DNA from: an uncultured Kangiella sp.
GTDB taxonomy: Bacteria; Pseudomonadota; Gammaproteobacteria; Enterobacterales; Kangiellaceae
Direction: 5' to 3'
NCBI GenBank assembly: GCA_950096615.1
Contig: CATNCP010000014.1
Coordinates: 1 to 60,983, forward strand
Length of the DNA: 60,983 nucleotides
In this document: piece after piece, positions 1 to 60,983 of the stretch
How positions within the stretch are numbered: position 1 is the first letter of the stretch
How the letters are laid out: every line of letters starts with the position of its first letter
Program-made: the position numbers and the translations under genes
The notes under the pieces: model-generated
Told to the model about the DNA's origin: nothing
Database searches by the model: none
The model's input: only the letters and a program-made list of their open reading frames with translations

Positions 1-714
1 TGCATTGGTAATGCTTTAGAGCAAATCCAGCTAGGCAAACAAGACATTATGTTCGCTGGCGGTGGCGAAGAAGAAGATTGGCGCTTAACGGTACTGTTTG
101 ATGCGATGGGCGCTTTATCTAGCAAATACAACGATACTCCTGAAACAGCATCACGCCCTTATGATGCGACGCGTGACGGCTTTGTCATTTCATCAGGTGG
201 CGGCTGTTTAGTGCTAGAAGAGTATGAACACGCAAAAGCACGTGGCGCCAAAATCTACGCAGAAATCACCGGCTATGGCGCAACATCTGACGGTTATGAC
301 ATGGTCGCTCCATCAGGCGAAGGCGCGGTGCGCTGCATGCAACAAGCACTAGCTAACACCAAGAACCCTGTTGACTATGTAAACACTCATGGGACTAGTA
401 CGCCGGTTGGTGACACCGCTGAGCTTAACGCAATCAAAGAAGTGTTCCCTGAAAAAGTGCCATATATCGGCTCTACTAAATCGCTAGCAGGGCATTCGCT
501 AGGCGCGACAGGCGTACATGAAGCTATTTACTCGTTGATCATGATGCAAAACAACTTCATCGCAGCCTCAGCAAATATCACTGAGCTTGATGAAAAAGCA
601 CAAGGCCTACCGATTGTTCAACAGCGTATGGACAACACCGACATCAAAAGCTTCTTATCTAACAGCTTTGGTTTTGGTGGCACTAACTGTTCGCTTCTAT
701 TTGAAAAAGTCTAA
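1..714 (+). CDS. fabB: 3-oxoacyl-ACP synthase I (KAS I), 3' part
   Basis: Condensing enzyme of type II fatty-acid synthesis in the cytoplasm; KAS I elongates acyl-ACP with malonyl-ACP and is needed for unsaturated fatty acids. The reading frame is open from base 1, so the 5' part is outside the window and 237 residues remain of a protein that is about 404 residues in E. coli. The two catalytic histidines are present, in [11 protein letters not shown] and in [12 protein letters not shown]. The nucleophilic Cys would lie a few residues upstream of the window edge. The C-terminal [10 protein letters not shown] motif is intact. The gene ends at a symmetrical terminator and faces the small gene at 767-1030. 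The residue pattern matches FabB more closely than FabF. Confidence 0.96.
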
Positions 715-732
715 GTGCCAAAGTGTTAAACT

Positions 733-759
733 AAAAAGCCCGCAACTGCGGGCTTTTTT
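733..759. terminator. Bidirectional intrinsic terminator, fabB / DUF3081-like
   Basis: A six-bp GC stem (738-743 with 748-753, loop AACT) is flanked by an A run on the left and a T run on the right, so it can terminate both converging genes. Confidence 0.85.
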
Positions 760-766
760 ATGTCCA

Positions 767-1030
767 TTATTTCGTCTTTATCTTATCGATTTTTTGAAGC
801 TTTTCCAAAAACTCATCTTTGTCCAAAGCGCTCTTATAATCCAAGTTGTATTTACTGTGAAAGTTAATACTCAAAGTCACCTTATCATCTGTCAAATCAA
901 CGTTATAACCATCCAAGTCTGAATAAGCACTAATACCCTTGTAATAATGCTTATTACCACGCTTTTCACCCAGCTCAACAATTTTTTGGTAAGCACGCAA
1001 TGCCATGCGGATATCAATTTCAGAAGACAT
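767..1030 (-). CDS. Small conserved protein, DUF3081-like
   Basis: An 87-residue cytoplasmic protein without signal peptide or membrane segment, of unknown function. The pattern of an N-terminal helix (ALRAYQKIVELGEK), then GISAYSDLDGYNV, SINFHSKYNLDY and a C-terminal lysine-rich helix resembles what I know of the short gammaproteobacterial DUF3081 family; this is from memory, not a search. The ATG at 1030 follows a good AAAGGGG ribosome site. It stands alone between the fabB terminator and the lysS terminator, so it probably has its own promoter in 1031-1085. Confidence 0.75.
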   Translation of the reverse strand: MSSEIDIRMALRAYQKIVELGEKRGNKHYYKGISAYSDLDGYNVDLTDDKVTLSINFHSKYNLDYKSALDKDEFLEKLQKIDKIKTK

Positions 1031-1085
1031 ATTAGCCCCTTTCCATCATTTGGTATTATCCTAACGAAAAGTGGGAACGATAGAT

Positions 1086-1114
1086 ACAAAAAAGCCCGCA
1101 AGAACGCGGGCTTT
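1086..1114 (-). terminator. Intrinsic terminator of prfB-lysS
   Basis: Six-bp stem GCCCGC/GCGGGC (1094-1099 with 1106-1111). On the minus strand it is followed by a run of Ts, 40 bp past the lysS stop. Confidence 0.85.
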
Positions 1115-1151
1115 AAACTTTCTTTACTAAAGAAGGCCAAAACTAAGTTTT

Positions 1152-2651
1152 TTACTCAGGACGCATATGTGGGAATAACAGTACATCACGTATGCTTGGT
1201 GAATCAGTAAGCAACATCACCAAGCGGTCAATACCAATACCCTCTCCTGCTGTTGGTGGTAAACCATACTCTAGCGCGCGAATATAATCCGCGTCATAGT
1301 GCATCGCTTCATCATCACCAGCGTCTTTAGCTTGAACCTGTGCTTTAAAACGCTCAGCCTGATCTTCCGCGTCATTTAACTCTGAGAAACCATTCGCTAA
1401 TTCACGACCACCGGCGAAGAATTCAAAACGGTCTGTCACGAAAGGATTATCATCATTACGGCGTGCTAATGGTGAAACCTCTGCCGGGTAAGCCGTAATA
1501 AAGGTTGGTTGAACTAACTTATGCTCAGCAACTTCTTCGAAAATTTCGATCTGAATTTTGCCTAAGCCCCAAGAGTCTTCGATTTTGACATTGCTCGCTT
1601 TAGCGATCTTTTTAGCCGTCTCAAGATCATTCAACTGGTCAATAGAAACTTCTGGTAAATACTTAACAATCGCTTCTAATACCGTCATACGCTCGAACGA
1701 CTTACCAAAGTCATACGTTGCATCGCCACTTTCGAATACCGTTTTACCCAATACTGATTCAACGGTGAAACGTAACATCTCTTCGGTTAAATCCATCAGG
1801 TCGTTATAATCCGCGTAACCCCAATAGAATTCCAACATAGTAAACTCAGGGTTGTGACGCGTTGATAAGCCTTCATTACGGAAGTTACGGTTAATCTCGT
1901 AAACCTTTTCTAAGCCACCAACAACCAAACGCTTCAAATACAACTCTGGTGCTACACGTAAGAATAACGGCATGTCTAAAGCATTGTGATGCGTTTCGAA
2001 CGGCTTAGCCGTAGCTCCGCCAGGAATCACGTGCATCATCGGTGTTTCAACTTCCAAGAACTCACGTGCTTCTAAGAAATCACGAATCGCTTTTACCACT
2101 TTCGAGCGAGCGATAAATGTCGCGCGCGAGTCTTCATTCACAATTAAATCAACATAACGCTGACGATAACGCGTTTCTTGATCAGACAAACCGCCCCACT
2201 TATCAGGTAAGGGACGCAATGACTTGGTCAAGAGCTTGATGTCTGAAGCTTTAACCGACAACTCGCCCTTATTGGTTTTAAACACAGTACCTTCGATACC
2301 AACAATATCGCCAATATCCCACGTTTTGAAATCGTCATAAGTTTCATCGCCGACCTGATCTTTACGCACGTAGGATTGAATACGGCCTGACATATCTTGA
2401 ATAGTGATAAAGCTCGCTTTACCCATGTTACGGAACAACATGATACGACCAGCAACCTTAACCTTCTTACCGATTTCCTCTAGCTCAGGTTTTTCTTTAT
2501 CACCGAACTCTTCGGCAATATTCGCTGCTAGGGAATCACGACGAAAGTCGTTCGGAAAGGCAACCCCCTGTTTTCGTTTCTCAGCCAACTTCTCTTTACG
2601 CAAGGTAATTTGTTCGTTGACATCGACGACTGGGGTTTCTTGATTGCTCAT
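1152..2651 (-). CDS. lysS: Lysyl-tRNA synthetase, class II
   Basis: Charges tRNA-Lys with lysine in the cytoplasm. The 499-residue product has the N-terminal OB-fold anticodon-binding domain (around residues 60-150, [19 protein letters not shown]) and the class II catalytic core, with motif 2 in [19 protein letters not shown] and motif 3 in [15 protein letters not shown] near the C-terminus. The length matches E. coli LysS (505). The ATG at 2651 has a GAGGTGAAGAG ribosome site. It follows prfB on the same strand, as in E. coli, but here a 120-bp palindromic element sits between the two genes. Confidence 0.97.
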
Positions 2652-2760
2652 TTTTTCTCTTCACCTCAAGTTAATTACTTTCTTCATTAAAACAAGTACC
2701 GACTCACGGTACGAAAACTCACATCATTTTTCTGTGAATATATAATTTTTTTACTCAATA
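2652..2760. other. prfB-lysS spacer outside the palindrome
   Basis: AT-rich stretch between the palindromic element and lysS. It carries the lysS ribosome-binding site; I recognise nothing else in it. Confidence 0.5.
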
Positions 2761-2880
2761 TAACCGTCACGAGCGAAGCAAAGACAAGGCATATTGTAAG
2801 CGAAAAGCGGAGCTTACCATGTAGGTAAGTGAGCATTTGCAGCTACAATATAACGCAGTATTTGCAAGCGCAGTAGGTTA
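2761..2880 (-). repeat. 120-bp palindromic element, copy 1
   Basis: An imperfect inverted repeat of 120 bp. The outermost arms TAACC (2761-2765) and GGTTA (2876-2880) include the prfB stop codon. Intermediate arms include ATATTGTA with TACAATAT. The exact centre is a hairpin CTTACC-ATGTA-GGTAAG (2813-2829), preceded by GCGGAG and followed by TGAGCA. The same architecture occurs at 4209-4329 and 46233-46352. Function is not known to me; 3' end formation, RNA stability or a small mobile repeat are possible. Confidence 0.7.
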
Positions 2881-3976
2881 TACGCCGGCCTTTAAGGATG
2901 CCTCGATAAAACTATCTAGATCACCATCCAACACCGCCTGAGTACTACTCGACTCATGCCCAGTTCTTAAATCTTTAATTCGAGACTGATCCAAGACATA
3001 CGACCGAATCTGGCTACCCCAACCGATATCAGACTTAGAGTCTTCCAGCGCCTGCTGCTCTTCGCGCTGCTTTTGCATCTCCAGCTCATACAACTTGGCT
3101 TTCATCATCTTCATCGCTTCAGCACGGTTTTTGTGCTGCGAGCGGTCATTCTGACATTGAACCACAATTCCTGTTGGAATATGCGTCAGTCGTATCGCCG
3201 AATCAGTTTTATTGACGTGCTGTCCACCTGCACCGCTCGCTCGGTAAGTATCCACGCGCAAATCGGCTGGATTCACTTCAATATCTATATCGTCATCCAC
3301 TTCCGGATAGGCAAACACCGATGCAAATGACGTATGACGGCGATTACCCGAATCGAAAGGTGATTTACGCACTAAACGGTGAACGCCAGTCTCGGTTCTC
3401 AGCCAACCGTAAGCATATTCGCCATCCACTTTGATGGTTGCGCTTTTAATTCCTGCGACATCGCCGTCGGACTCTTCGGTGACTTCAACCTTAAACCCAC
3501 GGCTCTCCGCCCAGCGCAAATACATACGAAGTAGCATACTCGCCCAATCTTGCGCTTCAGTACCGCCAGAGCCGGCTTGAATATCAAGGTAGGCATTGTT
3601 TTCGTCCATCTCGCCAGAGAACATGCGCCTAAACTCAAGTTTGGCTAACATTTTCTCCAGCCCTGCAACTTCAGCCTCAATCATCTCAGCACTATCGGCA
3701 TCATTCTCTTCCACCGCTATTTCTAACAAGTCAGAGTGGTCGGTAACGCCTTGTTCCAATTCTAGGATGGTATTTACAACGGCTTCTAATTTTGCACGCT
3801 CTTGACCCAACGCTTGGGCTCGCTCCTGTTCGTTCCACACATCAGGCTGCTCTAATTCTTTAGTGACTTCTTCTAAACGCTCTTGCTTGGCATCAAAGTC
3901 AAAGATACCCCCTAAGCGTAACCACACGCTCAGACATACCTTTCAAATGTTCTCTTATTGGATTAACTTCTAACAT
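2878..3976 (-). CDS. prfB: Peptide chain release factor 2, with programmed +1 frameshift
   Basis: RF2 recognises UAA and UGA and releases the finished peptide. It is encoded in two frames. The first runs from ATG at 3976 for 25 codons to an in-frame TGA (3901-3899). The second continues from GAC at 3900. The junction on the minus strand reads AGG GGG TAT CTT TGA C, the classical slippery CUU-UGA with an upstream Shine-Dalgarno-like AGGGGG. The joined protein has 365 residues, the same as E. coli RF2. The SPF stop-codon anticodon motif ([14 protein letters not shown]) and the GGQ motif ([15 protein letters not shown]) are intact. Alanine occupies the position that is Thr246 in E. coli K-12. 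Together with lysS it forms the usual operon. A GTG at 3927 in the second frame is not a real start. Confidence 0.96.
3899..3913 (-). promoter_or_regulatory. prfB autoregulatory frameshift site
   Basis: AGGGGG stimulator, then TAT, then CTT TGA C. By the known RF2 mechanism, low RF2 slows termination at UGA and P-site tRNA-Leu slips +1. The sequence matches every element of that signal. Confidence 0.95.
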
Positions 3977-4208
3977 GCTGCCCCAAATGCATTTTTAGCG
4001 GAATTTCCGCTCTTTTCTACGCAAAAGGGGCATATTTTAACCAATCACAGGACGGCTGCATAGCCATAAACTACTGCATACGGCTAAAATTATAAGAAAT
4101 GTCGGTTTGTAGGTGTGATGTTGGCTTTTAGGTGATACCAACTGAGAACTTAACAAGGTTATCAAGTCTGTTACCTTACCCTGTTCCCACAAGAGAAAAA
4201 GCGTAACA
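3977..4208. other. prfB upstream region, no gene seen
   Basis: About 230 bp between prfB and the second palindromic element, AT-rich, with no ORF of coding character. It should hold the prfB promoter; no convincing -35/-10 pair was picked. A short hairpin (GCGGAATTTCCGC) lies near 3998-4010. Confidence 0.4.
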
Positions 4209-4329
4209 TAGAGCTCATTAGCTCAGTGCTTAGGCGGCAAATTGAAATTTTAAGGACGGAGTTTACTAAGAGTAAATGACGACGAAAAATTCCAATTTAA
4301 CAAACTAAACACAACGATAAGGAGCTTTA
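4209..4329 (-). repeat. 121-bp palindromic element, copy 2
   Basis: Imperfect inverted repeat whose outer arm includes the stop codon of the DUF4442 gene (4327-4329). The pairing 4213-4220 with 4318-4325 matches 7 of 8, and AAATTG pairs with CAATTT further in. The central hairpin TTTACT-AAG-AGTAAA (4262-4276) has ACGGAG on its left and TGACGA on its right. Centre and length coincide with the copies at 2761 and 46233 although the stems differ in sequence. Confidence 0.68.
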
Positions 4330-4818
4330 ACGTCGTTTAGGGGTCCACGCCCATATCATTGTACACTCTATAGGCTCCTTCCCCTCTTCGTCGATTACCG
4401 ACACCGCCACTTCGACTTCGCCTTTCTCTAACGTCAGAATATCCTGTATTTGTGACTCGGTGAGATGAGCCTTTGCGACTAAATCACCTTTAGCTCTTTT
4501 TAGGAAATCGACCTTAAGCGTTTTAATCACTGGCACTTTATCGTCAGGAACATTCATCCCGACCACCATACCAGTTGCAGTTTCAGCGATGAGAGCCATG
4601 CCAGCCGCATGAATCGTGCCAATATGGTTTTGTACTTTTTTTCGATTTTGAAGCCTAAACTCTGACTGTGATTTCGTCAGCTGCAACACCTCAACTTTGG
4701 CAGTTCCTACTAGCTTAACCGTCCTTCTCAAAGCAAAGTTAAGTAATAGCTGCCGTAAAAACGAAGGGTATCCTTCTATTTTTTTCACTAATCTCGCTAA
4801 ACGGTTATCTTTACTCAT
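4327..4818 (-). CDS. DUF4442 hotdog-fold thioesterase-like protein
   Basis: A 163-residue cytoplasmic protein of the PaaI/YiiD-C-like hotdog group known as DUF4442. The segment NHIGTIHAAGMALIAETATGM (about residues 64-84) corresponds to the HxGxxHxxAxxxxAE active-site helix region of these acyl-CoA thioesterase-like proteins. DFLKRAKGDLVAKAHL and the closing WTPKRR are also typical. The substrate cannot be predicted. It is divergent from the DUF885 peptidase, with 171 bp between the starts, and its stop codon is part of palindromic element 2. Confidence 0.85.
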   Translation of the reverse strand: MSKDNRLARLVKKIEGYPSFLRQLLLNFALRRTVKLVGTAKVEVLQLTKSQSEFRLQNRKKVQNHIGTIHAAGMALIAETATGMVVGMNVPDDKVPVIKTLKVDFLKRAKGDLVAKAHLTESQIQDILTLEKGEVEVAVSVIDEEGKEPIECTMIWAWTPKRR

Positions 4819-4989
4819 AGAAGGCCCTTTTTCACTTTAATGACTCCAATAAAATTCAACTTAATGATGCTCTGGACTGACCAGATGATAATGACACAAC
4901 CTAGATTATGTGTAAAAAGATATTTCAAACTCGTATTAAGCAAAAATTTTGTGGTAATGTTTTTACACCTAACTCCAAAAGGAACCACA

Positions 4990-6837
4990 ATGACAAAAAT
5001 AACCCTACTAAGTCTAAGTATAGCCTTAGCACTAAGCGCTTGCTCAAACGACGAACATACTACTACCAAAACGCCAGTGGATACTGAAGTGACTTCATCT
5101 GAGACTGAAACTAAAAGCGAGATGACCGCGGAGCAAGCATCAGAGAAGTTAAACCAACTCTTTGCTGAAAATTTCGAAGCTGGTTTAGCCCTAAACCCAA
5201 TCCAAGCTACCGCAATTGGTGATAAACGCTTCAACGATCAGCTTCCAAACTTTTTATCGCCTGAATTTCAAAAGAAATCCCATGACTTTACGGTAAAGTG
5301 GCTGGACAAAGTCCAATCTATCGACAGAAGTTTACTGACAGGCCAAGATCGACTTAGCTATGATGTGTTCGTTTATCAGTCTGAAATGGCGCTAGAGGGC
5401 GAACAGTTTCCTGGTCACTTAATCCCAATTAACCAATCGAATAACATCGCAAGCTTTTTTGCACAACTGGGCTCAGGTAAAAGTTTACAGCCTTTTGAGA
5501 CTGTTGAAGACTATGAGAATTGGTTAAAGCGTGTTGATGATGGCGCCGTGCTAATGGACCAAGTCATCATCAATATGAACCAAGGTATTGAGCAAAATGT
5601 TGTTCAACCAAAAGCCTTGATGGAAAAAGTTATCCCACAGCTTAAAGCTCACATCGTAGACTCTCCTGAAGAAAGTGTGTTTTATCAGCCTATTACTAAT
5701 ATGCCAGAGTCATTTTCAGAAGAAGATAAAGAGCGCTTAACCGCTGCCTATAAGCAGTCGATTAAAGAAGACATCATTCCGACTTATAAAAAACTGCATG
5801 ACTTTATCAAGGATGACTACCTTGAGCATGCACGAGAAACCTTTGGTCTTAGCGAACAGCCAAATGGTGAAGCTTGGTATGATTACCAGTTAAAAACTTA
5901 TACGACCACAGGCCTCTCTGCGGACGATATTCACCAGTTTGGGCTAAATGAAGTCGCTCGGATTCGCTCTGAGATGGAACAGGTGATGCAAGAAGTTGAG
6001 TTTGAAGGAACTCTAGCTGATTGGTTTAGTTATGTTCAAACCAACCCTGAGTTCTACTATGACAATGAAGAAGATTTATTACAGGGCTACCGAGATCTCC
6101 AAACCAAGGTCAATAAGCTACTTCCAAGCATGTTTGATATCCAACCGAAAGCTGACTATGAAGTGCGTGCAGTAGAAGCGTATCGCGCTGAATCTTCTGC
6201 GGGTGCATCCTACATGCCAGGAAGCCCAGACGGTTCTCGCCCTGGCGTATTTTATGTCAACACATTCAATCTTAAAGGACAGCCCAAGTACGGCATGGAA
6301 ACTCTGTCGATCCACGAAGCAGCACCGGGTCATCACTTTCAAATATCGCTGCAACAAGAAGTGGAAGGCTTGCCGATGTTCAGACGCTTTGGTGGCTTGA
6401 GTGTGTTTTCTGAAGGCTGGGCTTTGTATGCGGAGTCAATCGGTAAAGAAATGGGCATGTTCACTGACCCAATGCAATATTACGGACGTTTAAGTGATGA
6501 AATGCTGCGAGCCATGCGTTTAGTGGTCGATACTGGTCTTCACGCCAAAGGCTGGTCGCGTCAGAAAGCCATCGACTACATGATGGAAAACTCGTCCATG
6601 GCTGATACGGATGTTGTATCAGAAGTTGAGCGTTATATTGCATGGCCAGGACAAGCGGTGTCTTACAAGGTTGGGCAACGTGAAATTAGCCGCCTTCGTG
6701 CCGAAGCAGAGAAAGAGCTTGGTGATAAGTTTGATATTCGAGAGTTCCATACTCAAATATTGATTGACGGCGCACTACCAATGCCTGTATTGAAAACAAA
6801 AATTCGTGAGTGGATTGACTCAAAGAAAAGTGCTTAG
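4990..6837 (+). CDS. DUF885 family zinc-peptidase-like lipoprotein
   Basis: A 615-residue envelope lipoprotein of the DUF885 family, proteins related to M32-type metallocarboxypeptidases and regarded as metal-dependent peptidases. The N-terminus MTKITLLSLSIALALSAC is a lipoprotein signal peptide with lipobox LSAC. The predicted metal site HEAAPGHH lies at residues 442-449, followed by a conserved EGWALYAE segment. I chose the ATG at 4990 rather than the in-frame ATG at 4840, because it has AAAAGGAACC just upstream and gives the signal peptide at the true N-terminus. The gene ends at a strong terminator. Substrate unknown; peptide scavenging in the periplasm is likely given the other peptidases here. 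Confidence 0.9.
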   Translation: MTKITLLSLSIALALSACSNDEHTTTKTPVDTEVTSSETETKSEMTAEQASEKLNQLFAENFEAGLALNPIQATAIGDKRFNDQLPNFLSPEFQKKSHDFTVKWLDKVQSIDRSLLTGQDRLSYDVFVYQSEMALEGEQFPGHLIPINQSNNIASFFAQLGSGKSLQPFETVEDYENWLKRVDDGAVLMDQVIINMNQGIEQNVVQPKALMEKVIPQLKAHIVDSPEESVFYQPITNMPESFSEEDKERLTAAYKQSIKEDIIPTYKKLHDFIKDDYLEHARETFGLSEQPNGEAWYDYQLKTYTTTGLSADDIHQFGLNEVARIRSEMEQVMQEVEFEGTLADWFSYVQTNPEFYYDNEEDLLQGYRDLQTKVNKLLPSMFDIQPKADYEVRAVEAYRAESSAGASYMPGSPDGSRPGVFYVNTFNLKGQPKYGMETLSIHEAAPGHHFQISLQQEVEGLPMFRRFGGLSVFSEGWALYAESIGKEMGMFTDPMQYYGRLSDEMLRAMRLVVDTGLHAKGWSRQKAIDYMMENSSMADTDVVSEVERYIAWPGQAVSYKVGQREISRLRAEAEKELGDKFDIREFHTQILIDGALPMPVLKTKIREWIDSKKSA

Positions 6838-6852
6838 CGCTTGTCACTTAGC

Positions 6853-6882
6853 AAAAAAAAGGAGCCTCTTGGCTCCTTTTTT
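6853..6882. terminator. Bidirectional intrinsic terminator, DUF885 / GNAT
   Basis: Stem GGAGCC-TCTT-GGCTCC, A run on the left and T run on the right. It serves both the plus-strand peptidase and the minus-strand repair operon that ends at 6904. Confidence 0.9.
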
Positions 6883-6903
6883 ATCCAACAAGTTTAACTC
6901 ACC

Positions 6904-7452
6904 TTATAACTTTATATTTTTAGCCAAGCAGCCATAAGCGACCTCATCTTGCCAGCGCCCATCAAAATTAAAATGTTCTTTGAAATACCCTTCACGTCGC
7001 ATTCCAAAATGCTCCATTAACTTCCACGATGGGATATTTCTCGGCTCGCAGTAAGCAATGATTTTATGACAAGGCCAGTCTCTTAATATTACCTGTAATA
7101 GCTCTTTAAGCGCCTCAGTACCGTAACCATGACCATGATAATGGCGATTAAATTTATAACCTATTTCTATGTGCTGATGTTGCTTGCTGGTATAGCGGAA
7201 ACCAATGTCGCCTATCAACTTAGCTTCCGACTTTAAAACAACAGCAGCACCCATCCAGCGACCTTCCTCACCTTTCCATCCTCCAAAATGGTTCAGAAAA
7301 ATATCATGCGCATCTTTTTTGTTAGAAACAGGTGCGATGTACTTCATTACCTCTGGATCCATGGCGTACTCGCAATAATCCTCGAAGTCAGACTCTTTCA
7401 GTGGACGTAATAATAACCGTTCGGTATCAATGTTTTCTTGCATAGAATGCAT
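6904..7452 (-). CDS. GNAT N-acetyltransferase, RimJ/RimL type
   Basis: A 182-residue acetyl-CoA dependent acetyltransferase of the RimJ/RimL branch: TERLLLRPLKESDFEDY at the start, IEIGYKFNRHYHGHGYGTEAL as the acetyl-CoA loop, and NIPSWKLMEHFGMRREGYF near the end. The substrate (ribosomal protein, antibiotic or small amine) cannot be told. The ATG at 7452 overlaps the addA-like stop as TGATG, so the two are probably translationally coupled. A GTG one codon upstream and an ATG at 7443 are alternative starts. It is the last gene of the minus-strand block that starts with alkB. Confidence 0.85.
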   Translation of the reverse strand: MHSMQENIDTERLLLRPLKESDFEDYCEYAMDPEVMKYIAPVSNKKDAHDIFLNHFGGWKGEEGRWMGAAVVLKSEAKLIGDIGFRYTSKQHQHIEIGYKFNRHYHGHGYGTEALKELLQVILRDWPCHKIIAYCEPRNIPSWKLMEHFGMRREGYFKEHFNFDGRWQDEVAYGCLAKNIKL

Positions 7453-10400
7453 CACCCAGGAATTTCAACAAACTGCTTCAATAATGGAAAGTATAACGCA
7501 ATTTTACTAGGGCGCTGCTCAAACTTACCCACAATGTGTTGATACTGCTTTAACTGCTTGGCATACCGTTCAACTTCAGCACTTATAAAACGGTCAACAT
7601 CTGAACCTTTGTGATCACCTGTTTTATAGTCGATTATCCAACGAGTCCCTTCCTCATCAATAAAGCTACGATCGATGATAAAGCTCCGAATCAATGCCCG
7701 GCCACTAGAGTCTGCGATCGCTCCAGTCAGCTCCCACTCACAGCGGGAATCTTCATGTTTATGCAGTAACCATTGGCCTTTTTTGTCATCTTTAACGTTT
7801 AACAGCGCTTGCTTTGCTTTCTGAAACGCTTGCGTCACTTCAATGTCCGTATGAAGCAGTTCTTGTAACTGAGTTTGAATCGTTTGATAACCACTGGCTT
7901 CAAGTTTTTCGAAACTTTGTCTTTGTAAAGCTATCAGCTCTAATTGTTTGTGAACCACTAAACCAACGACTCGGGCAATATCGCTCGCCCAATCGAAATC
8001 CACCTCTTCTTGCTCAATCAGCTCATCATCCATCCTCTGTAGCTGATTCTCTATTAGTGGTGCCTCAAAACTATTATTAAGTCGATACCACCCATCGTAG
8101 AAACTCAGCTCACTGCCCTCTTCAGTGTCGCTGATAATATTGGTAGAGACTTCCTTAAACTGCCTTTCAATAACGTTCTCATAATAGGTAAGTAAGTAAT
8201 GCAGTAATGAGCGCTTATCCACCGAGCTGTAAGACCACTCAGACTTTTCTTCGTCAAACTTAAGCTTGAGCTCGCAACTTAGTACCAACCGTTTTTTTGC
8301 ACGTGTAGCGGCCACGTATAGTAAGCGCGCATCCTCATACATCGCCTTTTTACTTTGAATGTCGCGTGCTAACTGATAGATAGGCTCTTTCTGTTCAGCT
8401 CCTTGAATAGGCGCCAATAAGTAGCCTGCCCTATCCTCAACGGTAAACTCTTCCCACAATAATAACTGATGGTCATCAGCTCTTTTTTGCCGTTGTAACG
8501 ATGGCAAGATGACGGTATCGAACTCCAGACCTTTCGACTTATGCATCGTCATGATTTCAACTTGAGCAGAGTCCGCTTGCTGGTCTGCAAACAGCTCTGT
8601 TACAGCAGTATTGATACGCTCGAAAGTTAACGGCCACTCAGCTTGTTCTAAACTTATCAGCAACTCAAATACCGCATAAACATCTTTCTGCTCAGCATTA
8701 TCCAGTAATACGCTAGGCCCACCTAGCGCTAACCAAGCAGCTTCTACAAGTTGACTTAAAGGCTTTCGCCCCGCACTCTCTAATATTGGAGCTATAATTC
8801 TTTTAGCTTTACTCAGGCGTAAAGTAGCATCGTCATCAAGTTGTTTGACCGCCTCAAATTCATCCAACCACTTCCAAAAGTGATGACCAAAAGCTCGGTG
8901 TAAATGTGTGATGTGCGACAACTTAATACCAACCAAAGGAGATTTTAATAATGCAGCCCATGCTATTCCGTCTTGCGGGTGAAGCAATAAGCGTGCCAAT
9001 ACCATTGTGTCGCTAACACACGGTTTATGCGATAAATACTCCATATCCTTGGCGTAATAACTGATGCTTGATGCTCTAAGTTGTGCCATTAAGTCTTGAG
9101 CATGGTTTCGACCTCTGACAAGCACCGCTATGGATTCATCAGGTTGTTTTATCGTGATTTTCTGTATGGTTTCTGCTAATTGCTCGGCTTCACTTTTACC
9201 ACCAGTATCGAAACTCACGTTGAAATCAACAAAGTGCTGCTCATCATCAGGTTTCATGGCTTCTGCTTTGCTGTAGCTCACCGCACCTAGCAGCGCATCA
9301 TCATTGGCAGGAAAAATTTTCTCAAAACGGCGATTAACCCAATCAATAATAGACGGTGATGAACGAAAGTTTGCAGTTAATTGTAGCGGCGTAACAGGCA
9401 AGCCATTAATACCCTCCTGCTGCGTCTTAATAAACAAGCCAACATTCGCCTCACGAAAACGATAAATAGACTGCATGGGATCGCCTACTAAGAATAAAGT
9501 GCGACCATCTCCAAGTTGCCAACCAGAAATAAGTTTGCTTAATAATTGATATTGCGTAAAAGACGTATCTTGAAATTCGTCAACCAGCAAATGCTTAATT
9601 TGATAATCTAACTTTAGCGCTAACTCTGATGGCTCATCAAAAAAACCCAGCGCCCTATCAGCAGCTAGTGCAATTTCTATAAAGTCAGCTTCAGCATTTG
9701 ACTGAAAATCGACTGTTAGCGCCCCAGAGACCAACCTCAAAAGATGTAACAGTGAATAAAGAATTTCCTGCTGCTCAGGGCTGTAAACAGGTTTAGGCAA
9801 GGATACAATATCACTTAGAGTTTCTGCGAACTCGGGAATTTCAGCCCATTCGGCAAACAGTTCTTTTAACTCAGTCTTGAGTGCCTTGCCTACTTTTTTA
9901 TCCTCACCCTGTAAATCGCCATCGGCAAGAAGGCCGATCTTTTTATTGAGTTGTTTTTTAAAGGTGCCTGATTTGGTTAAGCAAAAAGTGGCAACTGCTT
10001 TCCACTGCTCTAAGTTTTGATAATCTAACTCAGGTAAGGAACTAATATCCTTAAGTGCTGACAGTTCATGTTCCGCATCAAGAAAACCTGACGCAAAGTG
10101 TATTCCACGGAGTAAGCCACTTGCTTCTATTGTTGGATAGAATGATTGAAGCCTTTGCAGCCTCATCTGTGCAATCTGATTAATACCATCTTCTAAAATA
10201 TCAATATCCAGTTCGCCAGCACCAAGTAAACGCAACCACTGATCTCGTTTCCCAAGCATTTGCGCCAATAAACCGATTAATTTTTCAACCTGATTATCAA
10301 GGTGTGCCAACAGTTTTAAGATATGAGTACCGTAATCAGCATCATCTAAATAGCTCAAAATAGACTCTGCTGCACGACGGTATGATTCTTGTGGGTAGTT

Positions 10401-10835
10401 CGTAATAGATAGCGAGCCGCCTGAATGACTCAAAACCGGCATCTGGTTAGCAATCATACTCGATAAGGAGTCGATAGTGGTTACCCTTAAGCGATGACTG
10501 TTTTGTAATAAATTCCACTCTAGTTCTGAGTCACGCTGAAGGACTTGCTTCGCTAATTGCCATGTGGTTTTTTGATGCGCATCCTCAGGCTCATTTCCTT
10601 TCGCCATCAACAAGGATTCGATTAAACGATGTCGCATTTCAGCAGCAGCTTTTCTCGTAAAAGTCATCGCAACGACTTCTTCTGGATGCTCAACGGTTGT
10701 TAGAACATTCAGTATACGCTGCGTCAGAAGACTGGTTTTACCCGCTCCGGCAGGAGCTTGGACAATAAATGACTCTTCTGCGCTGATGGCTTGTTGACGC
10801 ACCAGCTGATCAGGCGGTGACATTAACTTAGTCAT
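7452..10835 (-). CDS. UvrD/REP-type helicase-nuclease, AddA-like
   Basis: A 1127-residue ATP-dependent helicase with C-terminal nuclease, of the AddA/RecB kind, that would process double-strand breaks with the neighbouring AddB-like subunit. Walker A APAGAGKT is at residues 27-34, Walker B LLVDEFQDTS near 415, then GDPMQSIYRFREANV, TMHKSKGLEFDTV and LLYVAATRAKKRL (motifs IV-VI). The nuclease motif IIDYKTGD is near residue 1070, with the later QYQHIVGK helix. I chose ATG 10835, which overlaps the addB-like stop by 8 bp and has GAGGGGGTGAGC before it; a start at 10877 would overlap by 50 bp. Annotators may call it exonuclease V beta; the AddB-type partner argues for AddA. Confidence 0.88.
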   Translation of the reverse strand: MTKLMSPPDQLVRQQAISAEESFIVQAPAGAGKTSLLTQRILNVLTTVEHPEEVVAMTFTRKAAAEMRHRLIESLLMAKGNEPEDAHQKTTWQLAKQVLQRDSELEWNLLQNSHRLRVTTIDSLSSMIANQMPVLSHSGGSLSITNYPQESYRRAAESILSYLDDADYGTHILKLLAHLDNQVEKLIGLLAQMLGKRDQWLRLLGAGELDIDILEDGINQIAQMRLQRLQSFYPTIEASGLLRGIHFASGFLDAEHELSALKDISSLPELDYQNLEQWKAVATFCLTKSGTFKKQLNKKIGLLADGDLQGEDKKVGKALKTELKELFAEWAEIPEFAETLSDIVSLPKPVYSPEQQEILYSLLHLLRLVSGALTVDFQSNAEADFIEIALAADRALGFFDEPSELALKLDYQIKHLLVDEFQDTSFTQYQLLSKLISGWQLGDGRTLFLVGDPMQSIYRFREANVGLFIKTQQEGINGLPVTPLQLTANFRSSPSIIDWVNRRFEKIFPANDDALLGAVSYSKAEAMKPDDEQHFVDFNVSFDTGGKSEAEQLAETIQKITIKQPDESIAVLVRGRNHAQDLMAQLRASSISYYAKDMEYLSHKPCVSDTMVLARLLLHPQDGIAWAALLKSPLVGIKLSHITHLHRAFGHHFWKWLDEFEAVKQLDDDATLRLSKAKRIIAPILESAGRKPLSQLVEAAWLALGGPSVLLDNAEQKDVYAVFELLISLEQAEWPLTFERINTAVTELFADQQADSAQVEIMTMHKSKGLEFDTVILPSLQRQKRADDHQLLLWEEFTVEDRAGYLLAPIQGAEQKEPIYQLARDIQSKKAMYEDARLLYVAATRAKKRLVLSCELKLKFDEEKSEWSYSSVDKRSLLHYLLTYYENVIERQFKEVSTNIISDTEEGSELSFYDGWYRLNNSFEAPLIENQLQRMDDELIEQEEVDFDWASDIARVVGLVVHKQLELIALQRQSFEKLEASGYQTIQTQLQELLHTDIEVTQAFQKAKQALLNVKDDKKGQWLLHKHEDSRCEWELTGAIADSSGRALIRSFIIDRSFIDEEGTRWIIDYKTGDHKGSDVDRFISAEVERYAKQLKQYQHIVGKFEQRPSKIALYFPLLKQFVEIPG

Positions 10836-13503
10836 GCTCACCCCCTCTGTGTACAGCTGACTCAAGGTCAACATCACGCTGCGCCCAACGACTTACCGAG
10901 TGGTGGTCTGTAAAGTTTCCTGAGTAATCGGTCAGTTGAGCATTACCATGCTTAAAGTCTTCCGCAATCTGTTCTAATATTTGCTTCCAAGTTTGGATCG
11001 CCTCAGAAAAGTCATCGGGGTAAGGGTTGTTCTTGTAATCTCTTAGGGCAGTAACACCTTTCAACATATCAGGTTCTTCAGTAACACCAATATATTTGCA
11101 AGCCTTAAGGTGCGCCTGCATAAACACAATACCAGCAACGTTTTGTTGGTGAGAGCTTTCAGAAATGGCATAAAGCAATAATTGAGGTTCAGCAATAGGA
11201 TCACGGAACAAAGATGATAAAACCGGTTGCCCCGTCTTATAATCAATGATTATCAAGCTACCATCATTCAGCTGGTCAATTCGATCAATCACAATGCTAA
11301 ACTTCAGTCCTGATAGCTCTATTTCACGCGGCACTTCGGTACCAATAACTTTGAAAGGCTCACGGTTTTTATCTAGTTCTAAAGATTCTAGAATAAGAGC
11401 TTCCAAGCGTTGTACTTCAATGGCAAAGAAAGCAGAGTTTTGTAATAAATAAATATGACGTGATGCTTCTGATAAGACAAACTCTATAGTCTTATTGACT
11501 AAGTCCATCAACGCTTCATCCGATAATTCTAGTAAGGCACTCTGTGTTTCCAAGCGACTCCAAATGAGCTGCATCGCTTTGTGGAATAGATTTCCTCGGT
11601 CCATGAAAGACACACCCAACTCGTCTTCTTCAAACGCTTGCAACTCTAGTCGGTAGCGTAAATAGGCATCAAAAGGCGACGCTGCCTGCATCCTCAGCAG
11701 GCCAGTCCCACCTTTTACAGCAAAGTGCTCTTCTAACGCCTCACCATAATGATCATCATAATACTCTAAGCATTCTTTTTGCGGCCAAGATTCCAGCATA
11801 GCGGGAAGCTCTGTATCCAATGACAATTTAATAGCATGCGTGTCAGGAAGCATTAACGTAAGTAAGGGGCTGACCATTTGCTCCTGCTCACCTTCATACT
11901 CAGCGTAACTAATGTTTAACTCTTTATTTTCGAGCAGTGAATAAATCAATGACTGCGCATATTCTACTTCCCGGTTATGCGAAGAACCCGGCAAATCATA
12001 TTTTCGTTGTAACGCTTTTGAGAGGAAAGGGTTTGGTGTCGCTTTCTGCGGTAAAACTTGGTCGGTGGCGCCCACCAGCCATACAGCCTCAAAAGTAACG
12101 CCAATAGCTTCTAACATCCCCATGATTTGTAATGGTGCTTTAGGTTGCTTTTGGTGAAAACTTTGCTGTTCAAGTTGTTCTTTGAGCAAGGACATGGCAC
12201 GAGCAAAAGTTAATGCCTCAGATGCAACCTTTTGGATGCTTTGCGAAGTCTTAACTGCTTCAATGAAAGTTTGCTGAACCTGGTATTCTCTACTGTTTAA
12301 GCTGTGATAACCCGTCCAATGTAACTCTGATAATAACGCAATGAACGATTTTATCTGAGACTTATAATCCGTATTAGCTTGTAGCTCCTTTTGATAATCC
12401 TCTAATACATCGAGCCATGGCAATTCGATTTTATGATAACGACTGAGCTTTACAATATCATCAACTGAGTAGTAGGCCTTTGTAGACTTTCTTATCAGTA
12501 ACTCAAACTGGGTAGACTGCCAATGCAGTTCCTGCTCTGGGTATAAATAAGGAGAAAGCAATATATGTTGAAGCTGGGTCTTGGTTAAACTTTTATGGGT
12601 CAGCGCAACCCAGTCCATCACTACAGCTACCAATGGCTGTTGCAACAAAGGTTCATCAATCGAAAAGTCGTGCAAAGGCTGAGTGATTTCTTTGCCGCTT
12701 ACGAGGTTGTTTGCATAAAACTCGCGATAAATTAAACGCTCAATGTATGTTCGCTTTTGCTCAAGATCAGGCACTACAATCGCTATTTTCTTATTAGGTT
12801 GTTCCAGCAGAATATCCCTCGCCCATCGAACCGCAGCCAATAACTCGTGAGACGGCGTTGAGGCTGAAAACAGCTTCACATCGTTTTGCGCAGCCCCACT
12901 AGAAAATGACCAGTTGATCACTTGCTTATTTTTGTCGAGTAAATTTAGTAAAGCCGTTTGTTGGGGAGTGGGTTGTTGAAAGCCGTAGGTAATAATAGTA
13001 GCGGGCAGTTGCTGCTGTATCAATGGAACTAGAGTAGCAAGATAATTTCCCTGCTGTTGCATATCGATCCAACCGTTAGCGCTCAACTGTTTCTGAAAAG
13101 CACTGAACCAATCGCGGAAAGCTTCTTGGTCCTGATCTCCAGGCATCACCTCTAGAGATTCAATTTGCCACTGCTGGCACAGCCGCCAAGCATCAAAGCT
13201 CAACTGCTCTGTTTGTTTAGAGTTAAGTAGCGGCTTAACCACATCAGAACTCGATACCATCTGCTTCCACAGATATTGACTCTGATTGGAGCTCAGCCTC
13301 ACGGGCAGTGGTATATTTTCCTCCTGCGCCAGTTCCCAGCAGTAATTCAGAAACGCACTCCATGGCATCACTTTTAGACTAGGCCACACATCATGACCTT
13401 GAGATAACTGCTGGGTAGCATATTGCTCACGAATAAACCGCGCCTGACGGCGGCTTGCGGTAATGACTAACGAGTTTTCCGCGTCGACGGCATTAAAGTC
13501 CAT
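10828..13503 (-). CDS. AddB-like PD-(D/E)XK nuclease subunit
   Basis: An 891-residue protein that fits the family of about 900 residues described as probable DNA repair proteins related to AddB (I recall TIGR03623). The N-terminal half looks like a degenerate helicase without Walker A (ITASRRQARFIREQY at the expected place). The C-terminal nuclease core is seen as EIELSGLKFSIVIDRID, then IIIDYKTGQP near residue 750, then EPQLLLYA. The C-terminal cysteine cluster that binds iron-sulfur in Bacillus AddB is not visible, since the last part has no Cys. ATG 13503 follows GAGGAAAC. It would act with the adjacent AddA-like helicase in double-strand break repair. Confidence 0.85.
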   Translation of the reverse strand: MDFNAVDAENSLVITASRRQARFIREQYATQQLSQGHDVWPSLKVMPWSAFLNYCWELAQEENIPLPVRLSSNQSQYLWKQMVSSSDVVKPLLNSKQTEQLSFDAWRLCQQWQIESLEVMPGDQDQEAFRDWFSAFQKQLSANGWIDMQQQGNYLATLVPLIQQQLPATIITYGFQQPTPQQTALLNLLDKNKQVINWSFSSGAAQNDVKLFSASTPSHELLAAVRWARDILLEQPNKKIAIVVPDLEQKRTYIERLIYREFYANNLVSGKEITQPLHDFSIDEPLLQQPLVAVVMDWVALTHKSLTKTQLQHILLSPYLYPEQELHWQSTQFELLIRKSTKAYYSVDDIVKLSRYHKIELPWLDVLEDYQKELQANTDYKSQIKSFIALLSELHWTGYHSLNSREYQVQQTFIEAVKTSQSIQKVASEALTFARAMSLLKEQLEQQSFHQKQPKAPLQIMGMLEAIGVTFEAVWLVGATDQVLPQKATPNPFLSKALQRKYDLPGSSHNREVEYAQSLIYSLLENKELNISYAEYEGEQEQMVSPLLTLMLPDTHAIKLSLDTELPAMLESWPQKECLEYYDDHYGEALEEHFAVKGGTGLLRMQAASPFDAYLRYRLELQAFEEDELGVSFMDRGNLFHKAMQLIWSRLETQSALLELSDEALMDLVNKTIEFVLSEASRHIYLLQNSAFFAIEVQRLEALILESLELDKNREPFKVIGTEVPREIELSGLKFSIVIDRIDQLNDGSLIIIDYKTGQPVLSSLFRDPIAEPQLLLYAISESSHQQNVAGIVFMQAHLKACKYIGVTEEPDMLKGVTALRDYKNNPYPDDFSEAIQTWKQILEQIAEDFKHGNAQLTDYSGNFTDHHSVSRWAQRDVDLESAVHRGGEHD

Positions 13504-13522
13504 GTTTCCTCTTCACAATGAT

Positions 13523-14506
13523 TTATTGGCAGTCAACGATGAGTCGTCCGCGATGCTTGTTATCAATTAACTCGTCAAAATAGGGAGACACATCCTTAAG
13601 GGCGATCTCCTTACTTAGAATTTGATCAAAATCAGGAAGTGGTGTCTCTTGTCCGAATTGATTCCACAGCTTGGTGCGCAAATCCATCGGGCAATTAGTT
13701 GAGCTGACTCCGAGCAAACTTACACCTCGCAAGATGAGAGGGATGACAGTCGCTTGTAGTTTTGGACTTTGCGCCAAGCCAATACAAGCGATATTGCCCC
13801 ATAGATCGATACTCGCCATTAGCTTACTAAGAGTCTCACCACCGATACTATCAATCAAACCGCCGTAAGCGCCTTTGGAAAGGGGTTTATCGCTCAACTC
13901 TAAATCACTCAAGGTTTTGACTTCAGTTGCACCTAAGTTTTTCAGGTAATCATGCATCGACGACTGACTGGTTACGGCAACAGTGCCATACCCTTTTTTG
14001 CTCAACAGGTTTATGGCAAAACTACCCACGCCACCACTCGCTCCAGTAACGACAATAGGGCCTTTATCAGGAGTTTGGCCATTAACTTCCATGCGATGAA
14101 TCGCAAGCGCCGCGGTAAACCCAGCAGTACCAATTATCATGGACTCACGGCCAGAATAAGCTTGCGGCTGTTTCATCACAAACTCACTCTCAACTCTCGC
14201 GTATTGGGCTAAACCACCATCAAAACTTTCGCCTAAACCACAACCATTCACTAGGACTTTATCGCCTTGGCTTAGCTGTGCGTTTGAAGATTCGACTACC
14301 GTTCCAGCAAGGTCAATACCTGCATTTAAGGGAAAGGACTTCATGATCGCCCCTCGCCCACTCGCGGCAAGAGCGTCTTTGTAATTAATACTGGAATAGT
14401 CAACTTTAATGACAGTATCGCCAGCACTAAGATCGTCAATATCGATATTAAGTAATTGATGGCGAACGTCAGGATCTTTAAATACTCGGCAGGCTAAAAA
14501 AGACAC
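13523..14506 (-). CDS. Acryloyl-CoA reductase AcuI/YhdH-type MDR oxidoreductase
   Basis: A 327-residue NADPH-dependent reductase of the medium-chain YhdH/AcuI group, which reduces acryloyl-CoA. Visible signatures are SSINYKDALAASGRG, FPLNAGIDLAGTV, MIIGTAGFTAALA and the cofactor loop VVTGASGGVGSFA. There are no structural zinc cysteines, as expected for the quinone-oxidoreductase-like branch. I chose the GTG at 14506, because AAAGGAG lies six bases upstream and the length then matches E. coli YhdH (324). The longer frame starting right after alkB would put this Shine-Dalgarno inside the gene. It lies between alkB and the addB-like gene with short gaps; the metabolic link to repair is not obvious. 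Confidence 0.85.
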   Translation of the reverse strand: MSFLACRVFKDPDVRHQLLNIDIDDLSAGDTVIKVDYSSINYKDALAASGRGAIMKSFPLNAGIDLAGTVVESSNAQLSQGDKVLVNGCGLGESFDGGLAQYARVESEFVMKQPQAYSGRESMIIGTAGFTAALAIHRMEVNGQTPDKGPIVVTGASGGVGSFAINLLSKKGYGTVAVTSQSSMHDYLKNLGATEVKTLSDLELSDKPLSKGAYGGLIDSIGGETLSKLMASIDLWGNIACIGLAQSPKLQATVIPLILRGVSLLGVSSTNCPMDLRTKLWNQFGQETPLPDFDQILSKEIALKDVSPYFDELIDNKHRGRLIVDCQ

Positions 14507-14533
14507 ATAGACTCCTTTTGGTTCTGTTATCAC

Positions 14534-15172
14534 TTACGCTTTAATCATTCTAAAGGTTAAGTTAATTCTAGACTCTGTAATACTGGATTCTTTGGGAACT
14601 TGATGCAGCCAATGTTGCTGGGTCGTTCCCTGCATGACCAATAGACTACCAGAAGTGAGCGTCATTTTGTGTCTCAATTTAGGATTAGTTTTGTGTTTGA
14701 GATGAAACGCTCTTGCTTGGCCCAGACTCACTGAGGCTATGACCGGTTCATCGCCTAGCTCTTTTTCATTATCAGCATGCCACCCCATGCTGTCTCGCCC
14801 GTTTCGGTAGAGGTTACAGAGAACGCTGTTAAAAGTAGTATTGAGTTGTGACTGTAACACCTCTTTCAACTGTTTCAGAGGCTCAATCCAGGGTAGAGGT
14901 TGATGCAACCTACCCGAATAACGATACTGCGCTTCACTATCGCCATACCAAGCCACCAGTCGCGGTACTTGTCGCTCCTTGCCAGCAATCCAAAGAGATT
15001 CTTCTTGCCACTCCACTAACTTCAGTAATGTATGATATAAGTCTGAGGCTTCCAACTCCCCAATAAAGTTAGGGTGGAGTTGGACAGAATCACTTGACTG
15101 ACTATCAGGCTGATTAGAGCCCAATACTAAAGTTTCAACCTCCTGATCAAACCCTAAACCAATCTGTTTCAT
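14534..15172 (-). CDS. alkB: AlkB-family 2-oxoglutarate/Fe(II) dioxygenase (ABH2/3-like)
   Basis: A 212-residue oxidative DNA/RNA demethylase that removes methyl lesions such as 1-methyladenine and 3-methylcytosine. The iron ligands are in GWHADNE (HxD, about residue 130) and the later His in HWLHQVPK (187-190). The 2-oxoglutarate-binding arginines lie in RINLTFR. FNSVLCNLYRNGRDSMGWH is typical of the eukaryote-like ABH2/ABH3 branch common in marine bacteria, rather than E. coli AlkB. It is the first gene of the repair block, preceded by a 108-bp spacer and the transporter's terminator, so the promoter should be there. Confidence 0.9.
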   Translation of the reverse strand: MKQIGLGFDQEVETLVLGSNQPDSQSSDSVQLHPNFIGELEASDLYHTLLKLVEWQEESLWIAGKERQVPRLVAWYGDSEAQYRYSGRLHQPLPWIEPLKQLKEVLQSQLNTTFNSVLCNLYRNGRDSMGWHADNEKELGDEPVIASVSLGQARAFHLKHKTNPKLRHKMTLTSGSLLVMQGTTQQHWLHQVPKESSITESRINLTFRMIKA

Positions 15173-15280
15173 AATATTTTTATGTATTTTGATAAGCCCT
15201 TAACGGGAAAACTAACCAAGAAATAGATTATCAGATGTTGAGACGTTTTGCGGCTAAAATTGGAGTTGTTCTTAGAAAGT

Positions 15281-15312
15281 AAAAAGGCCAGCCATATTAA
15301 TGGCCAGCCTTT
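15281..15312 (-). terminator. Intrinsic terminator of POT transporter
   Basis: GC-rich arms (AAAGGC...GCCTTT) around ATATTAAT. On the minus strand the hairpin ends in a T run. Confidence 0.75.
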
Positions 15313-15351
15313 GATTGCATTGTTAAAAGTAACAGGGAGTCTATTATCTAA

Positions 15352-16872
15352 TTACTTCTCATCCCGAACTTCTTCTAACACTTCTTTTCTTTCAACAACT
15401 TCTTGTTCCCACTTTCTGCTAAACATACCAATTAACAGAACAACGGCACCAACACCGATACTGAAGGTCGCGATGAACTGGAACAAGCTTGGCATTTCTG
15501 AAACATTGTCTGGATCAAAGCCACCAGCTAGTAAGCCAGCAATAATACTACCAATAGAATAAGTGAAGATGAATAAGCCCATCATCTGCCCCATATAACG
15601 ACGAGGCGATAATTTACTCACAGCACTTAATGCGATTGGGCTTAAGCAAAGCTCACCGACCGTATGCAAGAAGTAAGTTAGGATTAAAAAGAATGCTGCA
15701 GATTTACCACCGCCGGCTGCGATGTGTGCCGCGAATACCATAACCACGAAACCGCTACCCATGATGATCAGGCCGAAACCTGTTTTAAGGCCGTATCCTG
15801 GGGTTACCATTCGCTGACCTAACTTGACCCAAAAAGCTGCAAAGAAAGGCGTCAGTATAATAATGAATATCGAGTTAACACTTTGGAACCAAGCGGTTGG
15901 GATCTCAAAAGTACTTATGAACCTATCCGTATAATCTCTAGCGAATAGATTTAAAGAAGATCCCGCTTGCTCAAAACCTGACCAGAAACAAGCCGAAGCG
16001 ATACAAATCAACAATAACGCCCACATGCCTTTCTTTTCTGTGGGGTTTAATTTACCTAGGAAGTAAATTAATGCAAAGTAAATAACAAAAAGAGCACTTA
16101 GAACGATGGCTGTTTTCTCAGCCAAGCTCACCGCGTCAATCGAGATAGTTCCTGCTAAAGTTAAAGCAGTCACCACCGCTAAAGCAACTAAGAAAATACC
16201 GATAATTGACCAGCTTTTCTTACGAGCACTGTCTGAAATGTGAACTGATGGCTTATCGCTAACTTCAGGCAAGTTTCTGTGAGTGATATAGAATTGAATT
16301 AAGCCCAACGCCATACCTACTGCTGCTGCACCAAACGCATAGTGCCAGCCTGCACTCTCCATCAGATACCCACATACGAAGTAACCGATTAAAGAGCCGA
16401 TGTTGATACCCATGTAGTAAATCGCGTAACCAGCATCACGACGCTCATCTTCACTACCATACAGCTGGCCAACAACCGCAGTAATATTCGGCTTCAATAG
16501 ACCGGTACCCAAAGCTACCAGAATCAAACCAATAAAGAATGAACTTTCGTTAGGAATAGCCAACACTATGTGGCCACACATGATAACGATACCACCGTAC
16601 CAAATGGCTTTTTTACCACCGATCAATCGATCCGCAATCCAACCACCTGGTAAACCCATGAAATATACTGAGCTGGTATATAAGCCGTAAATAGCAGTTG
16701 CAGTAACTGTAGTAAGCCCTAAACCACCTTCTTGCAGCAAAGCCGTCATAAATAAAACCAAAATACCGCGCATACCGTAGTAGCTCATGCGCTCCCACAT
16801 TTCGGTCAAAAACAAGGTCTGAAGACCTTTGGGATGCCCAAAAAAGGACTTGTCTTTTGTTTCTTCTGTCAT
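15352..16872 (-). CDS. POT/PTR2-family proton-dependent di/tripeptide transporter
   Basis: A 506-residue inner-membrane symporter of the MFS peptide-transporter (DtpA-like) family. It shows the ExxER proton-coupling motif in TEMWERMSYYGMRGIL and the family signature YYMGINIGSLIGYFVCGYL. A cytoplasmic GGW-ADR loop (GGWIADRLIGGKKAI) follows TM2, and about 12-14 hydrophobic segments can be counted. ATG 16872 has AAAGGGTAT upstream and is preferred to an in-frame GTG at 16911. It would import the peptides released by the secreted proteases encoded nearby. It has its own terminator and a 276-bp upstream gap. Confidence 0.92.
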   Translation of the reverse strand: MTEETKDKSFFGHPKGLQTLFLTEMWERMSYYGMRGILVLFMTALLQEGGLGLTTVTATAIYGLYTSSVYFMGLPGGWIADRLIGGKKAIWYGGIVIMCGHIVLAIPNESSFFIGLILVALGTGLLKPNITAVVGQLYGSEDERRDAGYAIYYMGINIGSLIGYFVCGYLMESAGWHYAFGAAAVGMALGLIQFYITHRNLPEVSDKPSVHISDSARKKSWSIIGIFLVALAVVTALTLAGTISIDAVSLAEKTAIVLSALFVIYFALIYFLGKLNPTEKKGMWALLLICIASACFWSGFEQAGSSLNLFARDYTDRFISTFEIPTAWFQSVNSIFIIILTPFFAAFWVKLGQRMVTPGYGLKTGFGLIIMGSGFVVMVFAAHIAAGGGKSAAFFLILTYFLHTVGELCLSPIALSAVSKLSPRRYMGQMMGLFIFTYSIGSIIAGLLAGGFDPDNVSEMPSLFQFIATFSIGVGAVVLLIGMFSRKWEQEVVERKEVLEEVRDEK

Positions 16873-17148
16873 TGATATACCCTTTAATTGCTCAAAATCT
16901 ATCTGTTTCACTCTGCAATAGAGTAATAGATCATAGTGATTTAGTGCGATTACCTAACTGCCAGCCTCGATCTTTGTCGAAATAATTATTAGATAGGTCG
17001 CTGATTTTCTTAATAATTTATTTGTTAGCAACACACTTGGCCCAAATAAGACAACACATTGTTATATAATGACTTTGATTCGTCCAGTCCTTTTTCCGGC
17101 CTGATAAGGCCATAACAGTGCTCACTCTATCTTGATATTGCGCTTAAT
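16873..17148. other. queF-POT spacer
   Basis: A 276-bp AT-rich gap downstream of queF and upstream of the transporter. It should hold the transporter promoter. A short hairpin GGCC-TGATAA-GGCC (about 17098-17111) lacks a T run and may only be a weak end signal for queF. I see no gene. Confidence 0.4.
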
Positions 17149-17970
17149 TTATTGGCGAATGAGCCTAATATTCTGAGCTCTGTTTTCGATAACATTTGTC
17201 CTAAAAGGGTTAATATCCAATCCACCACGGCGCGTATATCGTGCGTAAACAGTTAGCTCCTGTGGCTGACAATACTTCATAAGATCAACGAAAATGCGCT
17301 CAACACATTGCTCATGGAATTCATTATGGTTTCTAAATGATATTAGGTACTTTAGTAAGCCTTCGTGATCAATTTTAGGGCCACGGTAATCAATCAACAC
17401 TGATGCCCAGTCTGGTTGTGAGGTAATCAGGCAGTTACTTTTTAGTAAGTCGCTTTGCAGGCTTTCTTGTACCACCCGCTCCTGCACTTTGAGCAAGCTT
17501 GGCTGATAATCATAGTCAGTGACCTCTACATCGATGTCATCGATCAGTATCGCTTTTGGCGCAACAATGCCTACTTCTTGTCGGTATTGCTCTAAGGTCA
17601 ACAGCTGCACTGAAACAGCTCCCTCTGCTGCTGCGGATAAGTCATGTTGCAAACTCTCCAGCACGGCGTCCCAACTTTTAAAGCGAGTTTGGTTGTAGGA
17701 ATTCAAGTACAACTTAAAAGACTTGGATTCAACAATATTGATGGTGTCATGGGAGAATTCGAAAACACCAATAGCAACCTGTGGTTTGCCTTTAGTGTTG
17801 AGCCATGACATTTCATAAGCATTCCAGAAGTCACTACCATGAAAAGGCAAATTATCGTTTAAGCCTAGCTCATCACGCTTGAGCTGACGCGCAACAGGGA
17901 ACAGTAGGCTGGGGTCGTACTGATCCGGGTAGCCAACGTCTTTCCCAAGTGGAATATCATCATGGTTCAT
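17149..17970 (-). CDS. queF: NADPH-dependent 7-cyano-7-deazaguanine reductase
   Basis: Reduces preQ0 to preQ1 in queuosine biosynthesis for tRNA modification. The 273-residue length shows the long, two-domain type as in E. coli (282). The catalytic thioimide-forming Cys is at 180 in KSNCLITSQPDW, with the general acid Asp at 187. The NADPH-binding motif ESKSFKLYLNS is at 81-91 of the inactive tandem T-fold half. RRGGLDINPFR near the end is typical. ATG 17970 follows AGGTG. The start lies 13 bp after rlmM, so the two are co-transcribed. Confidence 0.96.
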   Translation of the reverse strand: MNHDDIPLGKDVGYPDQYDPSLLFPVARQLKRDELGLNDNLPFHGSDFWNAYEMSWLNTKGKPQVAIGVFEFSHDTINIVESKSFKLYLNSYNQTRFKSWDAVLESLQHDLSAAAEGAVSVQLLTLEQYRQEVGIVAPKAILIDDIDVEVTDYDYQPSLLKVQERVVQESLQSDLLKSNCLITSQPDWASVLIDYRGPKIDHEGLLKYLISFRNHNEFHEQCVERIFVDLMKYCQPQELTVYARYTRRGGLDINPFRTNVIENRAQNIRLIRQ

Positions 17971-17983
17971 ATCAGCACCTTAC

Positions 17984-19060
17984 CTAGTTTGGCGTCACTC
18001 TAGCCTTCAGTCGAAAATACACCGTCACTTCCTCACGATCGTGGTATAGATGTTTCGCCTGCCAAAAATAATCTAAATCAGCATCTTCTAAACGCTCGCA
18101 AATTAAGCCAATGCAATCAGCAACTTCCTGAAAACGTTTCTTCATCGGAAGCTTTAAGTTGAAAATGGCGTGCTGGGTATGACCGCCTTCTAGCCACTGT
18201 GCCATTAAGTTAGCGACTAGCGAGGGTTTCTCTACCATATCGCAAACTAATACGTTGACCGGCTTCTGAGGGAGCCAAGTGAAGGCATTTTCCTTAAAAT
18301 GCTCAACATGTTCTGTTGCCATCAATTTTTTATCCATTGGTCCATTGTCAATCGCAGATACCTGTAACCCACGTTCGACCAATTGGTAAGTCCAGCCCCC
18401 AGGAGCGGCACCTAAATCCACCCCCGTGTTCCCTAAACGAAATGCATCTTTTTGTTGCTTACGAGAAATCAGCACCTGAATCGCTTCATCAAGCTTTAAG
18501 GTCGAGCGACTAGGAGCATCTTTCGGCGCTTTCAAGCGGACAATACCGCCTTTTAACGGGCTCGAACACTCTAATGGTGACAAACCGACAAGACAGTGAT
18601 CATTAGCTAAAAACAACAAATGTAACCTAAGTTCGCCACTCTCCTGCACTAAGCCATGCTTTTCCAGTGCAATGGTCAAAGGCGTCGAAAACTTCTTACA
18701 AAATTTGGAAAGCTCTCGCCCATCATCGCTATCAAGGTGCTCAACCAGCACATTTTTCGCCCCCGAAAACTCAGAGCAGACGTCAATGATCGGCGAAATA
18801 CGGTCGTCTAGTGGCATGTTTTCGAGCTCGGCCTTAGTCCAAAACCATTGACGTGCAAAAATAATATCCGCCAAATCAAGCACCCCAAAGAACTCTTCGG
18901 CACTCGATTGATCAAACATGTAATACCGAACATACCCTGTCTCAGGTTGCGCGTTAGCATAACCAGCAAGATCGTGAGCTGTGGCTATCGCCTGCACTTC
19001 CGCTGCACAGTCTGACTCAAAACCAGGGCGACAGAAAAAAATAAAAGGGGCTTGCTGCAT
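17984..19060 (-). CDS. rlmM: 23S rRNA 2'-O-ribose C2498 methyltransferase RlmM
   Basis: Methylates the ribose of C2498 in 23S rRNA with S-adenosylmethionine. The 358-residue protein (366 in E. coli YgdE) has an N-terminal THUMP-like part beginning FFCRPGFESDCAAEV and a C-terminal Rossmann methyltransferase with the SAM loop GVDLGAAPGGWTYQL. VNVLVCDMVEKP and the lysine motif FNLKLPMKKR follow, fitting the K-D-K-E 2'-O-methyltransferase type. It is first in a two-gene operon with queF, both RNA modification. Confidence 0.94.
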   Translation of the reverse strand: MQQAPFIFFCRPGFESDCAAEVQAIATAHDLAGYANAQPETGYVRYYMFDQSSAEEFFGVLDLADIIFARQWFWTKAELENMPLDDRISPIIDVCSEFSGAKNVLVEHLDSDDGRELSKFCKKFSTPLTIALEKHGLVQESGELRLHLLFLANDHCLVGLSPLECSSPLKGGIVRLKAPKDAPSRSTLKLDEAIQVLISRKQQKDAFRLGNTGVDLGAAPGGWTYQLVERGLQVSAIDNGPMDKKLMATEHVEHFKENAFTWLPQKPVNVLVCDMVEKPSLVANLMAQWLEGGHTQHAIFNLKLPMKKRFQEVADCIGLICERLEDADLDYFWQAKHLYHDREEVTVYFRLKARVTPN

Positions 19061-19143
19061 AAATCAATATAGAGTGGTACTAAGATGGGCAGATTCTAAC
19101 ATAGAGTCACAGCCTTTGATTAGGGTTTTGCCCTTGCTGGTGC

Positions 19144-19149
19144 TAAAAT
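19144..19149 (+). promoter_or_regulatory. Possible extended -10 for the methyltransferase gene
   Basis: TGC-TAAAAT forms an extended -10 about 35 bp before the ATG at 19185. No good -35 is seen. The short leader lacks a clear Shine-Dalgarno. Confidence 0.35.
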
Positions 19150-19184
19150 GGCGGCACTTTTGATTAGCCACCCCCAACACCCAT

Positions 19185-19781
19185 ATGGCCCATTACAACA
19201 AATCAGACATTGCAGATCTTAAAAAAGACTTAACTGTTGAAGATACTTTGAGTGGCTTCCCGATGACCTTTGATACCACTTGGGGCATATTCTCCCCAAG
19301 AGCCATCGATGTTGGTTCAATCATGTTACTTAAATATCTTGACGTTGCCCCCAACGATAAGTGCCTCGATCTTGGGTGTGGTTATGGTGTACTCGGTTTG
19401 ACCATGGCAAAAATGGCGCCGCAAGGTGAAGTCATCATGGTTGATAAAGACTATGTCGCCGTTGACTACGCCAACAAAAACGCTAAGAAAAACAACACAC
19501 CTCATGCTAGCGCTCGTTTAAGCAATGGCTTTAGCGACGTTAGCGAAAGACACTTTAATGTCATTGTTTCAAACATACCGGCCAAAGTGGGCAACGAGTT
19601 ACTTTATATTTTCTTGCACGATGCTTACGAGCGACTGGCTCCTGGTGGTCGTTTCTACGTAGTAACCATTACAGGTTTGCGTGATTTCATGAAAAGAGCG
19701 TTTAAAGAGGTTTTTGGCAATTACAAGAAGCATAAACAAGGCCCAGCCTACACTGTTGCCAGTGCCATAAAAGAAGAATAA
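19185..19781 (+). CDS. Small-domain (MTS) class I SAM methyltransferase
   Basis: A 198-residue cytoplasmic methyltransferase resembling the C-terminal half of RsmC/RlmG and the stand-alone YbxB-like proteins. The region LSGFPMTFDTTWGIFSPRAIDVGS precedes motif I in CLDLGCGYGVLGL. The acidic motif II end is MVDKD. Motif IV reads VSNIPAK instead of the usual NPPFH, so base specificity may differ. A long N-terminal RsmC-like domain is absent. It is divergent from rlmM. The target, probably RNA, is not known. Confidence 0.82.
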   Translation: MAHYNKSDIADLKKDLTVEDTLSGFPMTFDTTWGIFSPRAIDVGSIMLLKYLDVAPNDKCLDLGCGYGVLGLTMAKMAPQGEVIMVDKDYVAVDYANKNAKKNNTPHASARLSNGFSDVSERHFNVIVSNIPAKVGNELLYIFLHDAYERLAPGGRFYVVTITGLRDFMKRAFKEVFGNYKKHKQGPAYTVASAIKEE

Positions 19782-20286
19782 TTATCATATAGCCGTCTAT
19801 TTAATGTACAGCTGTCATATTGTCATCTTAGCGTCAAAAAGTTTACACATTTCCTGTGGATAACTTTGGGGAAAAATTGCTGAAACTTGCTCAAAGCCCA
19901 TAAAACAAGGTGACCTTTAACAGATCGCTCATTTTTTGAGCAGCTTTTGGTTTTTATCATTTAAATCAATAAGTTAACATCTTAACTAAAGCATTAAATG
20001 CCACTCTAAAACCTTTTTCCTACCTCAAAGCCTTATAAATTAAGGCTTATGTGGCAGTTGTGGATTTCTATTAAAAATATTGTCATGTAACCAATTGTAT
20101 CCATCGAGAAAATCAAGTCATTTTTGTATTTTTTTCACAGGTAAGTAGTCACTTACCGGTTAACGTTTAAGTTCTTTAAAATGAGAACTGGTACTACCTA
20201 TTTAATAATCAATTTCCCCCTAAACACAGGAATAAAAAAAGCCCAGACCAAAGGTCCAGGCTTTTCACTTTATGACTAACTCAGTT
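19782..20286. other. 505-bp tail-to-tail intergenic region with inverted repeats and a DnaA box
   Basis: Both neighbours end here, so no gene promoter is needed, yet the gap is the longest of the window. It is AT-rich. It holds a perfect DnaA-box sequence (TGTGGATAA, 19855-19863) and four perfect inverted repeats: GCTCA-5-TGAGC (19927-19941), AAGCCTTA-5-TAAGGCTT (20028-20048), GGTAAGT-4-ACTTACC (20140-20157) and AGTTCT-8-AGAACT (20170-20189). The protease terminator lies at the right end. No protein-coding ORF is evident. Confidence 0.55.
20235..20265 (-). terminator. Intrinsic terminator of the S8 protease gene
   Basis: Imperfect stem GCCCAGACC/GGTCCAGGC (20241-20249 with 20253-20261) followed on the minus strand by seven Ts. 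Confidence 0.85.
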
Positions 20287-23200
20287 TTACTGTTTCGAGA
20301 ACCTCTGTCTGGTAAATAATACTAATACCATTAAGAGTAACCAGCCGGTGCTACCACCACCTGAGTCACCATTATCACCAGAGCCTCCGTCTGAGCCATC
20401 ACCACCTGAGCCGTCACCGCCGCCAGATGTTGCTTGGGCTTCAACTTCGACCGCGACCTCTTTCTCAACTTCGGACGTACCGTCACCGACAATGACTGTG
20501 AACGTATAAGAGCCTTCTGTTAGGCCTGAAACCGTTGTAGTAGGAGACATCGGGTTATCAATAGTGCCTTCACCCGTCCACAGGAACGTTAACTGGTCAC
20601 CGTCAGGATCATAGCTCGCTGAAGCGTCTAACGTCAGCACATCACCTTCTGTAATCGACATCTCATCCGATGCCAACATAACCACTGGTAAGTCATCTAC
20701 CGGGCCTACAGTTACAAGGAAGCGTGTGCTTGCTTGGTCGGTTGGTTGATTGTCGTCTGTCACGGTGACAGTCACTTCAGTAGTACCACTAAAGTTTTCG
20801 TTAGCCGTAATATCAAACGTCGAACCATTATCATGACCGTGCACTTCAGCTGTAATACCCTCTCCTGTCACGCTGATAGTGTTAGAGACGTTGTTGTTAT
20901 CCATATAAGCCACTTGGATATCTTCAATCGTACCTTCTTCCATCATCTGCTGATCGTTAATGTCGAACAAAGTGATGTTTGATGGCGCATTAAGCGTTTC
21001 GGTTAGAATTTTAGTTCCTACGCCATCCAAAGCTAGGTTAGCTGAAACTTCTAACTCTTGACCAATAGCTTCTGGCTTAACTCGCGCTTGGAACACAATG
21101 TCAAAAGCCGTGACTTCTGGACCGTTGTAGTCAAAGCAAATTGCCATATCGTCGCGCAAGTAGTCCTGCAAGCCACCGAACCCGTTATAATCCGGATTAG
21201 CACTTTGGTTCAAGTAACCGTCTACAGGTTCACCGGCCATTGGGCTTGCGCCACCATGAACACCTGCTGTAGCTATCTTTTCAACTGGTGTGCTTTGCTG
21301 GAAAGGAGAGCCGTTGCCAGTGTAGTTGCCGAAAGACAAATTATCGTAAGCATAGACCATCTCATAGTCACCAGTAGCAGAGCTGTAGTCACGAGCAAGG
21401 ATTAACTGCGCGTCAACAGAAGTTGTTGAAGCCGTGTTAGGTTCCCAGCCTGTACAACCCCTGAAACCACAACCAGTTCCAACTAGGTGCTGTAGGTTAT
21501 CCCACTCAATTAGCACGTGAGTACTGACGTTGTTTTGATCAACCAAGCTAACAAAGCTAATACCTGATGCTTCTTCTTCAACTCCAGTATCTACGTAAGG
21601 AGCACCGAACTCCATTCCCGAAGTACCGAAACCGGCAATACCGTACCAGAATATCCCCATATTAGCGAAGGATGGAGCCTTGTAGTCTTGGTTAAAGGCC
21701 ATGTTCTGATAGGAACCAAAGAAGCCCGGAGCTGCGCCATGCAAGTCGACCATGCCGTTGCCCCAGATATACAGACTGCCACTATTAAACATATCGCCTT
21801 CATTATAATTAAATAATGAATAGGTCTCGCCAGCTGCCGAACGATCATCTTGGTAAATTTCGTTTAGCGTTACTTGCAATGCTGTGTCACGGTTGCTCTG
21901 AGGAGCATTTTCTTGCGGTGTAAAACCATGCTCGTATAGGTTTACGTAACCACCGTCACCGATAGGCGTACGACAAGAAGCATCGTTTATAGAGTTTGTG
22001 ATTAAGTACTCACGCGGACGGTCGCGACTGTCAGATTGTACACCAGTCACGCTAAAGCTATTACCATCTTGAGTTACTTCAGCTGAAAGGAAGCGGTTCT
22101 CAACCAGCTGAACACTACCTTCTACTAACTCTAGACTTTCAGGAAGCTCTGATTCAATCGAGAAATTACGATCTGAACCACTGGCGTTAGCTTTTACTGA
22201 GATCTTGTAGTCAACAATATCACCCACAACTGCACCATTTTGGCTAGCAGTCATGTTGATGCCATCTTTCTTACGAACAAAGTTTGCCGCTACTAAACCG
22301 ATGTTATCAGGGTTGTTAGGGTCAGTACCAAATTCAACCGCACTATAATATTTTTCACCCTCGACAAAGCCTGAGTCGTCTAGCACTAGATCCACACTTG
22401 TCAACTTTTCGCTGTCGCTAGTCGCAGGCGCATCTATTGTTAACTTTTGAGCCTGGGTATCCATAACAACAGCAGTAGCAACCTTATGCTTAAAGACTGC
22501 ATTCTCTAGACCTAAATAACTTCTAGAGTTGTAGTTGTGCTCTTGCCATACGACCCAGTATTTGCCCGCCTCAGGGTTAGGGATGTTACACCAGTCATAC
22601 ATTTCAAATGAAGTCAGTACCGACTTACAGATGGCTTCTTCACTATAGTTGATTTCGCCATCACCGTTAGCATCAATACCAACGTAGATACCAGCATTAC
22701 CTTTTGGTCTAGTATATTCGTTAGCATTAGTCGCGGCGCCACTTTCAAGGACTTCGGCAACGAAACGCTTAGCATTTTCAGGAACATCAACCCAAGTAAC
22801 GTGTACTTTTTCTAGATTTCCAGAAGCTTCAAATAAGTTTGAACCATTGCCGTCATCACGCTCTTCAAGCTCAATGTTTTCTATGTTTGCTTTAACAGGA
22901 GCATAGACAGTAGTTGTTAATGCTGGAGCATCACCCAGAGAAAGGTTGTTTATTGTATGGGTACTCTTTTCCGAAAACACATTGTACTCAACCACTTCTG
23001 GAAGCTGACCACTATCCAATTCCATTTCAACATTCATAGTAGCCGTCGGAACCGCAGGATTTTCGTGGGTCAAATTTACTTGACCGAATACGGTTTGCCC
23101 TCTAGGCGTTGAATATGAGTTTTGAGAGTCAACCCAAGAGCCTGTCACAATAATACGCTGAGTTTCACCAGCTTTGAGGCTGAATGTGCTTGGGGAAGCT

Positions 23201-25599
23201 TCTAATTGAACACTGTACTCTGAGGTTTCTGCAGACACATCCCAAGTACCGTCTACTGTTGCAGTAACTTCGCGCACCCAGCTACATGAACGGAAGCATG
23301 CAGAGTCAACCATATTTGGTGTATTCAAAGCACCTAAGTTACCGCCCTGATGCGGGTTAGCAATGGTATAGTTCTCCACTGGTACATGCATGATCAAGCC
23401 TGAATGTATTGCCTTATCGACTTGAGCAATACCAGAACCATAGAACCATGGGTTAGCATTACCTACACGGCCAAACTTATCACCCACCTGATCGTTTGCC
23501 GTCAACTGCATTGCGGACATCACTTCAGACGGTGACCACTCCGGACGCGCTTGTTTAATCAATGCTAGTGCACCCGCAATGTGTGGACTCGACATAGAGG
23601 TACCACTAATGGCATTAAACTCTGTTGGACTTGGGTAGTTTGTAAATGGTTGATCTTCTGAGTATGCAGAATAGATATCAGAACCTGGAGCCGTGATAGA
23701 AGGAGCTGTAGATTCGCGATACTCCTCTAAGAAAGCATGACCAATTGAACTAAAAGGAGAAATAGCGTCTACTAGATTCTCAGACACTTCAGCGGTTGTT
23801 TCAGTTGCAGGGATAGTGCCGTAGTGACCATCTGCATCTCTTAACCAGCTAACCATAGCCTGACCGTCACCTTCGTTCATTTGCATAGTTGGGATTGTAT
23901 GCGGAAGGTTTGGATAGATATCTTGAGAAGACGTCGCAGTATTATAAATCACGGTCGCTGCACCGCCGCCTGCTTCAACATTTGCAGACTTTTCTACTAA
24001 CGCATTTTCTCCGCGTTCACAGAATACAATCTCGCCATTAGCAAATGTACCAGCAGGGAATGGTGTAGAACACAAAGCGTTACCAAAATTTTCAGCCAAC
24101 ACGATTGGCCCAGTAATTGCTTCCGTCGTAATACCGTTAATATCCGTAAGGTAACTAGCAGGCAAAGATCCGCCATTATAGCTAAGGTTTTCAAATCTTT
24201 GTCCAGTGGTCACACTAAAGGTTCTACCATGCTGACTAGACGCCACTGACAATAACCATGGAGATACGTGGTTGACTGATTGGTAAGCGCCTGCGTTACC
24301 CGCTGAAGCAGCAACATTAATCCCCGCTTCATGCGCAGATAGGAAAGCTAGCTCAACTGGGTCATTGTGTGAATCATAACCACCAGAAATTGAGTAGTTA
24401 ATCACGTCAACACCATCAAGGATTGCTTGCTCTACAGCTAGCAAAGTTCCGCTTGCTGGACAACCCACCCACTTATCACCTGAGTTTCCTGGGAAGCAAA
24501 CTTGGTAAGAGATAACATTCGCATGTGGCGCAATTCCTGACATCTGTGGAATGGTGTAGCCTGTATCGATACCTTCATGTGTAAAATCTATAGCAGGAAT
24601 TTTAAAAGGCACATCATAAAGCACATTACCTGCCGCAATGCTTGCCGTATGCGAACCGTGACCTTGGTAATCTTCACCATTTGCAGGGCGCGATTGCGCA
24701 AAATCAGGATCACTGAATGCTTTGGTAATATTTGGAGTTGACCAAACGCCGATTAACTTGTCATTACACAGGTCAGCAAACTCTTCGATACTACAATCGT
24801 GTAAGAAGTTACCAGTGCCTAATGGGTTTTGGACGGTATAACCATCATCACCCGTAGCAGCAAACGATGGGTGCTGTGAACTGATACCTGTATCGATAAC
24901 ACCAATCAACATCCCTTCACCTTTAATACCGTTAGGTTGGCTCGGAACCGAAGTGTCAGCCCATACATTTGGCGTGTTAGTACGCTCAGGGGCTACATCC
25001 ATCAACAGTTCATGATTAACATCACGAGAAATATATGCCACTTCACTAAGCTTTGATAAACGCTTGGCTTCTTCTTGTGTCATCTCTGCAACGACAGCAT
25101 TGATAGCAACTTGATGTTGCTGCTTAATGTTCAAGCTCACACCAGCAGAGCTAGCTTTGCTAACAAAAGCATTCTGCTTGTTTTTAAGCTTATTAGTATA
25201 AGCCTGCACAGCAGGATTAGACTTTAAACTTGCCTTACGAGGACCAAGCTTAGAGTTTGAGAATAACTGCTTAGTCGCGCCCTCACCATTAGCACCACCA
25301 GTATAAAGCGCTGCCGGAGCATCTTTTAAACGAATGATATAGTTGTGGCGTCCTGAAATGTTATCTTCAGGATTAAACTTGGCCTTTGGCGTCAATTTAA
25401 TGTTACCGCCAAACCCTTCCAGTAAATGGCTTGGATTCGCTTGGTTTTCGCTAGTTTCCAAACGAGCTTTTGCCGACTCTGGACTGATATTAATTGGTTT
25501 GATTTGATAGGTATTACCACCTACCCCGCTTGCAGCTGCTGCGACTCCAGCGGAATAAACCGCTGCTGCAACAACTGAAGCTATCGTCATAATTTTCAC
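20287..25599 (-). CDS. Giant secreted S8 (subtilisin-like) protease with PA insert, PKD domain and GlyGly-CTERM tail
   Basis: A 1770-residue exported serine endopeptidase. In order: signal peptide (about 1-23); I9-type propeptide (about 85-200, HNYIIRLKDAPAALY); S8 catalytic domain with Asp236 in VIDTG, His314 in GHGSHTAS, Asn435 in ASAGNAG and Ser668 in SGTSMSSPH; a PA-type insert around 470-600; Fn3-like beta domains; an EF-hand-like loop DANGDGEINYSE; long beta-rich regions; a PKD-like domain (LDASASYDPDGDQLTFLW); a Gly/Ser/Asp-rich spacer; and a GlyGly-CTERM tail (GGGSTGW, hydrophobic stretch, basic end). Such tails are processed by rhombosortase. The start is GTG 25599, seven bases after AGGAG. 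It is divergent from the mipA operon. Likely role: surface or extracellular protein digestion. Confidence 0.93.
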   Translation of the reverse strand: MKIMTIASVVAAAVYSAGVAAAASGVGGNTYQIKPINISPESAKARLETSENQANPSHLLEGFGGNIKLTPKAKFNPEDNISGRHNYIIRLKDAPAALYTGGANGEGATKQLFSNSKLGPRKASLKSNPAVQAYTNKLKNKQNAFVSKASSAGVSLNIKQQHQVAINAVVAEMTQEEAKRLSKLSEVAYISRDVNHELLMDVAPERTNTPNVWADTSVPSQPNGIKGEGMLIGVIDTGISSQHPSFAATGDDGYTVQNPLGTGNFLHDCSIEEFADLCNDKLIGVWSTPNITKAFSDPDFAQSRPANGEDYQGHGSHTASIAAGNVLYDVPFKIPAIDFTHEGIDTGYTIPQMSGIAPHANVISYQVCFPGNSGDKWVGCPASGTLLAVEQAILDGVDVINYSISGGYDSHNDPVELAFLSAHEAGINVAASAGNAGAYQSVNHVSPWLLSVASSQHGRTFSVTTGQRFENLSYNGGSLPASYLTDINGITTEAITGPIVLAENFGNALCSTPFPAGTFANGEIVFCERGENALVEKSANVEAGGGAATVIYNTATSSQDIYPNLPHTIPTMQMNEGDGQAMVSWLRDADGHYGTIPATETTAEVSENLVDAISPFSSIGHAFLEEYRESTAPSITAPGSDIYSAYSEDQPFTNYPSPTEFNAISGTSMSSPHIAGALALIKQARPEWSPSEVMSAMQLTANDQVGDKFGRVGNANPWFYGSGIAQVDKAIHSGLIMHVPVENYTIANPHQGGNLGALNTPNMVDSACFRSCSWVREVTATVDGTWDVSAETSEYSVQLEASPSTFSLKAGETQRIIVTGSWVDSQNSYSTPRGQTVFGQVNLTHENPAVPTATMNVEMELDSGQLPEVVEYNVFSEKSTHTINNLSLGDAPALTTTVYAPVKANIENIELEERDDGNGSNLFEASGNLEKVHVTWVDVPENAKRFVAEVLESGAATNANEYTRPKGNAGIYVGIDANGDGEINYSEEAICKSVLTSFEMYDWCNIPNPEAGKYWVVWQEHNYNSRSYLGLENAVFKHKVATAVVMDTQAQKLTIDAPATSDSEKLTSVDLVLDDSGFVEGEKYYSAVEFGTDPNNPDNIGLVAANFVRKKDGINMTASQNGAVVGDIVDYKISVKANASGSDRNFSIESELPESLELVEGSVQLVENRFLSAEVTQDGNSFSVTGVQSDSRDRPREYLITNSINDASCRTPIGDGGYVNLYEHGFTPQENAPQSNRDTALQVTLNEIYQDDRSAAGETYSLFNYNEGDMFNSGSLYIWGNGMVDLHGAAPGFFGSYQNMAFNQDYKAPSFANMGIFWYGIAGFGTSGMEFGAPYVDTGVEEEASGISFVSLVDQNNVSTHVLIEWDNLQHLVGTGCGFRGCTGWEPNTASTTSVDAQLILARDYSSATGDYEMVYAYDNLSFGNYTGNGSPFQQSTPVEKIATAGVHGGASPMAGEPVDGYLNQSANPDYNGFGGLQDYLRDDMAICFDYNGPEVTAFDIVFQARVKPEAIGQELEVSANLALDGVGTKILTETLNAPSNITLFDINDQQMMEEGTIEDIQVAYMDNNNVSNTISVTGEGITAEVHGHDNGSTFDITANENFSGTTEVTVTVTDDNQPTDQASTRFLVTVGPVDDLPVVMLASDEMSITEGDVLTLDASASYDPDGDQLTFLWTGEGTIDNPMSPTTTVSGLTEGSYTFTVIVGDGTSEVEKEVAVEVEAQATSGGGDGSGGDGSDGGSGDNGDSGGGSTGWLLLMVLVLFTRQRFSKQ

Positions 25600-25682
25600 G
25601 ATTAGACTCCTAATAAAGTTTGATTACTTTTTTTATGCGGAGAAAGGTATATCACATAGATAAACTTATTCAGGAGTGATCA

Positions 25683-25750
25683 TTTGTACGAATTTGTACG
25701 CACTATCAACTATCAATCAGTTCCGAAGCCTTTGTACGAATTTGTACGAA
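25683..25750. promoter_or_regulatory. Four TTTGTACG repeats, likely response-regulator operator
   Basis: TTTGTACG occurs at 25683, 25693, 25731 and 25741. The copies within each pair are 10 bp apart, one helical turn, and the pairs are 48 bp apart. OmpR-family regulators bind tandem direct repeats of this spacing, and an OmpR-family regulator is encoded at 27173 in the operon downstream. Binding by that regulator is inferred. Confidence 0.6.
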
Positions 25751-25801
25751 TTAGTATTACTGGTTGGACATGGTTCAAAGCCGTTGCTAGACTTATTTTG
25801 A

Positions 25802-25807
25802 TATAAA
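25802..25807 (+). promoter_or_regulatory. Candidate -10 of the mipA operon
   Basis: TATAAA(AT) lies about 40 bp before the mipA start. The -35 position (AGCCGT, near 25779) is poor, which fits an activator-dependent promoter using the repeats upstream. Confidence 0.4.
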
Positions 25808-25846
25808 ATTAGGCTCGTTCCGAACCAAGGCATTAAAACGAAATTG

Positions 25847-26725
25847 ATGAAAAACGCATTATTAGTAGCTGCTCTTGCACTAGCAAGTTTAGATACTCAA
25901 GCAACCTCAACTGAGATTAGTTTAGAGTCTGTCAATAAAGACCCTGAAGTAACTGAGCAGCAAGACAGTGCAACACCAACTAGCCAGCAAGCAGAAGCTG
26001 GAGAGTGGGACGTGTCAGTGAGCCTGGGTTATGGGCAAGTCGAAAGCATCATAAAGAATGTTGAAGATTACAATCTCTATTTATTGCCTAACATTAGTTA
26101 CTATGGCGAAGACTTTTTCGTAGAGAATACTACACTAGGTTACAGCCTATATGAGGGTCAGGATTTATATGTCGACCTAGTAGGTCTATTAAATAGAGAC
26201 GGGCTTTACTTCAAATTAGAAGATTTTGGTATTTTTTCAGCGCTTGGCATCAATCCAGTAAGAGGCAGAGATGTTGTTGATATCGATAGAGATCTATCAT
26301 ACCTAGCGGGCCTATCTGCCACATATCATGTTTTAGGTTTAGATATCAGAGGTGGCTACTATCACGACATCACCGATGTTCATGGTGGCTATGAGGTAAG
26401 TTTTTCTATCGCAAAACACTTTTCTCTAACCGATAATTGGACATTAGATTTAAAAACTACAGCCCTACACAAAAGCAAAAAATTACTAGATTACTACTAT
26501 ACAATACGTAGAGAAGAAGCCTTTACTCGTAGGCCTTTTTACACACCAAATTCGTCGGGCAACAGTTACTCTTGGACTGTTAACTCTGAGTACTCATTTA
26601 ACGAAAATTGGTCAGCACACCTTCTTTTAAACAGAGTAGTTTTGCCCAACGAAATAACTAACAGTATTATTGTAGGTAACAAAAGACCTAATACCTACTT
26701 CTTGGGAGTTAAGTACACTTTCTAA
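25847..26725 (+). CDS. MipA/OmpV-family outer-membrane beta-barrel protein
   Basis: A 292-residue outer-membrane protein. A signal peptide (MKNALLVAALALASLDTQA) is followed by a short acidic linker, then a beta-barrel pattern of alternating residues starting at WDVSVSLGYGQV and ending in the aromatic terminus YFLGVKYTF, typical of barrels inserted by Bam. Features such as SYYGEDFFVENTTLGYSLY and the length fit the MipA/OmpV family. The ATG at 25847 is preferred to the TTG directly before it. Seven bases separate it from the DUF3019 gene, and the four genes to 29113 form one operon. The ligand is unknown. Confidence 0.85.
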   Translation: MKNALLVAALALASLDTQATSTEISLESVNKDPEVTEQQDSATPTSQQAEAGEWDVSVSLGYGQVESIIKNVEDYNLYLLPNISYYGEDFFVENTTLGYSLYEGQDLYVDLVGLLNRDGLYFKLEDFGIFSALGINPVRGRDVVDIDRDLSYLAGLSATYHVLGLDIRGGYYHDITDVHGGYEVSFSIAKHFSLTDNWTLDLKTTALHKSKKLLDYYYTIRREEAFTRRPFYTPNSSGNSYSWTVNSEYSFNENWSAHLLLNRVVLPNEITNSIIVGNKRPNTYFLGVKYTF

Positions 26726-26732
26726 AAAAAAC

Positions 26733-27176
26733 ATGAAAAAACTGGGGTTTACCATACAGTTATTAGTTTTATGCTCCCTAACCGGGGTAAGTAAAGCTTA
26801 TGCTGAACAAGAAAACCCTTGGCAAGCCAAATCGATCGAATCTGCAGAGAATGAAGCGTCCTTAACCATCACACCTTCGATTTGCGTGGTAAAAGCTAAA
26901 GGTGAGCTCTGTCAACAAATCCTCACTGTCCTGTTTCAAAACAACAAACGTCACAATATTTGTATCTACAACGTACAGAATGCAGAACCTTTATGGTGTG
27001 ACAGAGAAGTAAACATGGTGAGCTTAAAGCTTGATGTAAAAACCAGTTCTAGCATTACTCTCATCGCAAAAGACAGCAATCACAACACCATCTTAGCGAC
27101 AAGCACTTTCCGATTAAGCACTTTTAAACCGGCAGAGACACGTAAACGAAGAAATTATGGGATTGGTATCCTATGA
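26733..27176 (+). CDS. DUF3019 secreted protein
   Basis: A 147-residue exported protein with signal peptide ending near SKAYA, of the DUF3019 family. This family typically lies between a MipA/OmpV gene and a two-component system, as here. Four conserved-looking cysteines (SICVV, ELCQQ, NICIY, LWCDR) could form two disulfides in a small beta-sandwich. The C-terminus is basic (RKRRNYGIG). The stop overlaps the response regulator start as ATGA. It might be a periplasmic signal carrier or modulator of the kinase; that is an inference from context only. Confidence 0.82.
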   Translation: MKKLGFTIQLLVLCSLTGVSKAYAEQENPWQAKSIESAENEASLTITPSICVVKAKGELCQQILTVLFQNNKRHNICIYNVQNAEPLWCDREVNMVSLKLDVKTSSSITLIAKDSNHNTILATSTFRLSTFKPAETRKRRNYGIGIL

Positions 27177-27877
27177 GCACTTTATTGGATTGTAAGATTC
27201 TTCTAATAGAAGACGATCTTCCTTTAGCGGAACTCATTCAGGAATACCTTAACTCTCAAGGTTACGCCATCACTCATATTGCTAAAGGGCTCGATGTTCA
27301 TAAAATTACGGACTCAGCCAGTTACGACCTGATTCTATGCGACGTTATGTTGCCCGATATAGATGGCTTCAACTTAAAGGACGTGTTAGAGCAAAAATTC
27401 GTGTGTCCGATCATCTTTCTCACCGCACTTAGTGATGATGAAGACCAAATCCTAGGGTTAGAACTTGGCGCTATTGATTACATCGTCAAGCCTGTTGAAC
27501 CGAATGTACTGCTGGCACGGATAAAAGCTAATCTCCGCAAAACAAAAGCGCATAGCCCGCAAGACAATATCGTCATTTCTGATCTTGTACTTGATAAACA
27601 TAATCAAGTCGCCACCGTAAACAATGAGCCACTTGACTTAACCAGCCAAGACTTTGAGCTGCTTTGGATATTTGCACAAAACCAAGGAAAACTTCTGTCA
27701 CGTGAGTTTTTATTTCAAGCTATCATTGGTCGCGAATATAATGGTTTAGATAGAACTGTAGATGCTAGAACCAGTCGATTGCGAAGCAAATTAGAAAGCT
27801 TTGCTATACCCGGGCTGATTATTAGAACAGTGTGGGGTAAAGGCTATTTATTCACTTATACCAAGTCAGCAGTTTAA
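27173..27877 (+). CDS. OmpR/PhoB-family response regulator
   Basis: A 234-residue transcriptional regulator. The receiver domain has the acidic pocket Glu13-Asp14-Asp15, phosphoacceptor Asp57 in LCDVMLPDIDGF, Thr84 and Lys106 in IVKPVEP. The C-terminal winged helix (about 135-230) has LTSQDFELLWIFAQNQGKLLSR and TVDARTSRLRSKLE, ending in TVWGKGYLF. It closely resembles RstA-type regulators. Its start overlaps the DUF3019 stop. It is expected to be phosphorylated by the kinase at 27881 and to act on the direct repeats upstream of mipA. Confidence 0.93.
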   Translation: MSTLLDCKILLIEDDLPLAELIQEYLNSQGYAITHIAKGLDVHKITDSASYDLILCDVMLPDIDGFNLKDVLEQKFVCPIIFLTALSDDEDQILGLELGAIDYIVKPVEPNVLLARIKANLRKTKAHSPQDNIVISDLVLDKHNQVATVNNEPLDLTSQDFELLWIFAQNQGKLLSREFLFQAIIGREYNGLDRTVDARTSRLRSKLESFAIPGLIIRTVWGKGYLFTYTKSAV

Positions 27878-27880
27878 CTC

Positions 27881-29113
27881 ATGAAATTTCAGTTTTTTCG
27901 TTTTTACGCGCTAATTGTTTTAGCTGGCTCTCTACTGGTATGGTCATTTAATCAAATTTATCATGCTGTACAAGAGCCGGCTAAAAGTTATCAAGTCGAT
28001 ATAGACTTTTTTTTTCAAGGCTACAATGCAAGCAATAACACTTCTAACGATAACACCCAGTTACCTTTATTTCACACTGTTGATGCCAATGCTTTAGCGC
28101 TACCTGAGGATATTCAAACACTGCTCAAGAAAGGTCAAGTTATTGCTGTAACGAATGACTCAGGTGACACTTACTACTACAAGAAAAATCCTGATGCGAA
28201 TTCTTTAACACAGTTCGGTCCCTTCAAAGAAGTTACAAAAGAGTCGAGTATAGCACCCTACATTATTCCTCTTTTTTACAGTAGCTTGGCGTGTTTATTG
28301 CTATTGATGATGCGCCCTATTTTTAGAGATCTTCAAAAACTACAACAGGATGCAGCTGAGTTTGGTCGTAAGCCACAAGCAATGAAGCGCTCCATTAAAG
28401 AGTCTTCCAACATTTATCCGCTGGCTAGATCTTTTTATGGCATGTCGAATAAAATTTTAAGTTTTATTCAAATGAACAAAGATCTATCTCGCACCATCTC
28501 TCATGAAATTAGAACACCGCTAGCCCGTATGAAGTTTATGCTTGAAATTATCTCTCCCAATATAAAGTCATCACAAAAACACCGGATGCAGAATGATATT
28601 TCAGAAATAGAATCATTGGTCAGCGATTACCTATCATTTGCAAAAATAGAAAATGAAACTGACAATATTCATCGGGCGCTTTATTCGATGAAGAGTTTTA
28701 TACAGGATATTCATGAAAAATTTTCTATTTATGAACAAGAAATAACAATTAGTTGTCACAGCGATGACGTCAAGGTCTATTTTGATAAGCAGTCACTCTC
28801 GATAGCCATTCAAAATTTGCTGACTAATGCATTGCGCTTTTCAAAAGAAACCATCAATCTTAAATTCAAGCTCCAAGACAACGTTTGTGTCTTATCGGTA
28901 GAAGATGACGGGCCAGGTGTCGGCGAAAAAGGCGAAGCACTAATGCAACCCTTTAGCCGAGAAAACATTAAAGAGCAAAACCATAAAGGGTTCGGTTTAG
29001 GACTTTACATCGTTCGGAAAGTGGCTATTTGGCACGAAGGCGAGTTTATCATTTCACAGTCGAGTCAATTAGGCGGTGCCAAAATGGAGCTTCGCTGGCC
29101 TAACCAACCTTAG
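27881..29113 (+). CDS. Sensor histidine kinase, RstB-like
   Basis: A 410-residue inner-membrane kinase. It has TM1 near residues 8-27, a periplasmic sensor of about 100 residues, TM2 near 128-145 and a short HAMP-like linker. The H-box is LSRTISHEIRTPLARMKF with phospho-His208. The ATPase domain has N-box NLLTNALRFSKE, G1 VEDDGPGVG and G2 GFGLGLYIV. It follows the response regulator by 3 bp. Its stop overlaps the stop of the convergent gene at 29110 by 4 bp, and no terminator is seen between them. The stimulus is unknown; the operon context suggests an envelope or extracellular signal. Confidence 0.93.
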   Translation: MKFQFFRFYALIVLAGSLLVWSFNQIYHAVQEPAKSYQVDIDFFFQGYNASNNTSNDNTQLPLFHTVDANALALPEDIQTLLKKGQVIAVTNDSGDTYYYKKNPDANSLTQFGPFKEVTKESSIAPYIIPLFYSSLACLLLLMMRPIFRDLQKLQQDAAEFGRKPQAMKRSIKESSNIYPLARSFYGMSNKILSFIQMNKDLSRTISHEIRTPLARMKFMLEIISPNIKSSQKHRMQNDISEIESLVSDYLSFAKIENETDNIHRALYSMKSFIQDIHEKFSIYEQEITISCHSDDVKVYFDKQSLSIAIQNLLTNALRFSKETINLKFKLQDNVCVLSVEDDGPGVGEKGEALMQPFSRENIKEQNHKGFGLGLYIVRKVAIWHEGEFIISQSSQLGGAKMELRWPNQP

Positions 29114-30339
29114 CTAAAGAACCAGTAACTTAGTAGAATCGCAGCAGTTATGCCTGCTAGATCCGCTAGTAAGCCACAGGATAAAGCATGACGAACCCTT
29201 TTGATGCCAACAGCTCCAAAGTATACCGTTAAAACATAAAACGTCGTTTCTGTACTACCCTGAATCGTCGCAACCATATAACCAGCTAGTGAGTCGACAC
29301 CTTGCGACTCCATGGTTTCAAGCATCATGGCTCTCGCTCCGCTCCCGCTAAATGGTTTCATGAGGGCTGTTGGAATAGCTTCTACAAACCGAGTATCCAA
29401 TCCTAAAGAACCGAATAACCAGCTCAATCCTGACGCGAATGCGTCAAGAGCACCAGAGGCTCTCAAAGCACCGATGGCAGTTAACATAGCAACAAGGTAT
29501 GGAATAATTGTTACAGCCACCTTGAAGCCTTCTTTCGCACCTTCAACAAATTCCTCATAGACCGCAATTTTGCGCTTCCAACCATGAAGCAGAATTAAGA
29601 TGATAGCCAGCATGAGCAAAAAGTTGCCTAGTGCTGAGCTCATGGCTGACATTTCGTCTGCTGGTAATGTCATTAACGCCCAAACGAGCGTAGCAATAAC
29701 TGTCGAAAAGCCTAAGAAATATAAACCGACCTCTCGATTAAAGATCGATAATTTCTGCACTAAAGCAACGGCGAGAAGTCCCACAAATGTTGAAGCACTG
29801 GTCGCTAATAGGAGGGGTAAAAATATTGCCGCAGGATCGGCAGCCCCCATCTGAGCACGATAAAGCATAACGGTGATGGGGATAATGGTAACCGCCGAAG
29901 TGTTAAGAACTAGAAATAAGATCTGAGCATTCGACGCTGTATGCTTTACTGGGTTTAACTCCTGTAACTGCTCCATGGCTCGAATACCCATGGGAGTGGC
30001 TGCATTGTCTAAACCCAACATATTAGCCGCCATATTCATGCTAATGCTACCAAGTGCCGGATGTCCTGTCGGCACTTCTGGCATCAGTTTCCGAAATAAA
30101 GGCGCCAGTAAACGAGCCAGCTTATTCACTAAACCGCTTTGCTCAGCGATTTTTAACAGCCCTAACCAAAACGCCAGCACACCAATCAGGCCAATTGAAA
30201 TAGTCACGCTGAGCTTGGCCATATCAAATAAAGATTTTACTAGATTAGGGAATGCCGCCTGATTGCCCGCGAACAACCAATCAAATAATGATAAAGCAAA
30301 CGCAATGACGAAGAAGAAGAGCCAAATAATGTTGAGCAT
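29110..30339 (-). CDS. SpmA/SpmB-type nucleoside-recognition-domain membrane protein
   Basis: A 409-residue polytopic inner-membrane protein combining two halves that correspond to the spore maturation proteins SpmA and SpmB (nucleoside recognition domain). The first half carries GSISMNMAANMLGLDNAATPMGIRAM, the second AIPTALMKPFSGSGARAMM and TIQGSTETTFYVLTVYFG, both characteristic. Such fused proteins occur in many non-sporulating Gram-negatives, and their substrate is not established. About eight to ten hydrophobic segments are visible. A weak ribosome site precedes ATG 30339. It is convergent with the kinase gene. Confidence 0.88.
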   Translation of the reverse strand: MLNIIWLFFFVIAFALSLFDWLFAGNQAAFPNLVKSLFDMAKLSVTISIGLIGVLAFWLGLLKIAEQSGLVNKLARLLAPLFRKLMPEVPTGHPALGSISMNMAANMLGLDNAATPMGIRAMEQLQELNPVKHTASNAQILFLVLNTSAVTIIPITVMLYRAQMGAADPAAIFLPLLLATSASTFVGLLAVALVQKLSIFNREVGLYFLGFSTVIATLVWALMTLPADEMSAMSSALGNFLLMLAIILILLHGWKRKIAVYEEFVEGAKEGFKVAVTIIPYLVAMLTAIGALRASGALDAFASGLSWLFGSLGLDTRFVEAIPTALMKPFSGSGARAMMLETMESQGVDSLAGYMVATIQGSTETTFYVLTVYFGAVGIKRVRHALSCGLLADLAGITAAILLSYWFFS

Positions 30340-30413
30340 ATGCGGTTATGTTTATAGTTCCTACTCTAAACTTAACCAAAATAATCTCGGGTGTAAATTC
30401 TTGTTTCGAAATA

Positions 30414-30438
30414 AAAAAGGCACCAAACAAGGTGCCTT
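30414..30438 (-). terminator. Intrinsic terminator of DUF11 gene at 30459
   Basis: Stem GGCACC-AAACAA-GGTGCC (30419-30436), then a T run on the minus strand. Confidence 0.88.
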
Positions 30439-30458
30439 TATAATGGAGCTATTACTTT

Positions 30459-31889
30459 CTAGTAACCAGACGGGTCTGTATCAAAGGTTCCAGTAATGTT
30501 AAATGTTACTGAGCCACCATTTGGCAGTGTGGGAATCGTTTCAGAAACATCACCACTACCTGAAGCGTTTGCGCATGCCGCGCCAGAAACTGCGCTACAG
30601 GTCCACGTTACAGAATTTAAACCCGCAGGCAATACGTCAGACACAAGTAAGCCATCGGCTGACTCGGGACCATTGTTGGTAACAACAATTTGGTAAGTCA
30701 CTGTCTTCCCTGGCTCAAACTGTAAATCACCATCACTTTTTGTCACGCTAATATCAGCTTCCGGTAAGCGATTTAAATAAGTACAGACTATTGATGTGTC
30801 TGATGCTGTAGGTGTTAGCACGCCATCAGAAACATCACTATCACCAGTGCCGGTACAAGAAAGACTATTGACGTAGCTAAATGTATTTCCAGCGTTTAAC
30901 GTTTCAGAAATCGTATAATCAACCCCTGAAATAATTTCTTGAGCCGTTCCTGAATCGGTTTCATTAGGGGTGTTCGCCGTCGAGTTGACTGATGGCAAAG
31001 TAGTTACCGTACCACCTGTTACCGTTACCGTAGCCTGATCGCCTACAGCTGCATTTTGCCACTGTTTGTTAACAGCCAAGTCTGTGGTAAACACAGAGAA
31101 ATCACCAAAGCCGTTGACGATGCCAATTGCTCCTGGACGATCGGTATCAGGAGTTTCACACTCCTCATAAACCATCCGAATAGAGCGAACACTATTAGCA
31201 TTAATCGAGATCTGCGCCTCAGAAGTTCCAGCTACGTCATTGGCATTCCCCTCGATCACAAAACTGTTTGCAGGGGTTCCACCAGACGCTGGAATAGCAG
31301 CAAAGGTTGTTGGCGCTGTAGCCGTCGAAACAGAGAAGCTACCCGCGCTGATGGCGTTACCATCGATATCAAAAGCCCTTACTTCAATTCGATCACAAAA
31401 TTCATTAGAGGCTCCAGGAGGGTTTTCTAAAAAACCGGATGTATTAGAATCAACATCACGTAAATTAAACGACGGGTTGTTCACTCCAAGTGGGAAAACT
31501 GAAGGAGTAAAAGTCCATATAGCTTCTGCCCTCTGCCCACTTTGAGCAGCAATATTGACGTTGATTTCCTCATCACCATTGGCGTTGGTAGCAGCATATA
31601 TCGAATTTCCGTTAACAACACCTACGGTAGCGTTGACTTGAAGCTGCAATGCAGCGGCCTCGGTTGATATACCACTATCTACGTCAAGAAAGTTGGTAAC
31701 GTTACTTCCTGTCCAAGGATCAGTACCGTCGATATCAACATTGTAAGGCTCTTCTGCTTTTATCGTGGTAGATACCAAAGTCCCAAGCAGTAACAACATG
31801 CTTTTGTTGGCATGCCCCCATAAATTGAAACGTCTTTGTTTCTTAGCCGCATCACTAGACACGTTATTTGCACAAGCTACTGTTTTCAT
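30459..31889 (-). CDS. Secreted DUF11 repeat protein
   Basis: A 476-residue exported protein of unknown function. The N-terminus has an unusually long basic region (about 29 residues) before the hydrophobic segment SMLLLLGTLVSTTIKA. A beta-rich domain (about 45-270) with Cys pairs follows. Next is a prealbumin/SpaA-like segment (AVNKQWQNAAVGDQATVTV, YTISETLNAGNTF). Last is one DUF11 domain beginning ADISVTKSDGDLQFEPGKTVTYQIVVTNNGP. The protein stops at FDTDPSGY, before the usual last strand of DUF11, and a terminator follows at once, so this is the natural end. There is no membrane anchor or sorting tail. It is separated from the next gene upstream by a terminator, so it has its own promoter. 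Confidence 0.8.
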   Translation of the reverse strand: MKTVACANNVSSDAAKKQRRFNLWGHANKSMLLLLGTLVSTTIKAEEPYNVDIDGTDPWTGSNVTNFLDVDSGISTEAAALQLQVNATVGVVNGNSIYAATNANGDEEINVNIAAQSGQRAEAIWTFTPSVFPLGVNNPSFNLRDVDSNTSGFLENPPGASNEFCDRIEVRAFDIDGNAISAGSFSVSTATAPTTFAAIPASGGTPANSFVIEGNANDVAGTSEAQISINANSVRSIRMVYEECETPDTDRPGAIGIVNGFGDFSVFTTDLAVNKQWQNAAVGDQATVTVTGGTVTTLPSVNSTANTPNETDSGTAQEIISGVDYTISETLNAGNTFSYVNSLSCTGTGDSDVSDGVLTPTASDTSIVCTYLNRLPEADISVTKSDGDLQFEPGKTVTYQIVVTNNGPESADGLLVSDVLPAGLNSVTWTCSAVSGAACANASGSGDVSETIPTLPNGGSVTFNITGTFDTDPSGY

Positions 31890-32083
31890 TATTAGACCCT
31901 AGACTCATCAAGGCTACAAACCAAAAGAATAAGTGCTAAATTCAGCACAAAATTTAGGCAATTATATAACTAAGCTCTGAAAAAGCTAGTTTTTTTAAGG
32001 GTATACAAGGGCTTGTGAAGTAAATGTGAAATAAAATAGCCGTCTTTAACTGGACGGCTACTTAGGGGGATTAGAGTTTATTC
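31890..32083. other. Promoter gap of the DUF11 gene
   Basis: It holds the terminator at 32031-32061 and a small palindrome GTGCT-AAATTC-AGCAC (31933-31948) that could be an operator for the 30459 gene. The rest is AT-rich and shows nothing else. Confidence 0.4.
32031..32061 (-). terminator. Intrinsic terminator of the 134-residue secreted protein gene
   Basis: Eight-bp stem TAGCCGTC/GACGGCTA (32038-32045 with 32054-32061), followed on the minus strand by an AT-rich, T-containing tail. Confidence 0.75.
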
Positions 32084-32488
32084 TTATTTGCGTTTTGTTT
32101 TACCTTTTGACAGTGACGAGCCACCGCCGCCACCTTCTTCAGGCCTGGGATCATAATCAGTAGTGTCGACTGGGAAGGAGACTCTAACCTCATAAGTTGC
32201 CGGAAGAGTATTCTCTATCAGCTGCTGCTCAGAAGCTGCAATTGAACGGCTTGCGGTATATCGATATGCGCCCTTACTCGCTTTAGAGGCATTTAAGCTT
32301 AGCGATAATGAAAGCGTAGTTTCAATAAAGCCTTTGACCAAACCTACCTGTGTTTCTCCCAGAGGGGTATTTGCTTGCAGAAGTACTATGTTTGTATCTT
32401 CAACTGGCGGTGATTCTTCGCCCAGGGCTGCTGAGGCAACGCCCGTAAACATCATTAATAATACAGAATAAAAAATTTTCGCTGACAT
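32084..32488 (-). CDS. Small secreted protein with Gly-rich, basic C-terminus
   Basis: A 134-residue protein that I do not recognise. It has a clear signal peptide (MSAKIFYSVLLMMFTGVASA). A Ser/Leu-rich stretch follows, ETTLSLSLSLNASKASKG, which could be amphipathic beta. Then come VRVSFPVDTTDYDPRPEE, a run of five glycines and a basic tail SLSKGKTKRK. A good AAGGAG precedes ATG 32488. It starts 10 bp after the DUF11 protein upstream and is probably co-translated with it. The DTTDY segment echoes the DDPTDY and DTDPSGY ends of the two DUF11 neighbours. A chaperone, linker or surface-assembly partner is possible but unproven. Confidence 0.7.
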   Translation of the reverse strand: MSAKIFYSVLLMMFTGVASAALGEESPPVEDTNIVLLQANTPLGETQVGLVKGFIETTLSLSLSLNASKASKGAYRYTASRSIAASEQQLIENTLPATYEVRVSFPVDTTDYDPRPEEGGGGGSSLSKGKTKRK

Positions 32489-32498
32489 AATGTTCTCC

Positions 32499-34367
32499 TT
32501 AATAGTCAGTTGGATCGTCGCTGTAGACGACAGGCACCGTTAAAGTAACCTGCTCTGCTGCTGCAACGCTCACCGTAACTGAAACGCTGGTTCCACCAGC
32601 GCTTCCTCCACTGGTACTACTACAGCTAGAGCCTGCTGCTGATGGCGTACAAGTCCAGCTACCACTCAATGTCACACCTGATGGCAAGTTATCCGTCACC
32701 ACTAAGCCTACAGCATCACTAGGGCCAGCATTAGAAACTACAATAGTATAAGTATCAGAGCCTCCAGGAATAAAATCATTAAGAGATGTCTTAGTTACTG
32801 AAACATCAACCACTCCAGCATTAATCTCAACTGACGCTTCATCATCATCCGCAAGGCCATCTCCTAGGTCATCCGTTGCTAAACCACTTCTAAACTCGGA
32901 GTCAGGGTCAACACGATCCGCGTTGATAATTTCAGCTTCATTATTAATGACGCCAGCTGTATTGGCGCTAACGACAATATCTAAGGTCGCAGAACCTCCG
33001 TTGGCTATAGTGCCGACGGTCCAAAGACCTGAGCCAGATGCATAGCTTCCCTGGCTCGCGGTTGATGACACAAAATCAAGTTCAGCAGGCAGGATATCTC
33101 TAACTTGGATATTGTTAGTGCCATCAGGTCCATTATTGGTCACAGTTAATGTATAAGTAACATTTTCACCAACATTCGGAGCATTATTATCAACAGTTTT
33201 GGTCAGTGAAAGGTCTGCTTGAGGTACACACACCACCATTTCCATACCGTCACCGCCAGCACCCTCTAAGCCAATACCGTCTAACCCTAGGCTAAGGCTG
33301 GAATAAGCTCCTTGATAAGCTACGGAACCTGCTGCAGTACCTGTGGCTGTGTTGGTTGATGACTCTGTGTTAGCTGAAACCACTAACATGTCTCTTAAAA
33401 AAGTATTATTGGTATAAGTCGCGAAGTGGCCAACGCCTGCTAACCTCGCCATAGTCACTCCAGCAGTATTAACCCCCCAGCGTGAAGAGTTAGTTACCCC
33501 AGCTCCTATACCCCCAACTCGATCGATATGAATGATGGCGTTATTTACCGTTCGCCCACCAAAGCTAATATCCATAGTTCCTTGACCGCCAGGATCAGCA
33601 TCGTTTACAGCTCCATCTGTATTAGTTGCTTGATACACCGGTTCGAAACCATTTGCTCCTGGCGTTGGGTCCCACTCGAACAGCACTCCTAGTGAAGTAC
33701 GGCCTTGAACCGCAGCTGAACTCCAAGCGTTGATCGTGTTCATAGTGTCAGCCGTAAATACCCAACCTGCGGGACCGGTATCTGAGGTGTTGATAGTAAC
33801 TGGGATAGCTCCAGAAGTAGCTTGAGGCGAGCTGCCTAAGTTTGACCATGCGTTGGTTAAGTTTGTATTCGAACAAGTTTGTGCGCTTAAGCCCGTAGGT
33901 GTGTCACTGATTGCAAAGACGTTAGTTGATGTCACCGCAGTTGTTGTTGTCACGGTTCCGATATTTGTTCCGTTGACTAGAACGGTTAAAGAGCCACCAC
34001 CATTCCAACCGTCCCCAAAACTATCGTACATGACGATTCGGTAATTTCCGGGAGGAACATTATTAAAGGTATAGTTTTGTGAAAAAGACGTGTCAGCCAC
34101 CGCTGGCAAGGTACAAAACCCCGGCACACAAATAGCATTTTCACCACCGTAACGAGTGGTCACTAAATTGCTATTAATAATCTCTGTGGTGTTGCCATCA
34201 GCATCACGATCTGCTGCATCAACAGCAGTATTATAAAATTCGATTCGGTTTTCTTGTGACCATTGAGGCCAGTTAACTTGGAATTCAACTGTTGCGGCAT
34301 AGGCAACGTTTAATGATGCAATGAATAAAGCCAGAAAAGCCAATGACTTAAAAATTAGATTTTTCAT
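32499..34367 (-). CDS. Secreted protein with two DUF11 domains
   Basis: A 622-residue exported protein. The signal peptide is MKNLIFKSLAFLALFIASLNVAYA. An N-terminal domain of about 340 residues contains NVPPGNYRIVMYDSFGDGWNGGGSLTV, which resembles a jelly-roll carbohydrate-binding-like module, and a region with GRTSLGVLFEWDPTPGANG. Two DUF11 domains follow, at ADLSLTKTVDNNAPNVGENV and VDVSVTKTSLNDFIPGGSDT. It ends abruptly at SDDPTDY. ATG 34367 is chosen because it starts the signal peptide; an in-frame start at 34457 would bury it. Probably a cell-surface or extracellular matrix protein; no anchor is visible. Confidence 0.8.
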   Translation of the reverse strand: MKNLIFKSLAFLALFIASLNVAYAATVEFQVNWPQWSQENRIEFYNTAVDAADRDADGNTTEIINSNLVTTRYGGENAICVPGFCTLPAVADTSFSQNYTFNNVPPGNYRIVMYDSFGDGWNGGGSLTVLVNGTNIGTVTTTTAVTSTNVFAISDTPTGLSAQTCSNTNLTNAWSNLGSSPQATSGAIPVTINTSDTGPAGWVFTADTMNTINAWSSAAVQGRTSLGVLFEWDPTPGANGFEPVYQATNTDGAVNDADPGGQGTMDISFGGRTVNNAIIHIDRVGGIGAGVTNSSRWGVNTAGVTMARLAGVGHFATYTNNTFLRDMLVVSANTESSTNTATGTAAGSVAYQGAYSSLSLGLDGIGLEGAGGDGMEMVVCVPQADLSLTKTVDNNAPNVGENVTYTLTVTNNGPDGTNNIQVRDILPAELDFVSSTASQGSYASGSGLWTVGTIANGGSATLDIVVSANTAGVINNEAEIINADRVDPDSEFRSGLATDDLGDGLADDDEASVEINAGVVDVSVTKTSLNDFIPGGSDTYTIVVSNAGPSDAVGLVVTDNLPSGVTLSGSWTCTPSAAGSSCSSTSGGSAGGTSVSVTVSVAAAEQVTLTVPVVYSDDPTDY

Positions 34368-34609
34368 AAATCCTAAATTACTACCCCACCATCCATCTAT
34401 AAGATATTCTAATGCCTGAGAAAACATCAGAGGCTTGATTAACCCTATAAATATCACACTAAATCCCAGTTAAACAAGATATTTTTAGATGCACCAAACA
34501 TTTAGCATTAAATTAATTCATACATGCATTGCGAAAGCCTTATTTAAGTCACATTTGCATTAGCTTTTGCTAAATAGCCTCTAGGTTAGTCAGCCCTGAT
34601 ATTTTTAGT

Positions 34610-34615
34610 TATAAT
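34610..34615 (+). promoter_or_regulatory. Candidate ttcA promoter -10
   Basis: Perfect TATAAT with TAGTCA (34587-34592, 4 of 6 matches to the -35 consensus) at 17-bp spacing. The predicted transcript starts about 25 bp before the ttcA ATG. Confidence 0.5.
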
Positions 34616-34645
34616 CTGCGTCATTATCAGAAATCACCTCAAACC

Positions 34646-35557
34646 ATGTCTGAAAAGCGCTCCAAATTAGAGTTTAATAAACTGCAAAAACGTCTTCGTC
34701 GAAACGTCGGTAAAGCGATCATGGATTACTCTATGATTGAAGAAGGCGATAAGATCATGGTCTGCCTATCTGGCGGTAAAGATTCGTACACATTGCTCGA
34801 TATCTTGATGAACTTGCAAAAAAGCGCCCCCATTAAGTTCGACCTGATTGCGGTTAACCTTGACCAGAAGCAGCCGGGTTTTCCTGAAGAAGTTCTACCT
34901 AACTATCTGTCAACGCTAGATATTCCCTATGAAATTATTGAGGAAGATACTTACAGCGTCGTCAAACGTGTGATCCCAGAGGGTAAGACGACCTGCGGGC
35001 TGTGCTCTAGATTACGTCGAGGTGTGATTTATGGCTGGGCTGAGCAAAATGGTATTACTAAGATTGCTTTGGGCCACCACCGTGATGACATGATTGAAAC
35101 CCTGTTCTTAAATATGTTTTTTGGTGGGAGCATGAAATCCATGCCCCCAAAGCTAAAAAGCGACGATGGTAAGCATATCGTGATACGCCCTCTTGCTTAC
35201 TGCAAAGAAAAAGACATCGCTCAATTTGCTCAGGAAAAGCAGTACCCAATTATTCCTTGCAATCTTTGTGGTTCACAAGAAAACTTACAGCGTCAAAATA
35301 TCAAGATGATGCTTCAAGATTGGGATCGGAAATACCCAGGTCGTATTGAAACGATCTTCAAAGCCATGAGTAATGTAGCGCCGTCTCACTTGGCAGATAC
35401 TGAGTTATACGATTTTACAGGGCTCTCCCAAGATGAGCTGACACAAAAGTCAGGCGGAGATATGTTGTTTGATAGCCCAACCTTCTCACCGATCGAGCTA
35501 GAAGATGACGAAACAGATGCTCCGCAACAAAGTATCCAGTTTGTTAATATTGGCTAA
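34646..35557 (+). CDS. ttcA: tRNA 2-thiocytidine(32) synthetase TtcA
   Basis: Thiolates C32 of certain tRNAs, using ATP and an iron-sulfur cluster. The 303-residue protein has the PP-loop SGGKDS at 42-47. The cluster-binding cysteines are Cys117 and Cys120 in [12 protein letters not shown], plus the third in [13 protein letters not shown], and [19 protein letters not shown] lies between them. The length matches E. coli TtcA (311). A consensus -10 lies just upstream. Confidence 0.97.
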
Positions 35558-35618
35558 GAAATCGGCTATTTAAACAAACACATCACACAAAATGGTTCGC
35601 CAACAAAGTAATCCTTGT

Positions 35619-35650
35619 TAAGATGGTCGGATGAGTTAATGACCATCTTA
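35619..35650 (+). promoter_or_regulatory. 10-bp perfect inverted repeat before the thioesterase start
   Basis: TAAGATGGTC (35619-35628) and GACCATCTTA (35641-35650) pair perfectly around a 12-nt loop, ending 9 bp before the ATG at 35660. There is no T run, so it is more likely an operator or a translation-affecting hairpin than a terminator. Confidence 0.5.
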
Positions 35651-35659
35651 TAAAAGATT

Positions 35660-36118
35660 ATGAAAGCGAACCCTGCAGAAACGTTAGAACAGTTTAAACA
35701 AGACTTTCCTGTCATCCTACCAATACGAGTAGCATGGGGTGAAATGGACGCCTTCCAGCACGTTAACAATGTGAGCTATATTCGTTATTTCGAGAGCGCT
35801 CGAATTGCTTATATGGAAGCCATGGAGATGGAAGCGAACATCAAGACTTCACCTGTCGGCCCTATTCTTGGAGATATTTACTGCCGCTATCGTCGCCCAG
35901 TGACTTACCCTGACACATTGCATGTCGGCACAAAAGTCAGTGAAATCAATGAGTTTGGTTTTGTCATGGAATATCAAGCATTTAGCGAGCAGCAAAAGAC
36001 CGTGACAACGCTAGGCCACTGCAAAATTGTGATGATAGATTATCGTTCAAACCAAAAAGTTGCGGTTAAAGGCGATATGTTGGATAAAATTCTTACATTA
36101 CAGCCTGAGCTGGCATAA
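35660..36118 (+). CDS. Acyl-CoA thioesterase, 4HBT/YbgC-FadM type
   Basis: A 152-residue cytoplasmic hotdog-fold thioesterase. The active-site segment RVAWGEMDAFQHVNNVSYIRYFESARIAYME is the 4HBT pattern, with the Asp (MDAFQHVNN) expected to be catalytic. YCRYRRPVTYPDTLHVG and GHCKIVMIDYRSNQ continue the fold. It probably hydrolyses acyl-CoA; chain length cannot be told. A long perfect inverted repeat lies directly upstream. A weak hairpin AGGGCG/CGCCCT without T run (36143-36164) lies downstream. Confidence 0.88.
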   Translation: MKANPAETLEQFKQDFPVILPIRVAWGEMDAFQHVNNVSYIRYFESARIAYMEAMEMEANIKTSPVGPILGDIYCRYRRPVTYPDTLHVGTKVSEINEFGFVMEYQAFSEQQKTVTTLGHCKIVMIDYRSNQKVAVKGDMLDKILTLQPELA

Positions 36119-36341
36119 CTGACCTGCTCCAACGGCATTATTAGGGCGTGCACTGCCGCGCCCTCTGTTCAATCAAAGCAACTACCCTTAACCAACGAGC
36201 CTCCAGCGCTTAAATCTTACTCTTATTCTTAGACATATTCTGTAACGTTTAGTCCATCCTCGTCACTTCCACTGTCCAACAATTCTGGTAGTATGTTGGG
36301 CTAGCACAATTTCTTATTTCAAAAACAACACGGGTGTCACT

Positions 36342-38444
36342 ATGAAAAAACTGATTATAAGCTCAGTGTGCTTAGCAGTTTTAGCCGCTTGTAACTCTGA
36401 GAATCCTCAGAAAGATCAAGCTACTGAAACCGCCAAGGCACAAACAAGTGAGCAAACGGCTGTAAAAGCATCAGATAAACAAGAGTCTGAAGATAAAATC
36501 ATTTCGGGGATTGAGACCAAGTTCATTGATAAATCCGTTCGCCCACAGGACGATCTGTTCCGTCACGTAAATGGCAAATGGTTAAAAGAATTTGAAATTC
36601 CAGCAGACAAATCAAACTACGGCTCCTTTACTAAACTGGCTGAACAAGCGAAAAAAGACGTTCGAGCTATTATCGAAGAGGCTGCGCAAACGAAAGCCGC
36701 TGACGGAACCGAAGAGCAGCAAGTTGGCGATTTATTCGAAAGCTACATGAATACTGACAAGCTAGAAGAGTTAGGCACAACACCTCTACAACCTCAGCTT
36801 GACCGTATTAATGCGATTAAAGACTTGTCTGATTTGTCAGAATACCTTGCTTACGCACAAATGGTATCAACCTCGCCTTTCAGCACTTACGTTTATGTCG
36901 ACGCGAAAGAACCTGACACTTACATTACGCAAATGAACCAAAGTGGTTTAGGCCTTCCGAGTCGCGACTCATATTTAAAAGAAGACGAAAAAAGCCAAAA
37001 AGTGCGCGACCAATACGTTGAGCATGTTGCCAAAATGTTTGAACTAGCTGGTGTTGACGGTGGCGAAGAGAAAGCCGCAACTGTTATGGGGCTAGAAACG
37101 TCTATTGCACAAAAACATTGGCCAAAAGAGAAACTACGTAATCCAGTAGCTCGCTACAACAAAATGAGCTTTGCTGACTTACAAAATACGTTATCAAACC
37201 TAGACTGGGATCGCTGGCATAAAGAATCTATGTTAGGTGATATTGAGAACGTTATCATCGGCCAGCCGGACTATTTTGCTGCGCTCAATGATATGTTCAA
37301 AGAAGTACCTCTTGAAGATTGGAAAACTTACTTCAAATGGCATGCGATTACTAACAGCGCAAACTTCTTAAATGCTGAGATTGAAAAAGAAAACTTCCGC
37401 TTCTATCAGGGCGTGTTAAGTGGCGTTGAGGAACAAGAGCCTCGCTGGAAACGTGGCGTTAATGTGATTAACGGTACTTTAGGCGAAGTTGTTGGTAAAA
37501 TTTACGTCAAGAAGCATTTCAAACCAGAAGCTAAAGAGCGCATGGTTGAGCTAGTAGAAAACCTACGTCGTGCTTACGCTGAAGGTATTAAAGAGCTTGA
37601 GTGGATGAGTGAAGATACTAAAAAGCAAGCTCTTGATAAGCTTAGCAAGTTCACTCCAAAAATCGGCTATCCTGATAAGTGGAAAGATTACTCTGACTTA
37701 GTGATTAAAGATGATGATCTTTTTGGCAACATGACTCGCGCCGCTTTAATGCAAGTTAAGAAGAACCGTGAGAAATTGGGTCAACCTATCGATCGCACAG
37801 AGTGGTTCATGACGCCACAAACGGTTAACGCTTATTACAATCCGGTCATGAACGAAATCGTTTTCCCAGCAGCAATTTTACAACCTCCATTCTTTAATAT
37901 GGATGCTGATGACGCTGTGAACTATGGTGGTATCGGTGCTGTCATTGGCCACGAAATGGGCCATGGTTTCGATGACTCTGGTGCTCAGTATGACGGCGAC
38001 GGCAAACTGCGTAACTGGTGGACTGAAACTGACTTGAAGGAATTTGAGAAGCGTACCGATAAATTGGTTGCGCAATACAACAACTTCACCGTTCTAGATG
38101 GCGTTCACGTTAATGGCGAATTCACTCAAGGTGAGAATATTGGTGACTTAGGCGGTTTAACCATTGCTTATAAGGCTTACCAAATCTCTAAAGATGGTGA
38201 GAAGGCTCCGGTGATCGACGGTATGACTGGAGACCAGCGAGTATTCTACGGTTGGGCACAAGTATGGCGCCGCAAATACCGTGATGAAGAGCTTCGCAAG
38301 CGCATCGACACGGACCCACATTCGCCAAGCGAATTCCGTGCAAACGGTACTGTACGTAACATGCCTGAGTTCTATGAAGCATTTAACGTAGAGCCTACGG
38401 ACGAGATGTACTTAGCGCCAGAAAAGCGCGTGAAAATTTGGTAA
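36342..38444 (+). CDS. M13 (neprilysin/PepO) family metallopeptidase lipoprotein
   Basis: A 700-residue zinc endopeptidase anchored as a lipoprotein (signal MKKLIISSVCLAVLAAC with lipobox LAAC). The zinc site HEMGH is at 537-541, the third ligand Glu598 is in ENIGDLGG, and the substrate-binding NAYYNP motif lies before the active site. The N-terminal M13 domain starts near VRPQDDLFRHVNGKWLKE. It would cleave oligopeptides in the periplasm or outside the cell. It is monocistronic, with GGGTG before the ATG and a strong terminator after it. Confidence 0.96.
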   Translation: MKKLIISSVCLAVLAACNSENPQKDQATETAKAQTSEQTAVKASDKQESEDKIISGIETKFIDKSVRPQDDLFRHVNGKWLKEFEIPADKSNYGSFTKLAEQAKKDVRAIIEEAAQTKAADGTEEQQVGDLFESYMNTDKLEELGTTPLQPQLDRINAIKDLSDLSEYLAYAQMVSTSPFSTYVYVDAKEPDTYITQMNQSGLGLPSRDSYLKEDEKSQKVRDQYVEHVAKMFELAGVDGGEEKAATVMGLETSIAQKHWPKEKLRNPVARYNKMSFADLQNTLSNLDWDRWHKESMLGDIENVIIGQPDYFAALNDMFKEVPLEDWKTYFKWHAITNSANFLNAEIEKENFRFYQGVLSGVEEQEPRWKRGVNVINGTLGEVVGKIYVKKHFKPEAKERMVELVENLRRAYAEGIKELEWMSEDTKKQALDKLSKFTPKIGYPDKWKDYSDLVIKDDDLFGNMTRAALMQVKKNREKLGQPIDRTEWFMTPQTVNAYYNPVMNEIVFPAAILQPPFFNMDADDAVNYGGIGAVIGHEMGHGFDDSGAQYDGDGKLRNWWTETDLKEFEKRTDKLVAQYNNFTVLDGVHVNGEFTQGENIGDLGGLTIAYKAYQISKDGEKAPVIDGMTGDQRVFYGWAQVWRRKYRDEELRKRIDTDPHSPSEFRANGTVRNMPEFYEAFNVEPTDEMYLAPEKRVKIW

Positions 38445-38472
38445 TAAACTTACTGGTTTTCAATACGTCAAT

Positions 38473-38504
38473 AAAAAGCCAGAGCAAATGCTCTGGCTTT
38501 TTTT
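38473..38504 (+). terminator. Intrinsic terminator of the M13 peptidase gene
   Basis: Perfect stem GCCAGAGC-AAAT-GCTCTGGC (38478-38497) followed by eight Ts. Confidence 0.93.
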
Positions 38505-38550
38505 ATGTAAGCAACTTTCAATAAACGATGCACTAATAGCTATGCACCAT

Positions 38551-40845
38551 TTAGGCACTCAGCTTTTCACGGCTCTCTAGCGCAGCCTCTACGAGGTTTT
38601 TAAGCGCCGGTCTAACTTGCTCCCAATTTCTGGTTTTCAAGCCACAGTCAGGGTTTATCCATAGCTGATCGATAGGAATATGCTTTGCAGCTTGTTCAAT
38701 CAACTCGCTGACCTCTTCTTTCGAAGGGATACGTGGCGAGTGAATGTCATAAACGCCTGGACCAATTTCGTTAGGATATTTAAAGTCATTGAAAATACGC
38801 AGTAATTCCATATCTGAGCGAGATGACTCAATCGTAATCACATCCGCATCCAGTCGTGCAATGGAGTCTATGATTTCATTAAACTCGGAATAACACATGT
38901 GTGTGTGAATTTGAGTCGTATCAGCAACGCCTGCCGCCGATAATCTGAAAGCGTTCACTGACCACTCCAAATACTGCGGCTGCTCACTCTTTCGCAACGG
39001 TAATAACTCTCGAAATGCAGGTTCATCAATCTGAATCACATCAATGCCATTCTTTTCTAAGTCCAATACTTCATCGCGTAACGCTAATGCTATTTGATCT
39101 GCAATATCAGGTGCGGACAAGTCTTCACGCTCAAATGACCAAGCTAGGATAGTGGTCGGCCCGGTTAACATGCCTTTGACTTTTTTCTCAGACAGTGACT
39201 GAGCATATTTAGACCACTCAACGGTTATCGCTTGTTTACGTGAGACATCACCATAAATGATAGGCGGCTTAACGCAACGGCTACCGTAACTTTGTACCCA
39301 ACCAAACTGCGTAAAAGTAAAGCCGTTAAGCTGCTCACCAAAATACTCAACCATGTCGTTTCGCTCAGCTTCACCATGCACCAGCACGTCTAGACCTATC
39401 GCTTCTTGCTCGTGAATAGCTTGCTGGATCTCTTGCTGAATAGCTTGGGTATATTCCTGTTCATTAATATCTGCCGCTTTAAAAGCACGACGAGCCTGAC
39501 GAATCGTATCGGTTTGCGGAAATGAGCCAATTGTTGTCGTAGCCAACAGCGGGAAGTTGAAATGATTCCGCTGGGCTATTTTTCTCTGACTAAACTCAGA
39601 TTGTCTTTGGCGATCCTTGTCATTGATCTTGCTAACTCTATCTTGAACTTCTGAGTTATGCACTCGTTGAGAAGCTTGCTTTGACTTCACCGCTGCATCA
39701 CTAGCTTGTATGGCTTGTAACGCCGCTGCTTCGCCTTTATTGAGCGCTAAACTCAAGTTGGCGACTTCTTGCACCTTCTGTTCTGCGAAGGCAAGCCAAG
39801 CTCGCAGTTCACCATCAAGTTTCTGCTCACTGTCTAAATCCACTGGACTGTGCAGTAACGAACAGCTGGTCGCAACCCATAGATTGTCATCATAACGAGC
39901 TTTTAATGACTCAAGCACCTGCACACTCTGTCTCAAGTCATTGCGCCATACATTACGACCATTCACAATACCTACTGACAACACCTTAGATTTTGGCCAA
40001 TAATTCACAACCTCTGATAATGCTTCTACACCGCCACTCACGACATCCAGGTGTAAACCATCCACAGGAAGCTCTGCTACTCGGTCGAACTTATCAGCGA
40101 TATGACCAAAATAAGTAGTTAACAGTAATTTTACTTCTGCTTCTGAACCAAGCTCGGTATAGGCTTGAGTAATCGCATTCAGCCATTGGTCATCAAGGTC
40201 TAAAGCTAGTATTGGTTCCTCGATTTGCACCCACTCGACACCTTCCGCTTGCAAGTGAGTTAATAAGTGTTGGTAGGCTTTTACTAACTTTGGTAACAAG
40301 CCTAACTTATCAAACTCACTTTTATCGCGAGCCTTACCCAACCATAAATAACTTACCGGGCCAATGAGTTGCAGCTTGAGTTTCGTAGAGTGCTGTTTCG
40401 CCTGCTCTATTTGCGGTGCTAACAATTCTAGATTCAATGAAAATGCTTGGTCGGCTGTAAACTCTGGGACAATGTAATGATAATTGGTGTTAAACCATTT
40501 GGTCATTTCGCTAGGTTGTACCTGAGCCCCTTCAGGAGCAGAGCCGCGGGCAACTCGAAAATAATTATCCAGTAAATTGTCGGCTTTACCCTCCTCAAAC
40601 CGCTCTGGTACAACGCCTAGCAATATTGAAGTGTCCAGAACCTGATCATAAAAAGAAAAGTCGCCAACCGTTAGCCAGTCGATGCCCTTTTGTTGTGCTG
40701 ACTGCCAGTTGCTTTGGCGAATAGTTTGAGCAACTTGCTGCAATTCATTTTGTGAAATTTCTTTTCGCCAGTATTTCTCTAGCGCAAACTTAAGCTCTCG
40801 CTTGGTACCAATTCGTGGTAATCCTAGTATGTGTGACTGTGCCAT
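38551..40845 (-). CDS. metE: Cobalamin-independent methionine synthase
   Basis: Transfers methyl from 5-methyltetrahydropteroyl-tri-glutamate to homocysteine, the last step of methionine synthesis without B12. The 764-residue product (753 in E. coli) starts AQSHILGLPRIGTKRELKFALE. It carries the C-terminal zinc ligands in THMCYSEF (HxC) and NPDCGLKTR, and the catalytic-domain segment IQIDEPAFRE. I chose ATG 40845, with GAGGAT upstream, rather than the in-frame start at 40929, which lies inside the regulatory leader. A MetJ-type operator and hairpins precede it. Confidence 0.97.
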   Translation of the reverse strand: MAQSHILGLPRIGTKRELKFALEKYWRKEISQNELQQVAQTIRQSNWQSAQQKGIDWLTVGDFSFYDQVLDTSILLGVVPERFEEGKADNLLDNYFRVARGSAPEGAQVQPSEMTKWFNTNYHYIVPEFTADQAFSLNLELLAPQIEQAKQHSTKLKLQLIGPVSYLWLGKARDKSEFDKLGLLPKLVKAYQHLLTHLQAEGVEWVQIEEPILALDLDDQWLNAITQAYTELGSEAEVKLLLTTYFGHIADKFDRVAELPVDGLHLDVVSGGVEALSEVVNYWPKSKVLSVGIVNGRNVWRNDLRQSVQVLESLKARYDDNLWVATSCSLLHSPVDLDSEQKLDGELRAWLAFAEQKVQEVANLSLALNKGEAAALQAIQASDAAVKSKQASQRVHNSEVQDRVSKINDKDRQRQSEFSQRKIAQRNHFNFPLLATTTIGSFPQTDTIRQARRAFKAADINEQEYTQAIQQEIQQAIHEQEAIGLDVLVHGEAERNDMVEYFGEQLNGFTFTQFGWVQSYGSRCVKPPIIYGDVSRKQAITVEWSKYAQSLSEKKVKGMLTGPTTILAWSFEREDLSAPDIADQIALALRDEVLDLEKNGIDVIQIDEPAFRELLPLRKSEQPQYLEWSVNAFRLSAAGVADTTQIHTHMCYSEFNEIIDSIARLDADVITIESSRSDMELLRIFNDFKYPNEIGPGVYDIHSPRIPSKEEVSELIEQAAKHIPIDQLWINPDCGLKTRNWEQVRPALKNLVEAALESREKLSA

Positions 40846-40872
40846 TTTTCCATCCTCAACTTTATCCAGAAC

Positions 40873-40939
40873 AAAAAAGAGCCCGAAAGCTCTCTTTTGT
40901 ATTAGTAATACAATTGGAATAAACATCAAAAAGATGTTT
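40873..40939 (-). promoter_or_regulatory. metE leader with three hairpins, one terminator-like
   Basis: On the minus-strand transcript, in order: AAACATC-5-GATGTTT (40939-40921), TTGTATT-3-AATACAA (40913-40897), then a 10-bp stem with one GU pair (40898-40873) ending in a T run and placed about 28 nt before the ATG. The second and third hairpins share two bases. No promoter fits between the last hairpin and metE, so it must be transcribed with metE. Attenuation is an inference. Confidence 0.5.
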
Positions 40940-40955
40940 AGACGTCTAAATGGCT
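40932..40955 (-). promoter_or_regulatory. MetJ operator (three tandem met boxes)
   Basis: AGACGTCT (40940-40947) is the perfect met-box consensus. It is flanked by adjoining 8-mers AGATGTTT (6 of 8) and AAATGGCT (5 of 8). MetJ with S-adenosylmethionine binds tandem 8-bp boxes, and metE is a classical target. Confidence 0.85.
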
Positions 40956-40983
40956 ATTATCATTATTTATCGTATAAAAGCAA
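40956..40983 (-). promoter_or_regulatory. Candidate metE promoter
   Basis: TTGCTT (40983-40978) and GATAAT (40961-40956) with a 16-bp spacer. The start point would fall inside the met boxes, as expected for a MetJ-repressed promoter. Confidence 0.55.
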
Positions 40984-41044
40984 CCTTATTTGTAAACTAA
41001 TTTTGATCTGCCTTGGTAAACAATTAACCAGTACACATTGACCA

Positions 41045-42118
41045 TTATTCAGCCGAGTATGTCACTCTGTAAATCTTGCCGAAGCCATCATCAGAAATCA
41101 GTACAGAGCCATCCGGCATTTGAATAACATCATTCGGCCTGCCTTTAACTTCGCCATCAATAAGCCAGCCAGTCACGAAGTCATCTTGAGAGTTAACGCC
41201 TTCTCCATCTAAAGTAAGGTGAACGACTTTGTAGCCAACCTTAGTACTGCGATTCCAAGAGCCATGCTGAGTAACAAGCATGGTGTTTTGATACTTTTCA
41301 GGGAACATGTCGCCGGTATAGTAAAGCATTCCTAATGGTGCTACGTGTGCTTGGAACTCCCACTCTGGCTTAGTGAACTCTCGGTCACCTAGTTTTTCGC
41401 CGAATGCAGGATCCATAAAGTCATCACCATGAACGTATGGGAAGCCAAAGAACTCGCCTAACTCTGATACACGGTTCAGTTCGCAGGCAGGCTCATCATC
41501 ACCTAACCAGTCACGCCCATTATCAGTGAACCAAAGCTCCTTGGTTTGTGGATGCCAATCGAAGCCAACACTATTACGAACACCAGTCGCTACCACTTCC
41601 TTCTCAATCTTTTCGGCATCAACGTCTATGCGGATAATTACGCCATAGCCGTCGTCGTCACAAACGTTACAAGGTACTCCGATGGGAATATAGAGCTTAC
41701 CGTCAGGACCAAATTTAATGTATTTCCATCCATGATGACTGTCATCAGGCAAGTCGTCATACACGACCTCTGGCTCTTGAGGATCTTTATAATGCTTGTC
41801 GATATCTTTAAAGCGTAAGATTTTATCTACTTCCGCTACATATAGATCTCCATCACGATATGCCACACCGCTTGGCATGTAGAGATCTTCGATGATGGTA
41901 TACACTTTGTCAGCTTTAAAATCGTTATCGGTATCTTCAACCGCATACACCTTGCCCGCCTTGCGGGTGCCGACATAAACCACCCCTGAATCAGACAGCG
42001 CCATCTGTCTCGCTCCTTCAATCTCCGGCGCAAATAGTTCGATATTAAAGTTCTCAGGGACTTCAGCCGCCTGCAAGCTGCTTGCAAGCAATAAACCTAG
42101 CGCAGCAAAATATTTCAT
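41045..42118 (-). CDS. Secreted PQQ-dependent sugar (sorbosone/glucose) dehydrogenase-like protein
   Basis: A 357-residue exported beta-propeller protein. The signal peptide is MKYFAALGLLLASSLQAA. Blades include ARQMALSDSGVVYVGTRKAGKVYAV, GRPNDVIQMPDGSVLISDD and the PQQ-site-like segment GVRNSVGFDWHPQTKELWFTDNGRDWLGDDEPACELN. The family oxidises aldoses or sorbosone, but the real substrate is unknown. A CNVCD pair looks like a haem motif but lacks the His, so it is more likely a disulfide. ATG 42118 has GGAGAT upstream. Confidence 0.87.
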   Translation of the reverse strand: MKYFAALGLLLASSLQAAEVPENFNIELFAPEIEGARQMALSDSGVVYVGTRKAGKVYAVEDTDNDFKADKVYTIIEDLYMPSGVAYRDGDLYVAEVDKILRFKDIDKHYKDPQEPEVVYDDLPDDSHHGWKYIKFGPDGKLYIPIGVPCNVCDDDGYGVIIRIDVDAEKIEKEVVATGVRNSVGFDWHPQTKELWFTDNGRDWLGDDEPACELNRVSELGEFFGFPYVHGDDFMDPAFGEKLGDREFTKPEWEFQAHVAPLGMLYYTGDMFPEKYQNTMLVTQHGSWNRSTKVGYKVVHLTLDGEGVNSQDDFVTGWLIDGEVKGRPNDVIQMPDGSVLISDDGFGKIYRVTYSAE

Positions 42119-42211
42119 CAATCATCTCCACTAAACAATATTTCATACAGAATAAAACGTGTGCAACATAAATAGCAAATTCACTTACATAAAGTGACAA
42201 CACATCAGACA

Positions 42212-42236
42212 TAAAAAAAGCGACCCGAGGGTCGCT
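42212..42236 (-). terminator. Intrinsic terminator of the DPP-IV gene
   Basis: Stem GCGACCC/GGGTCGC (42220-42235), then seven Ts on the minus strand. Confidence 0.9.
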
Positions 42237-42253
42237 TAATTATCAGTAAAGGC

Positions 42254-44524
42254 TTACTTTAAATGCTCTTCAAAGTAATCAGTTATTGTATTAAACACGT
42301 GTGTCCGAGTTTTCTGACCCCAGATAGAATGCTTACTACCAGGATAGTTCATCATATCGAACGGCTTATTGGCATCCTGCAATGCTTTAAAAAGCTTAGT
42401 GCTGTTCGTGAACAAGACATTATCATCAGCCATGCCATGGATAATCATTAAATCACCTTTAAGACCACTCAAGTACGGGAACACATTACTTTGCTCGTAG
42501 CCTTCTTTATTATTGTCAGGATGATCCAAATAACGCTCAGTGTAATGAGTATCATACAAATACCAATCAGTTACTGGCGCCACGGAAACCCCTGCTTTAA
42601 AGACATCAGGCTCTTTAAACATACTCATAATCGTCATGTAGCCACCGTAAGACCAACCGAACATACCAATACGCTCAGCATCAACAAATGGCAACGTTTT
42701 CAAAAACTCAACGCCCTTAACCTGATCCGTTACCTCAACATCACCTAGCTTGCGGTAAATAGGATCTTCAAACTTCTTACCACGGTTCCACGAGCCACGA
42801 TTATCCAATGAGAAAATCACGAAACCGCGATCTGCCATCATATGGTGCCAGTAGGTATTACGAGCGCCCCACGTATTGGTCACTCGCTGAGCATGCGGCC
42901 CACCGTACACATCAACCACTACTGGATACTTCTTGCCCTTCTCCATGTTTGTTGGCTTGTATAGGCGATAATGCATAGTCTGTCCGTCTTCCGCTTCAAT
43001 CGTACCGAATTCAGGCTTAGCAGCATTTTGGTAATAACTAAAGTAAGGATGGCTACTGTCCAGCTTGTTTTCTTCAAGCCAAGTAACGAGTTCACCATCT
43101 GCTTTTCTTAAACTGACCTGTGGTGGCTGTTGAACCGATGAGAAGTAATCTACAAATAAAGACATGTTTTTAGAAAAGCTTACACTGTGGACGCCAGCAT
43201 CATCAGTAACTTTCGTTATGTCGCCTTCGCCGTTCATTGGAACCGAATACAGGTGTTGTTCAAGAGGGCTTTCTTTATTGGCATCAAAATAGACCAAACC
43301 TTTATCTTCATCAACGCCATAAAGCTTATCAACTACCCACTCACCGTCCGTCAGCTGGTTTATTAAGTTGCCTTTTAGGTCATACAAATACAGGTGACGG
43401 TAGCCGCTGCGCTCAGAACTCCAGACAAAAGCATTGTGACGCTTTAAGAAGTACAAATCCTTAGTTAGGTTAATCCAAGTATTTGATGTTTCGGTCAAGA
43501 TTTCATGTGATTTGCCTGTTTCTGCATCGGCGAACATCAATTTAAGGGTTTGCTGATCTCGGCTTTGACATTGGAATGACAGGCGGTTTGAATCTCTTAA
43601 CCACTTTACTCGTGGGATATAAATATCCGTTTCTTCACCAACCTCTTGTGGAGAAGTCTCGACCCACGTCGTTTTACCGCTCTCCAAGTCCAGCACAGCA
43701 AGCTTAATCAACACATTATCGGTGCCAGTGCTTGGGTATCGTTGCTCAAACACTTCAAAATCTTCAGCGTTAATCTCATAACGCTTCTCAATATTGACCG
43801 GGGACTCATCAACCTGCAAGTAGGCCACCTTTTTGCTGTTTGGCGACCACCAGTAGCCTGTTAAGCGTCCCATTTCTTCCTGCGCCACAAATTCAGCCAT
43901 ACCGTTTTTGATCGCGCCTTCGCCATCGGTGGTTAATTGACGCTCTTCACCGGTCTCAATATTAACCATGAAGATGTCTTGGTCACGGATAAAGGAAACA
44001 CTTTTGCCATCTGGGGAAAGTTTTACGTCTGTTTCGTAGGCATCTGTCTGAGTCAGTTGTTTGGTAGCATCGCTTCCCGACTTGGTTAAGTCATACACAA
44101 AAATATCGCCACCCAACGGGAATAATAAGGTTTCGCCATCATCGCCCCAGTAGTAGCTAATGATGCCTTTTGCGAACAAACGCATACGCTCGCGGCGAGC
44201 TTTTTCTTCTGCCGACAAATTTTCTTCACCCGGCATTAAATCCGCTGAATCAACCAGCATCCGAGACTGTTTGTCCGCAAGGTTGTATTCCCATAAATCG
44301 AGACGCTCTTGCTCGTCTTCTTTTCCTTTCAGGAAGGTTACTCGCTTACCATCAGGCGACAATTTAACGGAACGCGGCGCGGGCCCCGTCAGCGACGGAT
44401 CAGCGTAAATACGCTCAACCGTTAGCTTGCTATTATTAGAATCTTCGGCTGCTGCACTATTCATACCACTAGCTCCTGCAATGGCCAGTGCTGCGCAACC
44501 CAATAAGGACTTAACATAACTCAT
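42254..44524 (-). CDS. Dipeptidyl peptidase IV-like S9B serine peptidase
   Basis: A 756-residue exported peptidase that would release X-Pro or X-Ala dipeptides. The signal peptide ends near MNSAAA. An eight-bladed-type beta-propeller (about 40-480) contains RRERMRLFAKGIISYYW and MAEFVAQEEMGR, the latter holding the paired glutamates that bind the substrate N-terminus. The alpha/beta-hydrolase domain has nucleophile Ser625 in GWSYGGYM, Asp in GMADDNV and His in SKHSIWG. Its dipeptide products fit import by the POT transporter at 15.4 kb. It has its own terminator. Confidence 0.95.
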   Translation of the reverse strand: MSYVKSLLGCAALAIAGASGMNSAAAEDSNNSKLTVERIYADPSLTGPAPRSVKLSPDGKRVTFLKGKEDEQERLDLWEYNLADKQSRMLVDSADLMPGEENLSAEEKARRERMRLFAKGIISYYWGDDGETLLFPLGGDIFVYDLTKSGSDATKQLTQTDAYETDVKLSPDGKSVSFIRDQDIFMVNIETGEERQLTTDGEGAIKNGMAEFVAQEEMGRLTGYWWSPNSKKVAYLQVDESPVNIEKRYEINAEDFEVFEQRYPSTGTDNVLIKLAVLDLESGKTTWVETSPQEVGEETDIYIPRVKWLRDSNRLSFQCQSRDQQTLKLMFADAETGKSHEILTETSNTWINLTKDLYFLKRHNAFVWSSERSGYRHLYLYDLKGNLINQLTDGEWVVDKLYGVDEDKGLVYFDANKESPLEQHLYSVPMNGEGDITKVTDDAGVHSVSFSKNMSLFVDYFSSVQQPPQVSLRKADGELVTWLEENKLDSSHPYFSYYQNAAKPEFGTIEAEDGQTMHYRLYKPTNMEKGKKYPVVVDVYGGPHAQRVTNTWGARNTYWHHMMADRGFVIFSLDNRGSWNRGKKFEDPIYRKLGDVEVTDQVKGVEFLKTLPFVDAERIGMFGWSYGGYMTIMSMFKEPDVFKAGVSVAPVTDWYLYDTHYTERYLDHPDNNKEGYEQSNVFPYLSGLKGDLMIIHGMADDNVLFTNSTKLFKALQDANKPFDMMNYPGSKHSIWGQKTRTHVFNTITDYFEEHLK

Positions 44525-44689
44525 AACCCTATATTCCCCATAATTTTCAGATAAGGCATCATAGAATTTACCGCACTAACAATCAACGCTGATTCAGCCG
44601 GAATTTTTTCGACTTAAGTGCCGGTAATGGCTAGTTTCGACTAATGATTTATTACATAATGCGGACTTTATGTCAGTTCGAGAGTCACT

Positions 44690-45643
44690 ATGCATACTGT
44701 ATCCGGTCGCTGGCAATTGGGCCTTACCTTATCACTTACCACCGTCTTTCTGTGGGGCTTGCTCCCTATCGCTCTCAAGGGTGTTTTACTGCAAATGGAC
44801 GCAGTCACCGTAACTTGGTATCGCTTTGCTGTAGCAGCTATCTTCGTCTTTTTCTATATGGCGCTACGCAAAAGAATCCCTGACTTTAGAGCGATTAAAG
44901 GGCTTATTGGTATATTGATGCTGATAGCGATACTTGGGCTCTGCGCTAATTATGTTTTCTACTTATTTGGTGTAGACAAAATTACCCCAAGTAGTGCCCA
45001 GGTCATGATCCAAACTGCACCAATGTTTATGCTTTTGGGTGGTTTACTAGTCTTCAAAGAAAGCTTCAATAAATGGCAATGGCTTGGCTTTGCATCTTTT
45101 GTCATCGGCTTGGTTCTATTCTTCAATATGCGCTTTACAGAGATTTTAAGCAATCTTGATGGCGCCTATACCGTCGGTTTGTTTTGGATGTTGCTAGCGG
45201 CAATTACATGGGCCGCTTACGCCTTAGCACAAAAGCAATTATTAAACACCTTCACCTCGAACCAAATCATGTTCATCATCTATATCACCAGCACTATTAT
45301 TCTAGTGCCTTGGAGTGAACCGAGTCAGGTCGTATCGTTAAATGCTATTGGCTGGGCGCTACTGACCTTTTGCTGCTTAAACACCATAGTAGCGTACGGC
45401 GCTTTCGCTGAAGCTCTGGCTCATTGGGAAGCGTCACGCGTCAGCGCTATTTTAGCGTTGACGCCACTGGTAACTATTATGTCGATGAAAGTAGTTGCTT
45501 ACTTCTATCCAGACTACCTTCCGGATGAACCGATGAATGCCTTAAGCATCGTAGGTTCCATCATGGTCGTTCTTGGCTCAGCCACAACAGCTGTGGCCGG
45601 AAAGAAGAAATCAAAACTCATAAAGAAATCCCCATCACCTTAA
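44690..45643 (+). CDS. EamA/DMT-family transporter
   Basis: A 317-residue inner-membrane protein with about ten hydrophobic segments in two EamA repeats. The first contains FLWGLLPIALKGVLLQMDAVTVTWYRF, the second AAITWAAYALAQKQLL and EALAHWEASRVSAILALTPLVT. It belongs to the drug/metabolite transporter superfamily and probably exports a metabolite or amino acid that cannot be named. The C-terminus is basic (GKKKSKLIKKSPSP). GAGAG precedes ATG 44690. Confidence 0.9.
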   Translation: MHTVSGRWQLGLTLSLTTVFLWGLLPIALKGVLLQMDAVTVTWYRFAVAAIFVFFYMALRKRIPDFRAIKGLIGILMLIAILGLCANYVFYLFGVDKITPSSAQVMIQTAPMFMLLGGLLVFKESFNKWQWLGFASFVIGLVLFFNMRFTEILSNLDGAYTVGLFWMLLAAITWAAYALAQKQLLNTFTSNQIMFIIYITSTIILVPWSEPSQVVSLNAIGWALLTFCCLNTIVAYGAFAEALAHWEASRVSAILALTPLVTIMSMKVVAYFYPDYLPDEPMNALSIVGSIMVVLGSATTAVAGKKKSKLIKKSPSP

Positions 45644-45664
45644 ACCTTACCGCTACCCCAAAAC

Positions 45665-45692
45665 AAAAAAGGCTCCTAGAAAGGAGCCTTTT
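45665..45692. terminator. Bidirectional intrinsic terminator, EamA / lipoprotein
   Basis: Stem GGCTCC-TAGAAA-GGAGCC (45671-45688), A run on the left and T run on the right. Confidence 0.9.
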
Positions 45693-45708
45693 ACATCATC
45701 TTAAATCT

Positions 45709-46095
45709 TTATCGTCTTGCGATAAAATCATCAATCCTCACTTTAAGGTTATTGACCCAACGTGGGTAGCTTCTGTGAATGTTTTGACCGTCGTAATCCA
45801 AATTTATACTATCAACGTAAATGATACTGTAACTCTCCATGCTATACGGAATCTTAACCACAGCCGTATGTGCTCTTAAGTTAAGCTTACCTCGAATCAA
45901 CCCAGGCTTAAGTGGTGTCATTTCCCAGCCTAGAGATTGTCCAGCACGCAGGATACTCAATTTAACATCCTCTAAAGTCTCACCTTCATCAACTAAATAC
46001 TCAATACTGTGATCGTTGAGGTTAGTTAATGGATGGCTGGTATTACAAGCGCTTAAAAAAACTGCCAACAATATTGATAGAATGATAATTCTCAT
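45709..46095 (-). CDS. Hypothetical lipoprotein
   Basis: A 128-residue lipoprotein (signal MRIIILSILLAVFLSAC, lipobox LSAC). The mature part is a small alpha/beta domain with LEDVKLSILRAGQSLGWEMTPLKPGLIRGKL, then VKIPYSMESYSIIYVDSINLDYDGQNIHRSYPRWVNNL. This reads like a conserved small envelope protein seen in several proteobacteria, but no function is known to me. It lies downstream of lpd after a terminator and ends at the shared terminator with the transporter. Confidence 0.78.
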   Translation of the reverse strand: MRIIILSILLAVFLSACNTSHPLTNLNDHSIEYLVDEGETLEDVKLSILRAGQSLGWEMTPLKPGLIRGKLNLRAHTAVVKIPYSMESYSIIYVDSINLDYDGQNIHRSYPRWVNNLKVRIDDFIARR

Positions 46096-46136
46096 TGTAT
46101 TTTATTTCCCTTTTATCGTTTATTATTACCGTTACA

Positions 46137-46160
46137 CAAAAGCCTCCAACAGGAGGCTTT
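46137..46160 (-). terminator. Intrinsic terminator downstream of lpd
   Basis: Stem GCCTCC-AACA-GGAGGC (46142-46157) with T-rich end on the minus strand. It lies about 190 bp past the lpd stop, beyond the palindromic element. Confidence 0.75.
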
Positions 46161-46232
46161 AAAACTAAACAAACTTATTTCAATTAAGTTTTTTGGCTTT
46201 CTTTATAGACGATAAGCCTACAAACCCAATCT

Positions 46233-46352
46233 ATAAGCTTAGACTTTTTCGTAGTAGCTAGGCGTTGGCGCGCGGCAATGCGGAGTGTATATCAAATACA
46301 TGAGCACTTGAGCACGCCAACAACAACGCTAATGCGAAAAAAGATTGCTTAT
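46233..46352 (-). repeat. 120-bp palindromic element, copy 3
   Basis: Directly abuts the lpd stop codon (46353-46355). The outer arms ATAAGC (46233) and GCTTAT (46347) pair, then CTTTTTCG with CGAAAAAAG, then GTTGGCG (46264-46270) with CGCCAAC (46315-46321). The central hairpin is TGTAT-ATCAA-ATACA (46286-46300) between GCGGAG and TGAGCA. Length, symmetry and the flanks of the hairpin equal those of the copies at 2761 and 4209. Confidence 0.7.
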
Positions 46353-47771
46353 TTACTTTTTCTTGCGTTGAGGAGGAAGATCTGTACAAACACCTTCGTA
46401 CACCTCAGCAGCAAATGTTACTGATTCAGACAAGGTTGGGTGAGCATGAATTGTTAAGCCGATATCTTCAGCGTCACAACCCATTTCAATCGCCAAACCA
46501 ACTTCAGCAATCAATTCACCAGCGTTAACACCAACGATAGCACCACCAATAACGCGGTTGTTTTTCTTATCAAACAACAACTTAGTGAAGCCTTCTTTGC
46601 GGTCTACGCCAATCGCACGGCCTGATGCAGCCCATGGGAATTTGCCCACGCCGTAATCGATGCCTTGCTCTTTTGCTTCTTTTTCAGTCAAACCAACCCA
46701 AGAAACCTCTGGGTCTGTGTAAGCTACTGAAGGAATTGTTAATGGGTCGAAGTAATGCTTCTTGCCAGCAATAACCTCAGCCGCTACGTGCGACTCAGCG
46801 GTTGCTTTATGCGCTAGCATTGGCTGACCAACGATGTCGCCGATGGCGTAAATGTGTGGAACGTTAGTACGCATTTGCTTGTCGGTATTGATGAAACCAC
46901 GCTCAGTCACTTCAACGCCTGCTTTATCAGCATCAATCAAGTCACCATTCGGACGGCGGCCTACTGCTGATAAAATCATGTCGAACTTTTGTGGCTTTTC
47001 AGGAGCGTTTTTACCTTCGAAAGTCACGTACAAGCCATCTTTCTTGGCTTCAACTTTAGTCACGCTCGTTTCCATCAAGATATTTTCGTACTTACCTTTG
47101 ATGAATTTCTCTAGCACTTTAACCACATCTTTATCTGCCGCTGGGATTAGCTGATCAGCCATCTCAACCACAGTGATTTTAGCGCCTAGTGCACGGTAAA
47201 CCGTTGCCATTTCCAGACCGATAATACCGCCACCGATAACCAACATATGCTTTGGAATATCGCGAAGCTCAAGAGCACCAGTAGAATCAACAATACGGTC
47301 GTCTTCTGGCAGGAACGGTAAGTCCACAACGCGTGAACCTGCAGCAATAATAGCGTGATCGAACGTTACTTTTTGCTTTTTACCATCATGCTCAACTTCA
47401 ATTTCGTTAGCGCCGGTAAATTTGCCGTAACCTTGAACAGTTTTAACTTTACGGCCTTTCGCCATACCTGCTAAACCGCCGGTTAACTGCTTAATAACGC
47501 CGTCTTTGTAGTCACGAATTTTGTCGATATCAAGCTTCGGCTTGCCGAAGTCCACACCGTGCGCAGACATTTCCTCTGCTTCATCGATCACTTTCGCCGT
47601 GTGTAGCAATGCTTTTGAAGGGATACAACCCACGTTTAAACAAACACCACCTAGTGAGGCGTATTTTTCAATCAAAATGACGTCCATGCCTAAGTCAGCA
47701 GCACGGAATGCAGCGTTATAACCACCAGGGCCGCTACCTAAAACAACAACTTGAGCGTGTAAATTACTCAT
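46353..47771 (-). CDS. lpd: Dihydrolipoyl dehydrogenase (E3)
   Basis: FAD enzyme that reoxidises dihydrolipoamide of the pyruvate dehydrogenase complex and, in E. coli, also of 2-oxoglutarate dehydrogenase. The 472-residue product has the FAD loop VLGSGPGGYNAAFRAADLG and the redox disulfide in GGVCLNVGCIPSKALL. The NAD loop is VIGGGIIGLEMATVYRALG, and the C-terminal dimer-interface His is in HAHPTLSE. It follows aceF by 120 bp, as in the E. coli aceEF-lpd operon. A palindromic element starts at its stop codon. Confidence 0.98.
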   Translation of the reverse strand: MSNLHAQVVVLGSGPGGYNAAFRAADLGMDVILIEKYASLGGVCLNVGCIPSKALLHTAKVIDEAEEMSAHGVDFGKPKLDIDKIRDYKDGVIKQLTGGLAGMAKGRKVKTVQGYGKFTGANEIEVEHDGKKQKVTFDHAIIAAGSRVVDLPFLPEDDRIVDSTGALELRDIPKHMLVIGGGIIGLEMATVYRALGAKITVVEMADQLIPAADKDVVKVLEKFIKGKYENILMETSVTKVEAKKDGLYVTFEGKNAPEKPQKFDMILSAVGRRPNGDLIDADKAGVEVTERGFINTDKQMRTNVPHIYAIGDIVGQPMLAHKATAESHVAAEVIAGKKHYFDPLTIPSVAYTDPEVSWVGLTEKEAKEQGIDYGVGKFPWAASGRAIGVDRKEGFTKLLFDKKNNRVIGGAIVGVNAGELIAEVGLAIEMGCDAEDIGLTIHAHPTLSESVTFAAEVYEGVCTDLPPQRKKK

Positions 47772-47891
47772 GAGTTCCTCTTTTCTATCTGAATTTAGAG
47801 TTTTAACTCTTAAATTTTAAGCGCTTATGTGGCGCGTATTTTACCTAATTTGGCCGAAAAATCATCAAACAATTCGATATAACGCTATCCG

Positions 47892-49592
47892 TTACAAAAT
47901 TGTTCGGCGTATATCCGCTAACATTTTCGACAGATGGACCGTAAAGCGAGCCGCTACAGCCCCATCAATAACACGATGGTCATAAGACAAGGACATCGGC
48001 AACATCATACGTGGCTCAAAGTCTTTGCCGTTCCACACAGGCTTCACTTGATTACGTGATAAACCAAGAATAGCGACATCAGGCCAGTTCACAATTGGCG
48101 TAAACGAAGTACCGCCAATACCACCCAATGATGAAATCGTCATTGAGCTGCCTTGCATATCTTTTGCCGTAAGCTTTTTATCCCGTGCCTTTTCCGACAT
48201 TTCACCCAGTTCAGTCGCCAATTCATAGACAGACTTTTTGTCCACATCGCGAATCACCGGAACCACTAGACCGTCTGGCGTATCCACGGCAACACCAATA
48301 TTGAAGTACTTCTTCAAAATCAGGGTTTCGCCATCTGCGGCCAATGATGAATTAAAGGTTGGGAACGCTTTTAAGCTTGCCACCAACGCTTTCATGATGA
48401 AGGCTAAAGGCGTTAAACGTACACCTTCTTTTGCAGCTTCTTCTTTCATCGATTTACGGAACTCATCAAGTTCAGTGATATCCGCTTCATCATGCTGAGT
48501 AACGTGAGGAATTAAATTCCAGTTACGCTGCAAAGTGACGCTGCTAATCTTTTGAATTCGAGACAAAGATTTCTCTTCAATCTCACCAAACTTAGAAAAG
48601 TCGATTTCAGGTAAATCTGCAGGAGCACCCGCGCCAGAGTTGGCCGTAGCTTTTGGACGCGACAGTTCGAACTTAATGTACGACTGCACGTCTTCCTTCA
48701 TGATACGGTTCTTACGGCCTGAGCCCTTAACTTTCGATAAGTCTGCACCGAATTCGCGCGCCAAGCGTCGAACGGCAGGGCTGGCATGAATAACATCACC
48801 TTCACTGCGCTCAAACGGCTCAACAGTAACTGGAGCAGGCTTATACTCCGACTTTGGCATCGGCTGATCTTTAACGCTGGTTTCTTTTTCAGCTTTTGGC
48901 TCTGAAGCCTGCTCTTTTGGATCATCTTCGGAGCTATCGTCGCCAGCATCATCTGTGACTTTCATGGTTCCAATTTGATCGCCCTGACTCACCTTGTCGC
49001 CAACCTTAACCGACATGGACTCAACCGTGCCTGCAAACGGCGACGGTACTTCCATGGTCGCTTTTTCAGTTTCCAGCACGATTAAGCTATCATCCTGCTC
49101 GACCTCATCACCGGCTTTAACGCTAACTTCAATAACTTCAACGCCTTCAGAGTCGCCGATATCTGGAATTGTAATAGGTTCGGAGCGCGAACCACCTGAT
49201 GATTTAGGCTTGCTTGATTTTTGCTCACCTTTGTCTTCTGTACTCTCTTCTGCGCTGCTTGGTTGCGAATCACCATTCTCAGAAGAGTCATCTGCAGAAC
49301 TGTCTTCGGTTGATTCTGAGTCAGAATCTGACGCATCATCGTTTGACGACTCGCTGGCTTCAATCTTGACGATCAAGTCGCCTTCAGACACTTTATCGCC
49401 AACCTTAACTTCAATAGACTTCACCACGCCAGCATCGCTGGCTGGCACTTCCATGGTCGCTTTGTCTGTTTCTAAGACAATCAAGCCATCATCAACGCTG
49501 ATCTCGTCACCAACGCTGACTAACACCTCAATGACATCAACCCCACTGGCATCGCCAATATCGGGGACTTTTACCTCAGTTAAATTTGCCAA
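47892..49592 (-). CDS. aceF: Dihydrolipoamide acetyltransferase (PDH E2)
   Basis: Core of pyruvate dehydrogenase. It moves acetyl groups from E1 to CoA. The 566-residue protein has two lipoyl domains with the lipoylated Lys44 (ETDKATME) and Lys177 (ETEKATME), an E3/E1-binding domain near 268-305 (HASPAVRRLAREFGADL), and the catalytic domain ending with YDHRVIDGA near residue 540. The linkers are odd: residues 79-138 are almost all Ser, Asp and Glu, unlike the usual Ala/Pro-rich linkers. The start is a TTG at 49592, five bases after GGAGGAGG. A TTG at 49607 would place that site inside the gene. It starts 15 bp after the aceE stop. Confidence 0.95.
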   Translation of the reverse strand: MANLTEVKVPDIGDASGVDVIEVLVSVGDEISVDDGLIVLETDKATMEVPASDAGVVKSIEVKVGDKVSEGDLIVKIEASESSNDDASDSDSESTEDSSADDSSENGDSQPSSAEESTEDKGEQKSSKPKSSGGSRSEPITIPDIGDSEGVEVIEVSVKAGDEVEQDDSLIVLETEKATMEVPSPFAGTVESMSVKVGDKVSQGDQIGTMKVTDDAGDDSSEDDPKEQASEPKAEKETSVKDQPMPKSEYKPAPVTVEPFERSEGDVIHASPAVRRLAREFGADLSKVKGSGRKNRIMKEDVQSYIKFELSRPKATANSGAGAPADLPEIDFSKFGEIEEKSLSRIQKISSVTLQRNWNLIPHVTQHDEADITELDEFRKSMKEEAAKEGVRLTPLAFIMKALVASLKAFPTFNSSLAADGETLILKKYFNIGVAVDTPDGLVVPVIRDVDKKSVYELATELGEMSEKARDKKLTAKDMQGSSMTISSLGGIGGTSFTPIVNWPDVAILGLSRNQVKPVWNGKDFEPRMMLPMSLSYDHRVIDGAVAARFTVHLSKMLADIRRTIL

Positions 49593-49607
49593 GGGAACCT
49601 CCTCCAA

Positions 49608-52289
49608 TTATAGGGTTGCTGGATCAGCTTTATCAGCGTCAATGTTGTAACGCTTGATAGCTTTCGTGACTTCTTTAGCATCAATCTCACCTTCGTCTGC
49701 CAACGCTTTAAGCGCAGCTACCACGACATAGTAACGATCAACTTCAAAGAAGCGGCGTAAATTTTCACGACTGTCTGAACGCCCGAATCCGTCAGTACCA
49801 AGGACCGTGTAGCTCATTGGTACAAAGTTACGGATTTGATCAGCGTAAGACTTGATGTAGTCTGTCGCTGCGATCGCTGGGCCTTTCTGTTTTTCTAGAC
49901 ATTTTTCAACGTACGATTTCTTCGGCTTTTTATCCGGATGAAGCATATTTTCACGCTCAACCGATAAGCCTTCGCGACGCAGTTCAGTGAAACTTGGAAC
50001 TGACCAAATATCCGAAAGCACGCCAAAGTCTTCTTCGAGTAACTCAGCAGCATGCTCAACTTCACGTAAGATAGAGCCCGAGCCCATTAACTGGACACGT
50101 GGTGCTTTTTTGCGCGACTTTTCAGCTTTCAGTTGGTACATGCCCTTAATGATGCCTTCTTCAATACCTTCAGGCATTTCAGGATGAACATAATTTTCGT
50201 TCAAAGTCGAAATGTAGTAGAACACGTTTTCTTGGTCCTTATACATACGACGCATACCTTCGCGAATAATCACCGCAACTTCATAAGCATAAGTTGGGTC
50301 ATAGCTGACACAATTCGGAATAGTAGCTGAGAACAGGTGGTTATGACCGTCTTGGTGCTGTAAGCCTTCGCCGTTTAACGTCGTACGACCTGAGGTTGCA
50401 CCAATCAAGAAACCACGCGCTTGCATATCGCCTGCCGCCCACGCTAAATCGCCAATACGCTGAAAACCAAACATCGAGTAGAAGATATAGAAAGGAATCA
50501 TTGGCAAGTTATTGCTCGAATAGCTGGTCGCAGCCGCCATCCACGATGACATTGCGCCCGCTTCGTTAATACCTTCTTCTAAAATCTGACCTTTTTTGTC
50601 TTCGCGGTAGTACATGATTTGATCCGAATCGACCGGATCATAAAGTTGACCTACTGACGAATAAATACCAATCTGACGGAACATCCCCTCCATACCAAAG
50701 GTACGTGCTTCATCAGGAATAATCGGTACGATGCGCTCTTTCAGGCTTTTGTCTTTTAATAACACATTCAAGCCACGAACAAATGCCATTGTGGTTGAAA
50801 TCTCACGATCACCACTCGACTTTAGTAACGCATCAAATGCATCCAACGAAGGAATATCTAGGCTCTGTGAATCAGGACGGCGTGCTGGTAAATGCCCCCC
50901 AAGCTTTTCACGACGTTCGTGAAGGTACTTAATCTCTTCACTGTCTTCGCCAGGGTGATAAAACGGTACGTCCTCTAATTTGTCATCAGGGATCGGAACA
51001 TTGAAGCGGTCACGGAAGTGTTTAAGTGCTTCTAAGTTCATCTTCTTCATCTGGTGAGCAGCGTTTTTACCCTCACCTGAAGAGCCCATGCCATAACCTT
51101 TTACCGTCTTAGCCAAGATAACTGTAGGCTGACCTTCAGTATTTACGGCTTTATGGTAAGCGGCATAAACTTTGTGTGGATCGTGACCACCACGGTTTAA
51201 GCGCCAAATGTCTTCATCCGACATATTAGCAACCATTTCCAGTAACTTAGGATCTTTACCAAAGAAGTGCTCACGAGTATAAGCACCACCCTTGGCTTTG
51301 CAGTTTTGATATTCGCCATCAACGGTTTCTTCCATCACTTTGCGCAAACGACCATCAGTGTCACGCGCAATTAATGGATCCCAATAGCGACCCCAAATTA
51401 CTTTTAATACGCTCCAGCCTGAACCACGGAACTCACCTTCAAGCTCTTGGATGATTTTGCCGTTACCACGAACAGGGCCATCAAGACGCTGTAAGTTACA
51501 GTTAACCACAAAAATTAAGTTATCGAGTTTTTCTCGGCCAGCAAGACTAATAGCACCCATTGATTCAGGCTCGTCCATCTCACCATCACCAAGGAAAGCC
51601 CAAACTTTACGCCCTTTAGTATCTGCCAGACCGCGGTTTTCCAAGTACTTAAGGAAACGCGCTTGGTAGATAGCCTGAATCGGACCTAAGCCCATTGATA
51701 CTGTCGGGAACTGCCAGAAATCAGGCATTAGCCATGGGTGTGGGTACGATGATAAGCCTTTGCCATCAACTTCTTGACGGAAATTGCCCATCTGATCTTC
51801 TGTCAAACGACCTTCAAGAAACGCGCGGGCATAAATACCTGGCGAAGAGTGTCCTTGATAATAGATCAAGTCGCCTTTGTCTTCGTTGTTGCCCTTGAAG
51901 AAGTGGTTAAAGCCCACGTCGTATAACGTTGCACTCGAAGCAAAGCTCGATAAGTGACCACCAAGCTCAAGTTCTTTGTTAGACGCCTGAAGTACGATTG
52001 CAATAGCATTCCAGCGAATGATTGCTCGTAGTCGGCGCTCCATTTCTTGATCGCCTGGCATGTGCGCTTCTTGCGAAGGAGGAATCGTGTTCAAGTAAGC
52101 GGTGGTTAGATCAAACGGCAAGTTAGCACCTGCACGACGTGCTTTTGCGACTAACTTTTCCAACAAGAAATGCGCACGCTCTACGCCTTCTTCTGCCATC
52201 ACCGCATCTAACGCATCAATCCACTCTTGTGTTTCTATGGGATCAACATCCTGCGCTGCTGCGTTTCTCTTTAACTCGTTATCAGACAT
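49608..52289 (-). CDS. aceE: Pyruvate dehydrogenase E1 component, homodimeric
   Basis: Thiamine-diphosphate enzyme that decarboxylates pyruvate and acetylates the lipoyl arms of AceF. The 893-residue length matches E. coli (887). The ThDP motif is FLGDGEMDEPES followed by VVNCNLQRLDGPVRGN, and the N-terminal RRLRAIIRWNAIAIVLQA and C-terminal TDGFGRSDSRENLRRFFEVD segments are typical. It is the first gene of aceE-aceF-lpd. No pdhR lies upstream, unlike E. coli; ampE takes that place. Palindromes at 52325 and 52421 are candidate operators. Confidence 0.98.
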   Translation of the reverse strand: MSDNELKRNAAAQDVDPIETQEWIDALDAVMAEEGVERAHFLLEKLVAKARRAGANLPFDLTTAYLNTIPPSQEAHMPGDQEMERRLRAIIRWNAIAIVLQASNKELELGGHLSSFASSATLYDVGFNHFFKGNNEDKGDLIYYQGHSSPGIYARAFLEGRLTEDQMGNFRQEVDGKGLSSYPHPWLMPDFWQFPTVSMGLGPIQAIYQARFLKYLENRGLADTKGRKVWAFLGDGEMDEPESMGAISLAGREKLDNLIFVVNCNLQRLDGPVRGNGKIIQELEGEFRGSGWSVLKVIWGRYWDPLIARDTDGRLRKVMEETVDGEYQNCKAKGGAYTREHFFGKDPKLLEMVANMSDEDIWRLNRGGHDPHKVYAAYHKAVNTEGQPTVILAKTVKGYGMGSSGEGKNAAHQMKKMNLEALKHFRDRFNVPIPDDKLEDVPFYHPGEDSEEIKYLHERREKLGGHLPARRPDSQSLDIPSLDAFDALLKSSGDREISTTMAFVRGLNVLLKDKSLKERIVPIIPDEARTFGMEGMFRQIGIYSSVGQLYDPVDSDQIMYYREDKKGQILEEGINEAGAMSSWMAAATSYSSNNLPMIPFYIFYSMFGFQRIGDLAWAAGDMQARGFLIGATSGRTTLNGEGLQHQDGHNHLFSATIPNCVSYDPTYAYEVAVIIREGMRRMYKDQENVFYYISTLNENYVHPEMPEGIEEGIIKGMYQLKAEKSRKKAPRVQLMGSGSILREVEHAAELLEEDFGVLSDIWSVPSFTELRREGLSVERENMLHPDKKPKKSYVEKCLEKQKGPAIAATDYIKSYADQIRNFVPMSYTVLGTDGFGRSDSRENLRRFFEVDRYYVVVAALKALADEGEIDAKEVTKAIKRYNIDADKADPATL

Positions 52290-52324
52290 ATCTTTTATCG
52301 CCTTATGACAGCCACATGCATTTA

Positions 52325-52340
52325 TTTAACATGTGTTAAA
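52325..52340. promoter_or_regulatory. Palindrome upstream of aceE, candidate operator
   Basis: TTTAACA-TG-TGTTAAA, a perfect 7-bp palindrome with 2-bp spacer, 36 bp before the aceE ATG. It differs from the E. coli PdhR box pattern (TTGGT-3-ACCAA). Confidence 0.5.
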
Positions 52341-52420
52341 CAGAATTAATAAAATTCACAAAGCAAACATCTTAGTCAAAAAAGCAACAAAAAGATACCA
52401 TAGAGGGCAAAAAACGGGCA

Positions 52421-52440
52421 GTCAGACACAGTGGTCTGAC
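52421..52440. promoter_or_regulatory. Inverted repeat between ampE and aceE
   Basis: GTCAGAC-ACAGTG-GTCTGAC, perfect. On the minus strand a T run begins six bases later, so it could be a weak ampE terminator or a second operator for aceE. Another hairpin, AATTAAC-8-GTTAATT (52462-52483), lies closer to the ampE stop. Confidence 0.45.
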
Positions 52441-52494
52441 CTAGGGAAATTTTCTAATTTTAATTAACAGGCGTTAGTTAATTGCTTTGTTAGC

Positions 52495-53370
52495 TCAAAC
52501 AAACGTCCAACCTAACAGGGTTGCTACTGCGATGACTGCGAACAAAATAACACCAGCTCGTTGCGATAAACTGATTGCACAGTGGTTAGAAGCACAGATG
52601 CTTGGCTCCTCTTGCTCTTCCTCACCGTCAATATAAGAGCCCATGCTGGCTGTGGCAGTGACATTGAGTAACTCTTTACCGCTAACATTCAAGTCAAAAA
52701 ACATGCCTTTACTCTGTTCAATACCACGTGCCATGTCACCGGCTAATAGGTAAGTAAGCGCTGACAACCTGAAGGCGAACCACTCCATGGCATAGTGTAC
52801 CTTTGTTCCCACAAGCCCCAGCTTGTTCTCTTGTTGTTGCCACAACAGCATACGATAAAGTAACGCTCCAGCAGGTCCTAACAACACGAACCAAATCGCC
52901 ACGCTAAAGTATTGGCTCTCGATATTGTAAAAAATGGTCTCGGTTACATCCTTAACCATCTGCTCCTCATCCTCTGACTCTTTGCCGGTATAAGTTTTAG
53001 CGTATTCATAGGCAGCTTGCGAGTCGTCATGGCTCATCGCGTTAAAGTAACCTTGTAGTTGCTTACTCGGCAACTGTGGTCCAAATGCATGCACCAAAAT
53101 AAGCACCATCAGGCCAAGCATGATGACAGATGCAATGAAACCATCATCAAACAACTTAAAGATTACAAATACTAAAACTGCAGGTAATAAAACCTCGAAT
53201 AACTCTTTGACCCAGCCTTGATACCAGCTCTTACCGCCTAACGATTTATCAAAAAATCTTAAATAAGAAAAATACCAGTTGTCACTACTCAGTTTGTCAC
53301 GCGCAACTGATTGATTACCGTGATAATAACGCTCTATTAATATTGCAATGACTAACGCTAATAACGCCAT
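52495..53370 (-). CDS. ampE: AmpE-like inner-membrane protein
   Basis: A 291-residue polytopic membrane protein (284 in E. coli), called a signalling modulator of beta-lactamase induction, though its real role is poorly known. It starts MALLALVIAILIERYYHGN, has hydrophobic segments near 57-95, 150-175 and 270-290, and the conserved FGPQLPSKQLQGYFNAM and YFSVAIWFVLLGPAGALLYR. Its position downstream of ampD is as in enteric bacteria. The gap to ampD is 80 bp. Confidence 0.92.
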   Translation of the reverse strand: MALLALVIAILIERYYHGNQSVARDKLSSDNWYFSYLRFFDKSLGGKSWYQGWVKELFEVLLPAVLVFVIFKLFDDGFIASVIMLGLMVLILVHAFGPQLPSKQLQGYFNAMSHDDSQAAYEYAKTYTGKESEDEEQMVKDVTETIFYNIESQYFSVAIWFVLLGPAGALLYRMLLWQQQENKLGLVGTKVHYAMEWFAFRLSALTYLLAGDMARGIEQSKGMFFDLNVSGKELLNVTATASMGSYIDGEEEQEEPSICASNHCAISLSQRAGVILFAVIAVATLLGWTFV

Positions 53371-53450
53371 ATCCCCTTCCCAAAGTTTTAAATATTAATC
53401 TTTCTACACTGTTATACCATAAGGTGAAAAGTTTAAGCACCCTTCAACAG

Positions 53451-54035
53451 CTACTTATCTAACGACTTGCTCAGCAGTCCCCTATAAAACTCCCAGTCAA
53501 AAGCAGGTCCAGGATCAGTCTTTCGGCCAGGCGCAATGTTCGAGTGCCCCGTGATTCGTTCAGAACAAATCTTAGGATAGGCTTTAAGTAACAGCCGAGT
53601 GATTTTAGCTAACACTTGGTATTGTATTTCTTCGTATGGGATCTCATCCGCCCCTTCAAGCTCGATACCAATTGAATAATCGTTGCACTTATCGCGACTG
53701 TCAAAACTCGATAGCCCAGCATGCCAAGCTCGTTTATGGAAAGGGACATACTGCACTAGCTCTCCATTGCGACGAATCAATAAGTGACTCGACACACGAA
53801 TTCCGGCGATTTCTTCAAAGAAAGGATGCTCATTCGGGTCTAAGCAACCGCCGAATAATTGATCGATGTGTGGTCCACCAAATTGCTGAGGCGGTAAGCT
53901 AATATTATGGATCACCAACAAATCAATATCGTCGTCACTATCGCGATCATCATAATGTTCACACTCAGCCTGACGAGCGTTCTCAATCAGGCCAGTATGT
54001 AAATTTAGGCAATATTCTTGCTCTAGGGGTGTCAT
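53451..54035 (-). CDS. ampD: 1,6-anhydro-N-acetylmuramyl-L-alanine amidase AmpD
   Basis: Cytoplasmic zinc amidase that cuts the peptide from anhydro-muropeptides during cell-wall recycling, and thereby limits beta-lactamase induction. The 194-residue product has the zinc ligands in LLVIHNISLPP (His) and TGHSNIAPGRKTDPGPAFDW (His and Asp), the family's PGRKxDPGPxFDW signature. ATG 54035 with TAGGAATAGC upstream gives the usual length (183 in E. coli) and is preferred to a start at 54086, which would be only 39 bp from nadC. It is divergent from nadC, as in E. coli. Confidence 0.95.
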   Translation of the reverse strand: MTPLEQEYCLNLHTGLIENARQAECEHYDDRDSDDDIDLLVIHNISLPPQQFGGPHIDQLFGGCLDPNEHPFFEEIAGIRVSSHLLIRRNGELVQYVPFHKRAWHAGLSSFDSRDKCNDYSIGIELEGADEIPYEEIQYQVLAKITRLLLKAYPKICSERITGHSNIAPGRKTDPGPAFDWEFYRGLLSKSLDK

Positions 54036-54125
54036 GCTATTCCTAAACCCGTTTTTTGAGATTACAATACCACAGATTAGGCACATTATGATGCATCAAC
54101 CCTGAAACCGTGTACGGAACAAATT

Positions 54126-54995
54126 ATGATCGAGATTCCTTATCAAGCCAAACTTAAACAAAACATTGAGTATCAAGTAAAAAGAGCGCTTGAGGAAGAC
54201 TTGAATAGCCCTGATGGTGTGGACGTTACCGCTGAGCTGATTAGCGCTGACAAAACAGCAAAAGGTCGCCTCATCACACGCGAAGACTGTGTTGTCTGTG
54301 GCATCGATTGGTTTAATGCTGTATTTGAAGCACTTGACCCTAGCATTAAAATTGAATGGAAGTGTCAAGATGGTGACAAGGTATCGGCTAACGATACGCT
54401 GTGCGAGCTGGAAGGAAGCGCCCGGAATATTCTCACCGCAGAACGCAGCGCTATGAACTTCCTACAAACGCTTTCAGGAACAGCAACCATTACCTCACGT
54501 TACGTCAGAGAGCTAAAAGGCACTAACTGCGAGCTGCTGGATACTCGTAAGACAATCCCTATGCTCAGACTAGCTCAAAAATACGCCGTATACTGTGGTG
54601 GCGGTAAAAATCACCGTATGGGCTTATTTGACGCCTTTTTGATTAAGGAAAACCATATCGTCTCTACCGGCTCCATCGCAGATGCCGTTGCAACTGCCAG
54701 ACGTAACCACCCTGACACCTTAGTTGAGGTCGAAGTTGAAACTTTCGCGCAACTTGATCAAGCGCTCGATGCTGGCGCTGATGTAATCATGCTGGATAAC
54801 TTTAGTGTTGACGACATGCGTACAGGGGTGGCGATCAATCAGATGCATTCTCACACAGCTAAAATTGAAGCATCTGGTAATGTCACTATTGAAACATTAC
54901 GCGATATCGCTGAAACCGGTGTGGACTTCATTTCAGTAGGAGCTCTAACAAAACACGTTAAAGCAGTAGATTTATCATTACGCTTAGAAATGTAA
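54126..54995 (+). CDS. nadC: Nicotinate-nucleotide pyrophosphorylase (quinolinate phosphoribosyltransferase)
   Basis: Converts quinolinate and PRPP to nicotinate mononucleotide in NAD synthesis. The 289-residue product shows ERSAMNFLQTLSGTAT, LDTRKTIPMLRLAQKYAV, GGGKNHRMGLFDAFLIKENH and VMLDNFSVDDMR, all core motifs of the family. It is divergent from ampD. Its stop is directly followed by the stop of zapD on the other strand, with no spacer. Confidence 0.98.
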   Translation: MIEIPYQAKLKQNIEYQVKRALEEDLNSPDGVDVTAELISADKTAKGRLITREDCVVCGIDWFNAVFEALDPSIKIEWKCQDGDKVSANDTLCELEGSARNILTAERSAMNFLQTLSGTATITSRYVRELKGTNCELLDTRKTIPMLRLAQKYAVYCGGGKNHRMGLFDAFLIKENHIVSTGSIADAVATARRNHPDTLVEVEVETFAQLDQALDAGADVIMLDNFSVDDMRTGVAINQMHSHTAKIEASGNVTIETLRDIAETGVDFISVGALTKHVKAVDLSLRLEM

Positions 54996-55763
54996 TCAGC
55001 AAATAGCCAGTTCGAACTCAAAGTCTTCCGCAACTGGCTTTAACTCGCTGTCAGTTTTTTCGATAAAGCGAATGCTGAAATAATGCTTAGAGCCGCTGAT
55101 CTCTGGAAAATAGCTTGAACTGCTTGGTAGCATGACCCGTAACAACTGTGGGTTACTGCGATTAGAAAGGCTGCTTTGGAAAACACCTTGTTTGCTCACT
55201 ACCGCCTCAAAAGCACCATTTTCTCTAAATAATCGCAATAAAATTTTAATGCATTGCGCTAAACCATCTAAATGCGAAAACCACTCTTTGAGACAGTTTT
55301 GCCGATATTCATGCGATTGATTTAAAAATAGATGTAGTTCCGGCAAATCAAAGCTACAGGTTCCGCCAGGCATACGGATGCGATTTTTGAGCATATCTAT
55401 GAAACGATCTGAGCGCAGTGTCGTGCCGAATTTTCCATGATAGCGGCTTAACCAATCGAGTAGCTGGTTGAGCTGCTCTAAAAACCGCTTTAATTTTAGT
55501 CCATCAATATAGGGGCTTTCTTCAAGTTGCTCGAAATGAAGCTTTTGTGCTTCAAGCTCTTTTATTAATTCGCCTTTAATATCGCCTCGGTCAAGACTAT
55601 CAAGAATTTCCCACAGGTTCCTCAGAGCACTCACATGGCAAATGGTTGACTCTTGTTCTCGTAAGTGTAACTGGATCGCGAAAAGTTGCTCCAAGCGAAG
55701 GTAGGTGCGTACCTGCTCACTCAACGGATGTTCGTAAAGAATTGACTCAACAGCTTCACTCAT
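54996..55763 (-). CDS. zapD: Cell division protein ZapD
   Basis: FtsZ-bundling protein of the cytoplasm (YacF family). The 255-residue product starts ILYEHPLSEQVRTYLRLEQLF, the hallmark of the family. It continues with a helical bundle (ESTICHVSALRNLWEILD), IRMPGGTCSFDLPELHLFL and a C-terminal beta domain. It lies downstream of coaE with a 4-bp gap, as in E. coli. Confidence 0.96.
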   Translation of the reverse strand: MSEAVESILYEHPLSEQVRTYLRLEQLFAIQLHLREQESTICHVSALRNLWEILDSLDRGDIKGELIKELEAQKLHFEQLEESPYIDGLKLKRFLEQLNQLLDWLSRYHGKFGTTLRSDRFIDMLKNRIRMPGGTCSFDLPELHLFLNQSHEYRQNCLKEWFSHLDGLAQCIKILLRLFRENGAFEAVVSKQGVFQSSLSNRSNPQLLRVMLPSSSSYFPEISGSKHYFSIRFIEKTDSELKPVAEDFEFELAIC

Positions 55764-55767
55764 AGAG

Positions 55768-56388
55768 TTAGCCCCTTGCTAAATCACGATATTGCTTGTC
55801 TAGATTTATAACTTGTTGTTTTAGTGATTGCAAATCTGAATTGTTACTGATGACATCGTCTGCGATCAATAAGCGCTCCTGACGACTGGCCTGAGCTCTA
55901 ATCAATGCATCAGCCTGCTCTGAAGAGCTGCTATCTCGTTGCATCAACCGTTCTCGCTGAACTGATTCAGTCGTATCAACCACTAATACCCTTCGATACT
56001 GCTTAGCTTCATTCGTTCCATAAATCGTTTCTGCATAAAGCGGTATAACGCTGATCGTATAAAGCTCCTTGCTCTCCTCAGACTCATCACGTAAAGATTT
56101 CATTTGACTTCGGATCATGGGGTGCAAAAGCTGATTAAGCCACTCCCGATCCTGCTTATTATGAAAGACTATACTACGCAGCGCTTTGCGGTTTAGAGAT
56201 CCATCATTATTGAGCACCTCTTTACCAAAATATTCTGTAACTGCCTTCAACCCTTCTGAGCCTATGGCCACAACTTCGCGGGCAATAACATCGGCATCAA
56301 TCACTGTAACACCCAGCTCTTCAAAATAGTGACTAGCGGCAGATTTACCGCTAGCAACTCCACCAGTTAAGACTATGTGGTAAGTCAT
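55768..56388 (-). CDS. coaE: Dephospho-CoA kinase
   Basis: Phosphorylates dephospho-CoA in the last step of CoA synthesis. The 206-residue protein has P-loop GGVASGKS at about 9-16, the motif VIDADVIAREVV, and the lid region MQRDSSSSEQADALIRAQASRQERL. Length equals E. coli CoaE. It follows pilD by 5 bp; the pilD-coaE-zapD order is widespread in gammaproteobacteria. Confidence 0.97.
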   Translation of the reverse strand: MTYHIVLTGGVASGKSAASHYFEELGVTVIDADVIAREVVAIGSEGLKAVTEYFGKEVLNNDGSLNRKALRSIVFHNKQDREWLNQLLHPMIRSQMKSLRDESEESKELYTISVIPLYAETIYGTNEAKQYRRVLVVDTTESVQRERLMQRDSSSSEQADALIRAQASRQERLLIADDVISNNSDLQSLKQQVINLDKQYRDLARG

Positions 56389-56393
56389 ATAAT

Positions 56394-57302
56394 TTAAGGA
56401 GCCAACAGGTTGAGATAATACTCAGTTAATGGCTGTCCCCAAACTAGGGTAATCCAACCAGCAATAGCAAGGAAAGGGCCGAAAGGTATGGTGTAATCAC
56501 GACCTTTCTTGTTGATAATCATCGCAATGATTCCAAGAATAGCTCCCGTTACCGTGGATAAGATAATAACAAGAGGGAGCATTTTAAACCCGACAAAAGC
56601 ACCAATGGCGGCTAACAGTTTAAAGTCACCATGCCCCATACCTTCTTTACCAGTAGCGATTTTAAATAACCAGTAAATCGACCATAGCACAAGATAACCA
56701 CATAAAGCGCCTATTACTGAAGACTTTAAATCCGGTGCAAAGCTTGGCTCTATCGCAGAAGGGTCTATGAACAGGAACAGTGATAGCCCCAGCCAAGTTA
56801 AAGGCAAGGTTAACTGGTCTGGAAGAATCTTATGGTCATAATCAATGAAACTGCCAATGATTAAGTAAGAAGTAAAGAGTAATGCAAATAGTAACAACCA
56901 ACTAAAACCAAGTACCCAGGCACACGTCGCAAAGGTGACAGCAGTCAATAGCTCTACAAATGGGTAACGAAAAGATATGCTTGTTTTACAAGAACGACAT
57001 TTGCCTCTAAGGACAAGCCAGCTAATAATAGGAATATTCTCAAGAGCGGTAATCTGATGACCACACTTGGGGCATGCCGAACGCGGTGTTACAAGCGTGT
57101 ATTTTTCTGGGAAGTCATCCTTTGGACAGCTAACTTCGCAGTTTGACTCCTTGAGTATCTCTGAAGCCGTTGCTCGCCACTCTCTATTTAAAATTTTAGG
57201 TAAGCGATGAATAACCACATTAAAAAAGCTACCAAAAAGCAAACCTAGTACAAAAACAAAACCTGCCAATAAAGGCAGGTTATTAGATAGTAATTCGATC
57301 AT
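56394..57302 (-). CDS. pilD: Type IV prepilin peptidase / N-methyltransferase
   Basis: A 302-residue inner-membrane aspartic protease that cleaves and N-methylates prepilins. It has the FGSFFNVVIHRLP segment, a zinc-type cytoplasmic loop with CPKCGHQ and CRSCKTS, and catalytic aspartates in GSFIDYDHKILPDQL and GMGHGDFKL. About eight TM segments are visible. It processes PilA encoded in the same cluster. Confidence 0.97.
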   Translation of the reverse strand: MIELLSNNLPLLAGFVFVLGLLFGSFFNVVIHRLPKILNREWRATASEILKESNCEVSCPKDDFPEKYTLVTPRSACPKCGHQITALENIPIISWLVLRGKCRSCKTSISFRYPFVELLTAVTFATCAWVLGFSWLLLFALLFTSYLIIGSFIDYDHKILPDQLTLPLTWLGLSLFLFIDPSAIEPSFAPDLKSSVIGALCGYLVLWSIYWLFKIATGKEGMGHGDFKLLAAIGAFVGFKMLPLVIILSTVTGAILGIIAMIINKKGRDYTIPFGPFLAIAGWITLVWGQPLTEYYLNLLAP

Positions 57303-57350
57303 ATATTATGCTTTTCTTTTATTAGAAATCTACTTTATTAATCGGACTCT

Positions 57351-58595
57351 TTAGAATGCATTACCCATCTGGAAGATTGGTAAGTACATCGCGATAACCA
57401 GCCCACCAACTACAACGCCAAGGAAAACTATTACAAATGGCTCAATTAAAGAACTGATACCATCAACTGCATCATCAACCTCTTGCTCATAGATATCAGC
57501 TACTTTCGACAGCATAGTATCTACAGCGCCAGACTCTTCACCAATAGCCACCATCTGATTCACCATATTTGGGAATACTCCGGTAGAGGTCATAGCCATA
57601 TTAATTTGTAAACCACTTGTTACATCTTCTTTAATTTTCATAATTGCTTCTTTATATACCGCGTTACCTGAAGCGCCGGCAGCGGAATCAAGCGCATCGA
57701 CTAAGGGAACACCAGCAGCAAACGTAGTTGCTAACGTTCGTGCATAACGTGCTACAGCAGCTTTTTGCACAAGAGGACCGAAAACGGGAAATTTTAATAG
57801 AATTTTATCTTTAATTGACCGAAATTGAGGTGACTTTTCATTGAGTTGTGAGTATGAAACAACAACGCCAATAATTATGAACAGATAAACCCACCAGTAC
57901 TCTTGAACATTTTCAGACATGCCTACTACCATTTGTGTGAAAGCAGGTAAATCAGCACCAGCACCTTGAAACAGGCTAGCAAACATGGGCACAACATAAA
58001 TTAAAAGTATCGCGGTAACGATTATTGAAACCACTACAACTGCAGCAGGATACATCATCGCTTTTTTAATTTTAGATTTTAAAGCTTCAGACTTTTCTTT
58101 ATACGTCGCAATACGATCTAGCATTTGCTCTAAAGTACCAGACTGTTCACCTGCATGAATTAGGTCACACACCAGATCATCAAAATATTTAGGGTGGCTA
58201 CGTAGAGCTGTGGCAAATGGATTTCCTGCTTCAACATCTTCTTTAACATTGAGTACTAGCTCTTGTACGCTTGCGTTTTCGTGCCCTTTCCCAATAATTT
58301 CAAACGATTGAACCAATGGCACTCCGGCTTTCATCATCGTTGCTAATTGTCTTAGGAATACGGCTATATCAACTGGCTTTATCGCTTTTTTTCCGCCTCC
58401 AAAGGAAGCAAAAAGATCAGCATTTACTGCTTTGGGCGTAATTCCTTGCTTCCTAAGAGCGGACTTAACTTCATCAGCATTCGTCGCTGGCATAGCTCCT
58501 TTAACTTTCTGCCCTTGTTTATTGACCCCTTTATACTGAAAGACTTTTTGCTTTTTCTGTTTAGATGTTTTGCGCTTTCTTACTGCAGTCGCCAT
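57351..58595 (-). CDS. pilC: Type IV pilus inner-membrane platform protein PilC
   Basis: A 414-residue inner-membrane protein (type II secretion F family) that couples the assembly ATPase to pilin insertion. It has a basic N-terminus, two GspF domains with AVFLRQLATMMKAGVPLVQSFEIIGKG and ARTLATTFAAGVPLVDALDSAAGASGN, and three TM segments, the last near VFLGVVVGGLVIAMYLPIF. It lies between pilB and pilD, the standard pilBCD order. Confidence 0.97.
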   Translation of the reverse strand: MATAVRKRKTSKQKKQKVFQYKGVNKQGQKVKGAMPATNADEVKSALRKQGITPKAVNADLFASFGGGKKAIKPVDIAVFLRQLATMMKAGVPLVQSFEIIGKGHENASVQELVLNVKEDVEAGNPFATALRSHPKYFDDLVCDLIHAGEQSGTLEQMLDRIATYKEKSEALKSKIKKAMMYPAAVVVVSIIVTAILLIYVVPMFASLFQGAGADLPAFTQMVVGMSENVQEYWWVYLFIIIGVVVSYSQLNEKSPQFRSIKDKILLKFPVFGPLVQKAAVARYARTLATTFAAGVPLVDALDSAAGASGNAVYKEAIMKIKEDVTSGLQINMAMTSTGVFPNMVNQMVAIGEESGAVDTMLSKVADIYEQEVDDAVDGISSLIEPFVIVFLGVVVGGLVIAMYLPIFQMGNAF

Positions 58596-58685
58596 GTTCG
58601 GTACCTTTAGCTCTAAGTTTTACCAATATAGCAAAAAAAAGTGATTTTCCTCAATAAAATAAACTAAATGTAGAATTTAGTGCCG

Positions 58686-60398
58686 CTAATCTTGAGTAAC
58701 ACGATTCACTTCTTCTAGACTGGTAGCCCCTAACTTAATTTTATTTAAGCCAGCTCTTCTGAGATCTGGTATGTTTTCTTTTCTAGCCTGATCTGCAATA
58801 TCAATAGCATTACCACCCTCCATGATAATACGTCCGGTAGCTTCAGACACAGGCATCACTTGGAATAAACCCACTCGACCTTTATAACCTAATGTGCATT
58901 TATCGCAACCTACCTGTTCGTAAACTGTGAGATCGTTCAGCTCTTCCTGCGTAAAACCCTCTTCCAACAATGCTTCATCCGGTAATTCTGATGGTTTCTT
59001 ACAATGCTCGCATAAACGTCTAGCTAATCGCTGCGCTACAACAAGGTTCACCGTAGTCGCAATATTAAATGGAGCAACCCCCATATTTACCAAACGAGTC
59101 AAAGTTTCTGGTGCAGAGTTGGTGTGTAAAGTAGAAAGTACCAAGTGCCCCGTCTGTGAGGCTTTAATGGCAATTTCAGCTGTTTCTAAATCACGAATCT
59201 CACCCACCAGTACAATATCAGGATCTTGACGTAAGAAAGCTCTTAATGCAGAAGCAAAAGTTAATCCTGCTTTAATATTCACATTTACCTGATTTACGCC
59301 AGCTAAGTTAATTTCTACAGGGTCTTCTGCCGTGGAAATATTTTTATGCTCGTCATTCAGTATATTAACGCCAGTATATAAGGTAACAGTCTTACCTGAA
59401 CCTGTAGGCCCTGTCACCAATACCATTCCCTGTGGTTTATTGATAGCAGTCATAAAATGCTTCTTTTGTTGTGGCTCAAATCCTAATGCATCAACACCCA
59501 GCATGGCGCTGGTAGGATCCAAAATACGCATAACAATTTTCTCACCAAACAATGTTGGCAAAGTATTCACACGAAAATCGATAGCTTTGGTTTTAGAAAG
59601 TTTTAGCTTTACACGACCATCTTGCGGAACTCGACGCTCAGAAATGTCTAAGTTGGATAATACTTTTAAACGAGCTGATATACGAGCTGATAGTTGAATT
59701 GGAGGGCTCGCCACCTCATGTAGTAAGCCATCAATACGAAAGCGTACACGGTATTTTTTCTCGTAAGGCTCAAAGTGTAAATCCGATGCGCCTTTGCGTA
59801 TCGCATCGACAAGCATCTTCTTTACAAACTTAACTACTGGAGCATCATCCCTTTCCCCACCTTCATCGATATCGCCACCTTGGGCATCATCGACAGCATC
59901 TAAATCAATGTTGTCCAAATCTGCATCATCAAAATCAGAAAGCGATTCACTTTCCTTTTCATCGATAAGTTTATTAACAAGCGAGTCTAGCTTCGATGGC
60001 TCGACTAACACCGCTTCGATAGAACAGTTTGTCTGAAATCGAACTTCCTCAAGACTTTTTAGATTTGTTGCATCAGCTACACCAACAAATAAACGAGTCC
60101 CTCTTTTGTACAATGGAAGCACACGGTGCTTTCGCATCATATTTAAGTCAATAATATCTTTAGGTAAGTTATCGGGGTTTATAGCATTAGCATCGAAATA
60201 CGGAGCGCCAAAATTTACTCCTTGAGCTTTAACAGCATCAGCGCCTTTTACCCAGCCAGCTGTTACCAGCCAGTCGATAAGGCCTATCCCTTCATCCTTG
60301 GCATTATCTATAGCCTCTTTAACTCGATCTTTTTCTATCAAGCCTTCTGCGACAAGCATATGAGCCAAACCTGTTAAGCCTGTTTCGACTAGAGCCAT
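58686..60398 (-). CDS. pilB: Type IV pilus assembly ATPase PilB
   Basis: A 570-residue hexameric ATPase that drives pilus extension. The N-terminal MshE-like domain (ALVETGLTGLAHMLVAEGLIEK) is followed by an acidic linker. The motor carries Walker A GPTGSGKT, the Asp box ISTAEDPVEINLAGVNQVNV, Walker B DIVLVGEIRD and the His box TGHLVLSTLHTNSA, and a zinc tetracysteine (CEHCKK and CDKC). ATG 60398 lies six bases after AAGGTG. A longer start at 60407 falls inside that site and is rejected. Confidence 0.97.
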   Translation of the reverse strand: MALVETGLTGLAHMLVAEGLIEKDRVKEAIDNAKDEGIGLIDWLVTAGWVKGADAVKAQGVNFGAPYFDANAINPDNLPKDIIDLNMMRKHRVLPLYKRGTRLFVGVADATNLKSLEEVRFQTNCSIEAVLVEPSKLDSLVNKLIDEKESESLSDFDDADLDNIDLDAVDDAQGGDIDEGGERDDAPVVKFVKKMLVDAIRKGASDLHFEPYEKKYRVRFRIDGLLHEVASPPIQLSARISARLKVLSNLDISERRVPQDGRVKLKLSKTKAIDFRVNTLPTLFGEKIVMRILDPTSAMLGVDALGFEPQQKKHFMTAINKPQGMVLVTGPTGSGKTVTLYTGVNILNDEHKNISTAEDPVEINLAGVNQVNVNIKAGLTFASALRAFLRQDPDIVLVGEIRDLETAEIAIKASQTGHLVLSTLHTNSAPETLTRLVNMGVAPFNIATTVNLVVAQRLARRLCEHCKKPSELPDEALLEEGFTQEELNDLTVYEQVGCDKCTLGYKGRVGLFQVMPVSEATGRIIMEGGNAIDIADQARKENIPDLRRAGLNKIKLGATSLEEVNRVTQD

Positions 60399-60442
60399 AA
60401 ACAACACCTTAGATTAGAATTTAGATAACAATTAATTAATAT

Positions 60443-60471
60443 ATATTTGAATAAAAAGAAAATAATGTCAA
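60443..60471 (-). promoter_or_regulatory. Candidate pilB promoter
   Basis: TTGACA (60471-60466) is a perfect -35. An AT-only stretch 17-20 bp downstream can supply the -10 (ATATAT-like). It lies just after the pilA terminator. Confidence 0.4.
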
Positions 60472-60489
60472 CGGAATAAAAGTCAGGCA

Positions 60490-60520
60490 AAAAAAAAGCG
60501 GGCAAGCCCGCTTTTTTTTT
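60490..60520 (-). terminator. Intrinsic terminator of pilA
   Basis: Stem GCGGGC/GCCCGC (60498-60511) between long A and T runs. It separates pilA from pilBCD. Confidence 0.93.
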
Positions 60521-60530
60521 AGAACAAATA

Positions 60531-60956
60531 TTATCTGCAGTTTGCAGGACGATATTTGTCAGGGAAGGTACCGCCTGTGCAGTCCCAACTAACACCGTTA
60601 TCTGATTCTGTTGGTTCAAAGATTAGAGTTCCTACTGCGTCAGCAGAGCCAAGGTTACCTAGAGTATAAGTAACTGTGCCGCCTGCAACAGCCGTATCTG
60701 CAGTCAAGTATTCGCTCTGTGCAGCAGCAACATTAATGCCCGCAGCATCTGCATCAGCTGGTAGTGCGCCAGTAGAGATATAGAATTCAGATACAGAGGT
60801 TTTATCTTTACCTGCGATTACTAACGCTTCAGATACTTTCGAGCGAATAGTAAAATCTTGATATGCTGGAATTGCAATTGCAGCCAAGATACCGATAATC
60901 GCGATTACGATCATTAATTCAATAAGGGTAAAACCCGCTTGTTTTTTAGTTTGCAT
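60531..60956 (-). CDS. pilA: Type IV major pilin PilA
   Basis: A 141-residue prepilin. An 8-residue basic leader ending in Gly is followed by the methylated-Phe segment FTLIELMIVIAIIGILAA, with Glu at mature position 5 as required for assembly. The C-terminal disulfide loop is formed by the two Cys in SWDCTGGTFPDKYRPANCR. GGAGAG precedes ATG 60956. It is the structural subunit for the PilBCD machinery downstream. The gene upstream is outside the window. Confidence 0.96.
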   Translation of the reverse strand: MQTKKQAGFTLIELMIVIAIIGILAAIAIPAYQDFTIRSKVSEALVIAGKDKTSVSEFYISTGALPADADAAGINVAAAQSEYLTADTAVAGGTVTYTLGNLGSADAVGTLIFEPTESDNGVSWDCTGGTFPDKYRPANCR

Positions 60957-60983
60957 GAGACTCTCTCCTATACATTTTGCAAA

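Follow-up and report, generated by a model that had tools for sequence, protein, structure and literature searches.

Hairpins abutting stop codons in a Kangiella genome are probably miniature elements of the ERIC type

Three palindromes at gene ends

What are three palindromes of the same build doing at the stop codons of three genes? They lie in the window, by which we mean the whole stretch of 60,983 nucleotides analyzed (61 kb), and the initial annotation had proposed that they are selected for structure, as a mobile repeat, an RNA element of the 3' untranslated region (3' UTR) or a protein-binding site. Covariance model R2, whose training rows did not contain the three window elements but whose guide model R1 did, recovered all three within 2 to 3 bases of the places first given (Table 1); no fourth element was found in the window at an E value of ≤10. 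The central stems and the constant CGGAG and TGA are as originally described. Two elements do carry a stop codon in the outer arm, and the third adjoins the lpd stop, which starts one base past the end first assigned to that element. NCBIfam confirmed prfB and lpd and gave only a sub-threshold hotdog thioesterase match for the middle gene, for which DUF4442 is the label of the initial annotation.

Table 1. Positions of the elements and associated features in the window
Feature	Positions	Strand	Basis
Element 1, between the minus-strand genes prfB and lysS, at the prfB stop codon	2759-2883	+ (GGAG strand)	R2, 80.4 bits, E 5e-26, model 1-124; also fold
Element 1, joint J1, 5' side (CAAGGC)	2785-2790	+	sequence reading
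Element 1, core: CGGAG, central hairpin CTTACC/GGTAAG, TGAG	2808-2833	+	pattern match
prfB stop codon, within outer arm of element 1	2878-2880	-	sequence, ORFs, NCBIfam
Element 2, abutting the middle gene (small, hotdog-type) at its stop codon	4208-4331	+	R2, 67.7 bits, E 2.4e-21
Element 2, core: CGGAG, hairpin TTTACT/AGTAAA, TGA	4257-4279	+	sequence; pattern match 4258-4279
Middle-gene stop codon, within outer arm of element 2	4327-4329	-	sequence, R2
Element 3, at the lpd stop codon	46232-46354	+	R2, 71.1 bits, E 1.4e-22
Element 3, core: CGGAG, hairpin TGTAT/ATACA, TGAG	46281-46304	+	pattern match
lpd stop codon, adjoining element 3	46353-46355	-	sequence, ORFs, NCBIfam
Promoter-like site upstream of element 1	2718-2746	+ (GGAG strand)	
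Promoter-like site upstream of element 2	4061-4090	+ (GGAG strand)	
Promoter-like sites upstream of element 3	46062-46089 and 46074-46103	+ (GGAG strand)	

The three elements share one anatomy, composed of an outer arm, a conserved internal loop (GMGGC/AACAAA), an inner arm, a GGAG/TGA loop and the central hairpin. When the elements were folded as single-stranded DNA, six folds gave z scores of -2.07 to -3.27, and between 0 and 7 of every 200 dinucleotide shuffles folded as well as the element. Neither the window nor the copies tried (L055, L231 and others) matched an Rfam family. BLAST with element 1 against phages and with element 3 against plasmids returned no relatives.

A covarying fold with conserved joints

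The initial annotation had suggested a search for further copies, for covariation above background and for enrichment at stop codons. Covariance model searches returned 33 matches in the element's own genome and 12 to 55 matches per genome across the genus (20 genomes searched, own included), and further copies therefore exist. Position tests in the own genome used the 30 of 33 matches that had loci. These 30 loci, together with the best-scoring matches of the other genomes, drawn from several hundred, made up a genus set of 96 matches, each spanning model positions 1-124, with a length of 122 to 129 bp and three-tier stems. Removal of rows at least 75% alike left 59 non-redundant copies. Among the pattern searches, a fixed-loop pattern missed the elements; the first core pattern gave 13 matches against 5 for its reversed control, and 6 without the element fold were dropped (L002, L004, L005, L008, L010 and L011); and the second gave 11 against 0, with 1 dropped (C6). 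Some pattern matches are not elements (L230 and L232).

Between copies, the sequence of the arms varies and their pairing is kept. In the alignment used, which holds 12 own-genome copies, the covariation score was 0.620, compared with 0.214 ± 0.021 for shuffled and at most 0.201 for slid controls, and 37 of 40 pairs showed changes on both sides. For 93 distinct genus rows the score was 0.778 versus 0.204 ± 0.007 for the control, and for a mixed set of 98 rows it was 0.556 versus 0.146 ± 0.006. One of five measures in the 93-row test, the number of double-change pairs, stayed near its control (39 versus 36.4, with 7 of 500 shuffles as high). These data establish a shared fold and covariation far above the controls, in both the own-genome copies and the genus rows; they exclude chance palindromes and support the proposed selection for structure.

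The unpaired joints are the most conserved part of the element, and their variants come as matched sets; the outer ends show no sequence conservation. Joint J1 covaries (n = 59): a 5' G is matched by a 3' A in 45 copies and a 5' A by a 3' G in 7, the exceptions being G/G (3 copies), T/A (3) and A/A (1). Since the sequence of the stems is free while the unpaired joints are fixed, a plain double-strand binding site, one of the options first raised, is unlikely. The inner arms are nearly all Watson-Crick, with 838 pairs, 12 G.T, 13 A.C and 42 other mismatches in 59 copies, and show no strand preference in their wobbles. Such near-perfect pairing is what quasipalindrome correction, a palindrome-templated mutation, might leave in palindromes under no selection. 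That process would erase the unpaired joints, however, which are instead the best-kept part and vary in matched sets, and the place and orientation of the elements at stop codons are far from random; we regard this explanation as very improbable.

Folded strand and placement at stop codons

Wobble pairs in the outer arms reveal which strand folds. Read on the GGAG strand, the 59 genus copies have 64 G.T against 19 A.C, and 47 against 1 where the wobble stands between Watson-Crick pairs; the corresponding counts in 52 copies from elsewhere are 53 against 19 and 37 against 4. This excess of G.T over A.C establishes the GGAG strand as the folded strand, which is therefore antisense to the abutting gene.

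Placement was scored in 57 non-redundant genus copies, 2 edge cases having been taken from the 59. In 45 of them, one end of the element meets the stop codon of a gene on the opposite strand (44 with that stop only and 1 with stops at both ends), and none has a same-strand stop only. Within usable gaps, 44 of 54 copies are anchored at a stop, whereas free placement in the gap would yield 9.9. Anchoring with a fixed orientation is thus established in the genus, and the enrichment at stop codons that the initial annotation had asked to test is strong. Beyond the genus, among the matches listed, an opposite-strand stop lies 60 to 89 bases from the center in 55 of 117 copies and a same-strand stop is found in 23 of 117. 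The anchoring is not universal, since only 1 of 14 copies in a genome of the same order (G049) has an opposite-strand stop at that distance; 3 of 14 have a same-strand stop.

A cis-acting RNA element in the 3' UTR of the abutting gene, selected on the sense mRNA for stability or 3'-end processing and not for mobility, would account for the fixed orientation and the direct contact with the stop codon, and it suits the position of element 1 between prfB and lysS. Reviews also state that ERIC copies at gene 3' ends affect transcript levels in Yersinia. This option of the initial annotation is weakened because the wobble asymmetry places the folded strand antisense to the gene: on the sense strand, the favored G.T wobbles turn into A.C mismatches. 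Moreover, elements are replaced at one and the same gene end between species, and some species have none. No intrinsic terminator (a GC-rich stem followed by a T run) was called at the three elements, the nearby calls lying elsewhere. We consider such an RNA element rather unlikely.

The same asymmetry points to the GGAG strand, which in a different reading would be transcribed as a folded small RNA heading for the 3' end of the neighbor. An E. coli ERIC copy matches the Rfam family RF02818 (V_AS5, Vibrio RNA AS5, typed as antisense) along all of its 129 positions, read on the GGAG strand, although with 52.5 bits (E 3e-9) it stays below the curated cut-off of 96, and promoter-like sites precede all three elements on that strand (Table 1). 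These sites are as numerous in shuffles, however (2 versus 1.2 ± 1.2; 3 versus 3.0 ± 1.7), the neighbors are many and unrelated, and the genus copies tried have no Rfam match. An antisense RNA gene is accordingly an improbable reading.

Integron attC sites are likewise hairpins behind stop codons that conserve structure over sequence and fold on the strand opposite to the gene; they are defined by terminal core boxes and an integron integrase. The genus elements share this place, the folded non-coding strand and the free sequence, and by analogy they might be read by a site-specific recombinase. They differ in having other joints and no cassette context was seen: the abutting genes examined are housekeeping genes present genus-wide, not cassettes. 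We give an attC-like role very little credence.

Exchange at gene ends and relation to ERIC

Between species, elements replace one another at a given gene end. Across 18 readable genomes, inspection by eye shows the lpd stop with one of several distinct elements, with a remnant or without any, and 46 pairs were listed in which the gene flank is homologous and the elements are dissimilar (one pair being neighboring copies in one locus). Within the genus, the likeness of copies whose flanks are not homologous does not exceed 83% over 113 bases or 85% over 75, which is no sign of recent movement. Similar copies are dispersed in G049, where TA stands at both tips in 15 of 28 dispersed copies and at one or more tips in 25 of 28. 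Of 57 genus copies, 34 have TA in register at each of their two tips, compared with 35 for AA, a composition effect, and 12 for AT; in a mirror test of 23 tips, 11 were well paired and 3 of these had TA. No clean filled and empty pair with a target duplication was obtained, and no autonomous partner was found in the G049 search, in which a facing-ends pair considered as a partner proved to be two separate elements. Covariation, exchange at fixed gene ends and the dispersed similar copies together support the mobile-repeat option of the initial annotation.

The closest known system is ERIC (also IRU or RU-1), an imperfect palindrome of about 125 to 127 bp forming one long hairpin, which was first described in 1990-91. 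R2, in whose training no locus was picked as ERIC, matched 25 of 30 ERIC copies over model positions 1-124 (E 4e-6 to 2e-14); 4 matched in the core only and 1 was unmatched. An E. coli ERIC copy was matched at E 8.2e-7. The likeness extends to the core GGAG-CTTAC..GTAAG-TGA, to a related J1 joint and to the preference for opposite-strand stops, which is a weak tendency in ERIC (9 versus 4, of 30 loci) and much stricter in the genus elements. These data establish a structural relation to ERIC. In contrast, the arm sequences are unrelated, with own-genome copies differing among themselves; the inner arm is longer than that of ERIC in alignments; and the host lies outside Enterobacteriaceae and Vibrionaceae, the families named as ERIC hosts in the reviews consulted. 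An ERIC core pattern found nothing in the own genome or in 12 further genus genomes sampled. REP palindromes are also intergenic and present in many copies, yet they measure 20 to 40 bp (PMC3733652), so the genus elements, at 122 to 129 bp with three-tier stems, exceed REP length. No link to the Bordetella repeat BRE was seen. Literature searches on the core letters, on covariance models applied to ERIC and on antisense RNA of Vibrio splendidus in connection with ERIC gave nothing relevant among the matches listed.

Similar anatomy was found, among the matches listed, in Pseudomonas, Halomonas, Nitrosomonadales and metagenome bins labeled Bacteroidota. The wider set holds at least 119 stretches, and R1, applied to 68 of these loci, matched 62 at full length, the match in L241 lying away from its pattern site; in the phylum sample, at most 11 candidates were scored per genome. 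By eye, some wider-set copies have broken or mixed arms (e.g., L237, L239, L252 and L256). Neither the ERIC relation nor the wide spread was part of the initial annotation.

Overall, the three palindromes are best explained as copies of a miniature ERIC-type element that folds and is non-autonomous, which we consider likely. The molecule that matters would be the GGAG strand, folded into one long hairpin with three stems whose sequence may be anything as long as they pair, and the fixed unpaired joints (GGAG/TGA; GMGGC/AACAAAG or alternatives) are probably read by an enzyme or binding protein. In the genus, the element sits at the stop codon in one orientation, its end supplying or keeping the stop, and forms the start of the 3' UTR. 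It may move in trans as a TA-targeting element, by a mover reading the folded single strand, and may alter mRNA decay at gene ends, as reviews describe for ERIC in Yersinia.

To our knowledge, no mover of ERIC itself has been reported so far. For ERIC, De Gregorio et al. (2005) reportedly described a duplication of TA and a preferred orientation of copies that overlap stop codons, and a 2011 paper by Zo is said to treat ERIC in Gammaproteobacteria. In our reading, the genus elements are one branch, now divergent, of a superfamily of mobile hairpins of the ERIC type; the element family has a wide spread among bacteria, and ERIC, long known from gut bacteria, probably belongs to it. More tentatively, mobile hairpins coded by their structure may form a single bacterial superfamily that occurs in many Pseudomonadota, perhaps also in Bacteroidota, and has ERIC as one twig. 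What is recognized in its copies would be the folded single strand, by its conserved non-canonical joints and not by sequence, with the arms left free; in some lineages, copies would be brought to stop codons, or would persist nowhere else, in a single orientation. Our confidence in this reading is lowered because all Bacteroidota records seen are metagenome-derived assemblies.

If ERIC is one branch of such a superfamily, its other branches are within reach of covariance models, and the enzyme may come to light in a genome where copies are recent. Any account of that enzyme, or of what the elements do at mRNA ends, can be tested against the strict placement at stop codons and the folded strand. 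The elements are also a warning that families with freely diverging arms can escape sequence-based repeat finders.

Three palindromes and their further copies

Three palindromes had been described in the initial annotation at the stop codons of the minus-strand genes prfB, DUF4442 and lpd. A covariance model of the element, R2, whose training rows did not include the three window elements, recovered all three and gave no other match in the window at E ≤ 10; their position at these stops was borne out, the middle gene being a small hotdog-type one. Folded as single-stranded DNA, each element beat nearly all dinucleotide-preserving shuffles. Element 1 occupies the gap between the co-directional genes prfB and lysS. 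Promoter-like sites occur upstream of all three elements on the GGAG strand (the strand carrying the core GGAG), in the number expected from shuffles.

Palindromic elements in the window, with R2 scores
Element	Position	GGAG strand	R2 score (bits)
1	2759-2883	+	80.4
2	4208-4331	+	67.7
3	46232-46354	+	71.1

The covariance-model search proposed for the genome and its relatives yielded many further copies. In the own genome, which comprises 2.57 Mb in 68 contigs, 33 matches were found at E ≤ 0.1, two of which overlap (G000:C44 4865-5097) and are perhaps a nested or duplicated copy. Each of the 20 genus genomes searched, a count that includes the own one, had 12 to 55 matches (E ≤ 0.01). Near one own-genome copy lies a match to TwoAYGGAY RNA (L055 446-564, minus strand, on G000:C2; 48.5 against a curated cut-off of 43).

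Twelve own-genome copies were collected with two core patterns (13 hits versus 5 in the reversed control, 6 dropped; 11 hits versus 0, 1 dropped) and aligned along the joints, J1 and J2, which are conserved unpaired stretches between stems. On the GGAG strand the order is outer arm, J1 left, inner arm, J2 left (GGAG), short hairpin, J2 right (TGA), inner arm, J1 right and outer arm. Columns that vary little or not at all are those of the joints and part of the hairpin. The arms, free in sequence yet paired, show both-side changes in 37 of 40 pairs. The covariation score was 0.620, versus 0.214 ± 0.021 for shuffled copies and at most 0.201 with partners slid, which confirms the compensatory pairing noted initially. 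For 96 genus copies (93 distinct rows) it was 0.778 versus 0.204 ± 0.007, in a model-fitted alignment that leans towards the model. In J1, the first base on the 5' side and the 3' base facing it were G/A in 45 of 59 non-redundant copies, A/G in 7, G/G in 3, T/A in 3 and A/A in 1. J1 also varies as a set, GAGGC or GCGGC mostly occurring with AACAAAG and AAGGC mostly with AACGCAG. Because it varies as a matched set, we infer that J1 is a module paired in a non-canonical way, of which alternative versions exist.

Folded strand, stop-codon anchoring and exchange at gene ends

A pair that changes on the folded strand can pass via G.T, and the opposite strand would then show A.C. Our scoring of the arm alignment treats the two alike. 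On the GGAG strand of the 59 non-redundant genus copies, outer arms held 64 G.T versus 19 A.C, or 47 versus 1 where the wobble had Watson-Crick flanks, and the G.T wobbles were spread over several positions. A further 52 copies, all from outside the genus, gave 53 versus 19, and 37 versus 4 with Watson-Crick flanks. Inner arms gave 12 versus 13 in the genus and 16 versus 7 outside it, and the G.T next to the hairpin is conserved in its own right (83 of 93 genus rows). The outer-arm excess of G.T identifies the GGAG strand, which is antisense to the abutting gene, as the one that folds; the argument applies to RNA and to single-stranded DNA. Of the earlier proposal of a structure in DNA or the 3' UTR, the paired structure stands; a simple 3'-UTR RNA belonging to the abutting gene is disfavoured by the antisense position.

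Of the 30 own-genome copies with loci, 24 have the stop of an opposite-strand gene between −13 and +8 bases from the model end, and 25 do if any open frame of 90 codons is counted. Across the genus, 57 copies were scored after removal of similar rows; 45 had an opposite-strand stop between −15 and +10, of which 44 had a stop at that end alone and 1 at both ends, and none had a same-strand stop alone. Placement anywhere in the same gap predicts 9.9 of 54 anchored copies, versus 44 of 54 observed, so the distance test suggested earlier shows enrichment at stop codons. Together with the lack of lone same-strand stops, this shows that the place and orientation of the element are fixed in the genus. 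Outside it the preference is less strict: among the matches listed from many other bacteria, opposite-strand stops lay 60 to 89 bases from the centre in 55 of 117 and same-strand stops in 23 of 117. In G049, a genome of the same order outside the genus, the counts were 1 of 14 and 3 of 14.

The lpd 3' ends of 19 genomes (18 readable) were compared by eye. The element 3 type was seen in the own genome (G000) and in genus genomes G001, G007, G008 and G016. Other elements occupy the same place in G002, in G005 and in the group G006, G012, G014 and G019; G018 has a mixed form and G009 a remnant of outer arms only. None was seen by eye at this end in G010, G011, G013, G015 or G017. At the prfB end, the element 1 type is present in G000, G005 and G009, and in G018 without the central hairpin. 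Other elements or fragments are found in G001, G002, G006, G007, G011, G012, G013, G014, G016 and G019. G004 and G008 carry an unrelated palindrome there, and G015 and G017 no element (G003 is cut and G010 not clearly readable). Across 94 copies, 331 element pairs align over at least 60 bases, 101 of them with a homologous gene flank (up to 650 bases compared). Pairs without flank homology reached 83% identity over 113 bases or 85% over 75 at best, giving no sign of recent movement to new genes within the genus. Among the pairs listed, 46 were dissimilar despite a homologous flank, one being two neighbouring copies at one locus. The presence of different elements at homologous flanks shows that elements are exchanged at fixed gene ends in the genus.

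The different palindromic repeat at the prfB 3' ends of G004 (L189) and G008 (L190) carries GTCATTGCGAGC and lies directly behind the same stop.

Relation to ERIC and distribution beyond the genus

The element is structurally related to the enterobacterial repetitive intergenic consensus (ERIC). The 98 copies used to train R2 came from the genus and a wider set; none was picked as ERIC, though among them are a Vibrio locus and two loci (L226, L227) whose core is of CTTAC type or similar. In 5.6 kb of E. coli sequence, R2 matched an ERIC copy from one end to the other, at 25.5 bits and E 8.2e-7; R1, the guide model trained with the three elements, gave 18.5 bits. Of 30 ERIC loci, R2 matched 25 over the whole length (E 4e-6 to 2.2e-14) and 4 in the core only, and 1 was unmatched. 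Full matches scored 27 to 49 bits versus about 17 for core-only ones, so arms and joints carry extra signal. Among 197 genomes of the own order, 5 had the ERIC core pattern, and none of the 13 from the own genus did. Of 30 ERIC copies, 9 ended at an opposite-strand stop and 4 at a same-strand stop. De Gregorio et al. (2005) reportedly described duplication of TA by ERIC, and its overlap with stop codons in one preferred orientation.

The E. coli ERIC copy (L112 1981-2104, dxs-yajO gap) is also a full-length match to Rfam RF02818, V_AS5, a Vibrio RNA typed as antisense, at 52.5 bits (below the cut-off of 96). From this resemblance, the V_AS5 family is probably an ERIC element. Two reports treat ERIC as a miniature mobile element of Enterobacteriaceae and Vibrionaceae and state that Yersinia copies located at 3' ends alter the level of transcripts via an RNase E site (PMC10969869, PMC2229807); another lists ERIC for E. 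coli, Yersinia pestis and Vibrio cholerae (PMC2267715). No description of a family this wide was found among the open-licence papers listed.

A core-pattern scan of named genomes gave at least 119 stretches. The matches listed include Pseudomonas, Stutzerimonas, Halomonas and relatives, Salinicola, Marinospirillum, Methylophaga, Nitrosomonadales, Mariprofundales, Vibrio and several Bacteroidota; the Bacteroidota records encountered are all metagenome-derived assemblies, where wrong binning is possible, and a copy labelled Pedobacter (L273) resembles a Pseudomonas copy. By eye, most copies listed from the wider set have the same stem tiers. R1 matched 62 of 68 wider-set loci tried at full length, scoring for example 64.7 bits in Chitinophaga and 68.4 in a Bacteroidetes bin versus about 30 for core-only matches. 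When the own phylum was sampled evenly, 113 of the 299 genomes taken had a match at E ≤ 1e-4. Several element matches lie close together on one contig at L257 (3711-4008) and at L254 and L278 (Mariprofundales), and a RyhB match above cut-off lies right beside a copy in G060 (L229 830-894, minus strand).

In G049 the same outer end occurs at 37 sites, of which the 30 listed are dispersed, similar copies. TA stands at both tips in 15 of 28 copies with both ends found and at one tip or more in 25. About half of the 30, for example L369, L374, L382 and L396, contain a second palindromic block of about 65 bases, always inserted at the same point of the 3' inner arm; L374 has it twice in tandem, and L385 has a block on the other side.

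The best reading of the palindromes is a non-autonomous folding element of ERIC type. Such an element would move in trans, its folded strand would be read through the joints, and TA would be the target. In the genus, stop codons and one orientation dominate, and the element may have an effect on mRNA ends.
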